A DNA stretch of 64,000 bases from Geothermobacter ehrlichii (lineage in GTDB: Bacteria; Desulfobacterota; Desulfuromonadia; Desulfuromonadales; Geothermobacteraceae). Positions 1 to 64,000 of the stretch are shown piece by piece (within the stretch, counting starts at the first letter, position 1; every line of letters starts with the position of its first letter). Below the pieces are notes generated by a model. The model saw only the letters and a program-made list of their open reading frames with translations, was not told the origin of the DNA and did not search any database. The translations under genes and the position numbers were made by a program. Where the stretch lies: assembly GCF_008124615.1 (NCBI RefSeq), contig NZ_VNIB01000006.1, positions 1 to 64,000 on the forward strand, written 5' to 3'.

Positions 1-204
1 TGGGACAACGCCCCAATTGAAAGTTTCTTTGGCAGCCTGAAGCAGGAACTGGTATTTCACCAGAGATATCCGACCCGCTTCCACGCTCGCCAGAGTATTT
101 TTGAGTACATCGAGAGGTTCTATAACTGGCGCCGTCTACACTCAACGCTGGGCTACAAAAGCCCGGCTGAATACGAAGCGGCCTATTTTAAACTTGCAGC
201 CTAA
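1..204 (+). CDS. IS3-family transposase OrfB, C-terminal part (cut by window edge)
   Basis: The frame is open from base 1 to a TAA at 202-204. It encodes the end of an rve/DDE integrase domain: [17 protein letters not shown] carries the last catalytic Glu of the DDE triad, followed by the usual [15 protein letters not shown] signature that closes IS3 OrfB proteins. The 5' part lies outside the window, so integrity of the whole element cannot be judged. The right terminal repeat follows six bases after the stop. This would catalyse cut-and-copy transposition together with an upstream OrfA. Confidence 0.9.
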
Positions 205-209
205 TCCGG

Positions 210-234
210 TGTCCACTAAACCGGGGGAAGGTCA
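210..234 (+). repeat. right terminal inverted repeat of the IS3 element
   Basis: The 25 bases beginning TGTCCACTAAACC and ending in TCA just after the transposase stop have the form of IS3-family ends. The partner repeat is outside the window, so this rests on position and on the TGTCCAC...TCA pattern. Confidence 0.65.
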
Positions 235-318
235 GACGCGGGTTAACCTGTTTAGGGTCATCGTGAATTGGAGAACCCCGCCGTTTGAGTTAGACTGCGA
301 GAACGGAGAAATTCACCA

Positions 319-870
319 TGCGAAAAAGCGGCGAACTATACGGCTCGGGAGAAGGTTGCCCTTCTCAAGCGCCATCTGATTGACAGGATTCCGATCTCTG
401 AGGTGAAACGTGTTTCCGAAGATTATCAGCTCCGTGGCGCTCGCTTTGAGGCGGCCCCTACGGCAATGACCTCAGTTGCCGGCCTGCGACAGCTCATGGA
501 GGTGGCCGACCAGACCAAGCTGCGCTCGGTCATCCGTCAGCATATCAAGGTCAAAAAGATCTAGAGCGGCTTTTCCGAAGACCAGTTCCTGCTCCCTTTG
601 GTCTGCAACCTCGCTTTAGGACGGGCCGACCAGAACGACGTTGAGGATTTGCGGGCGGACCGGAAGTTGGTCAAGCACATTTTCGATCATGCCAAACTGC
701 CTTCGGAGCGGCGGCTTCCTGGGCATCTGGCATCGTACAAAGATTCGGATCTTGCCGGCTTGAAACAGGCCAGCGCATCGCTTCGTTTGAATCTGATGTT
801 ACTGACCGATACGCCGCTGGGGAAGATCCCTCTCGATATCGACTCCCGCTGTTTTTCAAAGATCGTCTGA
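319..870 (+). pseudogene. chimera of two transposase remnants (HTH transposase fragment joined to IS1380-like fragment)
   Basis: From about 322 the frame reads YTAREKVALLKRHLIDRIPI, a typical helix-turn-helix start of an IS transposase. At about 440 it passes into an unrelated stretch (SVAGLRQLMEVADQTKLRS) ending at a TAG at 562-564. After that stop the same kind of protein continues to 870 (GFSEDQFLLPLVCNLALG ... VEDLRADRKL), which resembles the N-terminal part of IS1380-family transposases. No DDE core is present. I infer two decayed elements recombined together; the family assignments are from memory of the pattern and are moderate. Confidence 0.5.
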
Positions 871-919
871 AACTCTAAACTTCAGATCTACAATCTACCG
901 ATGGCAAACAAAATATTCC

Positions 920-1531
920 TCAAAAGCCTTCCCAGCGGATGACACCCTCTTTCCGGGGTGGAGCCGGGGGCGTCTGGTCAGGGTAGCCAATGGGGATGAT
1001 GGATACCAACTCCTTATCCGTCATCCCGAAGAGGTCGTTGATCTTCTCCTCAACGTACTTGGGACCAACCATCCAACAAGTTCCCAACCCATGAGCGTGG
1101 GCGGTGAGAAGCAGGTTCTGGATAAGTGCTGCGGCCGAGAGGAGACGATCAAAGTGCTGGACATCTGGGCGAAACCGCCCACGCTTATCTTGGGCCGTTT
1201 CACACTGAGACTCCTTGCACGGAATGTAAACAAGCAGGACCGCTGGGGCACCACCGAGATCTTTAAAAAACTGCATGGAGAGTTGAATGATTTTCTCTGG
1301 GAAAAGCTTTTCTAGGTTAGGTTGGATATGGTGTTTAGCTCCTTCCACGATAGCCACGAGCTGATCCCGCTTTTCACCCCTAACCGCAATCACTTCCCAG
1401 TCCTGCCGATTGCTACCTGATGGTGCCCACAGAGCAGTTGCAAGGATGTCCTCCAGTATCTGCCGGGAGACTTCCTGCGGTTGGTATTTGCGGATGCTTC
1501 GGCGGCCTTTGACGATGGCATCGATATCCAT
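920..1531 (-). CDS. nitroreductase-family FMN oxidoreductase
   Basis: This 203-residue protein is of normal length for the family. It starts with MDIDAIVKGRRSIRKYQ, the RRSxRxY FMN-phosphate-binding start, followed by WAPSGSNRQDWEV and, near residue 150, the GLGTCWMVGP flavin-binding segment typical of dimeric nitroreductases. Such enzymes use NAD(P)H to reduce nitro, quinone, enone or other acceptors; the substrate cannot be told here. The ATG at 1531 has a strong AAAGGAGG site. It lies just downstream of an acyl-CoA dehydrogenase on the same strand (70 bp gap), so the two may be cotranscribed. A BluB role is unlikely because the cobamide operon is far away and anaerobic. Confidence 0.85.
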   Translation of the reverse strand: MDIDAIVKGRRSIRKYQPQEVSRQILEDILATALWAPSGSNRQDWEVIAVRGEKRDQLVAIVEGAKHHIQPNLEKLFPEKIIQLSMQFFKDLGGAPAVLLVYIPCKESQCETAQDKRGRFRPDVQHFDRLLSAAALIQNLLLTAHAHGLGTCWMVGPKYVEEKINDLFGMTDKELVSIIPIGYPDQTPPAPPRKEGVIRWEGF

Positions 1532-1601
1532 GTGGCCTCCTTTAATTTAATTTGGTTAAAAGCACGCGACTAATTTAGTAAAGGATTGTTTCTCTGTATC
1601 C

Positions 1602-2747
1602 TCACAATTCCTTGAGCATGTTACGGGCAATAATCAGTTGCTGGATCTGACTGGTCCCTTCAAAAACCCTGAACAGACGCATATCACGATAAAACCGCTC
1701 CACAGCATATTCGTGGGTATATCCGTACCCGCCATGTATCTGAACACCCCGGTCTGCAACCCTACAAACCATTTCAGAAGCGAAAAGCTTGCAACAGGAA
1801 GATTCCGTGGTAATTTTCTTCCCCTCATCGTACTTTCTTGCCGCATCCAGAACCATGCAACGGGCCGCATATGCCTCGGCCTTGCTATCCGCAAGCATGG
1901 CCTGTATCAGCTGGAATTCACCAATTACTTTTCCAAACTGCTTTCGCTCTGCCGCATAACGCACCGATTCTTCAATAATCCGCTCCGCAGCACCAACGCA
2001 GACCGAAGCAATATGCGTCCTAGATTTGTCAAGTATCTTCATAGCGGTCTTGAAACCCGTTCCTTCTTTTCCGAGCAAGCAGGAAGCCGGTACTCGACAA
2101 TCGTCAAAAATCACATCACAGACATGCCCACCCTGCTGGCCCATTTTCTTTTCATTTTTGCCAAGGGAGACCCCCGGTGTATCTCTTTCCACTAAAAGGG
2201 CACTAACACCGCGCGCTCCTTTCTCTTCTGCGTTAGTCCTGGCAAATACGGTAAATAGTCCAGCCTCGGGAGCGTTTGTAATGAACCTCTTGACCCCATT
2301 GATAACGTAACTGTTGCCATCACGACGTGCGGTCGTTCGGAGTGAGGCGGCATCCGAGCCGGCGTCCGGCTCGGTCAGGGCAAACGATGCTATAATCTCC
2401 CCACTTGCCAGCTTTGGCAGATATTTCTGCTTTTGCTCTTCTGTTCCTGCAATGACTATCCCTAAGGAGCCAATCCCGACATTGGTTCCGATCATGGATC
2501 GAAATACTGGAGAGGCATGGCACAGCTCAAAAATCACGTTCACCTCTTCCTCAAGGGTCAGCCCCAGCCCCCCATAATCTTCGGGAATTGAAAGCCCAAA
2601 TAGCCCTAGCTCACGCATTTGATCAACAATTTCATCAGGAATCGCGTCAGTTCTAGAAACATCCTCTTCAATAGGAATCAACTGTTCTTTAACAAATCGC
2701 GATACTGTTTCGAGCATTACGTTCAAGGTTTCTTCATCTCTGACCAT
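1602..2747 (-). CDS. acyl-CoA dehydrogenase (short/medium-chain type)
   Basis: At 381 residues it has the full three-domain acyl-CoA dehydrogenase fold. An N-terminal helical domain (to about 120) is followed by the FALTEPDAGSDAAS FAD/substrate segment, the beta domain with KRFITNAPEAG, and a C-terminal helical domain ending RVFEGTSQIQQL. The Glu of FEGTS (about residue 363) sits where medium-chain and butyryl-CoA dehydrogenases keep their catalytic base, so it should oxidise an acyl-CoA to the 2-enoyl-CoA and pass electrons to ETF. The start has an AAGGATAA site. It precedes the nitroreductase gene. An IS5 remnant lies immediately upstream, so its original operon may have been cut. Chain length and branching of the substrate are unknown. 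Confidence 0.93.
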   Translation of the reverse strand: MVRDEETLNVMLETVSRFVKEQLIPIEEDVSRTDAIPDEIVDQMRELGLFGLSIPEDYGGLGLTLEEEVNVIFELCHASPVFRSMIGTNVGIGSLGIVIAGTEEQKQKYLPKLASGEIIASFALTEPDAGSDAASLRTTARRDGNSYVINGVKRFITNAPEAGLFTVFARTNAEEKGARGVSALLVERDTPGVSLGKNEKKMGQQGGHVCDVIFDDCRVPASCLLGKEGTGFKTAMKILDKSRTHIASVCVGAAERIIEESVRYAAERKQFGKVIGEFQLIQAMLADSKAEAYAARCMVLDAARKYDEGKKITTESSCCKLFASEMVCRVADRGVQIHGGYGYTHEYAVERFYRDMRLFRVFEGTSQIQQLIIARNMLKEL

Positions 2748-2796
2748 TGTGTTTATCCTTTTCCGTGGTGACCGGATCAGATTTTTTCGACGGGCA

Positions 2797-3676
2797 TCAA
2801 AATAGTCGTCCCTGAAAAATTCGATTTTTGGCCTCAGGATTTTTAAAATCTACCACCCAGGCCAACTGTCGGCTCATCAAATTGTTGCCACACAGGGGCC
2901 ATGGTGTCCAATCTGGCCGGCAACTCAGATAATCTGAGCCAACATAGCTCTTTAAAAAGAAGCCAAAAGAATACCCGCAGGAGCTTTCGCAGGTTAAGCC
3001 GCACCCGGCCAGGATGGCGTTCATTTTGTCGCCATCGATCCCTTTGAGGTAATTGCGACCCATGCGCTTGTCCTGTTTTATGTGGCCGATGACTGGCTCA
3101 ATGGCGCTTCGCCGTTTGAACCAGCACCATTCACTCCGCGTCATACTGCTCTTGCGCCGGTTGGCCAAGTGAACGGCTGTCTCACTCAGATGCTTCGGGT
3201 TGCCCTTGTCGCCTCGGCCACAATAGGCGTTCTTCGGGATCCAGCCGACCAGACGCGCTGCCTGCTGCAGAGCCCCCTTGAGGGTATGGCCATCAAAAGG
3301 GCTGTTGTGCAGGGCTTCGACTCCGACAATCCAGTTATCTTTGCATGTCGTTACCACCGAGACCTTGCAACCAAACTCATATTTCTTGTGCGCCTTGCCC
3401 TTGGCGATGCATTCGACTGCAGGGGTCTGCATGCTGTACAGCTTGTTTTTATCGCGCGCTGTTGGGTCAGAATCCGCTCGCCGCGGCGCAGCAGCTCTGC
3501 CAGTTGTTCATCGGGTTGCGGACAACGCCGGCGAATATCACGATACACCCGACCCAGGTAGTTCCGCAGTTTCTTCTGTTCGCGTTTGGCCCACCTCATC
3601 TGGCGAGCATGACTGTAGCGGCCGTTCATGATCATGGTCTTTTTGCCCAGGCGCACATAGCTCCATAGCGGAAAAG
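2797..3676 (-). pseudogene. IS5-family transposase, frameshifted and 5'-truncated
   Basis: Two overlapping frames together make an IS5-type transposase. The upstream one (to about 3676) carries LRNYLGRVYRDIRRR...ERILTQQR. The downstream one (from 3432) carries KAHKKYEFGCKVSV, then SPFDGHTL, and the C-terminal RRSAIEPVIGHIKQDKRMGR motif with the catalytic Glu. The reading shifts between them around 3445-3455, where one frame stops matching after LTQQR and the other starts matching at DKNKLYS. The N-terminal third of a normal IS5 transposase is missing. It sits between the acyl-CoA dehydrogenase and ribBA and is surely inactive. Confidence 0.85.
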
Positions 3677-3811
3677 GGGCAATATCGACCTTGTTGGTGC
3701 AATAATGCGGTTCTGAAACGGGTTTAAATCACCCGGAACCAACGAAACACAGATTGGCAAAGATCAAAAAAATGTCTCTCGGGAGAAAAAGGTCGACTCC
3801 CGATTAGTTTT

Positions 3812-5020
3812 TCAACGGCCTGCTAGCATCAGCATGTGCCCCAGTTTGTCCCGCTTTGTACGCAGATATCGAATATTTTGTTCTAAAGACCTCACTTCGA
3901 TAGGGACACGATCAACAACGTCGATGCCATACCCCTGAAGCCCGATCAATTTTTTGGGGTTATTCGTCAAAAGTTTTATTTTCTTCACACCGAGATCGGC
4001 CAGTATCTGCGCACCAATTCCGTAATCACGCATATCGGCCTGGAAGCCAAGTGCAAGGTTCGCCTCAACAGTGTCCTTCCCCTGATCCTGCAGTGAGTAC
4101 GCCTTCAGCTTATTTATCAGACCAATGCCACGTCCCTCCTGACGCATGTAGAGGACGACCCCCCTACCCTCGGCGGAGATCATCTCCATTGCAGAGATTA
4201 GCTGCACTCCGCAATCGCAGCGGCAGCTGCCGAACACGTCGCCGGTAAGACACTCGGAATGGACTCTTACGAGTACCGGCTCTTCTCCAGAAATCTCTCC
4301 CTTGATAAGGGCCATATGATCCTTCCCATCGACATCGTTTTCAAAAGCGATGGCGCGGAAATCACCGTATCTAGTAGGCAGAGATACATCAGCAGCCCTG
4401 CGGACCAGGGATTCGTGTTTTAGGCGGTAAGCAACAAGATCGGCAATCGTACATATTTTCAGGCCATGCTCGATAGCAAACTTCTCCAACTGCGGCCTGC
4501 GAGACATCGTGCCGTCATCATTCATGATCTCACAGATAACTCCAGCTGGCTTCAGCCCGGCCAGCCGGGCCAGATCCACGGAACCTTCCGTCTGACCGGT
4601 GCGAACGAGGACCCCGCCCTCACGAGCCCGCAGAGGAAACACGTGGCCGGGTCTGGAGATGTCATAAGGGCCGCTCTCTTCAGCAATGGCAGTTAGTATG
4701 GTGTGAGCGCGGTCAGCAGCCGATATGCCCGTGGTGACTCCTGTACGTGCTTCAATGGATACGGTGAACGCAGTACCGAAAACCGAGGTGTTGTCATTGA
4801 CCATTAGAGGGAGCTGAAGGTGGTCGCACTGTTCTGCCGTCAGCGTCAGGCAAATCAGTCCACGTCCAAATTTTGCCATAAAATTAACCGCCTCCGGCGT
4901 TACCATTTCCGCAGCCATACATAGGTCGCCTTCATTTTCCCTGTCTTCGTCATCGACAAGAATCACCATCTTTCCTCGGCGCACATCCTCAATTACGTCT
5001 TCTACCTTTGCACGGAACAT
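3812..5020 (-). CDS. ribBA: bifunctional 3,4-dihydroxy-2-butanone-4-phosphate synthase / GTP cyclohydrolase II
   Basis: The first about 200 residues are the RibB domain ([11 protein letters not shown] acidic loop; [19 protein letters not shown]). The rest is the RibA domain, with the zinc-binding [15 protein letters not shown] segment and the [12 protein letters not shown]-binding loop, ending [13 protein letters not shown]. It supplies both early riboflavin precursors from ribulose 5-phosphate and GTP. I place the start at the ATG at 5020, which follows a GAAGGAGAAG site; an in-frame start 16 codons further up adds a basic, non-conserved tail. It stands alone between an IS5 remnant and an IS3 element, with no other rib gene and no FMN riboswitch visible. 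In a region rich in flavoproteins it may boost flavin supply; that role is inference. Confidence 0.95.
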
Positions 5021-5122
5021 GTATCTTCTCCTTCTTCGAATTGTAATTTTTTTAGTCAACCGTTCCAAAGCCAGTATTCAGGCCTTAACTACTAAGGTTA
5101 TGAACCCAGATGGAGGTGCACC

Positions 5123-5437
5123 GTGACGACGAAAACGAAAAGCCGATACACGAAAGAGTTTTGTCAGAAAGCCGTCAAATTGGTTGTTGAGGGCGGCCTG
5201 TCCGCCTACGAGGCTTCCCGGCAGCTTTGTTTGCCAAAATCCACCTTGGAAAACTGGGTGAGAGCCTTCAAGGCTGGAAAGCTTGGCAATATTGGAGGCC
5301 AACAGCCCCCTTTGACCGAAGTCGAGCAGGAACTCGCCCGGGTCAAGCGTGAACTTGCCCAAGTCAAGCAGGAGCGCGACATCTTAAAAAAAGCCGCCGC
5401 GTACTTTGCCAAGGAGTCGCTGCCAAGTACGCGATGA
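5123..5437 (+). CDS. IS3-family transposase OrfA
   Basis: This 104-residue protein is the DNA-binding half of an IS3 transposase: an HTH_Tnp_1 domain (SRYTKEFCQKAVKLV ... STLENWVRAFKAG) followed by a leucine-zipper-like coiled coil rich in E, L and K (VEQELARVKRELAQVKQE). It starts at a GTG preceded by GGAGG. A run of seven A's followed by G at 5386-5393 lies in the right place for a -1 ribosomal shift that would fuse OrfA to OrfB; the two genes also overlap as ATGA. Confidence 0.92.
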   Translation: MTTKTKSRYTKEFCQKAVKLVVEGGLSAYEASRQLCLPKSTLENWVRAFKAGKLGNIGGQQPPLTEVEQELARVKRELAQVKQERDILKKAAAYFAKESLPSTR

Positions 5438-6351
5438 TCACAAAACTTCGATCCGAGTACGGTGTCCCACAACTCTGCCGTGTTCTGGACGTTTCGCCAA
5501 GTGGTTACTACTCCTGGCTGAAGCGTCCGGACTCACCCCGCCAGAAGGAGGAACTCCGACTTGTGATCGAAATCAAAGCGGCTCATGAAAGAACCCGTGG
5601 TACCTACGGTCCAGAGCGCCTGCAAAGAGATCTTGCCGAGCACGGCATCCAGATCGGAGTGCATCGAATTAAACGTATCCGCAGGGAACATGGCATCCGG
5701 TGTAAACAGGTGAAGAGGTTCAAAACGACAACGAACTCCAACCACAATCTGCCGGTTGCCGCCAACCTGCTGAAGCAGGATTTTGCAGCCGAAGCCCCGA
5801 ATCAGGTCTGGGTAACAGACATCACATACATTCCCACCGCCGAGGGCTGGCTTTATCTTGCCGGCCATAAAGATCTCTACACTGGAGAGATCGTAGGCTA
5901 CGCGATGGGCAAGAGAATGACGAAAAACCTGGTTACCCAGTCTCTTTTCCGAGCTGTTTCGGCTAAACGCCCGACAGCCGGGCTGATCCATCATTCGGAT
6001 CGTGGGAGCCAGTATTGTTCTCGTGAATACCGGGATTTGCTGGAACAATCCGGCATGCGGGCTTCAATGAGCCGCAGAGGAAACTGTTACGACAACGCTC
6101 CCATTGAAAGTTTCTGGGGGGTGTTGAAAAACGAGTTGATACACCATCGCCGCTACGTCACCCGCAAGGAGGCTGTACAGGAGATTGCAGAGTACATCGA
6201 ACTCTTCTACAACCGGCAGCGGCGCCAGAAGCGACTGGGGTATTTCTCACCGGCAGAATGCGAGCAGAAATATTTCAAAGAGCAAAAACTGCGTGAAGGT
6301 TTGGTGTCCGCTATTGACGACCGACCTCAGTCTTTGATCCCGGCCAGATAA
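5434..6351 (+). CDS. IS3-family transposase OrfB (integrase domain)
   Basis: At 305 residues this is a complete OrfB: an HTH_21 region (RGTYGPERLQRDLAEHGI), then the rve integrase core with NQVWVTDITYIPT (first Asp), LIHHSDRGSQY (second Asp) and [13 protein letters not shown] (Glu), and a normal YNRQRRQKRLGYFSP end. It is in the -1 frame relative to OrfA. Its last 20 or so codons run through what looks like the right end of the element (TGTCCGCTATTGACGACCGA at about 6305) into a neighbouring IS3 copy lying tail to tail. All catalytic residues are present, so this is the one insertion sequence in the window that may still be active. Confidence 0.92.
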   Translation: MITKLRSEYGVPQLCRVLDVSPSGYYSWLKRPDSPRQKEELRLVIEIKAAHERTRGTYGPERLQRDLAEHGIQIGVHRIKRIRREHGIRCKQVKRFKTTTNSNHNLPVAANLLKQDFAAEAPNQVWVTDITYIPTAEGWLYLAGHKDLYTGEIVGYAMGKRMTKNLVTQSLFRAVSAKRPTAGLIHHSDRGSQYCSREYRDLLEQSGMRASMSRRGNCYDNAPIESFWGVLKNELIHHRRYVTRKEAVQEIAEYIELFYNRQRRQKRLGYFSPAECEQKYFKEQKLREGLVSAIDDRPQSLIPAR

Positions 6352-6779
6352 AGCCAGCCTTCGTCTGTCGGAATGTAGGTGATGTCAGCCACCCATGCCT
6401 TGTTCGGCCCTGAAACATCAAACTCCTGATTCAGTAGATTCGGGGCCACGGGCAGCGTGTGGTTCGAGTCGGTCGTTACCTTGTATTTCTTCACCTGCTT
6501 GCAGCGAATGTTCATCTGGCGGCGCAGGCGTTTGATCCGGCTCAGACCGACCTCCATCTGTTCGACTTCGCGCAGTTCTTCCCGGATCTTTTCCGGACCG
6601 TAAGTGCCGCGCCCGCGATCATGGGCCGCCTTGATGGCAACCTTGATCCGCTCCTCCTCCAGCTTGCGAGCCGAGGGCTTGCGATTCTTCCAGGCGTAGT
6701 AGCCGCTTTTCGATACCTCCAGGACGCGACACATAAGGGGAACTGAAAACCCTTGGTCGCGCCGTAGCGCATCGATCAT
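6327..6779 (-). pseudogene. IS3-family transposase OrfB, C-terminal half lost
   Basis: The frame starts like a normal OrfB (FSVPLMCRVLEVSKSGYYAW, then RGTYGPEKIREEL) and reaches the first catalytic segment NKAWVADITYIPTDEGW. It then ends abruptly after LAGIKD, exactly where the oppositely oriented IS3 element ends. The second Asp and the Glu of the DDE triad are missing. The simplest reading is that the plus-strand IS3 inserted into, and deleted part of, this one. Confidence 0.9.
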
Positions 6780-7081
6780 CGCGTACCTCCCCGCGGCGCC
6801 TTTGCAAGGTACGCCATAGCCTTTTTTAGGATTTCCTTCTCAAGCCGAGCCTCGGCCAGTTCTTTGCGCAGCCGCGAAACCTCGGCCTCCAGTTCGGTCA
6901 CAGGTCGGCCGGAAGATACCTGTCCTTCCTGGCGATATTTCTTGATCCAGTTGCGAAGCGTCTGTTGCGACACGCTCAGCCGCCGACTGACCTCAGCCAC
7001 AGTCAGCCCACCATTCTCTACCAGGCTGACGGCCTCCTCCTTGAATTCTTGTGTGTAAAACTGCCTCGGGATTCGTTCCAC
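6776..7081 (-). CDS. IS3-family transposase OrfA (partner of the truncated OrfB)
   Basis: A 101-residue OrfA with the HTH segment RQFYTQEFKEEAVSLVENGG and the coiled coil VTELEAEVSRLRKELAEARL. It overlaps the truncated OrfB by ATGA, as in the neighbouring element. The left terminal repeat of the element, GGTTGGTGTCCACTTTTTCC on the plus strand, ends about 20 bp beyond the etfA stop, so the insertion landed directly downstream of etfA without damaging it. The gene is intact but useless without its OrfB. Confidence 0.88.
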   Translation of the reverse strand: MERIPRQFYTQEFKEEAVSLVENGGLTVAEVSRRLSVSQQTLRNWIKKYRQEGQVSSGRPVTELEAEVSRLRKELAEARLEKEILKKAMAYLAKAPRGGTR

Positions 7082-7158
7082 TGGACACCTCCTTGAGCCT
7101 CAAAGGCTATCAGGTTGGTGTCCACTTTTTCCAGCCTACCTCACAGTAGTGGGTTATC

Positions 7159-8079
7159 TTATGAAATGTTTACAAGCTTCTCAGTCAGAACAGGAACAAA
7201 CTGCTTGAGGTCAGCTATCACAAATACATCGGCTATTTCACCGATCGGCGCATCCTTGTCGGTATTAATGGCAACTACAAATTCCGACTTTTTCATGCCG
7301 GCCAGATGCTGGATGGCACCGGAGATGCCGCAGGCCACATACAGCTTCGGCGACACGGTCTGCCCGGTAGTACCGACTTGGCGGTTGTGCTCCGCCCATT
7401 CGGCATCGACCACCGGGCGACTGGCCCCGAACTCCCCACCGAGAGCTTTGGCCAGTTGCGCAATCATCTCAATATTTTCAGGCTTGCCTATACCACGACC
7501 GGCACTGACGATCACCTCTGCCTTGGACAGATCGACACCACCGGTTTCGGCTTCCTCATAACCACAGAACACCAGCTGCACCGCAACCTCTGTGTCGATT
7601 GGCACAACGGTCGGGCTGCCGCTCGGTTCGACATCCAAACTGAAAACTCCACTTTGGAGAGTGACGACCATCTGAGTTGTTTTCACCTTGACTTCACGTC
7701 TCAACTTGCCATTGCAGACCGGGACCACCGGTACACCATTAATGATGTCGACCACTTCTGAAACATGGGCTGCATTCAGCGCCAGGGATATCCGCGGGGC
7801 CAGGTCCCAACCATACGAACTATGGGAAAACACCACCATGTCCGGCTGTTCCTTGGTGATGACATCGAGCAACATCTGCTTGTGCACCACCGGATTGAAT
7901 TCGCTGTACTTGCTGCTATCAGCCAAATACAGGGTTCCGTCGTATTGCGGCAGCATGTTCTCACTGCCGACCAGGAACATGACGGAGTCGGCGCCGAGCT
8001 GCTCGGCAAAAGCGACCAGTTCGTAAGTGGAATTTAAAAGTTTTCCATCTCTATATTCAGCAACCAGTAATGCTTTCAT
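7159..8079 (-). CDS. etfA: electron transfer flavoprotein alpha subunit
   Basis: 306 residues. The C-terminal FAD-binding domain is clear: SAGRGIGKPENIE, GASRPVVDAEW and SPKLYVACGISGAIQH, followed by NTDKDAPIGEIADVFVIADL. With EtfB it carries electrons from acyl-CoA dehydrogenases to a membrane ETF:quinone oxidoreductase. I choose the ATG at 8079 (MKALLVAEY), the family's usual start, over an in-frame start 13 codons upstream. It follows etfB after 10 bp and ends the racemase-gcdH-EMR-etfB-etfA block. An IS3 element sits 20 bp past its stop. Confidence 0.95.
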   Translation of the reverse strand: MKALLVAEYRDGKLLNSTYELVAFAEQLGADSVMFLVGSENMLPQYDGTLYLADSSKYSEFNPVVHKQMLLDVITKEQPDMVVFSHSSYGWDLAPRISLALNAAHVSEVVDIINGVPVVPVCNGKLRREVKVKTTQMVVTLQSGVFSLDVEPSGSPTVVPIDTEVAVQLVFCGYEEAETGGVDLSKAEVIVSAGRGIGKPENIEMIAQLAKALGGEFGASRPVVDAEWAEHNRQVGTTGQTVSPKLYVACGISGAIQHLAGMKKSEFVVAINTDKDAPIGEIADVFVIADLKQFVPVLTEKLVNIS

Positions 8080-8089
8080 CGTTCTCTCC

Positions 8090-8866
8090 TTATCGGGCCA
8101 ATACGCCGATTTTCTCATCGAGGATCTTGATCAGCTGATCAGCCAGGTCACCAACATCACCCTCAAGAACCAGTCCGCCACCCTTCTTCTCTGGGAAGTA
8201 CATCTTTGCAGTCTCCTGCTTGCCTTCTACCTTGAGCAATTCAGAAATCGAAATCGACAGCAGTTCCTTCCGCTTCGCTTTCATGATGTTCGGCAAGGTC
8301 GGATAGCGCGGTGTATTGAGCCCAAGTTGGCAGGTGACTAGCGCCGGGACTTTCGTTTTCACAATCGACTTGATGCCTCCTTCCAGTTCACGCTTGGCCA
8401 CAATTTGACCTTCGCTGAAAGAAAAATCAACAATCGTTGTAATGCTTGGAATGCTTAGCATTTCAGCAATCAACACTCCAACCTGACCCGAACCACGATC
8501 CTGTGACTGCATGCCGGTGAAGATCAGATCAAATTTTTTTTCTCTAGCAAAGGCGGCAATGACACTGGCAATCTGAAAGGGGTCCTTCTGGTAGGCGAAA
8601 TCGTCAATCAGTTGGACGGCCCGATCCGCACCCATGGCCAATGCCTTCTTGAGCGCTTCTTTGACCCGCTCAGGCCCGATGCTGAGAACCGTCACATCCG
8701 CAGCCCCAACTTGCTCCTTGAGTTGTACTGCCTGTTCAACGGCATACTCGTCATATTCGTTCATCCGCCAGGCCAGATCGGTCCCTTCGTACCAGGTGCC
8801 ATCGGCGTTTACCTTGAACTTCGATTCCATATCCGGAACCTGTTTGATACATACAAGAATCTGCAT
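8090..8866 (-). CDS. etfB: electron transfer flavoprotein beta subunit
   Basis: 258 residues, normal for EtfB. It begins MQILVCIKQVPDME and contains the nucleotide-binding segment VTVLSIGPERVKEALKKAL and the FTGMQSQDRGSGQVG loop. It has the ordered pair with etfA typical of acyl-CoA oxidation operons. The ATG at 8866 has a GGAGG site seven bases upstream, which decides it over a start 14 codons earlier. Between this gene and the upstream membrane oxidoreductase is a 65-bp inverted repeat. Confidence 0.95.
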   Translation of the reverse strand: MQILVCIKQVPDMESKFKVNADGTWYEGTDLAWRMNEYDEYAVEQAVQLKEQVGAADVTVLSIGPERVKEALKKALAMGADRAVQLIDDFAYQKDPFQIASVIAAFAREKKFDLIFTGMQSQDRGSGQVGVLIAEMLSIPSITTIVDFSFSEGQIVAKRELEGGIKSIVKTKVPALVTCQLGLNTPRYPTLPNIMKAKRKELLSISISELLKVEGKQETAKMYFPEKKGGGLVLEGDVGDLADQLIKILDEKIGVLAR

Positions 8867-8905
8867 CTTTAACCTCCGCATGTTTAGGAGTTGAGTTAAA
8901 AATTC

Positions 8906-8970
8906 CACAGAGGCGCTGAGGATTTGAGAGAGATTAAAGCGTTTTTATAGGAGAAACGCCTCCGTGGCAA
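8906..8970. repeat. inverted repeat between etfB and the EMR-like gene
   Basis: CCACAGAGGCGCT at the left and ACGCCTCCGTGG at the right are near-complementary and could form a long hairpin in RNA from either strand. The wording (CCTCTGTGG / GCGCCTC) resembles the intergenic repeats found later inside the cobamide operon. It could limit or tune expression between the two genes; no function is shown. Confidence 0.55.
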
Positions 8971-8982
8971 AAAAACTATTTT

Positions 8983-10961
8983 TTACAACCGCTCGACCAA
9001 AATCTCGGCGATGTCCTTAGGTATTAGCTGCCCTTCCAGATCAGATCCTTTAACCCCGTCTTCAAACATGGTCAAACAGAAGGGACAGTTGGAAACCAGG
9101 ATTGAAGGGCCAACCTGAGCAGCCATATTGACCCGCTTGATATTGATACGGCTGCCGAGTTTTTCTTCGGCCATGATTCGCCCGCCGCCGGCACTGCAGC
9201 AGAAGGACTCGGCAAAACTCTTTTCCATCTCGACAATCCTCCCGCCGGCGGCCTGAATCAGCTTTCGAGGGGCTTCATATATGTCATTGTGACGACCTAG
9301 GTAGCAGGAGTCATGATAAGTGCAGCAGATATCTCTGGTCTTGAGCTTGAGTTGCCCTGTTTTTAACAGACCTTCGAGGTAAACGGTGTAGTTCACCACC
9401 GGAATATCGAAATTGAGATCACGGTAATCCTTGTTCAGGGTATTGAAACAGTGAGGACAAGTGGTGACGATCTCTTTGACCCCATAGCTCTTGAACAGTT
9501 CAATATTCTCTGCCGCCAGTGTTTGGTAAAGGTACTCGTTGCCCATTTTGCGCATCGGCTCACCGCAGCACTTCTCCTCTTTGCCGAGGATGCCGACCTT
9601 GACCCCAGCGGCTTGGCAGAGCTTGATGAAAGCCGTGGCGATCTTGATGTTGCGTTTGTCGAAGGAGGCATAGCAGCCCACGAAGTAGAGGATGTCGACC
9701 TCGGACCCTTCGGCCAACGTTTTGATGCCCAGGTCTTCAGCCCAGTCACCGCGGTTGGCATAGCCAATCCCCAGCGGGTTGCCGTTGACTTCAGTCTGTT
9801 CCATGGCGGTCATCACCTCTTCGCCGGGAAACTCACCTTCCATCAACACCAGGTTGCGGCGCATCTCGACGATTTTGCCAACATGCTCGATATTGGCCGG
9901 ACAGATTTCCTGACAAGCGCGGCAGGTTGTACAGGACCAGATGGCCTCTTTGCTGCAGGTCTCGACCAAACCGGCCTCGGGGTTGCCAAACGCTACCTCG
10001 CCAAGCTGGTTGACCAACTGCATCGGTGATAGCGGTTTGTCGGTATTATGGGCCGGACAGCGATCCTGACAGCGCTTGCACTGAGTGCAAGGTCTGTATC
10101 GAAGATATCTTTCCAGGTCAAGTCAGTGATCTTTGCAACTTCATACTGCTCTATATTTTCGTCTTCAAGATCGATAGATCCTATGATTCCTTTAGGTCTA
10201 AGGTCGGTGAAAAAGTTATTGGCGCTTGTGGTAAATATGTGCCTCAGTTTTGTGTGTGGGATGGCGGCGATGAAGCCAGCTGCAAGAAAGAAGTGGCCCC
10301 ACCAGAAAATCTTATGGAGAATTTCAAGGGTTTCCTTTTGTTGTGATGCAAAAATTTCAGCAAATAACAAGCCAACCGGCGAATAGTGAGCAAGAAGACG
10401 ATTGTTATCAAGTTCGGTTGCGGCAATACGTAACCCTTCGATGATGAATCCACTGAATAGTATGAGCATGAGAAGGGAATGAATTATATAGTCGTCACGT
10501 GTGGTTTCAAGCCCTTCAGGTTTTAGGACGAACCGTCTAATCATGAGAAAAAACAACATGATAATGGCTATTAGCCAAGCTAGATCCAGGACAATGGAGA
10601 AGATCTTATAAAAAAAGCCTTTCAAAAATACAACCCCTAGAAGTGGCTGGGTTAAGTCCGCCTGTAGCATTACTAACAAGGTGCCTATAAAAAGCACTCC
10701 GAACGCCAAGAAGAAGAAGGCGTGGAAGATGCCAGCAGGAAGAACACTAACAACACGACTCTGGCCTAGCGCTGTTTTGAGAAGTATTTTAATGCGGCGG
10801 GGAAGATCATTCAGGCGGTTAATGGGTTTCCCCTGCCGATAAACATCAATACGCTTCCAGAATCCCCACGCACAGAGTATGAATGCGAATATACTGATGA
10901 TGTACATGGGAACAACGGCTCCATCCCCTATGTTCCAGTATATTTCACGTGTAGATTCCAC
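8983..10961 (-). pseudogene. EMR/EtfD-type membrane FeS oxidoreductase (ETF:menaquinone oxidoreductase), one-base frameshift
   Basis: Two overlapping frames form one protein. The upstream part (GTG at 10961 with an AGAGGAAA site) is a NarI-like membrane domain with several hydrophobic helices and candidate haem histidines (HAFFFLAFGVL, HKIFWWGHFF, HTKLRH). The downstream part is a heterodisulfide-reductase-like module with CTTCRACQEICP and two CCG-type domains (CCGEPMRK, CCSAGGGR). Around 10090 the reading slips: the first frame ends after DIFDTD, while the -1/+2 frame continues with CTQCKRCQDRCPAHNTDKPL. One missing base therefore cuts inside the first 4Fe-4S motif. Such proteins pass electrons from EtfAB to menaquinone. 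A real mutation or a base-calling error would both look like this. Confidence 0.85.
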
Positions 10962-11012
10962 TGATTTCCTCTACCCTTCAAAATGTAAAAAGTTAAAAAG
11001 CATCTTTCTTTA

Positions 11013-12111
11013 TTACTGGCAACGAAAAGCCTGAATCCCGGTAACGTTCTGACCTATGATTAATGTATGCACATCGTGGGTTCCCTCGTACGTGTAAACA
11101 GCCTCGAGGTTGGCCATATGTCTCATAATTGGATACTCACCCATGATGCCATTGGCCCATAAAATGGTGCGGGCAGTGCGAGCAACTTGTACGGCTATAT
11201 TGACGTTGTTCATCTTCGCCATGGAGTCCTGAGCAGGTGTATAAGTTTCCTTATCTTTCAAACAGCCAAGGCGCAGAGCTAACAGTTGCCCTTTCGTTAT
11301 CTCTGTTACCATCTCTGCCAGTTTCTTTTGTTGCAGCTGAAATGATGCGATTAGTCGATCAAACTGGATCGGCTTAGGGAATATTCAAGAGCGGTCTGAT
11401 AACAATCATCAGCAGCACCGAGGACTCCCCAGGCGATGCCGTAGCGGGCTTGTGTCAGACAGCCAAGTGGTCCTTTAATGCCTTTGGCATTCGGCAACAG
11501 ACTTTTCTCCCCATCAACAATAACATTGTCAAAAACTAATTCTGACGTTACCGATGCACGTAAACTCCACTTTCCATACTTCTGGGGTGCAGAAAACCCG
11601 GTAGTACCCTTTTCTACCAGGAAGCCACGAATACCTTCGTCGGTCTTGGCCCATACCACCGCCACGTCAGCAATACTGCCGTTGGTGATCCCCATCTTCG
11701 AACCATTGATCCGCCATTTTCCCCAGCTTCACGGACCGAATGGGTACGCATACCTGAAGGATTCAACCCAAAGGTCAAGCTCTGTCAGACCAAAACACCC
11801 AACTACATTACCGCGGGTCAGTTTGGGCAACCAGTAATCTTTCTGTGCATCACTCCCATAAGCGTAGATCGGGTACATAACCAATGAACCCATAACTGAG
11901 GCAAAGCTGCGTAGCCCTGAATCGCCTCGCTCCAGTTCATACATCAGCAAGCCGTATGCAACATTGAACCGGAAAGGTCTCATTCTGGGCATGTTCGTCA
12001 ATTATCGGGAGGACATTCGGGAGGACATCTTCATTCACAAAAGCGCGGGCAGTCTCCCTTACCGGATCCCTGAAGCCCCATGTAATCTGTAAAATCTACC
12101 CTTGCAGGCAT
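11013..12111 (-). pseudogene. gcdH: glutaryl-CoA dehydrogenase, multiply frameshifted
   Basis: Pieces in different frames align in order to glutaryl-CoA dehydrogenase: VRETARAFVNEDVLP near 12050, [24 protein letters not shown], then [10 protein letters not shown] in another frame, INGSKMGITNGSIADVAVVW, a core ending QARYGIAWGVLGA, QFDRLIASFQLQQKKLAEM across a further shift, and YTYEGTHDVHTLI with the catalytic Glu. At least four frame changes (about 12050, 11770, 11705, 11350) and a deletion of the segment after NETFP are visible. The start is probably the ATG at 12111. The working enzyme oxidises and decarboxylates glutaryl-CoA to crotonyl-CoA using ETF. It lies between a racemase and the also-broken EMR gene. 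Confidence 0.9.
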
Positions 12112-12136
12112 AATGACTCTTCCCTTATCTAGAACC

Positions 12137-13261
12137 CTACATCACACCAATATCCTGCAGGTTGTCGATCTCGGCCCTTGAAAATCCCCATTCGGAGAGA
12201 ACCTCCTCGTTGTGCTCACCCGGCAAAGGCGGAGGCCCTTGGATTTCTGGATGCGTTCGACTGAATCGCGGTGCTGGCGCAGGCTGAACAACCCCATCAA
12301 TCTCGATAAACGTATTACGTGCCTTATTATGTGGATGTGCTGGTGCTTCATCCATATCCAGAACCGGGGCAAAACAAATATCTGTTCCCTCCATGAGAGA
12401 GCACCACTCTTCTCGCGTTTTGGTTTTAAACAGTTGCGTCAGTTTCTGCTTCAACTCAGGCCACATCTCAACATCCAGTTGTGCCTGGAAGGCAGGATCG
12501 TCAATCCCACAGGTCTTAAGGAACAAATCATAAAACTGCGGCTCGAGAGCAGCTATGCTCACATATCTTCCATCGGCACATTCGTAGCAATCATAAAAGT
12601 GAGCCCCCCCATCAAAACGGTTGGCTCCCCTCTGATTGCTCCAAATTCCTTTAGCCTTATACGCATATATCATTGCCATAAGGGTTGAAACTCCATCCGT
12701 CATGGCAGCATCAACCACCTGCCCCTCGCCAGAAGCCTTGGCTTCCAGAAGCCCGCATACAAGACCAAAGGCGAGCATCATGGCCCCACCGCCAAAATCA
12801 CCCACCAGGTTCAAGGGTGGAACCGGCGGACTATCTGGACGACCAATGGAATAAAGAGCTCCAGTTAATGCTATATAATTTATGTCATGACCGGCCGCAT
12901 GAGATAAAGGACCATATTGACCCCAGCCAGTCATACGCCCATAGACCAGTTTCGGATTACATTCTAAACATTGGTCAGGGCCAAGTCCCAATCGCTCCAT
13001 GACACCAGGGCGAAAGCCTTCGATTAATGCGTCAGCCTTCTCGATCAACTTCAAAGCAGCTCTAACGCCCTCAGGGTGCTTAAGATTTAAAGCTACTGAA
13101 CGACGCCCACGGGAAGTTAAATCCAGCCTCCCAAATCTTTTCTCCCCTTTCCGGTCTATGCGTATAACTTCTGCCCCCATATCGGCCAGCATCATCGCAC
13201 AAAACGGCCCAGGGCCAATTCCTGCAAACTCGATAACTTTTATCCCTCTAAGCGGCCCCAT
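12137..13261 (-). CDS. family III CoA-transferase fold protein, probable alpha-methylacyl-CoA racemase
   Basis: 374 residues of the CaiB/BaiF fold. Unlike true CoA-transferases of this family it closely follows the alpha-methylacyl-CoA racemase pattern: [20 protein letters not shown] at the start, [21 protein letters not shown] with His125, and [11 protein letters not shown] with Asp155. These are the positions of the catalytic His/Asp pair in the mycobacterial racemase; the later EPQFY Glu is also kept. Racemases interconvert 2R- and 2S-methylacyl-CoA so that branched chains can enter beta-oxidation. A second, very similar copy lies at 26668-27795. It is the first gene of the block that continues into gcdH, EMR and etfBA. 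A CoA-transferase role is not excluded. Confidence 0.85.
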
Positions 13262-13328
13262 TGAAAGACTCCATTAATTTAAGATTTTCACGTCAGATCC
13301 AGAGAGGTTTGTTTCGTTAGTAATATGA

Positions 13329-14201
13329 TTACGCACGTATTTCGGCGCGTCCGTTGTTAAGAACCACAACATCTCGCTCACTTGTCCGTGCCCGGAAGGA
13401 AACAATATTTCCATCCAGCCACATTTCAGTACGGATCGTTTCTCCTGGGTAAACCGGTGCGGAAAACCGTACGTCAAGAGAAACGAGCCGAGTTGGATCG
13501 TAATCGCATACAGATTTAAGTATTGCATGTCCAGCTACGCCAAATGTGCAAAGTCCATGCAAAATTGGCTTCTCAAATCCAGCAGCACGTGCAACTGATG
13601 GATCAACATGAAGAGCATGATAATCTCCGCTCAGTCGATAAATCAGGGCTGAACATGGCAACGTATTGAGATCTTGGACCAAGTCAGGTTCGCGATCAGG
13701 CAAAGTGTGCACAGGCCGTACAGGACCTGACGGCCCACCAAAACCTCCATTTGCTCTGCAGAAGGTCGTTTTGGTGAGCGTACACAGCAATTCACCATTG
13801 CTTGCATCATAAATTTCTTGCTCCGTATAAAGCAGAGCCCCTTTCCCTGCCCCCTTGTCAACAATACCTGTAACCCGAGACTTACCGATGACTTCACCTT
13901 CAGGAGGAGGAAGTTTATGAATGCGCAAGCCCTGCTCACCATGAAGGATGCGTAGCCAATCGACGCCAGTGCCGGGATCCTTTAGCCATAAACCAGGATA
14001 TCCTAATACAACAGGATATGTCGGTAGTGTCAGAAGCTCTTTTTCATATACAAACCGTAATTGGTGTTCGTCAGTAGGATCGATACCAAAGCCAACTCCT
14101 AATGCGTAGAGCATGGTATCTCTCTTAGTATATTTTTGCCTTACTTCAGGGATAGGCCAATTCATTAGCTTATCGAAATTAATAATTTTTTCATTTCGCA
14201 T
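13329..14201 (-). CDS. MaoC-like double-hotdog enoyl-CoA hydratase 2
   Basis: 290 residues with two hotdog repeats, as in the hydratase-2 unit of eukaryotic multifunctional enzyme 2. The N-terminal half has YALGVGFGIDPTDEHQLRFVYE. The C-terminal half has the hydratase-2 motif YRLSGDYHALHVDPSVARAAGF with the catalytic Asp and His, although the usual Asn-Pro between them is His-Ala here. It should add water to a 2E-enoyl-CoA to give the 3R-hydroxyacyl-CoA. The ATG at 14201 follows AAAAGGAGAAA, better than the in-frame codon ten residues earlier. It lies between the racemase and a CoA-transferase gene on the same strand. Confidence 0.88.
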   Translation of the reverse strand: MRNEKIINFDKLMNWPIPEVRQKYTKRDTMLYALGVGFGIDPTDEHQLRFVYEKELLTLPTYPVVLGYPGLWLKDPGTGVDWLRILHGEQGLRIHKLPPPEGEVIGKSRVTGIVDKGAGKGALLYTEQEIYDASNGELLCTLTKTTFCRANGGFGGPSGPVRPVHTLPDREPDLVQDLNTLPCSALIYRLSGDYHALHVDPSVARAAGFEKPILHGLCTFGVAGHAILKSVCDYDPTRLVSLDVRFSAPVYPGETIRTEMWLDGNIVSFRARTSERDVVVLNNGRAEIRA

Positions 14202-14254
14202 ATTATTTCTCCTTTTAAACAAAACAACCAATTAGCCACATCAACTATTCAATT

Positions 14255-15811
14255 TTAACAACCTTTTCTCATGCTTCCATTTTCCACAAGATTCAAATAC
14301 ATTTTATAACATTCACGAAGAATGTGTGGTTCGTGAGCAGACTCATTATTGATACACTCCTTGGTGGCTCGATCATAATAATCTCGCAAAATAGGTTTGT
14401 AATCAGGATGAGCACATTTATCTATGATAATTTTGGCTCGATCATTCGGACAAAGCCCACGCAGGTCAGCTAATCCGTACTCAGTTACAATAACATCAAC
14501 ATCATGTTCAGTATGGTCAACATGAGAAACTTTCGGCACAATACTACTAATTCCTATTTTATCGGCTTTAGATGGTCTAACCGATGGTACATGCATGATA
14601 GAAAGATGTGAATTCCTAGTAAAATCGCCAGACCCTCCAATTCCATTTAGCATACGCGACCCTAGAACAAGACTTGAGTTAACGTGACCGTAAATGTCGC
14701 ATTCAACCGGAGTATTCATTGCAATAACTCCAAGACGACGAATCAATTCGGGATTATTACTTATCTGAGCAGGCCTAAGAACAGATTTAGTCGCATATAG
14801 TGACAGATTTTCATAAAAGCGTTTTCGAGCATCAGCGGAAAGTCCAAAACCAGCCCCGGATACAACATCCAATTTTCCGGAATCAATTAAGTCAAGAGCG
14901 CTGTCTTGTATAACTTCTGTCCACATGCTCAAATTTTTAAACGGTCCCTTACCAAGCTCCCTGACAACACAATTCCCTATTTTACCCGTACCTGATTGAA
15001 TTGGTAAAAGATTTTTAGGCAATCGTCCATTCTTTACTTCATAATAAAAAAAATCAAGTATGTATTCAGAAATAATCTCTGGTATGTCGTCTATTACTTC
15101 TAAATCTACATTCCTTCCAGGCTCTGGAATTTGTGATTCGACAACAGCAACAATCTTTTCAGTATCGCATTCGACATATGTTACACCAATTCGATCTCCG
15201 GGATTTGTAATAAGTAGAGGCTGTCTATTTGGAAGCTTTTGAGGAGTAATTATATCATGCATACCTTCGTGGCAAGGCATAACAGTATTTACTTCAATTA
15301 TAATTTTATCTACAAAACGTACTAGCTCCGGGGTCACCCCAACGGCACCACCAAGAACAAGACTGCCATCCTCGTTAATGCCTACAACCTCAACAATGGC
15401 AATATCAACCTTGCCACCTCTTTCAGGAGGGGCGCTATGGTAAGTAAGATCTTGCGCATAATGAGATAAGTGCTTATCTATCATACGGATTCTGCCGCGA
15501 TTTATTGATTTGCGAACACTTGCACCTGATTGATACGGATAACGAACCGTCACCATATCCAATGACGCAAAAACATTATCCATGTTTCCGCCATGGGAAG
15601 CTCCAGTGAAAACCCCGAAACGAAGTTTTCCCTGAAGATTGTTCTCTTCAACATAATCGGCCAAAAATCTAGGTATAACCTTAGGTTCATTTCCAGCAAA
15701 ACCAGAAAACCCTATGTTCATACCATTTTTAAAGAACTGCAATGTATCTTCTGCCCGCATAACCTTTGATAAGAGACTCTTGTTCTTAATCCTACTTGTA
15801 AATTCTGACAT
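14255..15811 (-). CDS. Cat1/AarC-type acetyl-CoA hydrolase/CoA-transferase
   Basis: 518 residues, standard length for succinyl-CoA:acetate (or propionate) CoA-transferases. Visible landmarks are MNIGFSGFAGNEPKVIP near the start, the GTGKIGNCVVRELGKGPF segment, MWTEVIQDS with the probable catalytic Glu near residue 289, GIGGSGDFTRNS, and TEYGLADLRGLCPNDRAK near the end. It moves CoA between short-chain acids and could activate the island's substrate with acetyl- or succinyl-CoA as donor; no AMP-forming CoA ligase is present in the window. Base composition is more AT-rich than the etf genes. The upstream 200 bp (15812-16015) is AT-rich and gene-free and is the likely promoter region. Confidence 0.9.
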   Translation of the reverse strand: MSEFTSRIKNKSLLSKVMRAEDTLQFFKNGMNIGFSGFAGNEPKVIPRFLADYVEENNLQGKLRFGVFTGASHGGNMDNVFASLDMVTVRYPYQSGASVRKSINRGRIRMIDKHLSHYAQDLTYHSAPPERGGKVDIAIVEVVGINEDGSLVLGGAVGVTPELVRFVDKIIIEVNTVMPCHEGMHDIITPQKLPNRQPLLITNPGDRIGVTYVECDTEKIVAVVESQIPEPGRNVDLEVIDDIPEIISEYILDFFYYEVKNGRLPKNLLPIQSGTGKIGNCVVRELGKGPFKNLSMWTEVIQDSALDLIDSGKLDVVSGAGFGLSADARKRFYENLSLYATKSVLRPAQISNNPELIRRLGVIAMNTPVECDIYGHVNSSLVLGSRMLNGIGGSGDFTRNSHLSIMHVPSVRPSKADKIGISSIVPKVSHVDHTEHDVDVIVTEYGLADLRGLCPNDRAKIIIDKCAHPDYKPILRDYYDRATKECINNESAHEPHILRECYKMYLNLVENGSMRKGC

Positions 15812-16159
15812 TATAAGGCTCCCACGATACTACTGAATGCTAAAATTGCTCCAATACATTCCATGTTATTGATAATATATAAATTTTTTATTATTTTTAT
15901 TGTTAATTTTCTTCTAAGAAATGGTGACTCTTCTGATACATTTTAAGAACAAAAGATCTTAACATCTTTTATATTTCCTGATTAAACTAACACATTGCAA
16001 TTGTCATGAGTCATGTAGCCCAGGTAAATCCTGGGGATTGATTTTGTGAACCGCTCAAAGCTGTCGTTAAACACAACGGTCACCTAAAAGCAGCGGCTCC
16101 ACCAACTTGAACTGATCCCGCCACCAAACCCCTGTCTTCTGCCGCCATATATACTCTCG
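15812..16159. other. gene-free AT-rich intergenic stretch
   Basis: No credible gene is seen. The first 200 bases are very AT-rich and sit upstream of the CoA-transferase, so a promoter is expected here. From about 16016 the composition rises and the stretch probably belongs to the decayed IS4 element that follows, but I could not read a matching protein in it. Confidence 0.5.
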
Positions 16160-16890
16160 GATGGCATGCTCATACCGGAACCGTTAGCAGGCAAAATCCA
16201 CCTGGACGAGGACTTCGGCGTCGAACTCCACCAGACCGTTTATGCTCTGGATGCGACGACCATCGATCTGTTGCCGGAAGCGGGCGTCATCTATGTAATG
16301 GCTCGCGGCTATCTCGACTTCTTCCGTCTGTACCGTCTGACCAAGGCTTGCACCTTCTTCATCATTCGGGCCAAGAGCAATCTGGCCTGTCGGCGGCTCT
16401 ACTCTGGCCCTGTGAACCGGGATGCTGGTGTTGATCTACGACCAGACGATCAAACTGACCGGCCACTACTCGGCGCGGTATTCCCTGGAAAAGCTGCGAC
16501 GCGTAAAGGTGCGCGACTCAGAGAGCGGCAAGGCCATTGTTTTGCTGACCAACAACTTTACGCTGCCGACAGCAACAGTTGCCCAACTCTACCGCAGCCG
16601 CTGACAGATCGAACTGCCCTTCAAATGGATCAAGCAGAACCTGCGGATAAAGCGTTCTATGGTACCAGCGAGAACGCCGTGAAGACCCAAATCTGGATCG
16701 CAGTGATCGTGTACCTGCTGGTCGCCATCATGAAAAAGCGGCTCAAGATCGGGGCCAGTCTCTACACAATTCTACAGGTTCTGAGAGCCTCCTCGTTCGT
16801 GATAACCCGTTAAATCAACTACTTGCAAATTCGAGCTACGAAACCGAACTTGACAAAACACATAACAAGTTGAATTTATTTATTCACAAA
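16160..16890 (+). pseudogene. IS4-family transposase remnant
   Basis: Fragments in different frames follow the IS4 (DUF4372-type) transposase in order: DFGVELHQTVYALDATTIDL (first catalytic Asp region), then directly VIYVMARGYLDFFRLYRL after a deletion, FFIIRAKSNLACRRLYS, LIYDQTIKLTGHYSARYS in another frame, VLLTNNFTLPTATVAQLYRSR, an in-frame TGA where family members have Trp, LPFKWIKQNLRIK, YGTSENAVKTQIWIAVIVY and a normal C-terminal tail to about 16890. Frameshifts, a stop and an internal deletion make it inactive. It separates the CoA-transferase from the SDR gene. Confidence 0.85.
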
Positions 16891-17033
16891 CTATTCCGGA
16901 CACTAGTGCGGACAAATATACATCCACTATCAGATGTACGTCAGTCTGAACATTGACCTCCACAACATACAGCACATCTAATGGCAACATTCTGAATACA
17001 CTAGAGAGCACTTACTAACTTCGGTTTCTTATA

Positions 17034-17921
17034 TTAAATAGGATCCCAACTAAAAATATCTTGCGAACGATCCAGTTGGTACATATTTTTTTCAAGTGCC
17101 GGCATTGCCGTTTCAAAAATACTATCAACCGTCCATCCCTCTCCATTATGGACTGAGCGTACCGGTCGAGACTGTCCCATCAAGAATATTTCATTCATTC
17201 GAACCGCAAAGATTTGGCCAGTGATATGTGCTGCCTTATCACAACAAAGAGCTGCCGCGACAACTCCAACCTTATCTGGTGTCATGCGTTTCATTCTTTC
17301 AACACGCAACGCTTGATCGGGGGACTCTGTCGGAATAGTGGCAACCAAAGGGCTCCATGCAAAGGGAGCTATGCAATTTGAACGAACATTGTAGCGTTTC
17401 ATATCGAGAGCTATTGATTTAGACAGCCCTGCGATACCAAGCTTTGCTGCTGAATAATTGGCTTGTCCGAAATTACCTATTAAACCTGATGTCGAAGTCA
17501 TATGAACATATGCGCCACTGCTTTGATTACGAAAGTATGTAGCAGCGGCACGGCTAACATAAAAATATCCCCTCAAATGAACATCAACTACTTCATCGAA
17601 GTCATCTTTTGTCATTTTATGGAAAATCACATCACGAAGAATACCGGCATTGTTCACTACGGCATCGATACGTCCAAAAGCATCGACTGCCTGCTTAATC
17701 ATATTATTAGCACCATCCCAACTTGAAATACTGTCCGTATTGACTACGGCTCCAACACCAAGTTCTTTTAGTTCAGTTACTACCGATTCCGCGTTCTCTT
17801 TATTGATATCATTAACAACAACACTACCGCCCATTTTTGCAATTTCGAGAGCAATAGCGCGACCTATACTACGCCCAGCACCAGTTACAACAACAGATTT
17901 ACCTTCCATATGTTTTTTCAT
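17034..17921 (-). CDS. short-chain dehydrogenase/reductase, MFE-2-like 3R-hydroxyacyl-CoA dehydrogenase
   Basis: 295 residues. Classical SDR features are present: the NAD-binding VVVTGAGRSIGRAIAL, NNAGILRD, Ser143 region and the catalytic YSAAK (Tyr156, Lys160). The pairing HKMTKDDFDEVVDVHLRGYF resembles the SDR units of multifunctional enzyme 2, and the long C-terminal extension beyond residue 240 fits that group. I infer oxidation of a 3R-hydroxyacyl-CoA to the 3-ketoacyl-CoA, complementing the MaoC hydratase and feeding the thiolase next door. The ATG at 17921 has an AAAGGATAG site. It lies 280 bp downstream of the thiolase gene. Confidence 0.85.
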   Translation of the reverse strand: MKKHMEGKSVVVTGAGRSIGRAIALEIAKMGGSVVVNDINKENAESVVTELKELGVGAVVNTDSISSWDGANNMIKQAVDAFGRIDAVVNNAGILRDVIFHKMTKDDFDEVVDVHLRGYFYVSRAAATYFRNQSSGAYVHMTSTSGLIGNFGQANYSAAKLGIAGLSKSIALDMKRYNVRSNCIAPFAWSPLVATIPTESPDQALRVERMKRMTPDKVGVVAAALCCDKAAHITGQIFAVRMNEIFLMGQSRPVRSVHNGEGWTVDSIFETAMPALEKNMYQLDRSQDIFSWDPI

Positions 17922-18204
17922 ATTGTCTATCCTTTCTAGTTTAGTTGTTTACATTCGCCTACATGTTACATACTTGAACAGATTTTTAACGTTTCTTCTA
18001 CTTATCTAAAAAACTGAACACTAATGTTACGCTTTACTATATTCTGCTGTTAGTTTTTGCGGTTTATGCTCCTCAAACGCCATCATAGATAAATTTCAAC
18101 CATGTGAATGGCCTTAAAGATGAAACATATAGATATATGGCATTTAAACAAGATTCAATTAATGTTAAAATCCATTCCTGCGAGCATTAATTATCATTAT
18201 TGCT

Positions 18205-19407
18205 TCACACGCCAAAATGCCCAATAATTGCAACACTCGCTACATTCATATGCGGATAACCGCCAAGGTTGTGAACCAATCCGAGCTTGGGATCTTTTAA
18301 TTGCCTCTTGCCGGCCCGCCCTAAAAGTTGCAAATACATCTCATAAAGCATACGCAACCCTGATGCACCAATAGGATGGCCAAAACACTTCAAACCGCCA
18401 TCTATCTGGCAAGGAATCTTGCCTTCTGAGTCATAGACACCATCTAGGACATCTTTTGCAGCACACCCGCTTTCTGACAAAAACAAGTCTTCCATAGTTA
18501 CAAGTTCAGTGATAGAAAAACAGTCGTGAACCTCGGTCATACTAAGTTCATTACGAGGGTCTTTGATGCCAGCTTCCTCGTAGGCTTTAGCGGCAGCAAC
18601 ACGCGTAGGTTTAAGAAAAGAACCGTCCCAGTTATTGTATCCAGCTTCCTCACCATTGGACGTGGATAGCTGCAGTGCTTTGACACCGACCAAGTCCTTC
18701 TTTCCTAAACTGCGAGCGATCTCAGGGGTTGTGACTATTGCACAGGCGGCACCGTCACTCACACCACAGCAGTCGTATAAGCCTATCGGGTCCGCAATCA
18801 TGGGTGCATTCAACACTTGTTCTTCAGTAATGGCCTTTTGTATATGTGCTTTAGGGTTTTTCGTTGCATTTGCATGACTTTTAACTGATACATGCGCCAT
18901 CGCACGTTTCAGATCACGCATGTCAATCCCGTGAACTGCCGAATATGCCGTCGCTAACTGCCCAAACAATCCTGGAGCCGAAATGTTCGGGTAATACATG
19001 TCATTGAAAACTCCACGCGTTCTCTGGGGGAGCCCGCCGTATCCGATATCTTTTAATTTCTCAACGCCAAGAGCCAAGGCAATGTCACAAGCACCTGACG
19101 CTACAGCATATACAGCACCACGAAACGCCTCAGTAGCGCTTGCACAAAAATTTTCAACCTTCGTGATGGGAATATATGGCAAATGCAAAGCAAGACTTGT
19201 AGACAAAGATCCTGGTCCCACGTTAAATGCATCGATTCCGGTTCCCTGCCATGCAGCATCAATTTGTTTTTTTTCAATTCCTGCGTCCTGAAGACATTCA
19301 TCAAAAGCCTCAATCATCAAGTCTTCAGCATTACAATCCCATCGTTCTCCAAATTTACTGCAACCGGCACCAAGGATTACAACTTTATCTTTAATTCCGC
19401 TGGCCAT
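18205..19407 (-). CDS. SCP-x-type thiolase
   Basis: 400 residues. The nucleophile Cys88 is in ENFCASATEAFRG, and the other thiolase motifs are EVHDCFSITELV (about 305), GLKCFGHPIGASG (about 355) and a C-terminal VHNLGGYPHMNVASVAI where ordinary thiolases have a CxGxG loop. That pattern marks the SCP-x/lipid-transfer-protein thiolases, which cleave branched or steroid-like 3-ketoacyl-CoA and commonly act with an OB-fold partner. The gene directly upstream (24 bp) encodes exactly such an OB-fold protein fused to an HMG-CoA-synthase-like domain. Start ATG with a GGAGGTG site. Confidence 0.9.
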   Translation of the reverse strand: MASGIKDKVVILGAGCSKFGERWDCNAEDLMIEAFDECLQDAGIEKKQIDAAWQGTGIDAFNVGPGSLSTSLALHLPYIPITKVENFCASATEAFRGAVYAVASGACDIALALGVEKLKDIGYGGLPQRTRGVFNDMYYPNISAPGLFGQLATAYSAVHGIDMRDLKRAMAHVSVKSHANATKNPKAHIQKAITEEQVLNAPMIADPIGLYDCCGVSDGAACAIVTTPEIARSLGKKDLVGVKALQLSTSNGEEAGYNNWDGSFLKPTRVAAAKAYEEAGIKDPRNELSMTEVHDCFSITELVTMEDLFLSESGCAAKDVLDGVYDSEGKIPCQIDGGLKCFGHPIGASGLRMLYEMYLQLLGRAGKRQLKDPKLGLVHNLGGYPHMNVASVAIIGHFGV

Positions 19408-19431
19408 TATAACACCTCCGACTTTCCATTT

Positions 19432-20895
19432 TTACTTTAAATTTGGACGAGCCTTCCAGAAATATTTTCTAAAACCGCGCTGATCATCGATTTGTTTTAT
19501 GCGATAGCATAATGATACATTTATTCCTGTATCGAACTCGTCAGGATTGACATCGGTGAAATCCATCATCATTCGTCCGCCAGGCTCAAATTCTACCATT
19601 CCAAAATAAGCTGGTGGACTGTAGTCAAAGGTTAGTCTGTCAGCTGTCCAAGATACAACACGACCTGTTACTCCGCTCAAAGGGTAATTCTCCTGAGAGT
19701 CTAAAGCGTCACAGTCGGGATTGATACAGTACCTGCGTTTAGGTATTTGGATAGTGTTACAAACCTTACATCTACCCCCCTTAAATTCGTTAACCAAGTT
19801 CCTGTTACGGTACAACGCAGGAAGATATGCCTGCTTGTCTATTTCGCTACGCTTCCCATAATCCTTTTTCAATAAACCATTAAACGATATATATTTATTA
19901 TAATTTACCTCTGGTGAGCCTAAATTAAGAAAGCCCGAGACCCCACATTTGGGACGCTTGGTCTGGATGAGGTCGGTGGCCCTAAATAAAAGCACATCAC
20001 ATCCTTGACCAAAACCAACCACCATTATCAATTCCCCAGGCTTTGCATTTTCTAAGCATTTTGCAAACATCAATATTGGATGCGCAGCTCCAGAAATACC
20101 CACTGAATGTGACATAGTTTCCACAACTGCGCAATTCTCAACGCCGATAAGTTTGGCCACTTTACCCGCCTGATCATTTGGCACAATGAAATGATTAATA
20201 TCGGCAGGACTTATCTCCGTTTTTTTCAATATTGCATCAACAGCACCTGGAATAATCTTCATGTAACCTTCGTCTCTGATCCATCGTTCTTCCCACACAT
20301 AATCAAACTCACTCACCTCATTTCGATAGTGATCGATAAAATCAACCGCTTGGCTGTGCGTAGCAACAAGTTCTGCCAATATATGGTGTGTCCCTACTTT
20401 AAGAGCTGCAGCACCATCACCGTAGAGCATTTCTTCGCGAGAAGCAGAAAGAGCGCGACGATGCTCAGAAGCAACAAGCATGACCTCGCCTTTGGCCATA
20501 GCAGCAACATCTAATGCAGACAAGAGCGCTGAAGTGGCCGCACGTTGTGACGATGTGACATCCATAGTGCGGAGATTTTCTATTTTCAAATTCAAAGCTT
20601 CAGCTACGACCACAGAGTTCTGACGGTCAAGAAAAGGCATACTAGTTGAGGCCATCACTAGTGAGATCAGATTGTCATTGTTATCCTCACCCATGCAATC
20701 GGCACAGGCCTCGACCGCCATCGTGATCGCATCCTCATCCCAGTTACACATTGCTTTTTCGCCCTTGGCCAATCCATTCAGGCTAGCATCAAACCAAGCG
20801 TTTGCATCTGCTATTGATTTTCTCTGCAAGCGCAACCGGGGCAAATACCCTCCATACGCAGTAATCCCTATTTTTTCAACGTGACCAGACACCAT
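19432..20895 (-). CDS. HMG-CoA synthase-like domain fused to a DUF35 zinc-ribbon/OB-fold domain
   Basis: 487 residues. Residues about 8-340 have the thiolase-fold pattern of HMG-CoA synthase/KAS III (ITAYGGYLPRLRL; EEMLYGDGAAALKVG; ETMSHSVGISGAAHPI; VVGFGQGCDVLLF). Residues about 355-485 are a DUF35 module with a zinc ribbon (CKVCNTIQIPKRRYC...C) and an OB fold (GVTGRVVSWTADRLTF). At the position of the synthase nucleophile the sequence reads DVTSSQRAATSAL, with Gln117 where HMG-CoA synthases have Cys. It may therefore not condense but act as a scaffold or OB-fold partner of the adjacent thiolase, as BbsA does for BbsB. That functional reading is inference. Confidence 0.82.
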   Translation of the reverse strand: MVSGHVEKIGITAYGGYLPRLRLQRKSIADANAWFDASLNGLAKGEKAMCNWDEDAITMAVEACADCMGEDNNDNLISLVMASTSMPFLDRQNSVVVAEALNLKIENLRTMDVTSSQRAATSALLSALDVAAMAKGEVMLVASEHRRALSASREEMLYGDGAAALKVGTHHILAELVATHSQAVDFIDHYRNEVSEFDYVWEERWIRDEGYMKIIPGAVDAILKKTEISPADINHFIVPNDQAGKVAKLIGVENCAVVETMSHSVGISGAAHPILMFAKCLENAKPGELIMVVGFGQGCDVLLFRATDLIQTKRPKCGVSGFLNLGSPEVNYNKYISFNGLLKKDYGKRSEIDKQAYLPALYRNRNLVNEFKGGRCKVCNTIQIPKRRYCINPDCDALDSQENYPLSGVTGRVVSWTADRLTFDYSPPAYFGMVEFEPGGRMMMDFTDVNPDEFDTGINVSLCYRIKQIDDQRGFRKYFWKARPNLK

Positions 20896-20962
20896 ATTCA
20901 GGCTCCTTTCAACCTAGCCGACTCTCTAATTTTTAATGCATTATTGTTAATTCTCATTTTTA

Positions 20963-22111
20963 CTACAGAGACCGAGCAATCAGCTCCTTCATGATTTCAT
21001 TAGCCCCGCCATAAATCTTTTGAACTCGAGAATCTGCATACAAATGCGCAATTGGATATTCCAACATATAACCGTAGCCACCAAAAAACTGGAAACACTC
21101 ATCCACGATTTCACATTGCTTCTGGGTAAACCACCACTTAGCCATTGCGGCCGTGGTAGAATCAAGATTCCCGGCGAGCACCTCTTCTACACAGTGATCG
21201 AAAAATACTCGAGCAATCTTTGCTTCTGTTTTACATTCTGCCAACTTGAAACGAGTATTTTGGAATTCAATGAGAGGTTTTCCAAAGGCCTTACGGTCTT
21301 TGACATATTGCACTGTGAGGTCGATTGCCCTCTCTATAAAGGCAATGGCCCGCAGTGCTATATACATGCGCTCACGAGGCAATTGACCCATGAGTTGAGC
21401 AAAACCTTTACCTTCTTCGGTTCCGAGCAAATTGGATACCGGGACTCGAACGTTGTCAAAAAACAGCTCCGTTGTATCCGATGCTTTTTGACCTATTTTT
21501 TTCAATGGTTTTCCACGTGTAAAACCTTCCAATCCATCAGTTTCAACCATAACGAGGGAGATCCCCTTATGTTTCAGCTCTGGAGCGGTTTTAACCACAA
21601 CACAAACAAGATCCGCAGTGACCCCGTTTGTAATGAAGGTTTTTGAACCATTGATGATATAATGGTCCCCTTCACGACGTGCACTCGTCGTTATATTTCC
21701 GAGATCGGATCCGGCGCCAGGCTCCGTCATGGCAATGGCACCAATCATCTCCCCGGTAGCCATTTTCGGTAACCATTTATTTTTCTGTTCGTCTGTTCCA
21801 TACGAAAGAATATAATGAGCCAGAATACAACCATGAACATTGACATTAAAACCAGTGATACCAAGCCGGTACAACTCTTCCTGGATCACCACGTCATGAG
21901 CAAACGTACCTCCGGCACCACCATATTCTTCTGGAATACTAGGCAACAGAATCCCCATCTCACCAGCTTTGATCCAAGCTTCTCTATCTACTACACCTTG
22001 TTCGCACCAACGTTCATAGTGGGGCACAAATTCTTCCAAATAAAACTGTCGCACTGAATCTCGAAGAATTCTCAGTTCATCATCCATCCAGGTAGGCTCA
22101 TTGCTTTTCAT
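20963..22111 (-). CDS. acyl-CoA dehydrogenase (long/branched-chain type)
   Basis: 382 residues with the standard signatures AIAMTEPGAGSDLGNI, GSKTFITNGVTADLV and FQFFGGYGYMLEYPIAHL. The C-terminal motif reads IYGGANEIMKELIARSL, so the Glu found in medium-chain enzymes is Gly. As in isovaleryl- and long-chain acyl-CoA dehydrogenases the base is probably the Glu of PRERMY around residue 245. It should form the 2-enoyl-CoA from a longer or branched acyl-CoA. The ATG at 22111 follows AAAGGAAGG and is preferred over a start 12 codons upstream. It is the first gene of a run ACAD-HMGS/OB-thiolase-SDR. Confidence 0.93.
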   Translation of the reverse strand: MKSNEPTWMDDELRILRDSVRQFYLEEFVPHYERWCEQGVVDREAWIKAGEMGILLPSIPEEYGGAGGTFAHDVVIQEELYRLGITGFNVNVHGCILAHYILSYGTDEQKNKWLPKMATGEMIGAIAMTEPGAGSDLGNITTSARREGDHYIINGSKTFITNGVTADLVCVVVKTAPELKHKGISLVMVETDGLEGFTRGKPLKKIGQKASDTTELFFDNVRVPVSNLLGTEEGKGFAQLMGQLPRERMYIALRAIAFIERAIDLTVQYVKDRKAFGKPLIEFQNTRFKLAECKTEAKIARVFFDHCVEEVLAGNLDSTTAAMAKWWFTQKQCEIVDECFQFFGGYGYMLEYPIAHLYADSRVQKIYGGANEIMKELIARSL

Positions 22112-22147
22112 GTGTTCAACCTTCCTTTTGTTATTGCTAAACGACAA

Positions 22148-22590
22148 TGTCGTCGGTCAACAAATCAAACATTTTCAATAATTTAAATTGCATATGAAAG
22201 CACGCATGGGCAAACAGTGCATTCAATCATCAAGAACACACTGCGATTAATTGCTCCAAACCAACTGAAGCATGTTGTTGAAATTGTAGACGGAGAAAGG
22301 GGACTGCAGCAAGGGCAGACGCAGACGCTTACAAAACCGAAATAAGCGAAATTGGCCGAAAAGGTGGGAAGCTCGTTCGTTTCGTACAAAAAAAACACCG
22401 ACAACCCCTATTCGCAAATAAATTTCGGGACCGCCGATGTTTATTTTAATTCGTTTAGAATGAACTCCTAGGGATCAGTTCCAGATGGTCTTCTGGATGA
22501 AACCCTTCGGAGAATATCTAATGTTTACATTTTCGCACCATTAGATTTGTTTGTCAAGCAAAATTTATTTCGCCTCAGAGGTGGTCCCGG
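22148..22590. other. intergenic region upstream of the acyl-CoA dehydrogenase
   Basis: No protein with recognisable features is seen on either strand in these 440 bases; short open frames here have no ribosome site and no family resemblance. It should contain the promoter of the acyl-CoA dehydrogenase-thiolase run, and its right part abuts a decayed IS3 copy. Confidence 0.4.
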
Positions 22591-22599
22591 TTGTTCGGA

Positions 22600-23215
22600 C
22601 AGGTTGGCGGCAGAAATAAGGTGGACAGCATTCTTGGTTTATGCCGCCAACTGGATAGTCGAGCCGGCGTAGCCGGCCCGGGATTTTTGCCAATATGCCT
22701 CATCTGGTATTTTATCGTCCAGGCTGAAATGAGGCCGCCGAGTGTTGTAGCGATCAATCCACCGCCTGATTCCTTGCCGGGCCCCGCTCCCAGTTTCGAA
22801 TACTTGCAAATAGATGCATTCTTACTTGAGGGACCGCCAGAGCCTCTCGATCATCACATTGCCCTTCCAGCGCCCTTTGCCATCCATGGAGATCTTGATG
22901 CCGGCATCCTTGATGCGTTGAGGTGAACTCATGGCTGGGGAACTGGCAAACCTGACCCGTATTGAAGATCTCGGGATGCCCGTAGCGTTGCAGGACCTCT
23001 TCCAAGGCGGCAACGCAAAAATCAGCATCCATGGTGTTGGACAACCGCCAGGACAGAACCTTGCGGCTGGCCACTACCCATGATCGCCACCAGAAAGCCG
23101 CGTCGCATCGGAATGTAGCTGATGTCAGCGTGACCAAGACCCCCATCCTGGTACGGCTTAATGCACTGTCCGATTTTTGGGAACCACCTCTGTCGGCGAC
23201 GAACTCATGAATTCA
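22600..23215 (-). pseudogene. IS3-family transposase OrfB remnant
   Basis: Broken frames match the integrase core of IS3 OrfB: SRKVLSWRLSNTMDADFCVAAL, EEVLQRYGHPEIFNTGQ, KDAGIKISMDGKGRWKGNVM (the region of the catalytic Glu) and, in another frame, IERLWRSLK then a C-terminal RWIDRYNTRRPHFSLDD-like tail near 22730. Frameshifts near 22830 and 22930 and lack of the N-terminal half and of an OrfA make it inactive. Confidence 0.82.
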
Positions 23216-23221
23216 GCAGGT

Positions 23222-23569
23222 TCAATCCTCAGCAACATATTTTTTCTTGGTATCAAAATAACGCCTTCTGGCAATTTTCACGCAAGCGATAAGCGCTTCA
23301 GTTGATGGCGCCCAACATTTAGACCTAATAACTTCGCTTAATTCATCAATATCGGTCTTCAGATCAACTCCCTGTAATAATTGGCTAAAAAATGAATTAG
23401 CCACATCAGTCACAAATGTAAACTCAACATCCACAATAATATCAGAATTCACATCAACTATCATAATGACGCCCAAAAAACCATATAAACCTTGAAAGGC
23501 CGTTCCACGTGGTGCTGGTGCATATCCACTAACCATGATCGTCTCGTAATTTTTCGTATTATTTCCCAT
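23222..23569 (-). CDS. DUF3870 domain protein
   Basis: 115 codons. MVSGYAPAPRGTAFQGLYGF, VDVNSDIIVDVEFTFVTDVA and FFSQLLQGVDL followed by STEALIACVKIARRRYFDTK match the DUF3870 family, whose members are about this size and have no known function. I place the start at the ATG at 23569, which has GGAGGAG ten bases upstream; an open frame continues further upstream only into the IS30 insertion. It would have been followed upstream by the hotdog protein gene before the IS30 insertion separated them. Confidence 0.75.
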   Translation of the reverse strand: MGNNTKNYETIMVSGYAPAPRGTAFQGLYGFLGVIMIVDVNSDIIVDVEFTFVTDVANSFFSQLLQGVDLKTDIDELSEVIRSKCWAPSTEALIACVKIARRRYFDTKKKYVAED

Positions 23570-23638
23570 CCAACTCCTCCAAATATTTGTTTCCTCCAAG
23601 CTTTTACCGATCTCTTTATTGACGGTAGATTCTAGTTC

Positions 23639-24718
23639 CAAGTGCACCACATCGAGGTGAGTTTGCAAAACAGGACATGATGGGGTTTTCGGTAGTGTTG
23701 AAAGGCGAGAACGACACACCGAAAGGAGCCCACCATGTCCTACACGCATCTTACCTCAGAAGAACGATTTTCGCTTGAACTCTTGCTCCTGGCGGGCCTG
23801 AGTCTCCGAAAAATCGCCAGAATTCTCGGCCGGCACCATACAACCATCAGCCGGGAGATCCGGCGTAATACCGGCACGAACGGCATTTACTGCAGTCTGA
23901 CAGCCCAGCGTTCAGCCGACCGGCGCAGGGCTCAGGCCAGACACTATCGCAGGCAACTGCATAAGCCTCTGGTCGACTATGTTGCCGAAAAGCTGAAGCT
24001 TGACTGGTCTCCGGAGCAGATTGCAGGACGACTTCGCCTGGATTTTCCAGATGATAAGCGCATGCGATGCAGTCCGGAAACCATCTATCGCTGGGTCTAT
24101 CTCGATGCCCAGCAAGGCGGCAAGGTTTATCGCCACTTGCGTCGGCGACATCGCCGACGTCGCCGCCAGAAACGTTTCGGTCAAGGCCGGCGGTTCTTTG
24201 CCGGCCGCGTCAGCATTGCCGAACGGCCTGAAATTGTCGCGCAACGGCTTCGTGTTGGTGACTGGGAAGCCGATCTGATGCTTGGCAAGCCCGGCAAGGG
24301 TGCTCTGGTCACCTACCTGGAACGCAAAAGCCGCTACCTGTGTTGGCCATACGGGTGGCTGACAAATCGGCCAAGGCGTTCAATACGGCCATGGAAACCA
24401 TCATGGCCGGCGTTCCCAGGCCATTGCGCCGTACACTAACCGTAGACAATGGTAAGGAGATGGCCCGATTCAAGGAACTGGAGGAAGCCACTGGCTTCCA
24501 TGTGTATTTTGCCGACCCCTATGCCGCCTGGCAGCGGGGCGCCAACGTGAACGCCAACGGTTTACTGCGGCAGTACTTCTCCAAGGGATGCAACTTTCGC
24601 AAGTCCACCGAGGAGCAGATTCACATAGCCGTTTATCGGCTCAACCACAGTCCGAGAAAGTGCCTTGGCTACCGGACGCTCCATGAAGTGTTCATGAAAG
24701 CGATCTCTGGTGCACTTG
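23639..24718 (+). mobile_element. IS30-family insertion sequence, inactive
   Basis: The ends are marked by the inverted repeat CAAGTGCACCA at 23639-23649 and its complement at 24708-24718. The single transposase gene between them is frameshifted. The element lies between the DUF3870 gene and a hotdog protein gene and replaces the last codons of the latter. I could not define a target duplication with confidence. Confidence 0.8.
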
Positions 24719-24726
24719 CAAATTGA
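23735..24726 (+). pseudogene. IS30-family transposase, frameshifted, catalytic Glu lost
   Basis: The first frame (ATG at 23735, AAAGGAG site) has the IS30 helix-turn-helix (YTHLTSEERFSLELLLLAG, HHTTISREIRRN) and the first catalytic Asp in RVGDWEADLMLGKPGKG. Around 24340 it shifts; the second frame continues with VADKSAKAFNTAM, TLTVDNGKEMARF (second Asp) and WQRGANVNANGLLRQYF. In IS30 proteins the last motif is normally NENTNGL with the catalytic Glu; here that Glu is Val. The gene is thus broken twice. Confidence 0.85.
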
Positions 24727-25162
24727 ATTCGCCTATTTTATCAATGACCATAAAGGTGAAAGTGGATTTTGCGACAAGTTTTCCCGTTATATCTGTACCA
24801 GCAAAAACTTCCGCCTCACAAATAATCAATGTGCCACCAGGCTTAATCACTCTTCCGCGGCAAAACAAATATCCGCTTTCAGTGGAACGAAGAATATTAA
24901 TCTTAAATTCTACTGAAACTACATCCTGAGTATCTCGGATAAGTGAAGTAGCTGCCCCTGTAGCTGCATGTCCAGATAATGTCACAAGTACTCCACCATG
25001 CACTCTTCCCAAATGCTGCCTGTGTATATTGGCAATCTCCAGGGAAGTATCACATCTTCCCACATCAACATCTTCTAGCTTTATGCCAAGAAGTGAAATA
25101 AAGTCCGCTTCATAAAAAATTCTATTAACAGAAAATTTATAATTAATATTATTTGTTCTCAT
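24692..25162 (-). CDS. PaaI-like hotdog thioesterase, 3' end replaced by IS30
   Basis: The protein has the hotdog signature HLGRVHGGVLVTLSGHAATGAA, with the HGG motif of acyl-CoA thioesterases, then VVSVEFKINILRSTESGYLFCRGRV. This suggests hydrolysis of an acyl-CoA to free acid and CoA. The last about ten codons (after KIGEF) are read from the end of the IS30 element, so the native C-terminus is gone, though the core fold looks complete. The ATG at 25162 (MRTNNINYKF) is preferred to an upstream TTG. Function after truncation is uncertain. Confidence 0.75.
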   Translation of the reverse strand: MRTNNINYKFSVNRIFYEADFISLLGIKLEDVDVGRCDTSLEIANIHRQHLGRVHGGVLVTLSGHAATGAATSLIRDTQDVVSVEFKINILRSTESGYLFCRGRVIKPGGTLIICEAEVFAGTDITGKLVAKSTFTFMVIDKIGEFNLQVHQRSLS

Positions 25163-25221
25163 CTCTGCCTTATCAATCAAACATATTGCTCAAAACACTG
25201 AAGAAATTAAAGGTCAAATAT

Positions 25222-25686
25222 TTATAGTTTCATTCTTTCTTTAACCCACCCCTTGTCAAAAGGTGTCTCGTACAGCCAGAAGAATTTCATTTCGCTGAAC
25301 TTCCACACCCCATCTTCTTTAATATATTTTTCCTCATAGCGGCCGCACATCCATCTCGCCTCTCCAGACAATGTTGCAGGCACATCTGCATACCATTTCC
25401 CTTCAGCATGATCACTATCGATGATATCAATAATTGGATTACTGACCATGTGAACAAAGAAAGTCATTGCCTCAGGAATAATCTCTTTATAGAACCTTGC
25501 GATTTCAGCATTTCCATCGTACTGTCCAAACTCATGGAAGTCCGCCTTCGCACCGCGAGCAAACAGGTTCACAACATCATCCATACGGTACTCATCACAC
25601 AAATAACAATATGTGTATCTCAACTTTTTAATCTTCTCAATTTCCTCCAATGCAGTGACTCTTGCTTCAAGATCTTTTGAAGTCAT
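25222..25686 (-). CDS. SnoaL/NTF2-like protein
   Basis: 154 residues of the cone-shaped NTF2-like fold. An N-terminal helix (EARVTALEEIEKIKKLRYTYC) precedes DEYRMDDVVNLFARGAKADFHEFG and a C-terminal sheet ending WMCGRYEEKYIKEDGVWKFSEMKFFW. Members include small hydrolases, isomerases such as ketosteroid isomerase, and the gamma-HCH dehydrochlorinase-like group, and they often lie in ring- or steroid-degrading clusters. The catalytic identity cannot be read. The ATG at 25686 follows GGAGATGGG. It lies between the hotdog gene and the broken lyase. Confidence 0.78.
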   Translation of the reverse strand: MTSKDLEARVTALEEIEKIKKLRYTYCYLCDEYRMDDVVNLFARGAKADFHEFGQYDGNAEIARFYKEIIPEAMTFFVHMVSNPIIDIIDSDHAEGKWYADVPATLSGEARWMCGRYEEKYIKEDGVWKFSEMKFFWLYETPFDKGWVKERMKL

Positions 25687-25781
25687 ATCCCATCTCCTCA
25701 TGTTTTTTTCTTCAGTGTTTTGAGCAATAAACTCGATAAACTTTAGTGCGAAGTACCTCCCCGTCCTCTGGGCGGAATTGT

Positions 25782-26626
25782 TTACTCGCCGTCACCGCAC
25801 AAACGGTTTATTAACTGCACAATTGTTTTGGCACGAGAGTAGACCGGATAATCAATAAATTTACCATCAACTTGAACAGCGACAAGTCCTAGTTTTTCTG
25901 CAGCTTCAAACTTATCAATTATACATAGGGCCTCCACAATTTCCTTTTCTGTTGGAGTATAACTTTCATGTATTACTGGACACTACTTTGGATGAATTGA
26001 TAATTCACCAAACATACCAAGCTGTTTAGTATGTTCTAACTCATCACTTAGCCCTCTATGGTCGTTAAGATCAGGATAAACAGTATCAACTGGTGGATAA
26101 ATACCAGCAGCTCGAGATGCTATTACTAAGTGTGTTCTAGCATATAACAGCCATTCCGAAGTCTTTGAATAATTGTCCCCTATATCCAGGGCGTAATCGA
26201 GAGCACCAAAAGCAGCCTGGAAATTTTATTGCTGGAGTCCGCTATTTCGTATGCGTTTAAAACCCCTTTGGCCGTTTCAATAAGGGGGATCAGATCATAA
26301 TAGGACGTCAGGCGCTCTGCTATGGTCTTGACAATCTTGACGTCATCGGCCTTCGGCAACATGATCCCATCAACTTTAGCATCTATTGCAGCTTCAAGGT
26401 CTTTTTCCCACCATAATGTTCCAGCACTATTAATCCTGACATAACAGGATTTATCATGCTCAACGTTAATTGCAGAGGCAAAGGCTCTGCGAGCATTTCC
26501 TTTATCCGATATCGCAACTGCGTCTTCGAGATCTATAATAATGGCATCAGCTTCTGAATAAAGGCACTTATAAATGAACCGTTCATTGTTCGCCGGCATA
26601 AATAAAAAACTGCGGTTTAATTTCAC
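25782..26626 (-). pseudogene. CitE-like (HpcH/HpaI family) acyl-CoA lyase, frameshift plus amber stop
   Basis: The N-terminal part is a clear CitE-like lyase: RSFLFMPANNERFIYKCL, DAIIIDLEDAVAISDK, CYVRINSAGTLWWEKDL, IMLPKADDVKIV and LIPLIETAKGVLNA with the metal- and CoA-binding residues. At about 26215 the frame shifts; the continuation reads AAFGALDYALDIGDNY, then YARTHLVIASRAAGIYPPVD and GELSIHPK, followed by a TAG at about 25982 where relatives usually have Gln, then PVIHESYTPTEKEIVEA and a normal C-terminus to TAA at 25782. Relatives cleave malyl-, methylmalyl- or citramalyl-CoA. Two lesions in a conserved gene indicate decay. Confidence 0.88.
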
Positions 26627-26667
26627 ATTCGCTCACCAAGTACAATTCTAAAGCAAAAGAAGAAACA

Positions 26668-27795
26668 CTATATTGCCCCACCTTCGTGGAGATTCTCTAT
26701 TTCAGCCTCTGAAAATCCCCATTCGGAAAGAACCTCCTCGTTGTGCTCTCCCGGGAAAGGCGGACACCCTTGGATCTCTGGATGCGTTCGACTAAATTTC
26801 GGTGCCGGCGCGGGTTGTACAACCCCATCAATCTCAATGAACGTCTTTCTTACCTTGTTATGTGGATGCTCTGGTGCTTCGTCCATATCCAAAACTGGGG
26901 CAAAGCAAATGTCTGTTCCCTCCATAAGAGCACACCACTCTTCTCGAGTTTTGGTTTTAAACATTTGTGTCAGCTTCTGTTTCAACTCAGGCCACTTTTC
27001 AACGTCCAATTGCGCATGAAAAGCAGGATCATCAATCCCGCAGGTTTTAAGGAACAAAGCATAAAACTGCGTCTCATAGGCAGCGATACTTATGTATTTG
27101 CCATCGGAACATTCATAAGAGTCATAAAAATGAGCGCCACCATCAAGTCTATTTGTACCTCGTGAATTATTCCATTTTCCTGCGGCCTTAAATCCGTACA
27201 TATAAGTCATAAGAGCTGAAGCACCATCAGTCATAGCCGCATCTACGACCTGACCTTGGCCTGAGGTTTTAGCCTCCAAAACACCACACACAAGACCGAA
27301 GGCGAGCATCATCGCCCCGCCGCCAAAATCACCCACTAAATTCAAAGGAGGGACCGGAGGACTGTCCGGTCGGCCTATGGAATAAAGAGCACTAGTTAGT
27401 GCTATATAATTTATGTCATGTCCCGCCGCGTGGGACAGGGGACCGTTTTGCCCCCAGCCAGTCATACGTCCATAGACAAGTCTCGGATTAACCTGAAAAC
27501 ACTGCTCAGGGCCAAGACCAAGACGCTCCATAACGCTGGGGCGAAATCCTTCAAGCAGAGCATCGGCCTTCTCTATCAACCGCAAGGCGGTCTTGACTCC
27601 TTCTTGGTTCTTAAGGTCTAAGGCTATGGATCGCCTCCCGCGGGAAGTTATATCCAACCGGCCAAACCGTTTTTCACCCTTCCGGTCAATACGGATGACC
27701 TCTGCACCCATGTCAGCCAGCATCATCGCACAGAAGGGCCCTGGACCAATCCCCGCGAATTCTATGACTTTGATCCCCTTAAGCGGTCCCATTTG
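26668..27795 (-). CDS. probable alpha-methylacyl-CoA racemase, second copy
   Basis: 375 residues, closely similar along its whole length to the protein at 12137-13261. It has the same [20 protein letters not shown] start, [14 protein letters not shown] (His125), [12 protein letters not shown] (Asp155), [17 protein letters not shown] and the same tail ([19 protein letters not shown]). The racemase His/Asp pair and the ETQFY Glu are retained. The start at 27795 (MGPLKG) matches the first copy and has an AAGGATAGG site. Two near-identical racemases in one island point to duplication or two imports of a common cassette, possibly with different partners or chain lengths. Confidence 0.85.
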
Positions 27796-27839
27796 CCTAT
27801 CCTTCAAACTAATCAATTTCTTAAATTATATAGGCAAGT

Positions 27840-27915
27840 TATTTTACCTGCTGTTTTTTCGGGCTACAGTCCTAATTGGCCCGGATGATGCTTTCTTGTA
27901 AAGCTTGTTATAAAA
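27840..27915 (-). pseudogene. fragment of a hotdog thioesterase gene
   Basis: About 75 bases upstream of the second racemase resemble the internal part of the intact thioesterase gene at 28346-28750. CTGCTGTTTTTTCGG followed by a similar spaced sequence down to CTTGTAAAGCTTG parallels the intact CTGCTGTTTTTTTTCGG...CCTGTAAAACTCG. Read on the minus strand it gives short pieces like TSFT and RKNSR instead of TSFTGK and RKKTAGK. It is a leftover of a second copy. Confidence 0.55.
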
Positions 27916-27963
27916 AAAGGCTCCAACTACCACCCTCGGATCTATCTTAAGAGTCCGTTTTTA

Positions 27964-28275
27964 CTAAGTTTGAGTCGCAGAATCTATCGTGACCGCCAAT
28001 GTGGCAGGGAGCCAACTGAATTCAGATTTCAGAAAATCATAATCTGGCCCAGATGTGATAAAAGCCGCAGTTCCTTTAATCAGAAATCCAGCACCTTCAC
28101 CATGTAAGCCCGTCACCTTGCTACTACCTAAAGTAATCAGTATTTTATTGTTGTAGATAATATCAATTTCGGTTATATGCATATATCCGGCTGGAATTAA
28201 CAATTGTCCATCTTGTGAAATTAACACATTTACGGATGACATCCGCTCTAAGATCGGATAACACATTTGCCCCAC
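27964..28275 (-). CDS. possible pyridoxamine-phosphate-oxidase-like flavin-binding split-barrel protein
   Basis: About 103 residues. LISQDGQLLIPAGYMHI, KILITLGSSKV and GAGFLIKGTAAFITSGPDYDFLK resemble the strands of small FMN-binding split-barrel proteins (PNPOx-like). The usual N-terminal helix is only partly present, the start (GTG at about 28275) has no good ribosome site, and the segment after SSKV is shorter than in relatives. It may be a truncated gene. It lies between the thioesterase and its fragment, as if inserted into a duplicated copy. Confidence 0.5.
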   Translation of the reverse strand: MGQMCYPILERMSSVNVLISQDGQLLIPAGYMHITEIDIIYNNKILITLGSSKVTGLHGEGAGFLIKGTAAFITSGPDYDFLKSEFSWLPATLAVTIDSATQT

Positions 28276-28345
28276 AAGTTCAGAGAGATTGCCGTGAATT
28301 TTATGAGCTTAATTTCTACAAACATCAAATTGATGTTCCCTACAG

Positions 28346-28750
28346 TCAGTCTTTTAAATAAAGATACGTTGCTTGACCAAGAGCTATTCTCTTTCCGTCT
28401 TCAGCGATTACTTCTACAGTTGACACGAAAGTTGTTTTCCCTGCTGTTTTTTTTCGGCCAACTGCTCTGATTGTACCCGACGATGCCTTACCTGTAAAAC
28501 TCGTGGTCACAGAGAGTGTAACTCCTTTACGAAGTTGCCCACCTGGCCCATATAACCCTGCAAATCCAGCTACTGAATCAATGATAGAAGTTAGCACTCC
28601 GCCATGTATTATTTGGTGTCTGTTCAGATGTTGTGGTCCAACAGTAAATTCCATTACCGCGTAGTCAATGTCCCATTCCACTAACCTAAATCCCATATAA
28701 GCTAGAAAGCCATCATCTACTAATGAGTTAAGAAGTTCTCTTTTATCCAT
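28346..28750 (-). CDS. PaaI-family acyl-CoA thioesterase (hotdog)
   Basis: 134 residues, typical size. NRHQIIHGGVLTSIIDSVAG contains the HGG active-site motif and Asp on the following helix, then GVTLSVTTSFTGKASSGTI and TTFVSTVEVIAEDGKRIALG complete the fold. It probably hydrolyses an aryl- or acyl-CoA intermediate to release CoA. The ATG lies in a weak ribosome-site context. It follows MmgE/PrpD on the same strand after a strong hairpin. Confidence 0.85.
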   Translation of the reverse strand: MDKRELLNSLVDDGFLAYMGFRLVEWDIDYAVMEFTVGPQHLNRHQIIHGGVLTSIIDSVAGFAGLYGPGGQLRKGVTLSVTTSFTGKASSGTIRAVGRKKTAGKTTFVSTVEVIAEDGKRIALGQATYLYLKD

Positions 28751-28779
28751 AATTTATAAGCTGATTCAGATATTACATT

Positions 28780-28811
28780 TGGCCCCCTCACTGGTTAAGA
28801 GAGGGGGCCAG
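28780..28811 (-). terminator. strong GC hairpin between MmgE/PrpD and thioesterase genes
   Basis: TGGCCCCCTC and GAGGGGGCCA form a perfect 10-bp stem with a 12-base loop. No U-run follows on either strand, so it may be a weak terminator, an RNA-processing or stability element rather than a classical terminator. Confidence 0.5.
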
Positions 28812-28827
28812 TTTGATACTAATAAAT

Positions 28828-30174
28828 TTAGTTCCCAAATGTTAAAATGGACATAAGAGGCAAAATATCCTTCTGATTTTCAAGGTCAACTATCATATCC
28901 GCTGACTTGCGGATTTCCGGTTCTTTCAAAAATCTGCGGGTATATTTCCTGTAAAGGTCAATAAATTGGTCAGTCGTCAACGGGCTCTTCGAGCCACCAA
29001 CCGATTGCTCCATTGTATCTTTGTAAACCGTGCCATCGGACATAAAGATACGGACATCAGCAATCCCTGTCATCCATGCTCCCAATGGATCTTCTTTTCT
29101 GAGAATGACATCGACCTTCTTGCGAAGTTTTCTAACTATTGGCCGATCCCGCATTTCATCAGTAAAACTTTCAAAATCAAGATCACCATCAACCAAAACG
29201 GACGCAAGAAGGTGCTGAAAGCTGAACCTTGCAGACTCATAATCGGTGAGTTCAGGCCTATTACACATGCGATAGTCTACATCACCGACATAAACCTCTA
29301 CTTTTTCAACTTTCTCTGGGTCAATATTATGTTTCTGTTGCAACGCCTTAACAATATCAATCTGACGATGGGTAAGAAAGCAGTTGGGATATTTTTTAAT
29401 CCAGAAATCGTGGGTAAACCAACGGCTCCTCCCTCCAAGATCCTGAAGTTGCTCCTCGTACGGGAGTTCCTTGCCGTGTAGATGCTTTAGCCAGCCTTCG
29501 ATATCATGGGTTCCCGTTAACCCCTCTTTCGCCATAATGGCTGCAAAATAACCGTCCCGACAGGCCATTGAGGACTCAAAATAATGGGCGTCAGTGCCAA
29601 CATTAGCAAGATATCCTGCAGCCCTAGCGATAGAAATGCCGAGAGCATTTTGAATCTGTTCCTCAGTTAGATCCAGGACTTTAGCTGCAGAAGCAGCAGC
29701 ACCCAAAATCCCGAAAAAAGGCAATTCTGTGATTCCCCGGTAAGTAATCGGAAACTTACCCAGACGATTCATTGTCTCAAACCCAGCAAGAAGAGACTCA
29801 ACAACAACCTTGCCAGAAATTTTCAAATGCTCGGCCATGGGGAATACTACTGGGACAACTGTCACATCACTTGTCGCTGAAGGGAAACAATCATCCTCCA
29901 GCTCTGCAGCATGAGCAAAATGACCGTTGGCTAGAATAGCGTACTCAATAAAACATTTGAATTTAGAGCCATAAACCCCGGCATCTTCACTCCAATGACC
30001 AACCTTCTTTGCATAGGAAATAACAGGGCGAGCACTCGGCGTTGCAGAACCGGCAACCATGCCCGCCAGTGTCTTCATCGCCAACTGCTTTGCGAACAAA
30101 ACCGTCTCAGGCGGTGTCGTCTCAATGGATAGATTCTTGATGAATTTTGCAAATTCTTTTGATAAGATTCCCAT
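28828..30174 (-). CDS. MmgE/PrpD family protein
   Basis: 448 residues, normal for the family. TLAGMVAGSATPSARPVISY at the start, ANGHFAHAAELEDDCFPSA (the conserved H-x-x-ELED-type active-site region), ALGISIARAAGYLAN and TDAHYFESSMACRDGYFAAI are visible, as is the C-terminal FSFQHLLASVLVDGDLDFE. Members dehydrate 2-methylcitrate or decarboxylate cis-aconitate; others act on unknown hydroxy- or polycarboxylic acids. Here it could process a carboxylate arising from propionyl-CoA or from the island's own substrate. No prpB or prpC is near, so 2-methylcitrate dehydratase is not assured. It is downstream of the first OYE-like gene. Confidence 0.88.
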   Translation of the reverse strand: MGILSKEFAKFIKNLSIETTPPETVLFAKQLAMKTLAGMVAGSATPSARPVISYAKKVGHWSEDAGVYGSKFKCFIEYAILANGHFAHAAELEDDCFPSATSDVTVVPVVFPMAEHLKISGKVVVESLLAGFETMNRLGKFPITYRGITELPFFGILGAAASAAKVLDLTEEQIQNALGISIARAAGYLANVGTDAHYFESSMACRDGYFAAIMAKEGLTGTHDIEGWLKHLHGKELPYEEQLQDLGGRSRWFTHDFWIKKYPNCFLTHRQIDIVKALQQKHNIDPEKVEKVEVYVGDVDYRMCNRPELTDYESARFSFQHLLASVLVDGDLDFESFTDEMRDRPIVRKLRKKVDVILRKEDPLGAWMTGIADVRIFMSDGTVYKDTMEQSVGGSKSPLTTDQFIDLYRKYTRRFLKEPEIRKSADMIVDLENQKDILPLMSILTFGN

Positions 30175-30285
30175 TTTTATCTCCTGTACATTAAGTATGA
30201 TCGGCCCTTACCTGAATTATCGGGAAGAGCTTCTGACATCCCGCTAAGCCACCCCTACAAAGCAAGGAGGGGGGGGGCTATCGTG

Positions 30286-32283
30286 CTAAATATGCAGGGC
30301 CGCTTCAAAACCTGTTCTTACTGCGTTAATGGTAATTTTAGGCTTTTGGGCATCACCAATAATACTGAGTTCCTTAACCTTCCCATGCAGGTCGTAGAAC
30401 AAACTATCATTAGGTTTCCGACCGGTACCAATCACAATTGTATCCGCCTCAATGAAGGAGGGATCGGAACCATCAGCTCCTTCTTTCAATCCGGGAGCCG
30501 CCTTACCTACACGGTCAATAACTACTCCGTTTTCTTTAATTTCGGTAACGGCTTTGCCAAGAACCATTTCTACGCCGGCTTCCTCAATCCTTGCAAGGAA
30601 GTTAAACCATGTTACACCCCCGAGTATCTCCTGCGAGGGAGCTTTTTCAAAATCGACGACAGTTACTTTTTTTCCTTTCTCCCCAAGGAACTCGCCGATC
30701 TCCAACCCGATATCATTGGCCCCAATGATAACGACCTTATTCCCAACCTCGACATCCCCCTTAAGCACGTCCGTACCGAACACAACATTCTTCTGGAGAT
30801 TTCCAGCAGAATCGTAGATATTGCGAATCGGCGGAACATTCAGGCGTGAACCGCTGGCCACAATAACCGCATCTGGTTTCTCCTGAAGGATGGCATCCAC
30901 CGTGGCCTCTTGTCCCAGCATGACTTTAATGCCGAGTTTTTCGATCTGCATGATCATCCAACGGGTGACACCACCAAATTCTTCGCGGGTTGGAACCATT
31001 TGTGCATAACGATTCCAGCCACCCAGCTCTTTCTCCTTCTCAAAAATTACAACCTCATGCCCCCTCAACTTCGCAATCCGTGCAGCCGTCATTCCCCCGG
31101 GGCCACCCCCGACAACGACAACCTTCTTTTTCTGGGGTGCCGGTATAATGGCGAGTTCTTTCTCTCTCCCCGCCTGAGGATTCTGTGTACAAGAAATGGG
31201 GATATCGACAAATAGGTGATCGATACATCCATGATTACATCTAACACAGGCTCTGATGTCATCAAGATTACCTTCCTTAGCCTTTTTGAGGATCTCAGGA
31301 TCGCACAGATGAGCACGGGTCATGCCCACCATATCGGCACTTCCTTTTTCAAGGATCTGGTCGGCAAGGACAGGGTCAACAATGGAGTTAACCGTAAAGA
31401 CAGGCGTATACTTAACCGCTTTTTTAATACCGGCCGCAAGATATTCTAGGGGAGCGAAGGGAACTTCCATGGTCGTAAGCATCATTGTTAAGCCCGTGAG
31501 AGAGTACGTACCGGCAGACACGCTTATGTATGCAAAACCCATCTCCTCAAGGAATTTGGCGATTTCCTGAGTGTCCGTGAGGCCAAGCCCTCCTTCTGCG
31601 AACTCATCAGCACTAATGCGAATACCAATAGGATAATCTTCTCCGACCTCTTCTCTACAAGCCAGATAGATTTCCTTCACAAACCGCATCCGGTTTTCAA
31701 AACTTCCACCGTATTCATCGGTTCGTTTATTGCTGTAGGGTGACATAAACTGCTCTATGAGGTATCCATGCGCCCCGTGTAATTCAACAAAATCAGCGCC
31801 AGCCAGTTTGACCCGTTTAGCACATTTGGCAAACCCCTGAACAACATCTTTTATTCTCGCAACGGTCATTTCCTCAGTGGGTTCCTGCATAATCGGACAA
31901 GGGATTGCTGACGGAGCCTCACAAGCTACACCAGTATTTGCAGTATCGCCCTGACGTCCAGGATGAAAAATCTGGACAGCGATTTTTGCCCCTTCCTTGT
32001 GGACTGCATCAACAAGCTTTTTCCACATAGGAATCTGTTTGTCATCATAAAGGCCAAGCTGATTATAAAAATCACGGCCACGATCTTTTAAAATGTACGT
32101 TGCCTCAGTGCAAATAAGCCCAACACCATTTTTAGCTCGCTCAACTAGATAGTTTATATTCCTTTCGGTAGGCGTACCATCTGGCTGCGCATACTGAACT
32201 ACATGTGCCGTAATGAGAACACGGTTTCGAATTTCCACGCCTTGAATATTAATCGGTTTAAACAAATGATCTAGATTAGCCAT
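30286..32283 (-). CDS. old-yellow-enzyme/2,4-dienoyl-CoA reductase-like flavoprotein (BaiCD/FadH type)
   Basis: 665 residues with the FadH layout. An FMN TIM barrel (NRVLITAHVVQYAQPDGTP; FVELHGAHGYLIEQFMSP; NKRTDEYGGSFENRMRF) is followed by a 4Fe-4S cysteine cluster (CVRCNHGC ... SCTQNP, about residue 340) and a C-terminal FAD/NAD(P)-binding domain (VVVVGGGPGGMTAARIA; VVIIGANDIGLEIGEFLGE). It should reduce a conjugated enoyl- or dienoyl-CoA, or a cyclic enone, with electrons passing FAD-FeS-FMN. It lies downstream of fixA and upstream of MmgE/PrpD. Bile-acid enzymes BaiCD and BaiH have the same architecture; substrate is unknown. Confidence 0.9.
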   Translation of the reverse strand: MANLDHLFKPINIQGVEIRNRVLITAHVVQYAQPDGTPTERNINYLVERAKNGVGLICTEATYILKDRGRDFYNQLGLYDDKQIPMWKKLVDAVHKEGAKIAVQIFHPGRQGDTANTGVACEAPSAIPCPIMQEPTEEMTVARIKDVVQGFAKCAKRVKLAGADFVELHGAHGYLIEQFMSPYSNKRTDEYGGSFENRMRFVKEIYLACREEVGEDYPIGIRISADEFAEGGLGLTDTQEIAKFLEEMGFAYISVSAGTYSLTGLTMMLTTMEVPFAPLEYLAAGIKKAVKYTPVFTVNSIVDPVLADQILEKGSADMVGMTRAHLCDPEILKKAKEGNLDDIRACVRCNHGCIDHLFVDIPISCTQNPQAGREKELAIIPAPQKKKVVVVGGGPGGMTAARIAKLRGHEVVIFEKEKELGGWNRYAQMVPTREEFGGVTRWMIMQIEKLGIKVMLGQEATVDAILQEKPDAVIVASGSRLNVPPIRNIYDSAGNLQKNVVFGTDVLKGDVEVGNKVVIIGANDIGLEIGEFLGEKGKKVTVVDFEKAPSQEILGGVTWFNFLARIEEAGVEMVLGKAVTEIKENGVVIDRVGKAAPGLKEGADGSDPSFIEADTIVIGTGRKPNDSLFYDLHGKVKELSIIGDAQKPKITINAVRTGFEAALHI

Positions 32284-32318
32284 AGCTTCCTCCTTTTTCT
32301 AAGTGAGCTGTTTACGAA

Positions 32319-32343
32319 GGACCGTGACACTACAACGGCACGG
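32319..32343 (-). other. hairpin between fixA and the OYE-like gene
   Basis: GACCGTG and CACGGTC are complementary around an 11-base loop, directly downstream of the fixA stop. There is no clear U-run; it may tune expression between fixA and the downstream gene. Confidence 0.4.
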
Positions 32344-32344
32344 T

Positions 32345-33193
32345 CTACAATATCTGTATCTCTCTCAAGTATTCCACGATCTGTTCAGCTAGACCTTCTT
32401 CTCGTCCTTCCAAAACATCCCCGCGAGATTTTTTACTAACCCCACCAGACATTAGTGCCTTGATTTTTTCAGCAGGAGATAAGGAATCGTCTGGAGTAAA
32501 CACTCCTCTCGGGTTGGCCTTGAAAACTTCCCTTGCGCCCTGCTTTATTTTGTCCGGATTGTTCAGAGTCAAACTTCCGACATCAATTGTTTCAATAGTA
32601 CCTCTCAGCTTTTGTTCTAAAGTCGACATAGAAGGTAAAACTTCGCCGGGAACCACGCCTAGAACAATTGGGTACGGAACAATAAGGACCTCGCGTTTTC
32701 CCCAATCCAGTTTACGTTTTACACAAATTGTTTTTGTATTTTCATCAATATTAAGAATATTGACGATGCTTCCAAGGAAATCTATCCCCAAACATCTGGC
32801 AAGCAAAGGGCCGGTAAGACCACTGCCAAAATCAGATGTTTCCCCTCCACACAGGATGAGTTCGACGTTTTTATCATGTAAATAAGACCTGACTACTTCA
32901 GAAATATAGTGGCTATTGTGCTTTTTTATATCATTATCAAGGATGATATTTGCCTTGTTTACTTTAGGTGCTACGAATGTCTTCAGCGAAAAGATGGTAC
33001 TTTCTTGTCCAACCGTAACTGACTCAACCACGTCAGGCCCTTTCTTCAGTTGAGCCATTATCTCAAGAGAGACTAAATCAGCATAATTAGGAACTTTAAG
33101 TATCGATTTCCCCCACAAGGAACATGCCTGTTCATCAACGGTTTGATTAAACGACATATCGATAACTTCACTGACAAGAACAAAGGCTTTCAT
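32345..33193 (-). CDS. fixA: FixA/EtfB-like electron transfer flavoprotein beta subunit
   Basis: 282 residues of the EtfB/FixA family, but divergent from the etfB at 8090. The ETF beta nucleotide domain is seen in VRSYLHDKNVELILCGGETSDFGSGLTGPLLARCLGI, parallel to the FTGMQSQDRGSGQVG loop of the other EtfB, and in GVVPGEVLPSMSTLEQ. Together with fixX, fixC and fixB upstream it completes a FixABCX set. It is separated from fixX by 230 AT-rich, gene-free bases, an unusual order (fixB-fixC-fixX-fixA). In FixABCX complexes this subunit holds the bifurcating FAD and binds NADH. Confidence 0.83.
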   Translation of the reverse strand: MKAFVLVSEVIDMSFNQTVDEQACSLWGKSILKVPNYADLVSLEIMAQLKKGPDVVESVTVGQESTIFSLKTFVAPKVNKANIILDNDIKKHNSHYISEVVRSYLHDKNVELILCGGETSDFGSGLTGPLLARCLGIDFLGSIVNILNIDENTKTICVKRKLDWGKREVLIVPYPIVLGVVPGEVLPSMSTLEQKLRGTIETIDVGSLTLNNPDKIKQGAREVFKANPRGVFTPDDSLSPAEKIKALMSGGVSKKSRGDVLEGREEGLAEQIVEYLREIQIL

Positions 33194-33423
33194 AGAGTAA
33201 CTCCACCCGTTTTTGTCGGAAACATACCTCTTTTGTCAATTTTGTTTTCGATTCTCTTTTTGTTTTTAAAGCACATATGGCTACCTCTAATTTTCATTCT
33301 ACGTAAAAAATATAAGCTTACTTATTTAAGTTTTAACTACGCTCGAAGCAGATATTAAATGGCGATAGAGCAATGAACAAATGCTTGGGATGAAATAAAC
33401 TGACGCCATCCCAATACCTTGAA

Positions 33424-33705
33424 TTAACCAAGCCTAAAAACAACACCATAACCGCCTTCCGGATGATTCCAGTCAAGAGCACCTTCTTCGCACGATATTC
33501 TACAAGTGCCACATTCCAAGCAACCTTCGAACGAAAATACGACCTTGCTACTCTCTTCCTCATATACAAAACAACTAGCAGGGCACACGAAGGTGCAGTA
33601 CCTTTCTTTGCACTTGCTGATACAAATCTCATCGTTCAAAACAATGTGTGCCTTTATATCTGGATTAAATGCTGTAAATACTATTTTTTCTTCTGCGATA
33701 TTCAT
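33424..33705 (-). CDS. fixX: FixX-like ferredoxin
   Basis: 93 residues. CPASCFVYEEESSKVVFSF and EGCLECGTCRISCEEGALDW followed by PEGGYGVVF are the standard FixX signature with a 4Fe-4S motif (C-x2-C-x2-C-x3-C). It docks on FixC and accepts electrons for or from ubiquinone/menaquinone or ferredoxin. It overlaps the end of fixC by one base, implying translational coupling. Confidence 0.93.
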   Translation of the reverse strand: MNIAEEKIVFTAFNPDIKAHIVLNDEICISKCKERYCTFVCPASCFVYEEESSKVVFSFEGCLECGTCRISCEEGALDWNHPEGGYGVVFRLG

Positions 33706-34997
33706 TACAGAACCCCTCTAATAGCACTTATAAAATCTTTGACTATATTTGCGTATCCAATTTTCTTAATTTCTTCATGAATGTGGTGCTTTATTTTTTT
33801 CTTTGAATCACCTGTAACTGCGAACAGACTAGTTGTGACATTGTTAAGCAATTCAGGGTAGTCTTTATGAAGCCTCTTGTTACTGATAAAATGTCCAGCA
33901 TATCTGAACGACTTCAAGTCCGACAAAATATTATGTTCGCCCAAATGTTTCTTATAGACTGACAGTGTTTTCTTAGAAAAATCCCCTTTGCCCAATGCAT
34001 GAATTACAGACTTTGCAGCGGCAATTCCAGAACCTATGGCGTAATTAACCCCCTCTAGGTTATATCCAGTGTTGAGAACAAAGCCTGCAGCATCACCCGT
34101 AAGCAACAACCGATCACCATACAAACTTGGAAGAGAATCATAATCAAGCTCCGGGATTAGATGTGCTGAGTATTCTGATGTCTGCGCACCTCGAATAAAG
34201 GAGGCGATGTAACTGTGCCCCTTGAAAGACTCCAAAACATGGCCAGGGGATAAACCCTTTTCTTTAAGTGAAGCGATTTGAGCTATAATCCCGATCGATA
34301 TCGAGTCTTCATTTGTATACAAAAAACCACCGCCAACCAATCCATCTAATGAGTGACCAACAAACTCATTTGCGTGGCCTTCTTTGTCCTGAAGATTAAA
34401 TCTCTTTTCAATCTCTTTTTTGGGGAGGTAGAGCGTCTCTTTCACCCCAACTGCGACATTAAAGCTATCAAAATCACTCCGTAAACCACATTTTCTTCCG
34501 ACAACAGAGTTCACACCATCCGCAGCTACAACAACTCTTGCGCAAACTTCTTCACGCCCATTATCCAATATAAGTTTTATACACTCGTCATTTTTCACAA
34601 CGTCCGAGACCGTTATAGCACACACCACTTCGGCTCCACGTTGTTCGGCAATATCTGCCAACCACTTATCAAATTTAGGTCGAAGAACCGTAAATCCATT
34701 GTGCGGTGGAATTAAAAAATCACTGTTATAGTGCGCAAAAGTTGTGGCACCGTTGTTTGACAGAAAGGTAATTCTCCGCCGACTCACAAAACGTTCAATT
34801 GGGGCAGTCTCCCAAAAATTCGGAATTAGTTTCTCCAGAATTCTTCCATAAATAACGCCGCCAAACATATTTTTCGATCCGGGATAAGAACCACGCTCAA
34901 GAACCAAAGGCTTTAACCCATGATCAGCCAAACATATGGCGGAAGACAGACCAGCAGGTCCAGCCCCGACAATAATCACATCATATAGATTTTTCAT
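33705..34997 (-). CDS. fixC: FixC-like electron-transferring-flavoprotein dehydrogenase
   Basis: 430 residues. The FAD site is DVIIVGAGPAGLSSAICLAD and the second flavin motif is GDRLLLTGDAAGFVLNTGY; NMFGGVIYG near residue 45 and the C-terminal quinone-proximal region follow the ETF-QO/FixC family. In the bifurcating complex it carries the FAD that delivers the high-potential electron to quinone. The ATG at 34997 with GGAAAG seven bases upstream is preferred over a GTG five codons earlier. It is placed between fixB and fixX. Confidence 0.92.
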   Translation of the reverse strand: MKNLYDVIIVGAGPAGLSSAICLADHGLKPLVLERGSYPGSKNMFGGVIYGRILEKLIPNFWETAPIERFVSRRRITFLSNNGATTFAHYNSDFLIPPHNGFTVLRPKFDKWLADIAEQRGAEVVCAITVSDVVKNDECIKLILDNGREEVCARVVVAADGVNSVVGRKCGLRSDFDSFNVAVGVKETLYLPKKEIEKRFNLQDKEGHANEFVGHSLDGLVGGGFLYTNEDSISIGIIAQIASLKEKGLSPGHVLESFKGHSYIASFIRGAQTSEYSAHLIPELDYDSLPSLYGDRLLLTGDAAGFVLNTGYNLEGVNYAIGSGIAAAKSVIHALGKGDFSKKTLSVYKKHLGEHNILSDLKSFRYAGHFISNKRLHKDYPELLNNVTTSLFAVTGDSKKKIKHHIHEEIKKIGYANIVKDFISAIRGVL

Positions 34998-35021
34998 CGA
35001 ATAACTTTCCACATCCTAATG

Positions 35022-36011
35022 TCATTGACTTTTTATGGCTTCTTGAATTTTGCTTGTCAGAATTGGGAGAAATCTTTTAGCGTCAGCGCACACCTTCATA
35101 TCTGATATGGAAAAAATTGGTGCACTTTTATCTTTATTTATGGACACTATATATTTTGCCTTCACTCCAAATGTATGATGAGTCGATCCTGAAACCCCAA
35201 CTGCTACATACAAAAATGGACTGATTTTTTTGCCAGTTCGCCCTATTTGCCTCTCGTGATCAATCCATTTATAATCAACGGCGACTCTGGTACCGCCATA
35301 ACCAGCACCAAGAGTTTGTGCCAACTCAAGTATCTGATCGAAATATTCCTGCTTTTCCAGCCCTCTTCCCCCACCGACAACAATCTCAGACTCTGATATG
35401 TCTATTTCGTCGTAACGGGGAGAAATAACCTCTTTAACTATATATTCCTTGTTTACAGCATGGCTTGAAATATGTTCCAAATGGTATTTCTTTTTCTTCT
35501 TAATCAAGAGGTCTTTGAAAATATTCTTTCCAATAACTCCAACCAATATGTCTCTGGGGCTGACTTTATGTGTACTGTAAAAAAGTTTATTGAGTATGCT
35601 TTTTTTAAATATAAAATCTGAGCCAGAGCTATCTTTCTCCCACTCATCTATTCCGTTAAGGATGTTTGCACCATTTTTAATACTATATTTCAAGGCTATT
35701 TGTGATAAATCAATTGATTGTGGGAAAAACAGCCACGTTGCTTTATTTTCTTCAGCAATATTTTTCAATGCATTAACGCAAAGGTTGAAACTCTTTCTGC
35801 TGTCATCGTTATCTTGAATTGCATATGTGCGGTTTATAAATTCAGGGAGCTCTATATCTTCCAATATTTCTTTACATTTGCTGACAAAAATTGCGTCCAC
35901 ATGAAATTCATCCTCTTTACATAATTCAGATATAAAATTCACCACTTCTACTGTTGGATCTGACAACTCGCCCCTGTGATTCAATTCACCAACAAGAATG
36001 GTTTTAATCAT
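35022..36011 (-). CDS. fixB: FixB/EtfA-like electron transfer flavoprotein alpha subunit
   Basis: 329 residues. The C-terminal FAD domain carries VVGGGRGLEKQEYFDQILELA, GTRVAVDYKWIDHERQIGRTG and SPFLYVAVGVSGSTHHTFG, then NKDKSAPIFSISDMKVCADAK. Its N-terminal domain is only loosely like the EtfA at 7159, so the two ETFs are not recent duplicates. It starts the fixBCX-fixA run downstream of the second OYE-like gene. The gene is strongly AT-rich compared with etfA. Confidence 0.9.
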   Translation of the reverse strand: MIKTILVGELNHRGELSDPTVEVVNFISELCKEDEFHVDAIFVSKCKEILEDIELPEFINRTYAIQDNDDSRKSFNLCVNALKNIAEENKATWLFFPQSIDLSQIALKYSIKNGANILNGIDEWEKDSSGSDFIFKKSILNKLFYSTHKVSPRDILVGVIGKNIFKDLLIKKKKKYHLEHISSHAVNKEYIVKEVISPRYDEIDISESEIVVGGGRGLEKQEYFDQILELAQTLGAGYGGTRVAVDYKWIDHERQIGRTGKKISPFLYVAVGVSGSTHHTFGVKAKYIVSINKDKSAPIFSISDMKVCADAKRFLPILTSKIQEAIKSQ

Positions 36012-36081
36012 GATCTTAATTCCTCATACCCACTCTGAAAAATATACTTACAGAAGACATATCACTTCAATGCAATACAGT

Positions 36082-36114
36082 GTTTCCCGACGGGGAATGA
36101 CCCCGCCGGGAAAC
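36082..36114 (-). terminator. hairpin between the second OYE-like gene and fixB
   Basis: GTTTCCCG-CGGGG and CCCCG-CGGGAAAC pair around a short loop directly downstream of the OYE-like gene's stop. There is no long U-run, so it may attenuate rather than fully stop transcription into fixB. Confidence 0.55.
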
Positions 36115-36124
36115 TTCTGCATAT

Positions 36125-38263
36125 TTACAGCTTGCCATTCCTTTTCATTCTATTGGTCAAAAGCTCACCACCAATCAAATTCGCATGAGTAACATAGAGT
36201 GTTGACGAGCCACCGGTCGGAAAGTACGAACCATCATCGCTGCCTACGATACGTGCAACATACGCGGCCTCGTCGAAAGCCTGGGCTACGGACCGTGCCT
36301 CCTTGGCGTCACCAATGATATGAACTTCCTCCACCTTATCTTTCAGTTCGTTATAGAGCGTATCGTCCCCGCTCCGTCCGGCTGCTATGATTATCGTGTC
36401 CGCTTTGATTTTCTGCTTAGCGCCTTCGCCATCTGTGTATTCCACTCCGTCGGGAGTAATACAATTGACCTTGGCTTTTGTGATTGAATTAACCCCCTCT
36501 TGCTTCATATAGAGAGACAAAAGCATACCCCTCATCAGGTCGTGCATATAGGGGACAACGGCAACGGCATCACCTTCTTCAAGGATCGTAACGTCTTTAC
36601 CTTCCCTCCTGATCGACACCGCGAGCTCAGCACCTTCGCCGCCACCAATAATCACAACATTCTGCCCAAGGGTCACTCCAGAAGGATCCCGCAAGTAATC
36701 ATCGTGGTAGATCACGTTACTGTTATCGATGCCGGGAATTTGCGGCCTATTTGGAACAGCGCCCGTCGCAACAATGACAACATCCGGGGACTCTTTCTCG
36801 ACAACCTCGGCATCGAGCCGGGTGTTTAGACGCACATCCACCTGCAATTTGCTCATCTGAGTGGAAAGATAGCGAATCGCGTTACGCAGATCTCTCGTAT
36901 TGAGTTTAGGGTGAGCTGAAGCCACATGGAGAATACCGCCCAACTGCGAACTGGCTTCAAACAATGTTACTGAGTGGCCCCTAAGCGTGAGCACTCGTGC
37001 CGCCTCCATTCCAGCAACGCCGCCCCCGGCAATGTAAACACGTTTTTTATAACGGGCTTCCTTGATGGCGTAATCCCTCTCCCGCCCGAAAGCTGGGTTC
37101 ACAGCACACATCGCTGAGTGATGATTGAAAAGATGGGTCGTACAGCACCAGTTGCAGGCAATACAACCCCGAATCTCGTCCGTGCGCCCCTCACGTGCCT
37201 TGTTCGGGTATTCAGGGTCGGCAAACATGGGCCTCGCAATATTAATAAGATCACATTGCTCCTTACGCACTGCAACTTCGGCAATTTCTGGATACATGAT
37301 CTTGGCGACCCCAGTAACAAGCACGCCTTTTTCCGCGGCGAGTTTTCTTACAGCCTCGGCATACTTGACGTTTGTGGCCCGAGGCATATACATTGGAGGA
37401 ATCGTATATGACAGAGCTTCTGGATTGATAATAGCCCCAGCAGATACATCAAGGACATCAATCCCCCAATCAAGGTACCTTGGCACATATTCATCCAGAA
37501 ACAGGTCGAATGTGTAACCAGTCTGGTTCCCTTCTTCATCCGTTCCAGCAAACTCCTCGGCACTCATTCGCCACCAAATGGAAAAATCATCTCCTACAAC
37601 TTCTCTGACTCTTTTATATATGCGTTCAGAGAAAAGTAGCTTATCTTTTCCATACTCATCAGTGCGCTGATTAAATGTCGGAGACAAAAACTGATGGGGA
37701 AGCGAGCCGTGATTGGCGTGAATCATGACATAGTCGAAACCGGCTTCTTTTGCCCTACCTGCAGCGGCGGCGTAATCGTCGATCAGCTCATCAATATCGG
37801 CAGTCGTAAGCTCACGCGTTTTAATCTCAGGATTGGTAAAACACGGGAAGGATGTAGCAGAAATCGGCTGATTTTCTCCATTGTACCGAGGATTGGCGAT
37901 GGCGCCTGCATGGAAAAGCTGAATTCCGGCGAGAGCTCCACCCTGTTTAATGGCATAAGCCAAGTCTGCCAACCCACTTTTGACCTCATCGCGATCAATG
38001 GCAAGCTGACCGATAAACCCCCGCCCATCAAGCCTTACATAGGAGGCCATAACACAGATGGCCGCCGCACCACCCTTGGCTTCAGTGTAGTAATTGTCGA
38101 TAGTCCTCTGATTTACAGAACCGTCCGCATTGGCATGTCCTTTAATATTTGGGGGCTGAAGGATTCGGTTCTTGAGATTTAATCCTGCTTTTGTCTTGAT
38201 GGGAGAAAAGAGGTTGGGGTACTTAATTTCTCCCGCAAATTTGCCTTTTGATGTCTGTCCCAT
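36125..38263 (-). CDS. second OYE/2,4-dienoyl-CoA reductase-like flavoprotein
   Basis: 712 residues, same three-part layout as the protein at 30286 but clearly different in sequence. It has an FMN barrel (NRILQPPNIKGHANADGSV; FDYVMIHANHGSLPHQFLSP; NQRTDEYGKDKLLF), an FeS cluster site (CIACNWCCTTHLFNHHSAMC, about residue 380) and an FAD/NAD(P) domain (VYIAGGGVAGMEAARVL; VVIIGGGEGAELAVSIR). The barrel keeps HxN-type substrate/FMN residues. It should reduce an activated C=C bond. Directly upstream is a small ferredoxin gene and directly downstream the fixBCX genes, so low-potential electrons could be supplied or taken by that set. Confidence 0.9.
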   Translation of the reverse strand: MGQTSKGKFAGEIKYPNLFSPIKTKAGLNLKNRILQPPNIKGHANADGSVNQRTIDNYYTEAKGGAAAICVMASYVRLDGRGFIGQLAIDRDEVKSGLADLAYAIKQGGALAGIQLFHAGAIANPRYNGENQPISATSFPCFTNPEIKTRELTTADIDELIDDYAAAAGRAKEAGFDYVMIHANHGSLPHQFLSPTFNQRTDEYGKDKLLFSERIYKRVREVVGDDFSIWWRMSAEEFAGTDEEGNQTGYTFDLFLDEYVPRYLDWGIDVLDVSAGAIINPEALSYTIPPMYMPRATNVKYAEAVRKLAAEKGVLVTGVAKIMYPEIAEVAVRKEQCDLINIARPMFADPEYPNKAREGRTDEIRGCIACNWCCTTHLFNHHSAMCAVNPAFGRERDYAIKEARYKKRVYIAGGGVAGMEAARVLTLRGHSVTLFEASSQLGGILHVASAHPKLNTRDLRNAIRYLSTQMSKLQVDVRLNTRLDAEVVEKESPDVVIVATGAVPNRPQIPGIDNSNVIYHDDYLRDPSGVTLGQNVVIIGGGEGAELAVSIRREGKDVTILEEGDAVAVVPYMHDLMRGMLLSLYMKQEGVNSITKAKVNCITPDGVEYTDGEGAKQKIKADTIIIAAGRSGDDTLYNELKDKVEEVHIIGDAKEARSVAQAFDEAAYVARIVGSDDGSYFPTGGSSTLYVTHANLIGGELLTNRMKRNGKL

Positions 38264-38310
38264 AAATATTCTCCTTTTTTGTGGTTTGTTGTTGGATCAA
38301 GCAGCCACCA

Positions 38311-38505
38311 TCATGAACCGGGCACCATTTGAATACAGCCTAGAGGACAAATGGTTTCACAAAGCGCACAAGCCATACAATCTTCTGGCCTTGACAAAAC
38401 AATTCTGTCACCCGACTCTCCAATTGCGCCTACCGGGCACTCATTTACACAAGTTTGGCACTTGTTACACTTGCTATGATCAACATTCAAGATATGCTGT
38501 GACAT
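38311..38505 (-). CDS. 2[4Fe-4S] ferredoxin
   Basis: 64 residues. Two classical cluster motifs are seen, CNKCQTCVNECP and CMACALCETICP, separated by about 20 residues, as in clostridial-type ferredoxins. It probably carries low-potential electrons between FixABCX and the neighbouring reductase. The ATG at 38505 has a perfect AAAGGAGG eight bases upstream, which decides it over a GTG three codons earlier. It heads the run ferredoxin-OYE2-fixBCX-fixA-OYE1-MmgE; an IS4 remnant lies just upstream, so the promoter may have been altered. Confidence 0.93.
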   Translation of the reverse strand: MSQHILNVDHSKCNKCQTCVNECPVGAIGESGDRIVLSRPEDCMACALCETICPLGCIQMVPGS

Positions 38506-38562
38506 ACAATCCACCTCCTTTCAAAAATACAAATTCATATTTTGTTGAGGCCAAAAAACATT

Positions 38563-39230
38563 CTTGCTCACTGCTGTCTCACAGTTTGATCAATAAAATA
38601 GAAGGCTTGGAAGCTCACTTGTGTTACAATAATTTCGCCAAAAGCACATTGAAAACAAGGAGTTCCAAGCCGTGGCACATTGCAGCACTGTTCTTTCTCA
38701 AAGTGTACGAATTTTTCCGAGACATGAATTTCAGACCCTTGCCAACAAGCATCACGTGGGGCAGAGATTCCGCTCGTTCTCACGTTGGGCATAGTTTGTC
38801 GCCATACTGACGGCTCAGTTCGCCAACCGCAGCAGTCTGCGGGACATCGTCGATAATCTCAACGTTCAGCGGAACAAGCTTTATCATCTCGGAATCAAGC
38901 CCTTCAGTCGGGCGACTCTGGCGCGTTGCAATGAGAAACAGTCGCATGAGCTCTACGAAGCGTTGTTTCAGCGTCTGCTTGGCCGTTGCCAGTGTCTGGC
39001 GCCTCGTAACCGGGCCTTCAGGCTCGATGGCAAGATTTACCTGCTCGATGCCTCGCTGGTCGACTTGACGTTATCCCTGTTCCCTTGGGCTCAGTACTAA
39101 AAGACCAAGGGAACGACCAAACTTCGAGCGGTGCGATTTGATGAGCCTGTTTCGACCGCCGAACAATAAAAAGTCACAAGAAATTCAACAGTTACAGCTT
39201 ATTTAAAAATTGCGAAACAGCAGTGATTCT
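38563..39230 (+). mobile_element. defective IS4-family element with internal deletion
   Basis: Matching inverted ends carrying TCACTGCTGT at about 38573 and its complement at about 39220 frame a transposase remnant that starts at a GTG at 38672. The frame reads AHCSTVLSQSVRIFPRHEF, HHVGQRFRSFSRWA, then an in-frame TAG, then FVAILTAQFANRSSLRDIV, RATLARCNEKQSHELYEALF and YLLDASLVDLTLSLFPWAQY (first catalytic Asp) and another stop. The C-terminal half with the rest of the DDE triad is missing. It is a different copy from the IS4 remnant near 16.5 kb. Confidence 0.82.
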
Positions 39231-39232
39231 TG

Positions 39233-40135
39233 CTAAAATGCCCAGAAAAATCTTACGTTAATGGCATTACCTTTAGACGTATTCTCACCGTCTACATCCA
39301 TGGTATATTTTACATCCAGGGTCATATTTGGTCTAATACAAGCCCCGATTCCAGGCGCAATCGCATAATTATGACCATCATTCCCTAAATTATTGCCATT
39401 CTCGTCATCCCCTTCCATATAACGAGTATAATCGCCCTGCATGTAGATCCACCATGGATAAGGTGCCGAAAAACGATAGCTCACACTCGAATTGACTTCG
39501 AAGACATCTCTTGCTTTTGCGTCTGAGTCCAAATCCTCAAAATTGTACAGGTAGCCAACACTCCCATCCAACCAGATGTTGCCAAATCTTTCCTGGACTC
39601 CAAGTCCAGGCATCAGCGCATGATTGTTACCACCGATGGCATTCATTATGTCACTGTCCCCAACAGGCACCTGCCAAATCAGGAAAGATTGGATATGTGT
39701 TGTTTTGGTTGGGTTATTCCATCCCAGCGAGGTATAGATAAGGGGATGTCCGAGCCCGGAAAGTGAAAAATTATCTCCTGCATCTCTAGAAGTTTCTTCT
39801 CCACTCAGATTATAAAGAGGGACAATACCCTCCAAAACATACTGATACTGCTTATCCTCACCAAAATGCCAGGCGCGGACGAGTCGGGTAAATGATGCTT
39901 CTATAGTGAGATCCTGCGATTCCTGTTTTTCGCCATCCCCAACCCAAATCTCGTCAGAACTGTAATGATAAAAATGCTGAATTAACATCGCCGTGTCAGG
40001 AAAATCATTCGCCCAAAATCCAGCCCTCGACGCTAACTGCAGCAATCCTGGGGCACTCCAAGCTGGAACCACTCCAAGGGTCAAAAAACCAACCAGCGCA
40101 AAACCAAAAAGAATCCACTTCATACTTTTCTTCAT
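39233..40135 (-). CDS. outer-membrane protein of the phenol MetA-degradation-like transporter family
   Basis: 300 residues with a clean signal peptide (basic MKKSMKW, hydrophobic core, cleavage near AWSA). The mature part is rich in aromatic and alternating beta-strand patterns (AGFWANDFPDTAMLIQHFYHY; YTSLGWNNPTKTTHIQSFLIW; SVGYLYNF) and ends in a terminal Phe (VRFFWAF), the usual outer-membrane beta-barrel assembly signal. It resembles the Phenol_MetA_deg family found next to degradation genes for hydrophobic or aromatic compounds, and may let the island's substrate through the outer membrane. ATG at 40135 with AAAGGAGAAAAG-like site. Family assignment is from pattern and context. Confidence 0.72.
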   Translation of the reverse strand: MKKSMKWILFGFALVGFLTLGVVPAWSAPGLLQLASRAGFWANDFPDTAMLIQHFYHYSSDEIWVGDGEKQESQDLTIEASFTRLVRAWHFGEDKQYQYVLEGIVPLYNLSGEETSRDAGDNFSLSGLGHPLIYTSLGWNNPTKTTHIQSFLIWQVPVGDSDIMNAIGGNNHALMPGLGVQERFGNIWLDGSVGYLYNFEDLDSDAKARDVFEVNSSVSYRFSAPYPWWIYMQGDYTRYMEGDDENGNNLGNDGHNYAIAPGIGACIRPNMTLDVKYTMDVDGENTSKGNAINVRFFWAF

Positions 40136-40996
40136 TTCTTTTCTCCTTCGATCGTTGGCAATTAAATAGCGAAAGAAAACCTCAGGAAACTTGCTATTCC
40201 CCCAATTTTTAGCATCACAACAGCACTATCAATGCGTCTTCTACACACCTTATGCTTCTTCAGCAGCGCCCTTTAGGTCGTTGCATGTGGCTGCGATACT
40301 GATTCGCAGCACTTCACTGCCCTATATTCAAGGGACGAGGCGAGAGGCAAATAATCCCCAACAAACCCGGCAGCTTCATTGCGGATTTTATTGCTTAGCT
40401 GGCGAATCCGACCAATGCCGACCAGGGCTGACAAATTAGCGCCAATCGGGGAGTTATCTAATTTAAATGGGTTGCTTAAGCTTTTTGTCTGTAATTTTTG
40501 GGCTAAAACACCCGGAGGTCTAAAATGATATAGAGGTTCTCTGCTTGGAAAGACGAAACAAGTTCGGAGAAACTCGAAGAGAAGGAAACCTGAGGCACAA
40601 AACAGCTGGAAGAATGTGGGCTTCGTTAAAGGTTTCGAAAGCCTACAATATTTGCGGAGGGAAAGCATACGGCGATCTCCAACAAATTACAGGTTAAATG
40701 TCGGGACCACCGCAGCATATGCTTAAGCTGGCCTGAACCCACACAGGATGAACTCTCGCTGGTCAACAAGAAGGTCCCGCATGAGAAGTGCCAGAAAGCA
40801 TTTTTCCAAAAAAATAAAACACTGTCACACTATTGTCAAGTATTTTTTCGTTGCAGCAAAAATCTAATGAAACACATTATTTCTCGTAATATCAACCGGT
40901 TGGAGATTTTCGCCACTATTATCGTTTTTTAACTTCTAAAAAATAATCACAAGAAATAAACCTGCGTTTTGCCTCTGCTGAAAAAGGAGAATCCCC
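40136..40996. other. region without recognisable genes
   Basis: I see no credible gene in about 860 bases. A 131-codon open frame on the minus strand (40273-40668) lacks a ribosome site, family resemblance and sensible composition. Composition shifts along the stretch suggest patches of decayed mobile DNA; the promoter of the outer-membrane protein should be in its first 100 bases. Confidence 0.45.
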
Positions 40997-41657
<661 letters not shown>

Positions 41658-41664
41658 GCCGCGA

Positions 41665-41720
41665 GTGGGTCAATTTTCAATTTCCAAAGAGCCAAAAAGT
41701 GGGTCAGTTTTCAGTTGCCT
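41665..41720. repeat. IS21 terminal repeats
   Basis: GTGGGTCAATTTTCAATTTCC and GTGGGTCAGTTTTCAGTTGCC occur about 34 bp apart just after the istB fragment. Multiple such direct repeats are typical of IS21-family ends and bind the transposase. Confidence 0.75.
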
Positions 41721-42072
41721 TTGACAGTAGTGTCTCGTCCGGCTCGGGAGCAGGCCTGTAACCGAGAAAATCAATGACTTTTGGGTAATATCGTTTGCCA
41801 ATCTTCCAGCCATGCTCCCAGCTCCAGACGGTCGAGGCCGTACCCCCCAGTCTGGCGGCAAGGTCTTTTTGCTTCAGCCCCAGTTCAATCCGCTTCCGGC
41901 GCAGGTGTTCGCCCAGAGTAAGGGGCTCTTTCTCCAGATCAGGATGCTGCGGGAGTTTCAGTCTGGTGGTGATATTGAAATGCGGAGGGAGGAATTGAGG
42001 GTTGTTGGTAAAGGGGCACACACCCCTGAGGATGTGGGCCCCTTTCTCTAATTGTGCAAGGAAAAGCCCCAT
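41704..42072 (-). CDS. XRE-type helix-turn-helix protein, C-terminus cut by IS21
   Basis: The conserved part is TLGEHLRRKRIELGLKQKDLAARLGGTASTVWSWEHGWK, an XRE/Cro helix-turn-helix, followed by KVIDFLGYRP. This domain layout is common in small HTH proteins of Geobacter-like bacteria. The last codons (SKATEN) are read from the IS21 end, so the gene has lost its native stop. The start is uncertain: the ATG at 42072 is the first available, but the codons between it and about 41960 cross a strong hairpin and are not conserved. Its target is unknown. Confidence 0.6.
   Translation of the reverse strand: MGLFLAQLEKGAHILRGVCPFTNNPQFLPPHFNITTRLKLPQHPDLEKEPLTLGEHLRRKRIELGLKQKDLAARLGGTASTVWSWEHGWKIGKRYYPKVIDFLGYRPAPEPDETLLSKATEN
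42010..42045. other. long hairpin upstream of azlC
   Basis: AAAGGGGC-CACA and TGTG-GCCCCTTT pair over most of their length, giving a stable stem. On the plus strand it is followed by CTCTAATT. It could be a transcription terminator or a leader structure for azlC 105 bp downstream; no leader peptide rich in branched-chain codons was seen. Confidence 0.45.
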
Positions 42073-42150
42073 GGCCTCCCCATTGCCTTCGCCGCTCACA
42101 GGCGATATGCTGCAAAATCCGAAAAGAGACACAGAAGGGATCAGGGTAGG

Positions 42151-42858
42151 ATGTACCGAAAAACCTCTACAGAGATCCTCCGCGACGGCCTGGCTGCCGC
42201 CTGGCCGATCTGCATGGGCTACTTTCCCATCGGCATGGCCCTCGGCGTGCTCGGCCAACAGGCGGGGCTCGGCCCGGCCTGGATCGGGCTGATGTCGGTA
42301 CTGGTATTCGCCGGCAGCGCCCAGTTCATCGCCGTCGCCATGCTTGATGGCGGGGCCTCGGCCACCGCCATCATTCTCACCACCCTGGTGGTCAACTTCC
42401 GGCATTTTCTGATGAGCAGCGCCCTGGCCGTCCCCCTGCGCGGCATCGGCCGAAGATTTCTGCTCCTGTTCGCTTACGGCATCACCGACGAGAGTTTCGC
42501 CGTCAATATGACCCGCTTTCGCGCCGGAAACTGGGATCGCTGGCGGGCCCTGGTGGTGCACCAAACGGCCAATACCACCTGGGTGCTGGCAACCATCCTC
42601 GGCAGCCTGGTCGGCAGCCTGATTCCGCCTGGCGCCTTCGGCATCGACTTCGCCCTGCCGGGCATGTTCATCGCCCTGCTGGTGCTGCAGTTGCACGGGC
42701 GGGCCTACATCTTTACGGGAATTCTGGCGGCCGGGCTGGCCGTGATCTGGAAACTGCTGATTCCGGGCGACAGCTACATCGTCGGCGCCGCGGTGCTGGC
42801 CGCAAGCGGCGGCTACCTGCTGCGCCGTCAAAAGCGGCTGAGGGAGACGACAGGATGA
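42151..42858 (+). CDS. azlC: AzlC-family branched-chain amino acid exporter, large subunit
   Basis: 235 residues with about seven hydrophobic segments. RDGLAAAWPICMGYFPIGMA and GSAQFIAVAMLDGGASA followed by VVNFRHFLMSSAL are the AzlC signatures. With AzlD it exports branched-chain amino acids or analogues through the inner membrane. The ATG at 42151 with GGATCAGGG upstream gives the normal family start (MYRKTSTEILRDG); an open frame further upstream runs into the hairpin. It overlaps azlD by four bases (ATGA). Confidence 0.92.
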   Translation: MYRKTSTEILRDGLAAAWPICMGYFPIGMALGVLGQQAGLGPAWIGLMSVLVFAGSAQFIAVAMLDGGASATAIILTTLVVNFRHFLMSSALAVPLRGIGRRFLLLFAYGITDESFAVNMTRFRAGNWDRWRALVVHQTANTTWVLATILGSLVGSLIPPGAFGIDFALPGMFIALLVLQLHGRAYIFTGILAAGLAVIWKLLIPGDSYIVGAAVLAASGGYLLRRQKRLRETTG

Positions 42859-43175
42859 GCTTCAAGCACTACCTGCTGATACTGCTCGGCATGGGGGCGG
42901 TGACCTATCTGCCCCGTCTGCTGCCCCTGCTGCTCCTTTCGCAACGCCAGATGCCAGACTGGCTGGTCGACTGGCTGGAGCTGATTCCGGTGGCGATTCT
43001 CGCCGCCCTGCTGGCCCCGACCCTGCTGTTCGACGGCCAGAGCGGCCACATCGATCTGCTGCGACCGCAGCTGTGGGTCGCCGTGCCGACCTTCCTGTTC
43101 GCCCTCAAAACCCGCTCCCTGGGCGGCACGGTGATGGTGGGGATGGGGCTCTACTGGCTCGCCGGCCTGCTCTGA
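42855..43175 (+). CDS. azlD: AzlD-family branched-chain amino acid exporter, small subunit
   Basis: 106 residues, four hydrophobic segments: YLLILLGMGAVTYLPRLLPL, then WLELIPVAILAALLAPTLLF, and VAVPTFLFALKT. This is the usual size and form of AzlD, the obligate partner of AzlC. Start and stop of the pair overlap, so they are translationally coupled. Its 3' end overlaps the convergent acyltransferase gene by 25 bp. Confidence 0.92.
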   Translation: MSFKHYLLILLGMGAVTYLPRLLPLLLLSQRQMPDWLVDWLELIPVAILAALLAPTLLFDGQSGHIDLLRPQLWVAVPTFLFALKTRSLGGTVMVGMGLYWLAGLL

Positions 43176-44035
43176 ACATCGACCATCGGCTCGGCGTATT
43201 TCCAGCGGTCGTGCACCCAGAACCACTGTTCCGGATAACGGCGGATGTACTCTTCGAGCAGACTGTTGAGACGGGCGGTGTCGGCGGCGTCGTCACCGCT
43301 GGGGGGAAAGGCGGGCAGGTAGTCGATGCGGCTGCGTCCGTCAGGCAGCACGCCGGTGAACACGGGCTGGATCAGGGCGCCGGTCGCCCGGGCGAGTACC
43401 GAGGCCACCGGCACGGACGGCAGCATCTCGCCGAAGAAGGGAACGGACACGCCGAGACCGGGGCGCACCTTCTGGTCGATCAGCACCCCGAGATCCTCGC
43501 CGGCGCGCAGAACCTTGATCATCGCCCGCAGCCCCCGGCTCTTGTCGACAATGCCGATTCCGTTGCGGCTGCGAATCTCCTCGACGAAACGGTTGACGCC
43601 GGGCTGCTCGACCGCCCGCACCACGATCCGCATGCCGCGGCCGGCAAGATGGACATGCACCGGCGGCAGTACCTCCCAGTTGCCCAGGTGGGCGGTCACC
43701 AGCAGCACCCGCTCGCTCTGCCGCCGCGCCTGCCGGTAGTGCTCGAAGCCGTGCACCTCCACCTGCCTCACCAGCCGGTCGATGTCTGTGTGATACGAAC
43801 GCAGCAGGGCAATGGCCATGCGGCCGAGATGACGAAAGACGCGCGGACAGAGCCGCTCATCGAAACCGGCCCGGCGCAGGTTGGCGCGACAGAGCCGCGC
43901 CCGTTTCGGCAGGGCGAGCATCGCCAACTGCCCCAGAAGCGAACCGAAAGCCGTGGCCAGGGTGCGCGGCAGCAGGGAAAAGAAAGCCGCCAGGGCGCGC
44001 AGGAAACGATAGTTGAGATGATCGACCAGACGCAT
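43151..44035 (-). CDS. lysophospholipid/lipid A biosynthesis-type acyltransferase (LpxL/HtrB family)
   Basis: 294 residues. One N-terminal hydrophobic helix (FLRALAAFFSLLPRTLATAF) anchors it in the inner membrane. LLVTAHLGNWEVLP holds the HxxxxE-type catalytic motif, and LGVLIDQKVRPGLGVSVPFFG and YPEQWFWVHDRWK are hallmark segments of the family. It adds an acyl chain to lipid A or a related precursor from acyl-ACP, so the host has a Gram-negative envelope. The ATG at 44035 (MRLVDHLNYRF) is chosen over a longer frame 17 codons up. It follows the DUF423 gene after 25 bp. Confidence 0.9.
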   Translation of the reverse strand: MRLVDHLNYRFLRALAAFFSLLPRTLATAFGSLLGQLAMLALPKRARLCRANLRRAGFDERLCPRVFRHLGRMAIALLRSYHTDIDRLVRQVEVHGFEHYRQARRQSERVLLVTAHLGNWEVLPPVHVHLAGRGMRIVVRAVEQPGVNRFVEEIRSRNGIGIVDKSRGLRAMIKVLRAGEDLGVLIDQKVRPGLGVSVPFFGEMLPSVPVASVLARATGALIQPVFTGVLPDGRSRIDYLPAFPPSGDDAADTARLNSLLEEYIRRYPEQWFWVHDRWKYAEPMVDVQSRPASQ

Positions 44036-44060
44036 GGTTGATTCACAAAGCCAAGGAATG

Positions 44061-44444
44061 TCAGCAACGCAGGGACTGCCAGGCAAGCAGCCCCCAGCCG
44101 GCCAGAAACGCCAGACCGCCGAAAGGCGTCACCATACCCAGCCAGCGCGCCTCGGTCAATACCAGCAGGTAGAGACTTCCGGAAAAGAGCAGAATTCCGA
44201 GCAGAAAGGCACAACCGGCGCGCTGCCAGCCCTTCTCGCCGACGGCCGACTGCTGTCGCGCCAGCAGGCCGGTCGCCAGCAACGCCAGGGCGTGCAGCTG
44301 CTGGTAGTGAACCGCCTTGTTCCAGGTGGCCAGCATCTTTTCCGACAATGCGCCCTCCAGGCCGTGGGCACCGAAAGCGCCGAGTACAACACCGAGAAAG
44401 CCACCCAGCGCCCCAAGCAGAAGCAGCAGACGTCCGTCGTTCAT
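44061..44444 (-). CDS. DUF423 membrane protein
   Basis: 127 residues, four hydrophobic helices. GGFLGVVLGAFGAHGLEGAL and WNKAVHYQQLHALALLATG are the conserved DUF423 (YgdD-like) segments, and FLLGILLFSGSLYLL and TPFGGLAFLAGW follow. Function is not known in the family. The ATG at 44444 has AAAGGAGGTCC in ideal position and overlaps the stop of the PLP enzyme gene by four bases. Confidence 0.9.
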   Translation of the reverse strand: MNDGRLLLLLGALGGFLGVVLGAFGAHGLEGALSEKMLATWNKAVHYQQLHALALLATGLLARQQSAVGEKGWQRAGCAFLLGILLFSGSLYLLVLTEARWLGMVTPFGGLAFLAGWGLLAWQSLRC

Positions 44445-45529
44445 CGGACCTCCTTTCCCACCCGGTCGGCCAGCGCCGCCAGCAGGGTCCGGTTCTCCTC
44501 CGGACACCGCACCGCCAGGCGCAGCCAGCCGTCGTCGAGTCCGGAAAAGCTCGCGCAGTCGCGCACCAGAATCCGCCGCCGGCGCAGGGCGGCGACCAAA
44601 TCCGCCGCCGGTCGCAGATCTTCCGGCAGGCGAACGAGCAGATAGTTGGCGGCACCGGGGATGACCGACAGGCCGAGCTTTTCCAGGCCGTCACACAGCT
44701 GCCGCCGCCAGGCCGGCAGCTGGTCCAGGGTCCTTCGGCGATAGTCGGCCGCGGCGAGACAGGCGCGGGCGGCAGCCGCGGCCGGCACGGACAGAGTCCA
44801 GGGCGGCAGGCGCCACCGCAGCCGCTCGATGCCGGCAGCCGGCCCGGCAACAAAGCCGGCCCGCAGACCGGGGATGGCGTAGAACTTGGTCAGCGAACGC
44901 AGTACCCACAGCCGCGACCGGCGGGAAACCTGATCGAGCAGGGAGATTGAGGGGCAGAAATCGGCGAATGCTTCGTCGATCACCAGGGAGATGCGCGGCG
45001 GCAGACGATCGATCAGAGCGAGCAGAAGCTGCCGCGGCAAGGCTTCGCCGCTCGGGTTGCCGGGGTTGGCGAGCAGCAGCAGGTCGGTTTCGGCATCGAG
45101 CGCCGCCAGCAGCCGGTCGAGATCGAAGGGGCTGCCGGGCTGCCAGATCAACTCCTCGACCCGGCAGCCGGCCAGCTGCAGGGCCCGGGCGTATTCACCG
45201 AAGGCCGGCGCCAGCAGCAGCGCCCGCCGCGGTCGCAATACCTGCGGCAGCAGGTAGATCAGCTCCGTCGATCCGGCCGCCGGCAGCAGACAGTCGACCG
45301 GCAGCCGGTGTTGTTCGGCCAGCGCCTGGCGCAACGACTCGCCGTCGCGCTCGGGATAGTGCCGGCAGGCGGTCAGGGACTCGGCGGCGGCACGCATCGC
45401 CTCCTCCGGCGGCCCGAGGGGATTGATCGAGGCGGAAAAATCGAGAATGGCCGCAGGCTCCACGCCCAGCTCGCGGGCCGCGGCGAAGACATCCCCGCCG
45501 TGGGGCACCGGGTTCAGTACAGCGGCCAT
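44441..45529 (-). CDS. cobD: L-threonine-O-3-phosphate decarboxylase
   Basis: 362 residues, class I/II aminotransferase fold. HGGDVFAAARELGVEPAAIL and DFSASINPLGPP at the start are the CobD signature. SLVIDEAFADF and VLRSLTKFYAIPGLRAGF give the PLP Asp and the Schiff-base Lys. It makes 1-amino-2-propanol phosphate, the linker of cobamides, from threonine phosphate. It overlaps cbiB by 16 bp at its start and is the last recognised cobamide gene of the operon. The name follows Salmonella usage. Confidence 0.93.
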   Translation of the reverse strand: MAAVLNPVPHGGDVFAAARELGVEPAAILDFSASINPLGPPEEAMRAAAESLTACRHYPERDGESLRQALAEQHRLPVDCLLPAAGSTELIYLLPQVLRPRRALLLAPAFGEYARALQLAGCRVEELIWQPGSPFDLDRLLAALDAETDLLLLANPGNPSGEALPRQLLLALIDRLPPRISLVIDEAFADFCPSISLLDQVSRRSRLWVLRSLTKFYAIPGLRAGFVAGPAAGIERLRWRLPPWTLSVPAAAAARACLAAADYRRRTLDQLPAWRRQLCDGLEKLGLSVIPGAANYLLVRLPEDLRPAADLVAALRRRRILVRDCASFSGLDDGWLRLAVRCPEENRTLLAALADRVGKEVR

Positions 45530-46452
45530 GTGATCACCAGCCCCAAAAGCAGAGCGAAAAACGAGGTCAGATACATCAGGCGGATCATGCGGCGGTAACA
45601 GCCGATGTCGATGCGGCGGTCGGCGTCGCCCAGCGTCGGCTTGTCGACCCGCTCGCCGAAATAGGTGGCCGGTCCGCCAAGCTGCACACCAAGGGCACCG
45701 GCGGCGGCCGATTCCGGATAGCCGGCGTTGGGACTGCTTGGCTTGCGGGCGTCGCGCAGCATCACCCGCAGGGCGTTCCAGACATTGAGCCCCAGCGGCA
45801 CCGAAGCCAGCACCATCAGCAGCCCGGTCAGTCGCGCCGGAATCAGGTTGAGCAGATCGTCCAGTCGCGCCGAGGCCCAGCCCATCTCCCGGTAACGGTC
45901 GTCGGTGTAGCCGACCATCGAATCGAGGGTGCTGGCCGCCTTGTACATCATCGCCAGCACCGGACCGCCGACAAAGAGGTAGAAGAGCGGCCCGACGATG
46001 CCGTCGGAGGTGTTTTCGGCCACGGTTTCGATGCAGGCGCGCAATATCTGCTCCTCGTCGAGCTGGCTGGTCTCCCGGCCGACAATCAGCGACAGCGACC
46101 GCCGCGCCTCTTCGATGCGGCCCTGTTCAAGCAGCGTCACCACCCGCCGGCTCTCCACGTGCAGCGACCGCATGGCCAGGGTGGTGTAGCCGAGCCAGAC
46201 AGTCACAGCCAGACCGGCCACCGGATGCAGGCGGGCGGCAAGGAAGATGATCGCCCAGGTCACCAGGCCGGTCGCCGCCAGGGTGGCCGCCGCCAGCAGC
46301 ACGCCGGCCAGCCGGCGGTTGTCGAGCAGGGATGCGAGAACCAGCTCGAGCCGCTTGATGAACTTGCCGATGCCGATCACCGGGTGCGGCCAGCCATAGG
46401 GATCGCCGAGCAGCAGATCGAGCAGAAAAGCGGCCGCAATCAGCCCGTTCAT
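45514..46452 (-). CDS. cbiB: adenosylcobinamide-phosphate synthase
   Basis: 312 residues, several membrane helices. LLLGDPYGWPHPVIGIGKFI at the N-terminus, ENTSDGIVGPLFYLFVGGP in the middle and STLDSMVGYTDDRYREMGW are the family's conserved blocks. It couples adenosylcobyrate to aminopropanol phosphate at the inner membrane. It overlaps the upstream cbiH-cbiP fusion by four bases and cobD by 16, showing tight coupling. Confidence 0.95.
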   Translation of the reverse strand: MNGLIAAAFLLDLLLGDPYGWPHPVIGIGKFIKRLELVLASLLDNRRLAGVLLAAATLAATGLVTWAIIFLAARLHPVAGLAVTVWLGYTTLAMRSLHVESRRVVTLLEQGRIEEARRSLSLIVGRETSQLDEEQILRACIETVAENTSDGIVGPLFYLFVGGPVLAMMYKAASTLDSMVGYTDDRYREMGWASARLDDLLNLIPARLTGLLMVLASVPLGLNVWNALRVMLRDARKPSSPNAGYPESAAAGALGVQLGGPATYFGERVDKPTLGDADRRIDIGCYRRMIRLMYLTSFFALLLGLVITWPLY

Positions 46453-48800
46453 GCCATCACTCCGTCGAGTCCGACCGCCCGCCAGAGGCGATCGAGATCG
46501 AGATGGGTCTGCAGGTGATCGGCCAGCCGGTTCAGCTCGGCCTGCAGGTTGCGGGCGTCGCCGGCCGGCTCCGGACGACTCCCCTTGCGCAGAAACAGCG
46601 GCGTCAGCACCGCGTGGCGCAGCCTCTCATCCTCGAAAATGCCGTGCAGGTAGGTGCCCCAGACCCGGCCGTCGGCGGAAACGGCGCCGTCATCGACGGC
46701 CGCCTCCCCGCCCGAACGCCGGGTCAGACGGATCAGCGGCCGCGAGGTGATGCCGCAGCGCGACACCCCGGCGTGAATCTCGTAGCCCGCCACCCGGTCG
46801 AAGCCGACAAACCCGGCGGCGGCCGCCGCCGGCAGAAAATGTCCCTCGGCCTGGTGGGTCTGCTTGCCGGAACGCAACTCGGTTTCGACGTCGAGCAGTC
46901 CCAGCCCCTCCCCTTCGGCCCGTTCCGACTCGACGCCCTGCGGATCGCGGATGACGCCGCCCAGCATCTGGAATCCGCCGCAGATGCCGATGACCTGACC
47001 GCCTTTGGTGTGAAAATCGACAATGGCCCGCGCCAGGCCGCTCTGCTTCAGCCATTCCAGGTCGGCCAGGGTGCTCTTGGTGCCGGGCAGGATGATCAGG
47101 TCGACCTCGGCCACCTGCTCCGGCCGCCGCAGATAGACCAGGCTCACCTCCGGCTCCCGCTCGAAGGGCTCGAAATCGGTGCTGTTGGCGATGCGGGGCA
47201 GACGGACCACCCCGACGCGCACCAGGCCGTCGTTTTGCTGCCGCCGGTTGTCGAGTGACAGGGAATCCTCGTCCGGCAGCTGCAGCTCGAGCCAGGGGAG
47301 CACACCGAGCACCGGCACCCCGGTGCGGCGCTCCAGTTCGGCGATCCCGGAGTCGAGCAGGGAGACATCGCCGCGAAAGCGGTTGATGATCACCCCGCAA
47401 ACCAGCTCCCGCTCGGCCGCCTCCAGCAGGGACAGGGTGCCGAAGATACTGGCGAAAACCCCGCCACGCTCGATGTCGGCGACCAGGATGACCCTGGCGC
47501 CGGCCATGCGCGCCGCCACCATGTTGACAATATCCTGGCGACGCAGGTTGATCTCGGCGATGCTGCCGGCGCCTTCCATCACCACCACCTGGTGCGCCGT
47601 CGCAAGCCGGGCGTAGGAGGTGCAGACTGCCTGCCAGGCCGTGTCGCGAAAGGCATGATACTCGTGCACCCCCATGTTGGCCACCGGCCGTCCCTGAAGG
47701 ATCACCTGGCAACCGGTTTCCGAATTCGGCTTGAGCAGCACCGGATTCATGTCGACGTTCGGCGCGATGCCGCAGGCCGCCGCCTGCAGGGCCTGCGCCC
47801 GGCCGATCTCGCCGCCGTCGGCGCAGACGGCGGCATTGTTGGCCATGTTCTGCGCCTTGAAGGGAGCCACCCTCAGCCCCCGCCGCGCCAGCAGCCGGCA
47901 GAGCCCGGCGGCGATCACGCTCTTGCCGACATCGGAGCCGGTCCCGGCGATGAAAATCGCCGGGGTCCGGCCAGGCTCGGGGCCAGAGGCCAGGGGCATG
48001 GGATCATTTAGCCTCGCGCCTCGCGCCTCCGGCCTCCCGCCGGCGGGGGACTCTCCCCGCCTGAGACGATAGCCGCGCGGCGTCACCAACCGCCCCCGGG
48101 CATCAACAAAAGTCGAAGAATTACCGATGATGACCAGCGAAGACATGTCGATGGTCTCGGCGGTAAAGGACGCGAGATCACTGACCGTCACCATCTCCCC
48201 CCGGCGGCAGGCGTTGCGGACAATGCCGACCGGAGTGGACGGATCGCGGTGGGCAAGGAGGATGTCGCGAGCTTCTTCAATCTGGTCCACCCGCCCCTTG
48301 CTCTTCGGATTGTAGAGGGCGACAACGAAATCGGCCACGGCGGCCGCCTCCAGCCGACGCCGGATCAGCTGCCAGTCGGTCAGCAGATCGGAGAGGGAGA
48401 TGACGGCGAAATCGTGCATCAGGGGAGCGCCCAGCCTTGCCGCCGCCCCCTGCACGGCAGACACCCCGGGGACGATTTCGACCTCGACATCTTCGGGCCC
48501 CTCGGCCTGTTGCAGTTCCAGCACCAGGCCGGCCATGCCGTAGATGCCGGCATCACCCGAGCAGACCAGGGCCACCGTCGCCCCGTCCGCCGCGCGCCGC
48601 AGCGCCTCGCGGCAGCGTTCCGTCTCCTGGCGCATGCCGGTGGAAAAGGTCTGTTTGCCGGCAACGAGCTCCGGAATCAGCTCGAGGTAGGTTTTGTAAC
48701 CGGTCACCACCTCGGCCCGTTCGATGGCAGCCCGCGCCGCCGGGGTGAGATGCGCCGGGTCACCGGGACCAAGACCAACGATGTAGAGCTGACCACTCAT
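46449..48800 (-). CDS. fused precorrin-3B C17-methyltransferase (CbiH) and cobyric acid synthase (CbiP)
   Basis: One frame of about 783 codons. The first 250 residues are a tetrapyrrole methylase (LYIVGLGPGDPAHLTPAAR; VCSGDAGIYGMAGL; IVPGVSAVQGAAARLGAPL; ALYNPKSKGR) of CbiH/CobJ type. A 30-residue Gly/Pro/Arg linker follows, then a complete CbiP/CobQ: FIAGTGSDVGKSVIAAGLCR (P-loop), FKAQNMANNA, VIGICGGFQMLGG (glutaminase Cys) and GYEIHAG. The usual two separate proteins are joined without a stop. An in-frame ATG at 47999 at the linker could also start CbiP alone. The start MSGQLY at 48800 is chosen because upstream codons are read from an intergenic repeat. Confidence 0.92.
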   Translation of the reverse strand: MSGQLYIVGLGPGDPAHLTPAARAAIERAEVVTGYKTYLELIPELVAGKQTFSTGMRQETERCREALRRAADGATVALVCSGDAGIYGMAGLVLELQQAEGPEDVEVEIVPGVSAVQGAAARLGAPLMHDFAVISLSDLLTDWQLIRRRLEAAAVADFVVALYNPKSKGRVDQIEEARDILLAHRDPSTPVGIVRNACRRGEMVTVSDLASFTAETIDMSSLVIIGNSSTFVDARGRLVTPRGYRLRRGESPAGGRPEARGARLNDPMPLASGPEPGRTPAIFIAGTGSDVGKSVIAAGLCRLLARRGLRVAPFKAQNMANNAAVCADGGEIGRAQALQAAACGIAPNVDMNPVLLKPNSETGCQVILQGRPVANMGVHEYHAFRDTAWQAVCTSYARLATAHQVVVMEGAGSIAEINLRRQDIVNMVAARMAGARVILVADIERGGVFASIFGTLSLLEAAERELVCGVIINRFRGDVSLLDSGIAELERRTGVPVLGVLPWLELQLPDEDSLSLDNRRQQNDGLVRVGVVRLPRIANSTDFEPFEREPEVSLVYLRRPEQVAEVDLIILPGTKSTLADLEWLKQSGLARAIVDFHTKGGQVIGICGGFQMLGGVIRDPQGVESERAEGEGLGLLDVETELRSGKQTHQAEGHFLPAAAAAGFVGFDRVAGYEIHAGVSRCGITSRPLIRLTRRSGGEAAVDDGAVSADGRVWGTYLHGIFEDERLRHAVLTPLFLRKGSRPEPAGDARNLQAELNRLADHLQTHLDLDRLWRAVGLDGVMA

Positions 48801-48837
48801 CATTTCAGACATTTCATCATTGAATAACCGTAGAAAT

Positions 48838-48873
48838 CCGCCTCGCGCCCGTTCGCTGGCGCTCACTCAAGAC
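48838..48873. repeat. 36-bp repeat, copy 1 (inverted relative to copy 2)
   Basis: The stretch starting CCTCGCGCCCGTTCGCTGGC and ending AAGACGCG is repeated in inverted orientation at 50090-50125 with a single difference. The two copies flank cbiG. Neighbouring text here (CTCTGCGTCTCCGCGCG) also recurs near 50070, 51040 and 56090. Confidence 0.85.
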
Positions 48874-48976
48874 GCGGAAGACCCAGAGGACATCATGGCT
48901 TGCAAACCCAGCCTTCTTTGAGGTTGCTTTCTCTGCAGCTCTGCGTCTCCGCGCGAACATGCCCTTCATTCTTTCT

Positions 48977-50029
48977 TCATCGCGCAATCTCCGCCACCGC
49001 CACCGTCACATTGCCGCTTTTCTTCTTTTTCACCAACAACCTGCCGCCGCCAGCGGCAAGTATCGCCGCCGGTTCGCAGACCCCCCCGGCACCAACGGCC
49101 TTGAGGGCGTGTTCGGATGTTTCGCTCGGCGCCTCGACGGCATTCAGCTGCTCCTTGCTGAAAAAGGTCAGTGACACTCCGAACCGGGCGGCGGCGGAAA
49201 GCAGGCCGCCTTCGTCCCGCTTGGCGTCGATACTGGCCAGGCAAAAGATACTCGCCGGGGCGAGATAGGCCTTTTCCATCTCGGAGCGAATCACCGCCTC
49301 GATCTCGTCGGCCTCCGTTCCCCGGTTGCAGCCGACGCCGACCGCGTAACAGCGCGGCCGCAGCGCCAACAGGTTCGGCTGCCGCTCAAGCTGCGGCAGG
49401 TGGCGGGACGTGACGAAAACCAACCCTTCGGCTCCGCAGTCCAAAGCGGCGGCGAAACTTTCGGCCGTCTCCACTCCGGGGACACCTGCAAACGCGGCGC
49501 TGACCGCTCCCTGCGGATCGACCAGGGCGATGCGGCCGCCGCGCAGCAGCAGTCCGTTGAGCAGCTTGACGCGGGCAAGCGGCTCCACCGCCATGTCCAG
49601 CCGGCGGGCGACCTCGTCCCAGGCCGGCAGTCCGTTGACATCGGTAGCAGTGGTGATCACCGCCTGGCCGCCGAGAATCTCCGCCACCTCGGCCGCCAGC
49701 TCGTTGGCGCCGCCGAGATGCCCGGAGAGTAGGCTGACGGCGAACTGCCCGGCTTCGTCGACCACCACCACCGCCGGATCACGCCCCTTGTCCCGCAGAT
49801 GCGGCGCCAGCAGCCGCACCACGATGCCGGTAGCCATGATGCAGACCAGTCCGTCGACCCGAGCGAACAGCTCGGCCAGAAGATCGCCGAGACGTCCGCT
49901 GAAATAGCGGGCCGGCACTGCGCCGCGCAGCTTTTCCGGCAGCCAGAGTTCGGCCCCCTCGGCCTCGGCGGCCAGCCGGCGGGCCAGGACGGCACCGCCG
50001 GGGGTTATGGCGATGATGGCAAGTTGCAT
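48977..50029 (-). CDS. cbiG: cobalt-precorrin-5A hydrolase
   Basis: 350 residues with the N-terminal (IAITPGGAVLARRLA), central (VDGLVCIMATGIVVRLLAP; SLLSGHLGGANELA) and C-terminal (AVGVGCNRGTEADEI) CbiG modules all present. It opens the delta-lactone of cobalt-precorrin-5A, a step unique to the anaerobic pathway. The ATG at 50029 (MQLAIIAIT) is the family start; upstream codons come from the intergenic repeat. The repeat pair lies on both sides of the gene. Confidence 0.93.
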   Translation of the reverse strand: MQLAIIAITPGGAVLARRLAAEAEGAELWLPEKLRGAVPARYFSGRLGDLLAELFARVDGLVCIMATGIVVRLLAPHLRDKGRDPAVVVVDEAGQFAVSLLSGHLGGANELAAEVAEILGGQAVITTATDVNGLPAWDEVARRLDMAVEPLARVKLLNGLLLRGGRIALVDPQGAVSAAFAGVPGVETAESFAAALDCGAEGLVFVTSRHLPQLERQPNLLALRPRCYAVGVGCNRGTEADEIEAVIRSEMEKAYLAPASIFCLASIDAKRDEGGLLSAAARFGVSLTFFSKEQLNAVEAPSETSEHALKAVGAGGVCEPAAILAAGGGRLLVKKKKSGNVTVAVAEIAR

Positions 50030-50089
50030 TTTTATCTCGCGCAGAGCCGCAGAGTTACAGAACAACATGTTGGCGTGCTCTGTGTCTCC

Positions 50090-50125
50090 GCGTCTCGAGT
50101 GAGCGCCAGCGAACGGGCGCGAGGA
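50090..50125. repeat. 36-bp repeat, copy 2
   Basis: Inverse complement of 48838-48873 with one mismatch (CGCGTCTCGAGTGAGCGCCA...). It ends directly at the cbiF stop codon. Confidence 0.85.
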
Positions 50126-50902
50126 TCATTTTCTGAAGCCGTGCGTAAAGTCCGCATCGTACAGCTTCGATCGTGCCTGCAAACCACGGCCCCTTGCCCC
50201 AAGTGCTTCGCCGACCAGGATCAGCGCCTGGCGGCGAATACCGGCCTTCGCGATTTTGCCCGCGATATCGGACAGGGTGCCGGTAACGATTTTCTCGTCC
50301 GGCCAGCTGGCGCGATAGACAACGGCAGCCGGGGTCCGCCCGGTGAAGACGCCGCCGGCCAGCAGTTCGGCGACGACTTTCTCCACCATCCCGACCGAGA
50401 GATAGAGACAGATCGTGCCGCCGTTGGCAGCCAGGCGCGACAACCTTTCCGGTGCCGGCACCGGCGTCCGCCCTTCGGCGCGGGTCATGACCAGGGTCTG
50501 GGAGACCTCCGGCAAGGTCAGTTCCTGCTTCAGGGCCGCTGCCGCCGCAAAAGCCGCTGTCACCCCCGGAATCACTTCGTAGTCGAGTCCCTCGGCGTCG
50601 AGCAGGTCCATCTGCTCCTGGATCGCCCCGTAGAGGGCCGGATCGCCGGTATGCAGGCGCACTACCCGCCTGCCGGCGCGGGCGCCGTCGGCCAGCAACC
50701 GATGGGTCTGCCGCAGATTCAGTGGCGCGCTGTCATGAATCTCGCAGCCGGCGGGACACTCCCCGAGCAGGGCCGGATTGACCAGGGAACCGGCATAGAC
50801 CACCAGCTCGGCCCGCTGCAGGGCCTTCAGCCCCTTGACGGTGATCAGTTCCGGATCGCCGGGGCCGGCGCCGACAAAGAGAACGGGATGACGTTGGGGC
50901 AT
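50126..50902 (-). CDS. cbiF: cobalt-precorrin-4 C11-methyltransferase
   Basis: 258 residues with all tetrapyrrole methylase motifs: FVGAGPGDPELITVKG, VVRLHTGDPALYGAIQEQ, VIPGVTAAFAAAA, SQTLVMTRAEGRTPVP and ICLYLSVGMVEKV, which match CbiF/CobM. It transfers a methyl from SAM to C11 of cobalt-precorrin-4. The ATG at 50902 starts at MPQRHPVLFVGAG. The upstream gap to cbiET (50903-51172) holds repeat-like sequence only. Confidence 0.95.
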   Translation of the reverse strand: MPQRHPVLFVGAGPGDPELITVKGLKALQRAELVVYAGSLVNPALLGECPAGCEIHDSAPLNLRQTHRLLADGARAGRRVVRLHTGDPALYGAIQEQMDLLDAEGLDYEVIPGVTAAFAAAAALKQELTLPEVSQTLVMTRAEGRTPVPAPERLSRLAANGGTICLYLSVGMVEKVVAELLAGGVFTGRTPAAVVYRASWPDEKIVTGTLSDIAGKIAKAGIRRQALILVGEALGARGRGLQARSKLYDADFTHGFRK

Positions 50903-51172
50903 CGCACAATGTCTTTCAGAGTTCACCGCGAAGTCACCAAGAAGGTCGAAATCGTTTAGCGCCGAGATGAAGAGAAAACAAAACCCTCAAAACCCAAAAC
51001 TGGGTTTTGGCCTTCTGCGCCTCTCCCTCTCTGCGTTTCTGCATTAAACAGGTTTTCCTGGTGCCCTCGACGTTTTGCCGGCGACCTGGAAGACGCAAAA
51101 CCACGATATCTGACCGGCAACGGCGAGAAGCGGCGCATTCCTCGGGTGCCATTCATCGCCCGAAAGGGACCG
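50903..51172. other. intergenic repeat-rich spacer between cbiET and cbiF
   Basis: No gene is seen. The spacer contains ACCGCGAAGTCACCAAGAAGG, a hairpin built from AACCCAAAACTGGGTTTT (about 50990-51010), and CTCCCTCTCTGCGTTTCTGC, phrases that recur in the spacers at 48.9, 50.05 and 56.0 kb. It breaks the otherwise tight packing of the operon. Confidence 0.6.
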
Positions 51173-52384
51173 TCACTGCTTGTCGGCGGAGATGATGTAG
51201 ACCGGGTTGTAGGCCTCGAACATCTTGTAATCGGTCAGCGGCCGGGTACGGGCGACATTGATGGTGACCACCTCGACCCGGTAGCCGGCATTGGCGAAAA
51301 ACTCGTTGGCGGCGGTCAGGGTATCGAGGGTGATGGCGTTGAGCACGATGCGCCCGTCGGCCGGCAGCCGCCGGTCGGCGACCTCGAGGATCTCCCAGAG
51401 ATGGCCGCCGCTGCCGCCGATGAAAACCCGGTCCGGATCGGGCAGATCCTCCAGGCATTCGGGAGCGTCCCCCTCCACCAGGTGCACGTTGCGGGTGTTG
51501 AAGGCCTGCAGGTTCTGCTTGATGAAGGCACGGCATTCGGCATTGCGCTCGACTGCGAAAATCTTGCCGTTGGGCAGCAGGTGATCGGCCTCGATGCTGA
51601 TCGAACCGGAACCGGCGCCGATGTCCCACAGCACCATGTCGTGACGCAGGCGCAGCTTGGCCAGGGTCACCACCCGCACCTCTTCCTTGGTAATCAGCTT
51701 CTTCACCGTGGCGAACTCGTCATCGGGAATGCCGAGCCAGGAGCCGCGGTCCCTGCTCTCGCCCTCGAACTGCTTGACCAGGATGAGAACATTAAGCGGC
51801 GCGGCGTCGATCTCAAGCAGGCCGCGCACGTCGGTTTCGACGATCCGCTCGTCAGCGCCGCCGAGGTTTTCGCACAGCCAGGCGGCATAACCTTCACGGC
51901 CGCGCTCGATCAGCTCGCGGGCGATGGCCGCCGGCGTGTTCACCTCGTCGGTCAGCACCGCCGCCTTGTCGTTGGCGACGATACGGTCGACCGCCAGCTT
52001 CAGGTCGCGGCCATGGGTGGAGACGAATACGGCGTCATCCCAGGGCTGGCGGATCTTGGCAAAGGCGTACTGCACCGAGGAGACGTTGGGAACGAATTCG
52101 AACTCCTCGTCCGGCAGGTTGCGCAGCAGATAGCGGCCGATGCCGAAAAAGAGCGGATCACCGGACGCCAGCACCACCGGACGGCCCTGGCGGCTTCGCA
52201 GACGCTCCACCACCGCGGGCAGATTGCTGTCGATGACCATGGTCTCGCCGCCGAAATCGGGAAAGAGCGCCAGCTGCCGCTCGCCGCCGATCAGCAGATC
52301 GGCTCCCTCGATCAGCTCCAGGGCCCGCCGGCTGAAGCCTTCCTGCCCGGCAACGCCCGCTCCCACCACATAGATTTTGTTCAT
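51173..52384 (-). CDS. cbiET: fused precorrin-6Y C5,15-methyltransferase (CbiE-CbiT)
   Basis: 403 residues. The N-terminal half is a CbiE methylase (VVGAGVAGQEGFSRRALELI; VVLASGDPLFFGIGRYLL). The C-terminal half is CbiT with a Rossmann SAM site (LWDIGAGSGSISIEADHLL) and VFIGGSGGHLWEIL. Together they methylate C5 and C15 and decarboxylate the C12 acetate. The CbiET (CobL) fusion is common. It lies 120 bp downstream of cbiD. Confidence 0.95.
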   Translation of the reverse strand: MNKIYVVGAGVAGQEGFSRRALELIEGADLLIGGERQLALFPDFGGETMVIDSNLPAVVERLRSRQGRPVVLASGDPLFFGIGRYLLRNLPDEEFEFVPNVSSVQYAFAKIRQPWDDAVFVSTHGRDLKLAVDRIVANDKAAVLTDEVNTPAAIARELIERGREGYAAWLCENLGGADERIVETDVRGLLEIDAAPLNVLILVKQFEGESRDRGSWLGIPDDEFATVKKLITKEEVRVVTLAKLRLRHDMVLWDIGAGSGSISIEADHLLPNGKIFAVERNAECRAFIKQNLQAFNTRNVHLVEGDAPECLEDLPDPDRVFIGGSGGHLWEILEVADRRLPADGRIVLNAITLDTLTAANEFFANAGYRVEVVTINVARTRPLTDYKMFEAYNPVYIISADKQ

Positions 52385-52507
52385 GCTGCCCTCGTTGAAA
52401 GAATCAATTCGAAAAACCGCCCGCGAATTACGTAGACAACCCTGTCAAGCGCCTCGCCGCCCCGGCGTTGAATGGTTTTGAAGTCCTCCGTATTCTCCGT
52501 AAATCTG

Positions 52508-53578
52508 TCAGAATCTCCCCGCCACCTCGCCATCGTAGCCGACCAGGAGAATTTCTATTTTTACGCCCGGCGCCCGGTTATGCAACTCTTTCCTCGCCCG
52601 TTCGGCCACCAGTGCCACCAGCGGATGCGCGGCGCCGAGTGCGAGAAAGACCTCGCGGGCGGTGTTCGCCCCGGCTACCTGCGCCGCCGTCGCACCCGTG
52701 GCATCAACCTGCCGGGCCCAGGCCGCGAGCCGTTTCAGGTCGAGATCGGCGTTGCGCACATGGGTCTGTTCGTGGCCGCAGGCGATCTTGAGCAGCTTGG
52801 CGAACTGCGCCGCCAGCACCAGATGCCGCCCACCCTTGCGACGCAGGGCGCTCACCAGGTGGCCGACGAAATCCCCCATCATCACGAAGGCCTCTTCCGG
52901 CAACTCGGCCAGGGCCGAACGCGCCGCCGTTTCGCTGGAACGGCCGGTGCTGGCAACGATCCGGTCGCAACCGGCCGCCTGGGCGACGTCGATGGCGACA
53001 TCGATGGTATCGGTCCAGGCCTGGTGGGACAGCGGCCGGACGACGCCGGTGGTGCCGAGAATCGACAGACCGCCAAGGATGCCCAGGCGGGCGTTGAGGG
53101 TTTTGCGGGCCCGCTGTTCGCCGTCGGGAATGGAGATGGTCACCCGGAAGTCGCCGGAGGAAAAGACCGAACGGACCGCCGCCTCGATCATTCGCCGCGG
53201 CACCGGATTGATGGCCGGCTCGCCGACCGGCACCGCCAGGCCCGGCTTGGTCACGGTACCGATCCCCTCCCCGCCGACAATCCGGACCTCGCCTTCGGGG
53301 CAGGCATGCCGGGAAGAGGGGGAGATTCTTTCCAGCCGGGCGTGCACCTCCACCCCGTGGGTGATGTCCGGGTCATCACCGGCATCCTTGACCACAAAAC
53401 AACAGGCCTGATCTTCCCCGCGCCGGCAGCCGTGCAGGGCAAACCCGGCCCGTTCGCCGCCCGGCAACAGCAGCTCGACCCGCCCGGGCTCCTCTCCGGC
53501 CAGCCAGCGTGCCGCGCCCAGGGCCGCGGCGGCGGCGCAGGCGCCGGTAGTGTAGCCGTGGCGCAGGGAGCGGCCCAT
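52508..53578 (-). CDS. cbiD: cobalt-precorrin-5B C1-methyltransferase
   Basis: 356 residues. The start at 53578 (MGRSLRHGYTTGACAAAAALGA) is the diagnostic CbiD N-terminus; VKDAGDDPDITHGVEVHA, GGEGIGTVTKPGLAVPVGE and LGILGGLSILGTTGVVRP are further conserved blocks. It methylates C1 and is specific to the anaerobic pathway. Five bases separate it from the cbiX-cbiC stop; a long open frame upstream of the chosen start is only antisense overlap with that gene in another frame. Confidence 0.95.
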   Translation of the reverse strand: MGRSLRHGYTTGACAAAAALGAARWLAGEEPGRVELLLPGGERAGFALHGCRRGEDQACCFVVKDAGDDPDITHGVEVHARLERISPSSRHACPEGEVRIVGGEGIGTVTKPGLAVPVGEPAINPVPRRMIEAAVRSVFSSGDFRVTISIPDGEQRARKTLNARLGILGGLSILGTTGVVRPLSHQAWTDTIDVAIDVAQAAGCDRIVASTGRSSETAARSALAELPEEAFVMMGDFVGHLVSALRRKGGRHLVLAAQFAKLLKIACGHEQTHVRNADLDLKRLAAWARQVDATGATAAQVAGANTAREVFLALGAAHPLVALVAERARKELHNRAPGVKIEILLVGYDGEVAGRF

Positions 53579-53583
53579 CCGGC

Positions 53584-54612
53584 TCAACCCTCCGCCGCCA
53601 GAATCAGCAGCTGGTTGAGGATGGCGGCGGCGATCGCCGATCCCCCCTTGCGCCCCCGGCAGAGGATGTAGGGCAGGTTCGACGCGTAGAGGGCTTCCTT
53701 CGACTCCGCCGCGCCGACAAAGCCGACCGGCACCCCGACCACCAGCGCCGGCCTGACCTCGCCCCGCCCCGCCAGGGCGAGCAGCTCGAACAGCGCCGTC
53801 GGCGCATTGCCGATGAGAAAGATCTCCGCCCCTTCGGCAACCCCCTGGCGCAGGGCGACAATGGAACGGGTCACTCCGGCCTCGCGGGCCGCGGCGGCGA
53901 CCTGCGGATCGGCGACATGGCAGGCAATGCGGCCGCCCAGCGCCGCCAGGCGGTTCTTGTTGACGCCGGCCAGCACCATGTTGGTGTCGCAGTAGATACA
54001 TGCCCCGGCGCGCAGGGCGGCCAGCGCCCGGCCGACCACGCCGGGAGAGAAACAGGTGGTGGTGGCAAAATCGAAATCGGCCGTGGTGTGAATGATGCGC
54101 CGGACGATCGGCCACTGATGCGCGTCGAAGCGATGCTCACCAACCTCGGCGTCGATCATGGCAAAGCTCTGCCGCTCGATGGCGAGCGGGTCACGGATGA
54201 TCCCGGCCTCATCAGGTCGCCCCACCCCATCCTGCCAGCCGGCCGCGACCGCGGCGGCCTGAAAGCGCTGCGCGACCACCTCGGCCAGCAGCGGATGGTC
54301 GCCAAGCGGTTCGGCCAGCACCATCTCCAATCCGGGGTGGCGCTGCCGGGCCCGGGCCAGCTCCTGCGGCAGATCGTCGCGCAGATGACGGCCGGCGGCA
54401 AGAAGACAGGGGCAGAGCAGAACCCGCTGCGCCCCGGCCCGGACGCAGGCGTCGATTCCCTCCTGAACGCCGGGCGACTGCAGGCCGAGAAAACAGACCT
54501 CGACCGGCACGCCCCCGGTCCGTGCCGCGAGCTGTCCGGCGATGCGCTGCACCGTCTGGCCGGATTCCGGATGCCGCGAACCATGCCCGATCAGCAGAAT
54601 GGCGGTTTTCAT
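53584..54612 (-). CDS. fused sirohydrochlorin cobaltochelatase (CbiX) and precorrin-8X methylmutase (CbiC)
   Basis: 342 residues. Residues 1-125 are a short CbiX (AILLIGHGSRHPESGQTVQR with the metal-inserting His; PCLLAAGRHLRDDLP). Residues about 135-342 are CbiC/CobH (IERQSFAMIDAEVG; RRIIHTTADFDFATT; YCDTNMVLAGVNK; VVGVPVGFVGAAESKEAL). One protein thus covers cobalt insertion at the start and methyl migration at the end of ring synthesis. I believe this fusion also occurs in relatives. It follows the bzaF-like gene by 15 bp. Confidence 0.93.
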   Translation of the reverse strand: MKTAILLIGHGSRHPESGQTVQRIAGQLAARTGGVPVEVCFLGLQSPGVQEGIDACVRAGAQRVLLCPCLLAAGRHLRDDLPQELARARQRHPGLEMVLAEPLGDHPLLAEVVAQRFQAAAVAAGWQDGVGRPDEAGIIRDPLAIERQSFAMIDAEVGEHRFDAHQWPIVRRIIHTTADFDFATTTCFSPGVVGRALAALRAGACIYCDTNMVLAGVNKNRLAALGGRIACHVADPQVAAAAREAGVTRSIVALRQGVAEGAEIFLIGNAPTALFELLALAGRGEVRPALVVGVPVGFVGAAESKEALYASNLPYILCRGRKGGSAIAAAILNQLLILAAEG

Positions 54613-54627
54613 GCCGGCCCTTTCAAG

Positions 54628-55935
54628 TTAAACCTTGTCCCCCTTCAAGTCTCCCCTGAACAGCTCACCGGCGCCGCGCGAGGCGCAGAATTCGCCGCAC
54701 ATGGTGCAGGTCGCCTCGTCCTCCGGGGTGCGGCTGGCGCGGATGGCGCGGGCATCTTCGGGAAAGAGCGCCAGCTCGAACTGCTTCTCCCAGTTCAGGT
54801 CGCGGCGCGCCTTGCTCATCAGCTTGTCGCGCTCGCGGCCCTTCTCCGGGTACTTGTTCATGTCGCCGATGTAGGCGGCGACGCGGGCCGCCTTGACCCC
54901 TTCGACCACGTCCTGCTCGTTGGGCAGAGCCAGGTGTTCGGCCGGAGTGATGTAGCAGATCAGGTCGGCGCCGAACCGGCTCGACTGGGCGGCGCCGATG
55001 GCGGCGGTGATGTGATCGTAGCCGGGGGCGACGTCGGTGGAGATCGGCCCGAGCATGTAGTAGGGGGCCTCGCCGCTCATCCGCTTCTGCAGCCGGATAT
55101 TCGCCTCGACCTCGTCGAGGGGGACATGCCCCGGACCCTCGACAAGCATCTGGCAGCCCATTTCGCGACCGATTTCGGCCAGCTCGCAGTTGATAAGCAG
55201 CTCCTGCACCATCGCCCGGTCGTTCGAATCGTGGATAGCCCCGGCGCGCAGGCCGTTGCCCAGCGAGAGGACCACGTCGTATTTCTTGAGGATCTCACAG
55301 ACCCGGTCGAATTTTTCGTAGAGCGGGTTCTCCCGGCCGTTATGCATCATCCAGGCGACCATCGACACCCCGCCCTTGCTGACCAGGCCGCCGTAGCGGT
55401 AGCCCTGCTTGCGCAGCCGCTCCAGGGTGTAGAGGTTGATGCCGCAGTGGATGGCCATGAAGGCGATGCCGTCGGCGCACTGCTTCTCGATCAGCTCGAA
55501 CAGCAGCTCCTCGTCGAGCCTGTTCGGATCGCCGTATTTGCGCGCCGCCTCGCAAAAGGCCTGGTAGAGCGGCACGTTGCCGACCGGCAGGTCGACGGCG
55601 GCAATCACCTCGCGCCGCACCCGGTCGAGATCGCCGCCGACGGAAAGCTCCATCAGGGTATCGGCGCCGGCCGCCTGGGCGGCCAGCGCCTTGCGCACCT
55701 CGGCGTCGTAGTCGACGATGTCCGAGCTGGTGCCGATCGAGGCGTTGACCTTGGTCCGCAGCCCCTTGCCGATGCCGACCGCCTTCGGCTTGCGGTTGCT
55801 GTTGTTGGGAATGACGACCTTCCCCTCGGCCACCATCTGGCGGACGAACTCTTCACTGACACCTTCATTCTTCGCCACCGCCGCCATCTGCGGCGTGACC
55901 GTGCCCTGACGGGCGAATTCGATCTGGGTTGGCAC
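54628..55935 (-). CDS. bzaF: ThiC-family radical SAM enzyme, probable 5-hydroxybenzimidazole synthase (BzaF)
   Basis: 435 residues from a GTG at 55935 with AAGGAGG nine bases upstream. Shared ThiC features: MLVEGPGHVPLDEVEANI, APGYDHITAAIGAAQ, YITPAEHLALP and the C-terminal cluster motif CTMCGEFC (Cys 410, 413, 417). It departs from ordinary ThiC at core positions: MELSVGGD for MDLSTGG, and SLGNGLRAGAI for SLGDGLRPG. It is also embedded in the cobamide operon, beside cobT. BzaF makes 5-hydroxybenzimidazole from aminoimidazole ribotide, the anaerobic route to a cobamide lower ligand. An ordinary ThiC making HMP phosphate for thiamine remains possible; no thi genes are near. Confidence 0.75.
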   Translation of the reverse strand: MPTQIEFARQGTVTPQMAAVAKNEGVSEEFVRQMVAEGKVVIPNNSNRKPKAVGIGKGLRTKVNASIGTSSDIVDYDAEVRKALAAQAAGADTLMELSVGGDLDRVRREVIAAVDLPVGNVPLYQAFCEAARKYGDPNRLDEELLFELIEKQCADGIAFMAIHCGINLYTLERLRKQGYRYGGLVSKGGVSMVAWMMHNGRENPLYEKFDRVCEILKKYDVVLSLGNGLRAGAIHDSNDRAMVQELLINCELAEIGREMGCQMLVEGPGHVPLDEVEANIRLQKRMSGEAPYYMLGPISTDVAPGYDHITAAIGAAQSSRFGADLICYITPAEHLALPNEQDVVEGVKAARVAAYIGDMNKYPEKGRERDKLMSKARRDLNWEKQFELALFPEDARAIRASRTPEDEATCTMCGEFCASRGAGELFRGDLKGDKV

Positions 55936-55949
55936 CTGTTGATTCCTCC

Positions 55950-56102
55950 TTGAAAAATCCACCACGAAGGCACAAAGAACACGAAGACGATCAAAACCCT
56001 GTATGACGCTGAGTTGCGAAGAGGCAGAGACGGAGAGAAAAAACCTTTGTTTCGTTTATCTTTTGTTTTCCTCCGCGTTCTCTCCCGCTCGGCGCCTCCG
56101 CG
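55950..56102. repeat. intergenic repeat spacer between cbiA and bzaF
   Basis: The spacer contains ACCACGAAGGCACAAAGAAC, AAGAGGCAGAGACGGAG and CTCCGCGTTCTCTCCCGCTC, which resemble the spacers at 48.9, 50.05 and 51.0 kb. The phrase continues into the end of cbiA, where CTTGGTGTCTTTGGCGTCTTGGCG encodes its last codons. Confidence 0.65.
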
Positions 56103-57491
56103 TTAAAAAATCTTCTTGGTGTCTTTGGCGTCTTGGCGGCCTGATGCTTTCCGTTCTTCACAAAACCGCACGAAATTCTCCGCCAGCGCCGGGTTGCCGG
56201 CGAAATGCAGATGCACGTAGCTGGCCAGCACGTTGTGCACCCGAAAGCCCTCGGCGCCGAGCGGCTCGCCGTTCTGGCGGCCGAGGTGATAGGCCCGTTC
56301 CACCGGTGCCGACAGCTCCAGCTCGGAGTAGTGGAACTCGTGGCCGCGGGCCAGGGTTCCGGCCGGTCCGAGGGGCGTGTCGGCGACAAAGCGCACCTGG
56401 CGATAGCCGAGGGCCCGGCGCTTCGGCAGCATCCGCACCACGCCCGGCAGTACGCCCGCCATCGGCCGGCCGTCGATGGCGGATGCGAGCAGCATCAGGC
56501 CGCCGCACTCGGCGTAGACCGGCAGACCGGCCTCGACCCGCTGGCGCAGGGCCGCAAGCAGTGACCGGTTGCCGGCCAGGCGCTCGGCATGCAGCTCCGG
56601 ATAGCCGCCCGGCAGGTAGAGTCCGTCGATCCCGTCCGGCAACGCCTCGGCCAGCGGCGAAAAGAAGACCAGTTCGGCCCCGGCCGCCTGCAGCAGCTCC
56701 AGGTTCTCGGGATAGCAGAAGCAGAAGGCGGCGTCTTTCGCCACGGCAATCCGTGCCCGCTTCTTCTCATCTCCCCTTTCCGAAGAAAGGGGACGGAAGT
56801 ATGGGGCGGCCTTCCCCGACAGCCCGGCCAGCAGCCGGTCGAGATCGAGATGTTTCTCCACCAGCTCGGCCAGCGGAGCATAGTCATGCCCGGTCTCGCC
56901 GGCGATGACCAGGCCGAGATGCCGTTCCGGCAACCGTATCTCCTCATGGCGTGGCAGGCAGCCGAGCAGCGGCGGCAGTCCCGGCGTCGAGGCCAGGGCC
57001 TGTTCGAGCAGCTGGCGGTGACGGCTCGAGCCGACCCGGTTGAAGACCACCCCGGCGAAACGCAGTCGCGGATCGAAATCGACGAACCCCTTGACCAGGG
57101 CGGCGGCGCTGCGCGCCTGGGAGCGGGCATCGACCAGCAGCAGGATCCGGCCGTCCAGCCAGCGGGCGATTTCGGCGGTGGAACCGGCATCCGTATCTCC
57201 GGCGGCGCCGTCGAACAGACCCATCACCCCTTCGACGACCGCCAGCCCGGCACCGGCGCAGCCGCGGGCGAAACTTTCCCGCACCGCCGCCTCGCCGCAC
57301 ATCCAGCCGTCGAGATTGCGGCTGACCCGGCCGCAGGCGGCGGCATGATGGCCGGGATCGATGTAGTCCGGCCCGACCTTGAAGGGCGCGACCGTAACCC
57401 CCCGCTTTTTCAGCGCCGCCAACAGCCCGAGGGTGACGGTCGTCTTGCCGCTGCCGCTCGACGGGGCGGCGATGATCAGGGGTGAGAACAT
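56103..57491 (-). CDS. cbiA: cobyrinate a,c-diamide synthase
   Basis: 462 residues. The P-loop is IAAPSSGSGKTTVTLGLLAAL, followed by VGPDYIDPGHHAAACGR and the nucleotide-linked segment GVMGLFDG. The C-terminal glutaminase domain carries LPVYAECGGLMLL with the nucleophile Cys and GHEFHYSEL with the His. It amidates the a and c side chains with ATP and glutamine. The last dozen residues (GRQDAKDTKKIF) are non-conserved and read from an intergenic repeat. Confidence 0.95.
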   Translation of the reverse strand: MFSPLIIAAPSSGSGKTTVTLGLLAALKKRGVTVAPFKVGPDYIDPGHHAAACGRVSRNLDGWMCGEAAVRESFARGCAGAGLAVVEGVMGLFDGAAGDTDAGSTAEIARWLDGRILLLVDARSQARSAAALVKGFVDFDPRLRFAGVVFNRVGSSRHRQLLEQALASTPGLPPLLGCLPRHEEIRLPERHLGLVIAGETGHDYAPLAELVEKHLDLDRLLAGLSGKAAPYFRPLSSERGDEKKRARIAVAKDAAFCFCYPENLELLQAAGAELVFFSPLAEALPDGIDGLYLPGGYPELHAERLAGNRSLLAALRQRVEAGLPVYAECGGLMLLASAIDGRPMAGVLPGVVRMLPKRRALGYRQVRFVADTPLGPAGTLARGHEFHYSELELSAPVERAYHLGRQNGEPLGAEGFRVHNVLASYVHLHFAGNPALAENFVRFCEERKASGRQDAKDTKKIF

Positions 57492-57528
57492 AAGATCAAA
57501 ATCTTATCTCGCGCAGGGACCGTTCTTT

Positions 57529-58131
57529 TCAGCCGTTCAGCAACTGCACCGTCGCATTGCCGTCCGCCCAGTAGTCGATGATGTTCAGGCAGCCGTAGTT
57601 CTGCTCGATGTGAAACATCCGCTCCAGCGGAGCGCCGATGGCATCGAGCAGGATCACCCGGTTGACCCCGCCGTGGGCGACAATGGCGATCTCTTCGCCG
57701 CGATGCCGTTCGATCAGCTCGGCGACCACCGGCCGCACCCGTTCGGCCATCTGCCGCAGGCTCTCGCCGCCCTCGACCTGGTAGCCGACCAGGTCGTCGA
57801 GCCGTACCTGCCATTCGTGCGGCCAGCGGCTTTGGATTTCATCCCAGGTCAGCCCCTGCCACTTGCCGATGTGCAGCTCACGCAACTCGACGCGCAACAC
57901 CGGCTGCAGGCCGTGAGGTTCGGCCACCGCCAGGGCGCCAAAAACGCAGCGGGAAAGGTCGCTGGCATAGACCGCCGCCAGCGGCATCTTCCGCAACCTC
58001 TCGGCGAGCTCAAGCGCCTGCCGGCGTCCCGGTTCGGTCAGGGAGACGTCGTTCTGGCCGTTGTAGCGCTTTTTCTCATGCCCCTCGACCTGGCCGTGCC
58101 GCATCAGGTAGAGTCGCGTTTTTTCGGTCAC
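57529..58131 (-). CDS. cobC: alpha-ribazole phosphatase (histidine phosphatase family)
   Basis: 200 residues. TRLYLMRHGQVEGHEKKRYNG is the RHG motif of histidine phosphatases, YASDLSRCVFGA and the LHIGKWQGLTWDE segment are typical of CobC, and IAIVAHGGVNRVIL gives the second catalytic His. It removes phosphate from alpha-ribazole 5'-phosphate or adenosylcobamide phosphate at the end of the pathway. Position between cobS and cbiA supports this over phosphoglycerate mutase. Confidence 0.9.
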   Translation of the reverse strand: MTEKTRLYLMRHGQVEGHEKKRYNGQNDVSLTEPGRRQALELAERLRKMPLAAVYASDLSRCVFGALAVAEPHGLQPVLRVELRELHIGKWQGLTWDEIQSRWPHEWQVRLDDLVGYQVEGGESLRQMAERVRPVVAELIERHRGEEIAIVAHGGVNRVILLDAIGAPLERMFHIEQNYGCLNIIDYWADGNATVQLLNG

Positions 58132-58158
58132 TTTCGTTCCCTTAGCCTTTAGCCGACA

Positions 58159-58911
58159 TCAAACCACCGCCAACACCAGAAGCAGACTCAACACCTCCAC
58201 CATCTCCGAAGCCGCGCCGAGCACGTCCCCGGTGACGCCGCCGAGCCGGATCTCGAAGTAGCGGATGAGCAGCATCGCCGCCAAGCCGAGCAGGAAGAGG
58301 AGGAAGATCCCCTTCATGCCGAACAGGACGACGCAGGCCAGCAGCAGGGTGCCGGTGGCGAGCAGGCTTTCCCGCTCTCCGGCCTGGTCGACGAAGATCG
58401 CCGCCGTCCCGCCTTCGGGTCGCAGATAGCGGCAGAACGCGGCCAGCACCACCTGGATCCAGCGGCCGGCACAGGGCATCAGCATCAGGGCCGCCTTCTT
58501 CTGCTCGGGGGGGATGTGATAGAGGCTCAGGTACTTGAGCAGCAGCAGCATCACCAGGCCGACCACGGCGACGGCGCCGACCTGGCTGTCCTTCATGATC
58601 TTCAGGGTCCGTTCCCGGTCGCCGCGGCCACCCGCCAGGCCGTCGAGCAGATCGGCAATGCCGTCCAGATGCAGGGCGCCGGTGACCACGATGAGAACAA
58701 GCACCAGCAGACAATCGAGCACCGGACGGGGAACAAGCGCCCCCAGCAGCCAATCAAGAACCACCAGCCCGAGACCGAGAGCGAGGCCGACGGCGGGAAA
58801 GAAGCCCATGCTGCGGGCCAGTCGTTCTCCCGTCAGCTCGAGATCGCGCGCTACCGGCAGGATGGTTAGAAAACCGGCCGCCGCCCGGAAGTCTCGCCAG
58901 GCCTCGTTCAC
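58159..58911 (-). CDS. cobS: adenosylcobinamide-GDP ribazoletransferase
   Basis: 250 residues, strongly hydrophobic with six or so membrane helices. [13 protein letters not shown] at the start, [19 protein letters not shown] with the acidic catalytic residues, and [20 protein letters not shown] match CobS. It joins the lower ligand nucleotide to adenosylcobinamide-GDP in the membrane. It starts at a GTG overlapping the cobT stop. Confidence 0.94.
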
Positions 58912-59969
58912 TGGTCGTTTCCCCGTGCCACGCCGGCTTCATCAAAAGTGAGAATCTCGCGGTAGGTGCGCAGGGCGGCCTCGATCAGGCTCATCACCAA
59001 AGCGGCGCCGGTCCCTTCGCCGAGCCGCATTTCCAGATCGAGCAGCGGCTTTTGCCCGATGCGTTCGAGCATGTGGCCGTGGCCGATTTCGACCGAACGA
59101 TGCGCCATGAAGATGTAGTCGCGCACCTTCGGATGCAGCTCGACGGCGATCAGGGCGCCGGCAGTGGAAATGAAGCCGTCGACCACCACCGGGATGCCAA
59201 CGGCGGCGCAGCCGAGAACCAGTCCGGCGATGCCGGCGATCTCGAAACCGCCCACCTTGGCCAACACGTCGACGGGATCGGACGGATCGGGCCGGTTGAT
59301 CTCGAGGCCGCGACGGATGACGTCGATCTTCCGCTGCAGGGCCGGATCGTCGATGCCGGTGCCGCGATGGGTGACTTCCTCGACCGGCAGGCCGGAAAAA
59401 GCGGCGAGGATGGCTGATGAGGGCGTGGTGTTGCCAATCCCCATGTCGCCGGTGCCGACCAGGTCGATGCCGGCATCGACACAGGAGAAGGCCAGTTCGA
59501 TGCCGGTTTCCAGTCCCTGAATCGCCTGCTGCCGGCTCATCGCCGGTCCAACGGCCAAATTGGCGGTGCCTTTGGCGATCTTCTTCTGCAGCAGGCCGCC
59601 CAGGGGGGGGAAATCGGCATTCACTCCCATGTCGACGACAATCACCTCGGCGCCGGCGTGGCGGGCCAGGGCGTTGATCGCCGCCCCGCCCTCGAGGAAA
59701 TTGTGCACCATCTGCGGCGTCACCTCGGGCGGAAAGGCGCTCACTCCTTCGGCGACCACGCCATGATCGCCGGCAAAGGTGAAGATGACCTTTTTACGGA
59801 TATCCTCCCGGCCGCTGATGGCGACATAGCGGCGGGCCAGTTCTTCCATCCGCCCCAGCGAGCCCTTCGGCTTGGCCTGCCGGTTGATGCGGGCCTGCAC
59901 CTCAACCAGGCGGGCCGGATCGACGGGGAGGATGAGGTCGAGGGCACGGGCAAGATCGATAGGTTGCAT
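58908..59969 (-). CDS. cobT: nicotinate-nucleotide:benzimidazole phosphoribosyltransferase
   Basis: 353 residues. [56 protein letters not shown] and [13 protein letters not shown], with the catalytic Glu, are the CobT motifs. It activates the lower-ligand base as its alpha-riboside phosphate. With the BzaF-like enzyme in the same operon the expected base is 5-hydroxybenzimidazole, though CobT enzymes are often promiscuous. Confidence 0.95.
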
Positions 59970-59990
59970 GCGGTTCTCTCCCTGAACAGT

Positions 59991-60512
59991 CTATTTCAGC
60001 CGCAGCGGCAGGCCGCTGGCCAGCAGCCAGGCCTGATGCGCGCGGGCGGCGAACATCTGGTTGACCTCGCCGGCCAAGTCACGAAACAGCCGCGCCAACC
60101 GGTTGTCCGGCACAATGCCGCTGCCGACCTCGTTGCTGACCAGATAGACCGGCACCGGCAACGCCAGCAGAACTTCGAGCAGTTCTTCCGTCCGGGCCAG
60201 CACCGGCGGCGCCTGTTCACGACAGGCGAAAAACTGGTTGCTCAGCCAGAGGGTCAGGCAGTCGATCAGCACCGCCCTGGCGTCGCCAACGGCAGGCGGC
60301 AGCCGCCGGGCCAGCTCGAGCGGCTCCTCCAGGGTCCGCCAGGCGTCACCGCGCTCCTGCCGGTGACGTTCGACCCGGCAGGCCATCTCGTCGTCTTCGA
60401 TGGTGGCGGTGGCCACGTAAAGCAGCGGCGCACCATGCTCTTCGCAGCGACGGCGGGCGAAGGTGCTCTTGCCCGAACGGGCGCCGCCGGTTACGAAAAC
60501 CAGGGGGGCCAT
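59991..60512 (-). CDS. cobU: adenosylcobinamide kinase/guanylyltransferase
   Basis: 173 residues. VFVTGGARSGKSTFARR is the P-loop, VERHRQERGDAWRTLEEP holds the guanylylated His, and LIDCLTLWLSNQ and VYLVSNEVGSGIVP complete the family pattern. It phosphorylates adenosylcobinamide and forms the GDP derivative used by CobS. Its start overlaps the cobO stop by one base. Confidence 0.95.
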   Translation of the reverse strand: MAPLVFVTGGARSGKSTFARRRCEEHGAPLLYVATATIEDDEMACRVERHRQERGDAWRTLEEPLELARRLPPAVGDARAVLIDCLTLWLSNQFFACREQAPPVLARTEELLEVLLALPVPVYLVSNEVGSGIVPDNRLARLFRDLAGEVNQMFAARAHQAWLLASGLPLRLK

Positions 60513-61042
60513 CAGTACTCGATCCCCGCCCGGGCGGCGATGCCCCGGTCGAACGGATGTCGGATCTTTTCCATGGATGTCACCAGGTCGGCCCGGGCAA
60601 GCAGAAAGGGGGGCGCATTGCGGCCGGTGCAGACCACCTCGAGATGCGCCGGCCGCTGCTGCAGAAACGCGAGCAGCTCCTCCTCGGTCAGATAGCCGCG
60701 GGCCAGACAGTTGTTGATTTCATCGAAAACCGCCAGGTCGAACCGGCCCGTCGCCAGCCTTTCTGCGGCCTGTCGGAAAACGGTCGTCACATTGGCACGC
60801 ATCCGCTCCGGGTCGACCCGCCGGCCGACGACGCCGAGACCGGCATTCAGGATCTCGAGCCCGGAGCAATCGCGAAAAAAGCGCAGCTCTCCCGACTCCG
60901 GCTGTTCGGGCTTGAGAAAACGCACCAGCAGGCAGCGGCGGCCGTGCCCGAGAAAGCGCGCCAGCAGGCCGATGGCGGCGCTGGTCTTGCCCTTGCCGTC
61001 GCCGGTGTAGACCTGCAGCAGTCCTGTCGGGCGTCCGTCCAC
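60512..61042 (-). CDS. cobO: cob(I)yrinic acid a,c-diamide adenosyltransferase
   Basis: 176 residues of the CobO/BtuR family. LLQVYTGDGKGKTSAAIGLL is the ATP-binding loop, and LAVFDEINNCLARGYLTEEELLAFL and VVCTGRNAPPFLLARADLVT are conserved blocks. It adds the 5'-deoxyadenosyl ligand to cob(I)amides. The start is a GTG at 61042, two bases from a terminator T-run; the GGGG of the hairpin is the only ribosome-site-like sequence. First gene of the operon under the B12 riboswitch. Confidence 0.93.
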   Translation of the reverse strand: MDGRPTGLLQVYTGDGKGKTSAAIGLLARFLGHGRRCLLVRFLKPEQPESGELRFFRDCSGLEILNAGLGVVGRRVDPERMRANVTTVFRQAAERLATGRFDLAVFDEINNCLARGYLTEEELLAFLQQRPAHLEVVCTGRNAPPFLLARADLVTSMEKIRHPFDRGIAARAGIEY

Positions 61043-61043
61043 G

Positions 61044-61072
61044 AAAAAACCCCGAACCAGCCTGGTCCGGGG
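61044..61072 (-). terminator. intrinsic terminator in the cobO leader
   Basis: On the minus strand CCCCGGACCAGG pairs with CTGGTTCGGGG and is followed by six T's. The hairpin ends two bases before the cobO GTG. It lies downstream of the B12 riboswitch and is its likely expression platform: ligand-bound RNA should let it form and stop the operon. Confidence 0.85.
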
Positions 61073-61138
61073 TCGGTTCCTTCGTCAAGAAGGGGACGCG
61101 CCCGGACCCTTCCCGCGAAAGATCCAGTCTCGGTCAAT

Positions 61139-61315
61139 GTCCAGGCAGGTCTCCTGGCTTACGGGTCATCCTCCGATCGCGCCTTCCCACCATCGACCGG
61201 CAGTGGCTTCCGCGATCTTCGTCGCCGTTCACAGTTGCGGGGCAGCGAGGGATTTTCACCCTCTTCCCTATTCTTCCGCCGGGCGAGCCGCGGCGGACAC
61301 CTGGACTTCTGTCGC
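61139..61315 (-). promoter_or_regulatory. cobalamin riboswitch
   Basis: On the minus strand the core elements appear in order: GTCCAGGTG near the 5' end, GGGAA...GGTGAAAATCCCTC, the invariant GCTGCCCCGCAACTGT, GCCACTG, then GGGAAGGCG and the closing B12-box AGCCAGGAGACCTGCCTGG. It should sense adenosylcobalamin and repress the downstream cobamide operon. Confidence 0.95.
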
Positions 61316-61360
61316 TCTCCCTTTTAGCAGAGGCCTTTCTCCGGTGTCAACGGAATCGGC

Positions 61361-61615
61361 TCAGCGATAGATCAGCTTGAGGATCAGCAGCAGCAGGGTA
61401 TTGCCGGTTGCGAGCAGATTGATGGTGATGAAGACCGGGTCGCCAACCAGAAAGGCATAGGTGGTGTAGAACAGACCGCCGACAAAGATGACCAGCAGCA
61501 TCACCAGCGACAGATCGTGACTGGAACGGGTCCGGAGTACCTTGACGATCTGGGGAACGAAGCCGAAAGCGACCAGCAGGCCGCCGAGCAGCCCGAGCCA
61601 CTGATAACCGTTCAT
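61361..61615 (-). CDS. SemiSWEET/PQ-loop family membrane protein
   Basis: 84 residues with three hydrophobic helices. GLLVAFGFVPQIVKVLRTRSS holds the PQ motif of SemiSWEET transporters, and GGLFYTTYAFLVGDPVFITIN gives the third helix with the conserved Asn. Dimers of such proteins pass small sugars across membranes; the natural substrate is not clear. Its ATG overlaps the engB stop by four bases, so it is cotranscribed with engB. It ends 46 bp before the riboswitch. Confidence 0.88.
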   Translation of the reverse strand: MNGYQWLGLLGGLLVAFGFVPQIVKVLRTRSSHDLSLVMLLVIFVGGLFYTTYAFLVGDPVFITINLLATGNTLLLLILKLIYR

Positions 61616-62214
61616 GCGTCCGTCTCTCCGACCAGCCCCAGGGCTTCCTCAATCCTCTCCCACACCTCCTGTCGGCCTTCGCCGCTCAGGGCGGAAAAGA
61701 CGCTGAAGGCGTCGGCAGGCAGGCCGGTGGCGGCCAGAATCGGTTTCAGCTGGCGTACCCGCTGGCTGCGCTTGACCTTGTCGATCTTGGTGATGACCGG
61801 AATGGTCGGCACCTGCAGCTCCTCCAGCCAGTCGAGCAGCTGCAGATCCTCTTCATTGGGCACCCGGCGGCAGTCGAGCAGCCAGACGACGCCGCGCAGG
61901 GTGGGACGGGTCTCCAGGTAGATGCGCACCATCGGGCCCCACTGCCGCCTGACCGCCGCCGGCACTCGGGCGAAGCCGTAGCCGGGCAGATCGACCAGAC
62001 AGAAGGCCCTGTTGACGAGAAAGAAGTTGAGCAGCTGGGTTCGCCCCGGCGTACGCGAGGTGCGCACCAGCTTGCGCCGGCCGAGCAGGCTGTTGATCAG
62101 GCTGCTCTTGCCGACATTGGACCGCCCGGCAAAGGCGATCTCCGGCCAGTCGGCCGGGGGATAGCTGTCGGGACGGTTGGCGCTCTGCAGAAATTCGGCG
62201 GAACACACGTGCAT
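61612..62214 (-). CDS. engB: ribosome-biogenesis GTPase EngB (YsxC/YihA)
   Basis: 200 residues. All G motifs are present: EIAFAGRSNVGKSSLINSLL (G1), RTSRTPGRTQLLNFF (G2), LVDLPGYGFARV (G3), VITKIDKVKRSQR (G4) and FSALSGEGRQEVW (G5). It is needed for 50S subunit assembly in most bacteria. The ATG at 62214 starts MHVCSAEFLQSA, the family's usual beginning; upstream in-frame codons are intergenic. Confidence 0.95.
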   Translation of the reverse strand: MHVCSAEFLQSANRPDSYPPADWPEIAFAGRSNVGKSSLINSLLGRRKLVRTSRTPGRTQLLNFFLVNRAFCLVDLPGYGFARVPAAVRRQWGPMVRIYLETRPTLRGVVWLLDCRRVPNEEDLQLLDWLEELQVPTIPVITKIDKVKRSQRVRQLKPILAATGLPADAFSVFSALSGEGRQEVWERIEEALGLVGETDA

Positions 62215-62365
62215 GTTCGGACCCTTTCCCGGTCGTTCGGCATGAAGAAGACAGCCGGGAATGTAACACGCGCCGAACGGTACTGCCAAGTCTGCCGGCC
62301 GCCTGAAAAAGCGTTGATTTTTTCTCCCGATATTGCTAAACGTACAGAGATTATCTGTCTTTGCC

Positions 62366-62387
62366 GTCCGCCGCCGCGGCGGCGGAC
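62366..62387. repeat. perfect 22-bp GC palindrome in a divergent intergenic region
   Basis: GTCCGCCGCCGCGGCGGCGGAC is its own reverse complement. It lies between the divergent engB and exported-protein genes. It could be an RNA hairpin at a transcript start or a binding site; no function can be read. Confidence 0.6.
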
Positions 62388-62478
62388 GAACCCGATCGGG
62401 CCGGTCATCCGGCATGGAATTGATCCTGACGAGGGTCGCGCACTTTTCCGAACCACTGCCTCAAGGAGATGAACTGAA

Positions 62479-62931
62479 ATGAACGCTGCGAAGTGGGTAC
62501 GCCTGTTTGCCGTTGCGCTGTTGCTTGTTGCCTTCCAGGCCGGCCTGGCCGTGGCCGCCGACGCCCGGCCTGGCAAATGCATCACCTTGGAAGGTCAGGA
62601 GGTCAGCTTCTTCAAGATCGACCGCAACCTGGTCAAGGGCTGGTGGAACGGCACCCCCATCGAGGTGCCGCTGGACACGGTTTCCGAAATCCTCTTTCTC
62701 GACAGCCCCCAGGTCAACTACAGCATGTTCGGCAATGAAATCAGCGCCGGCCAGATCGAGCTGACCCGCAAGTCGGACGGCAAGAAGTTCATCCTGAGCG
62801 ACGCCTTTCTCCCCTCCGACTGCAATTGCACTTTCATCACCTACACCTACCGCAATCCCTTCACCCTCGAACTGGGCACCGAAACCCTGCCGATCGATGG
62901 ACTGAAGCAGATCATCTTTGTCGACAAGTAA
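62479..62931 (+). CDS. exported protein of unknown function
   Basis: 150 residues. A signal peptide is clear: basic start (MNAAKWVR), hydrophobic core and cleavage near LAVAAD. The mature 123 residues have repeated beta-strand-like segments (GQEVSFFKIDRNLVKGWWNG; PLDTVSEILFLDS; IDGLKQIIFVDK), with two similar DTVSEILFLDS / IDGLKQIIFVDK units, and a DCNC pair. I do not recognise the family. The ATG has a good AAGGAGATGA site and a strong terminator follows, so it is a single-gene unit. It probably acts in the periplasm or outer envelope. Confidence 0.8.
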   Translation: MNAAKWVRLFAVALLLVAFQAGLAVAADARPGKCITLEGQEVSFFKIDRNLVKGWWNGTPIEVPLDTVSEILFLDSPQVNYSMFGNEISAGQIELTRKSDGKKFILSDAFLPSDCNCTFITYTYRNPFTLELGTETLPIDGLKQIIFVDK

Positions 62932-62962
62932 CCGGGTAGCGACACCCCCGGATCTGTCTGGA

Positions 62963-62988
62963 GGGCGGGCCTGCGGGCCCGCCCTTTT
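62963..62988 (+). terminator. intrinsic terminator after the exported protein gene
   Basis: GGGCGGGCC, a TGC loop, then GGCCCGCCC followed by TTTT. A classical GC hairpin with T-run 30 bp past the stop. Confidence 0.92.
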
Positions 62989-63087
62989 CTGCTCTCTCTT
63001 CTGTCGGATCACCTTGCAAAACGCGGGAAAAGTGGTATTGGTGAAGGACCTGTTTCATCCCCCTTGCATCGCATACGGAGGTCTGAC

Positions 63088-63600
63088 ATGCTGAGCGACA
63101 AACTGCTGGATGCTCTGAACGAGCAGATGAAAAACGAGTTCTTTTCGGCCTATCTCTACATGGCCATCGCCGGATATTTCGAAGCGGAAGATCTGCCGGG
63201 CATCGCCTCCTGGATGCGGGTGCAGACCCTGGAGGAGATGACTCACGGCGAAAAGTTCTTCAACTTTATCACCGAAGCCGGCGGACGCACCGATTTTCGC
63301 GCTTTCGACGCCCCGAAAAATCTCTTCGATTCTCCGCTGGAAGCCTTCAGGTTCAGCCTCGAGCATGAAAAATTCGTCACTGCCAGCATCAACAAACTGA
63401 TGGATCTGGCCAAAGAAGAAGGCAATCACGCCGCCCAGATCTTTCTGCAGTGGTTCGTCACCGAACAGGTCGAGGAAGAGGCCAGCTTCGCCCTGATCAT
63501 CCGTAAACTCGAACGCATCGGTAACGACGGCAACGGCCTGCTGCGCCTCGACGAGGAGCTGAGCGCCCGCACTTTTGTCCCGCCCACCGCCGCCAAATGA
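63088..63600 (+). CDS. ftnA: ferritin
   Basis: 170 residues of non-haem ferritin. LNEQMKNEFFSAYLYMAIAG has the first ferroxidase Glu, LEEMTHGEKFFNFI the ExxH pair, and LQWFVTEQVEEEASF the later Gln/Glu. Twenty-four such subunits oxidise Fe(II) and store it in the cytoplasm, useful to an anaerobe that meets oxygen or high iron. The ATG at 63088 follows CGGAGGTC. A 20-bp palindrome (GACCGCCC/GGGCGGTC at 63616-63635) follows the stop and may be its terminator. Confidence 0.95.
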   Translation: MLSDKLLDALNEQMKNEFFSAYLYMAIAGYFEAEDLPGIASWMRVQTLEEMTHGEKFFNFITEAGGRTDFRAFDAPKNLFDSPLEAFRFSLEHEKFVTASINKLMDLAKEEGNHAAQIFLQWFVTEQVEEEASFALIIRKLERIGNDGNGLLRLDEELSARTFVPPTAAK

Positions 63601-63615
63601 CCTGATCGATTTCGG

Positions 63616-63635
63616 GACCGCCCGGCCGGGCGGTC
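63616..63635 (+). terminator. palindromic hairpin after ferritin
   Basis: GACCGCCCGGCCGGGCGGTC is a perfect palindrome 15 bp past the ferritin stop. No T-run follows, so termination efficiency is uncertain. Confidence 0.5.
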
Positions 63636-63769
63636 ACCGTTCGCCCCCACTCCCGAACAGACAAATTTCATCTAACACCAATGACATGCGCTATCTGCCG
63701 GTCGTGGGCTTGCGGACACGGAGCCACACCAGCCGCGACAGTTTTTTCAACATCCTGCTAAAGTCAGCC

Positions 63770-63985
63770 GGCCCCGCGCCGATAAGATAGGCAAGCGGGG
63801 TCCCGGACAGGGGATGATCACGACCGGTGCCAGCCGGTTCGTCAGCTTGCAGAAAAGTCCCGCTTCCGGCAAGACGTGGTGAGCAGGCCCGCCCTGGCAG
63901 CGGGAAGCCTGAAGCGTTCTTCCGGGGGCCACCATTGGTTCGTGGGACGAAACGGGCGACCGGCGTGATCCTCCACTGTCACCCG
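63770..63985 (+). ncRNA. ssrS: probable 6S RNA
   Basis: The layout follows 6S RNA: GGCAAGCGGGG near the 5' side, a large bulge, then GGTGAGCAGGCCCGCCC...GCGGGAAGCCTGAAGC, close to the conserved GGTGAGCA...GAGAAGCCT segment, and CCACCATTGGTTCGTGGG on the 3' arm. 6S RNA mimics an open promoter and binds sigma-70 RNA polymerase in stationary phase. No protein frame fits here. The exact ends, especially the closing stem, are unclear and the 3' end may lie close to the window edge. Confidence 0.55.
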
Positions 63986-64000
63986 AACGGACAAAACCCT

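Follow-up and report, generated by a model that had tools for sequence, protein, structure and literature searches.

The tract described here, in a 64,000-nucleotide stretch of Geothermobacter ehrlichii DNA (the window), is best explained as an imported beta-oxidation pathway for alpha-methyl-branched (isoprenoid-like or alicyclic) acyl-CoA, a reading given a probability of roughly 0.53 and a substrate predicted from gene content. AMACR1, hydratase 2, SDR, thiolase, acyl-CoA dehydrogenase and AMACR2 are clustered, all on the minus strand, with core catalytic residues intact; the predicted enzyme set is near-complete and resembles the animal peroxisomal set for methyl-branched fatty acids. These six proteins had been named by the original prediction, and all were recovered at the positions listed below. 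The present analysis adds to it the thiolase's HMGCS-OB partner, two broken genes, a foreign origin of the tract and the tract's right half. The features were as follows:

11013-12001, minus: acyl-CoA dehydrogenase remnant (three pieces that match the Pfam N, middle and C domains)
12137-13261, minus: AMACR1, alpha-methylacyl-CoA racemase family (9i2t, 9e-124; 1x74, 1e-123)
13329-14231, minus: hydratase 2, MFE-2 type double hotdog (PF22622, PF01575; 7mku, 7e-59; 1s9c, 3e-57)
14255-15811, minus: acid CoA-transferase, succinyl-CoA:acetate type (NF053853, 570 bits, cut-off 500; TIGR03458, 599.5, under its cut-off of 658.7)
15830-17033, minus: IS4-family transposase remnant (blastn to plasmid-borne IS4 transposases, the best at 42% coverage and 66% identity)
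17034-17921, minus: SDR, MFE-2-like (3R)-hydroxyacyl-CoA dehydrogenase
18205-19407, minus: thiolase with SCP-x-like active site (NF004810, a model named acetyl-CoA acetyltransferase, 665 bits, cut-off 403)
19432-20895, minus: HMG-CoA-synthase-like protein fused to an OB (ChsH2/DUF35) domain, here HMGCS-OB (PF01796, alignments, AlphaFold model)
20963-22147, minus: acyl-CoA dehydrogenase, LCAD type (2pg0, 7e-119; LCAD 8w0t, 8e-107)
23222-23749, minus: DUF3870 protein (PF12986, 1e-20)
23735-24726, plus: two overlapping transposase-like frames (HTH_38, 3.5e-16; weak rve, 6e-4)
24692-25180, minus: hotdog thioesterase-like protein (PF03061; 56% in LH_M59)
25222-25701, minus: SnoaL-like protein, BaiE superfamily (PF13577; BaiE 4l8o, 3e-8, fourth match)
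25800-26626, minus: CitE-like CoA-ester lyase (matched by the LH_M59 CitE in two tblastn blocks, residues 7-141 and 142-279 of 282)
26668-27816, minus: AMACR2 (8rmw, 8e-122, with alignment)
28346-28750, minus: PaaI-like hotdog thioesterase (TIGR00369, 57 bits, cut-off 36.6)
28828-30174, minus: MmgE/PrpD family protein (PF03972, PF19305; IDS-epimerase, 3e-31; cis-aconitate decarboxylase, 1e-28)
30286-32283, minus: OYE-type flavoenzyme (TIGR03997, 534 bits, cut-off 793; BaiCD model, 459, cut-off 825)
32345-33193, minus: FixA/ETF beta-like (TIGR04503, 45 bits, cut-off 200)
33424-33717, minus: FixX-like ferredoxin (NF011993, 1e-12, under cut-off)
33705-35012, minus: FixC-like flavoprotein (NF007542, 372 bits, cut-off 610)
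35022-36011, minus: FixB/ETF alpha-like (NF038209, 115 bits, cut-off 240)
36125-38263, minus: second OYE-type flavoenzyme (BaiCD model, 429 bits, cut-off 825)
39233-40135, minus: Phenol_MetA_deg family protein (PF13557, 1e-25), presumably of the outer membrane

Judged by structure matches and residues, AMACR1 and AMACR2, which are 85% identical, belong to the true alpha-methylacyl-CoA racemase family, as had been proposed from their His, Asp and Glu residues. H125, D155 and E240 are present in both and correspond to His126, Asp156 and Glu241 of MCR, whose catalytic roles are described in an excerpt of PMC12246613. The racemase-like proteins did not group with CoA-transferases: against racemase matches of about 1e-123, the top non-racemase chain for AMACR1 in structure comparison was YfdE (3e-41), while the best labelled CoA-transferase stood at 6.5e-39. 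Racemisation of 2-methylacyl-CoA is predicted for both.

The double-hotdog hydratase 2 also held up, with matches to hydratase 2 and MFE-2 structures and to PF22622 (MFE-2 hydratase N-terminal domain; 77 bits, cut-off 27) and PF01575 (MaoC domain; 93 bits). Its D195 and H200 fall within SGDYHALHVD, a motif with H-A in place of the usual N-P. For the SDR, MFE-2 entries occupied the first three structure ranks (2et6, 1.6e-84, summed over two domains; 1zbq, 1e-47; 1gz6, 1e-46) and the Ser-Tyr-Lys residues S143, Y156 and K160 were kept; however, the next match, non-MFE-2, was close behind single-domain 1zbq (2hq1, 2.5e-45), and the best NCBIfam model, NF005861, scored 231 bits for a cut-off of 373. 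The lead over FabG/ribitol-type SDRs is small without the two-domain entry. The hydratase did not fall with enzymes of unrelated pathways, nor did the SDR, though for its single-domain entries only by that small margin. The acyl-CoA dehydrogenase was indeed interleaved with these genes and was of LCAD type; its helix-G Glu aligned to that of 8w0t and it reads IYGGANEIM; the C-terminal YxGxxx motif lacks the Glu, and this Glu position marks the LCAD type.

The thiolase retained C88, HDCFS and H344 (nucleophile Cys, HDCF Cys and His; an excerpt of PMC12329534 covers the role of the Cys residues), and its motif differs from the YDCY/YDHF motifs that the same excerpt gives for the aldolases Sal and Ltp2. 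A domain scan found no SCP2 domain on the protein, and its best structure matches (7yvy, 1e-53; 6esq, 3e-52) came ahead of SCP2-thiolase (6e-40). The predicted SCP-x-like thiolase was thus upheld for the active-site motif alone: there is no SCP2 fusion, and by sequence the protein is closer to thiolases of OB/HMGCS complexes. Its neighbour, HMGCS-OB, has a four-Cys motif in the OB domain, and carries Q116 and T83 where a synthase has its catalytic Cys and Glu (positions located by motif and from an excerpt of PMC6392133) in at least 90% of 20 aligned sequences. Identity as an HMG-CoA synthase was rejected on account of these replacements; the TIGR00748 score was 99 bits, with a cut-off of 353. 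According to the same excerpt, Cys and Glu are likewise replaced in PhlA. The AlphaFold model aligned with 6esq_J at Z 42.4 over 326 residues, and the modelled HMGCS-like part has the same fold as in the thiolase/HMGCS and PhlACB complexes.

The gene set had been attributed to an anaerobe, which is not established: the host genome has two heme-copper oxidase frames. It had also been said to lack an S-specific hydroxyacyl-CoA dehydrogenase. This holds for the window alone, where PF00725 (3HCDH) had no match; the rest of the genome has four matching frames (contigs C20, C6:226940, C3 and C16). Methylmalonyl-CoA mutase (807 bits), CbiD and other B12 genes were present.

Comparable gene sets are found elsewhere among bacteria. 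HMGCS-OB was found in 80 named loci (counting matches that cover 60% or more of the query; a length of 15 kb or more was reached by only 52 loci), and 72 of these included a thiolase of at least 60% identity. SDR (at least 50%) and hydratase 2 (at least 45%) occurred together in 21, three of which also had AMACR at 50% or above; an AMACR match of at least 56% identity was found in all 10 named relatives' genomes searched. Clusters of SDR, MaoC, HMGCS/OB and thiolase in Magnetovibrio (with AMACR), Porticoccaceae and a Sphingomonas paeninsulae plasmid have the core genes adjacent and 48-76% identical, but differ from the tract in that none of the 80 loci gave a match to OYE, FixC or PrpD with 30% identity or more across 60% of the query. 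Their hosts are mostly of aerobic lineages; the closest relatives of SDR and HMGCS-OB lie in other, mostly oxygen-using bacteria. The nearest named relative, Desulfuromonadales bacterium LH_M59 (a MAG, three loci), shares eight genes at 55-78%: ACAD, AMACR, CoA-transferase, CitE, hotdog protein, SDR, HMGCS-OB and thiolase. Unlike the tract, its cluster includes a FadB/FadJ-like protein (507 bits against a cut-off of 869) with two further thiolases nearby, its HMGCS-OB and thiolase are on a separate contig, and no hydratase 2 was found at E<=1e-30; the same SDR may thus function alongside an S-specific pathway. Given the 3HCDH frames elsewhere in the genome and the LH_M59 cluster, a solely R-specific route is not proven.

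The related loci also bear on a methyl-substituted dicarboxylate (itaconate, mesaconate or methylsuccinate type, or else a longer diacid from ring opening) as substrate, an unlikely reading in which the CoA-transferase would activate the acid, the MaoC protein hydrate it, PrpD isomerise it and CitE cleave it. A 2-methylfumaryl-CoA-isomerase-like protein occurred in 17 of the 80 loci, a hint that an intermediate is dicarboxylic and not simply a fatty acid; however, none lay within the window. The nine tested, all gammaproteobacterial or unclassified proteobacterial, had scores of 517-614 bits (cut-off 725). Three of these genomes have contigs that can be compared, and in them AMACR was on a different contig. 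The tract has an acid CoA-transferase, a PrpD protein with similarity to IDS-epimerase and cis-aconitate decarboxylase, and a CitE similar to RipC/Ccl, although the window piece scored only 74 bits and the LH_M59 CitE 158, with a cut-off of 375. While contig C20 carries ACAD, family III CoA-transferase, RipB/Ich-like hydratase and PrpD side by side, the MaoC protein of the window is of MFE-2 type and its family III proteins are racemases; the thiolase pair would be superfluous for a C5 acid.

The tract is low in GC and unlike the host in composition, with a third-position GC (GC3) of 0.28-0.50 against 0.77-0.89, and in trees the SDR and HMGCS-OB nested with Gammaproteobacteria. Together with transposase remnants inside the tract, this composition points to a horizontally acquired catabolic island. 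The frames at 23735-24726, of IS30 type by inspection only, interrupt it on the opposite strand. Two genes are broken: the dehydrogenase remnant has an in-frame stop near 11729, a frame change near 11360 and no start, with two pieces sharing one frame, while the CitE-like lyase is nearly full length with a single frame change near 26213. These lesions, the transposase remnants, the duplicated AMACR and the non-host composition would also suit a decaying import without a working pathway. That view is rather improbable, since the core enzymes are open with catalytic residues kept, and the CitE frame change may be a draft-assembly error.

Steroid or bile acid degradation was considered a poor prospect. 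The SnoaL/BaiE-like protein, two BaiCD-like flavoenzymes and SDR would act on the rings, while the side chain would be shortened by AMACR, ACAD, hydratase, SDR and thiolase; sterol side chains are a known target of AMACR, MaoC and SDR enzymes, and the OB domain is of ChsH2 type. BaiE supplied three of six structure matches of the SnoaL protein, which nonetheless had no NCBIfam match at 0.001, and both OYE proteins matched the BaiCD model, but below its cut-off. The thiolase has HDCFS and C88 rather than the Tyr motifs of Sal or Ltp2, and no ring-degradation family was seen among the scanned window proteins, a subset of all. A role downstream of n-alkane activation by fumarate addition, where an AMACR is proposed to epimerise (1-methylalkyl)succinyl-CoA (PMC4561516; excerpts of PMC6776118 and PMC5756336), is close to refuted despite the host's methylmalonyl-CoA mutase: PF02901 (PFL-like, glycyl radical) had no matches in a genome listed as 100% complete, while 3 of 14 control genomes matched, making fumarate addition very unlikely.

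For oxidation of alpha-methyl-branched acids, we infer the order of steps, complex, stereochemical route and substrate from what the sequence contains: families, catalytic residues, linkage, foreign composition and the mutase. The acid would be activated to its CoA ester by the CoA-transferase, AMACR1/2 would set the configuration at the 2-methyl carbon, and the LCAD-type dehydrogenase would form 2-methyl-2-enoyl-CoA. Hydratase 2 and then the MFE-2-like SDR would lead via (3R)-hydroxyacyl-CoA to the 3-keto ester. Propionyl-CoA would be cleaved off by the thiolase, held in complex by the HMGCS-like/OB protein without synthase catalytic residues, and taken up by the chromosomal methylmalonyl-CoA mutase; unsaturated intermediates may be reduced, and electrons handled, by the OYE-type enzymes and FixABCX-like proteins. 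Cys-to-Gln ketosynthases are active in decarboxylation. It is nevertheless doubtful that this is a complete oxygen-independent route for isoprenoid-type acids, with the Cys-to-Gln HMGCS-like/OB protein an active thiolase partner and more than a scaffold, and the OYE/FixABCX-like proteins performing reductions and electron flow.

Several observations run against the branched-acid reading: no gene is diagnostic of a substrate, the SDR margin is small, the LH_M59 cluster has a FadB/FadJ-like protein and gave no hydratase 2, the tract has broken genes and transposase remnants, the isomerase-like protein of 17 related loci hints at dicarboxylic intermediates, and neither CitE nor the CoA-transferase has a known place in pristanate oxidation.

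Sediments are rich in isoprenoid acids, and little is known of the enzymes by which low-oxygen microbes oxidise methyl-branched carbons; a peroxisome-like set on an island makes named genes available for testing. Given its presence in 72 of the 80 loci, the function of the thiolase/HMGCS-like pair, once measured, would annotate many genomes.

Among known systems, benzylsuccinate beta-oxidation (Bbs) shares the family III fold, dehydrogenase, SDR and thiolase with OB partner (in structure comparison, BbsB matched the thiolase at 2e-40 and BbsD the SDR at 1e-34), but in the island the family III proteins are racemases, the hydratase is of MaoC type, and no glycyl radical enzyme was found in the genome. 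The Methanothermococcus acetoacetyl-CoA thiolase/DUF35/HMGCS complex and PhlACB share the HMGCS-like fold and thiolase kinship; in the island, where a complex is predicted, OB is fused to the HMGCS-like part, whose catalytic Cys and Glu are missing; PhlA shares this feature, the archaeal enzyme does not. With the AMACR/MFE-2/SCP-x beta-oxidation of eukaryotic peroxisomes, which has a fused MFE-2 and an oxidase in place of the dehydrogenase, the island shares racemase, hydratase 2 and dehydrogenase families with their catalytic residues, as well as the SCP-x-like thiolase motif. It differs in having separate genes, a dehydrogenase, and a thiolase that has no SCP2 domain and is partnered by an HMGCS-like/OB protein, and it adds an acid CoA-transferase and a CitE-like lyase, for which we know of no place in pristanate oxidation.

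The gene set lay on the minus strand between 11013 and 28750, and further genes continued on the same strand to 40135. One of the ORF listings behind the following features was restricted to frames of at least 170 aa.

12137-13261 and 26668-27816, minus: two AMACR-type proteins (AMACR1 and AMACR2)
13329-14231, minus: hydratase 2 (MaoC)
17034-17921, minus: SDR
18205-19407, minus: thiolase
19432-20895, minus: fusion of an HMG-CoA-synthase-like domain with an OB domain carrying a four-Cys motif (HMGCS-OB)
20963-22147, minus: acyl-CoA dehydrogenase
25222-25701, minus: SnoaL-like protein
25800-26626, minus: CitE-like lyase, split over two frames
within 11013-28750, minus: acid CoA-transferase and two hotdog proteins
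continuing to 40135, minus: MmgE/PrpD protein (PrpD, 28828-30174), two OYE-type flavoenzymes (one, OYE36, at 36125-38263), FixABCX-like proteins and a Phenol_MetA_deg protein

Between AMACR2 and a thioesterase, a stop-to-stop frame of 114 codons (27964-28308) had no Pfam match, and the two OYE-type flavoenzymes bracketed the FixABCX-like genes (30286-38263). Transposase or IS frames and remnants (rve/HTH_21, IS4, weak rve, HTH_38, IstB) were spread over the island at 5434-6779, 15830-17033, 22754-24726 and 41205-41657.

The protein families named in the original prediction were correct. Solved racemases matched AMACR1 at about 1e-123, against 3e-41 for the top non-racemase chain, and AMACR2 gave the same pattern; a CoA-transferase identity was rejected for both. 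In the mycobacterial racemase, the counterparts of their H125, D155 and E240 are His126, Asp156 and Glu241, the roles of which are described in PMC12246613. The structural matches of the hydratase were hydratase 2 and MFE-2. For the SDR, the top three structures were all MFE-2 proteins, but a clear lead was seen only for the two-domain entry; the single-domain margin was small (1zbq at 1e-47, then a non-MFE-2 SDR at 2.5e-45). The acyl-CoA dehydrogenase aligned best with 2pg0 and second with mitochondrial LCAD, retaining IYGGxNEIM and the helix-G glutamate, a position characteristic of the LCAD type.

Base composition and phylogeny suggest that the tract was imported as a patchwork. Third-position GC was 0.28–0.50 in 13 island genes, 0.48–0.68 in six genes at 1.6–11 kb and 0.77–0.89 in nine genes at 44–60 kb. 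The 11 genomes sampled from the same class, order or family gave no match to HMGCS-OB (E<=1e-30) or AMACR (E<=1e-90); at these thresholds 88 and 27, respectively, of 297 genomes of the phylum, the host included, had a match. HMGCS-OB shared a starred seven-member group with Desulfuromonadales bacterium LH_M59, Porticoccaceae and Cellvibrionales, separate from its own-phylum homologues. The SDR was placed with LH_M59 and Gammaproteobacteria (starred, six members) and hydratase 2 with Phreatobacter, Chelatococcus and others (starred, nine members); AMACR was grouped with LH_M59 at 93, its wider placement lacking clarity. These were quick trees supported by SH-aLRT only, with long-branch warnings on MaoC and others; contained duplicates were removed, one input set held at most 64 of 112 rows and another was filtered by identity and length. 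The window began at the end of its own contig (C6), so the island may reach beyond it on the left.

Using HMGCS-OB as query, at least 80 named loci were collected, many of them cut by contig ends. Among the matches listed, 72 of 80 had the thiolase at 60% identity or more, and 21 had both the SDR (at least 50%) and hydratase 2 (at least 45%), three of these with AMACR also (at least 50%). All ten named relatives' genomes searched contained an AMACR match of at least 56%, and seven of nine contained hydratase 2 at E<=1e-30; it was not found at that threshold in LH_M59 or in the genome of locus L053, while locus L107, from a genome outside this search, showed a 61% match. In LH_M59, apparently the nearest named genome, one contig carried the acyl-CoA dehydrogenase (75%), AMACR (72%), CoA-transferase (58%), CitE (55–65%), hotdog protein (56%) and SDR (72%), together with two further thiolases and a FadB/FadJ-like protein that scored 507 bits against a cut-off of 869; HMGCS-OB (66%) and the thiolase (78%) lay on another. 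No RpoB match was found in LH_M59. In own-phylum genomes (L005, L008, L010, L011, L020 and others) SDRs and a thiolase flanked HMGCS-OB in a related but different type of cluster, some with MaoC.

Besides the host, OYE36 had one match at E<=1e-120 (40% identical) in the 297 genomes, and PrpD had no close match there (best other match 39%); the remainder of the gene set was in none of the neighbourhoods fetched around these matches. A search of the loci with the SnoaL protein returned its own locus and, outside it, matches of 23–25% in L135/L146 and L175/L205.

The most likely role of the island, at a probability of roughly 0.53, would be to degrade alpha-methyl-branched acyl-CoA by beta-oxidation, releasing propionyl-CoA. 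Such release would fit the methylmalonyl-CoA mutase, the B12 genes with CbiD and the cobalamin riboswitch, all present in the host genome. The branched-chain, R-specific type of pathway originally proposed is plausible. Its anaerobic setting is less certain: two heme-copper oxidase frames in the genome do not support a strict anaerobe, and four 3HCDH frames contradict a genome-wide lack of S-specific enzyme. No literature on this gene set was found among open-access titles and abstract openings (pristane, anaerobic and methylacyl-CoA racemase included); absence from print is not claimed.

The CitE and PrpD proteins, which would suit a methyl-dicarboxylate, and an isomerase-like protein of related clusters speak against a plain fatty acid; the dicarboxylate reading itself has a low probability. 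Among the matches listed, 17 of 80 loci (e.g., L093, L054, L056) contained a 2-methylfumaryl-CoA-isomerase-like protein; the nine scored gave 517–614 bits against a cut-off of 725. Because of these scores and the small SDR margin, the probability of the main reading was lowered slightly, that of the dicarboxylate raised and that of the steroid reading marginally reduced. Membership of the rip operon was rejected, the score being under its cut-off. Locus L093 had in addition an Abhydrolase_3 esterase near the cluster, which may point to the substrate class. Degradation of steroids or bile acids is less probable still, since the thiolase lacks the Sal/Ltp2 motif and the score for the bai operon was under cut-off. 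Fumarate addition is very unlikely and was rejected, no glycyl radical enzyme being found in the genome.

Elsewhere in the host, GC was 0.59–0.65 in 14 of 15 sampled stretches and 0.51 in the other, contig C20 (L247/L265, 30 kb), a second low-GC gene set. This included a 3HCDH protein, thiolase- and crotonase-like frames (both by inspection) and an HpaB-family protein, presumably 4-hydroxybutyryl-CoA dehydratase; an acyl-CoA dehydrogenase, a family III CoA-transferase, a RipB/Ich-like hydratase that scored 213 bits against a cut-off of 340, and an MmgE/PrpD protein were consecutive. Within the window, high-GC cobalamin synthesis genes (46449-61319) comprised CbiD, a fused CbiH-CobQ frame and CobT, with the riboswitch at 61127-61319; for a ThiC protein among them, the BzaB model also gave 543 bits, short of its cut-off of 700.

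Together with the foreign origin, the pairing of thiolase and HMGCS-OB is more notable than the type of pathway. The thiolase retained C88, HDCFS and H344 but is named SCP-x-like because its overall sequence was closer to archaeal-type thiolases than to SCP2-thiolase. PMC12329534 describes what the Cys residues do in SCP-2 thiolases and assigns YDCY or YDHF to the aldolases Sal and Ltp2; a retro-aldolase identity of the thiolase was ruled out by motif. The predicted model of HMGCS-OB (mean pLDDT 78.6) matched PhlA (Z 41.3 and 40.2) and, with Z 42.4 over 326 residues at 2.0 A, the HMGCS subunit of the archaeal thiolase/HMGCS complex. The fold matches covered residues 5–386 and gave little information on the OB part. 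In HMGCS-OB, Gln and Thr took the positions of archaeal Cys114 and Glu82 and were almost invariant across 20 relatives, the Gln being variable among own-phylum homologues; these residues ruled out a genuine HMG-CoA synthase. According to PMC6392133, PhlA likewise lacks the archaeal Cys114 and Glu82, so that HMGCS-OB probably acts as a non-condensing partner of the thiolase.
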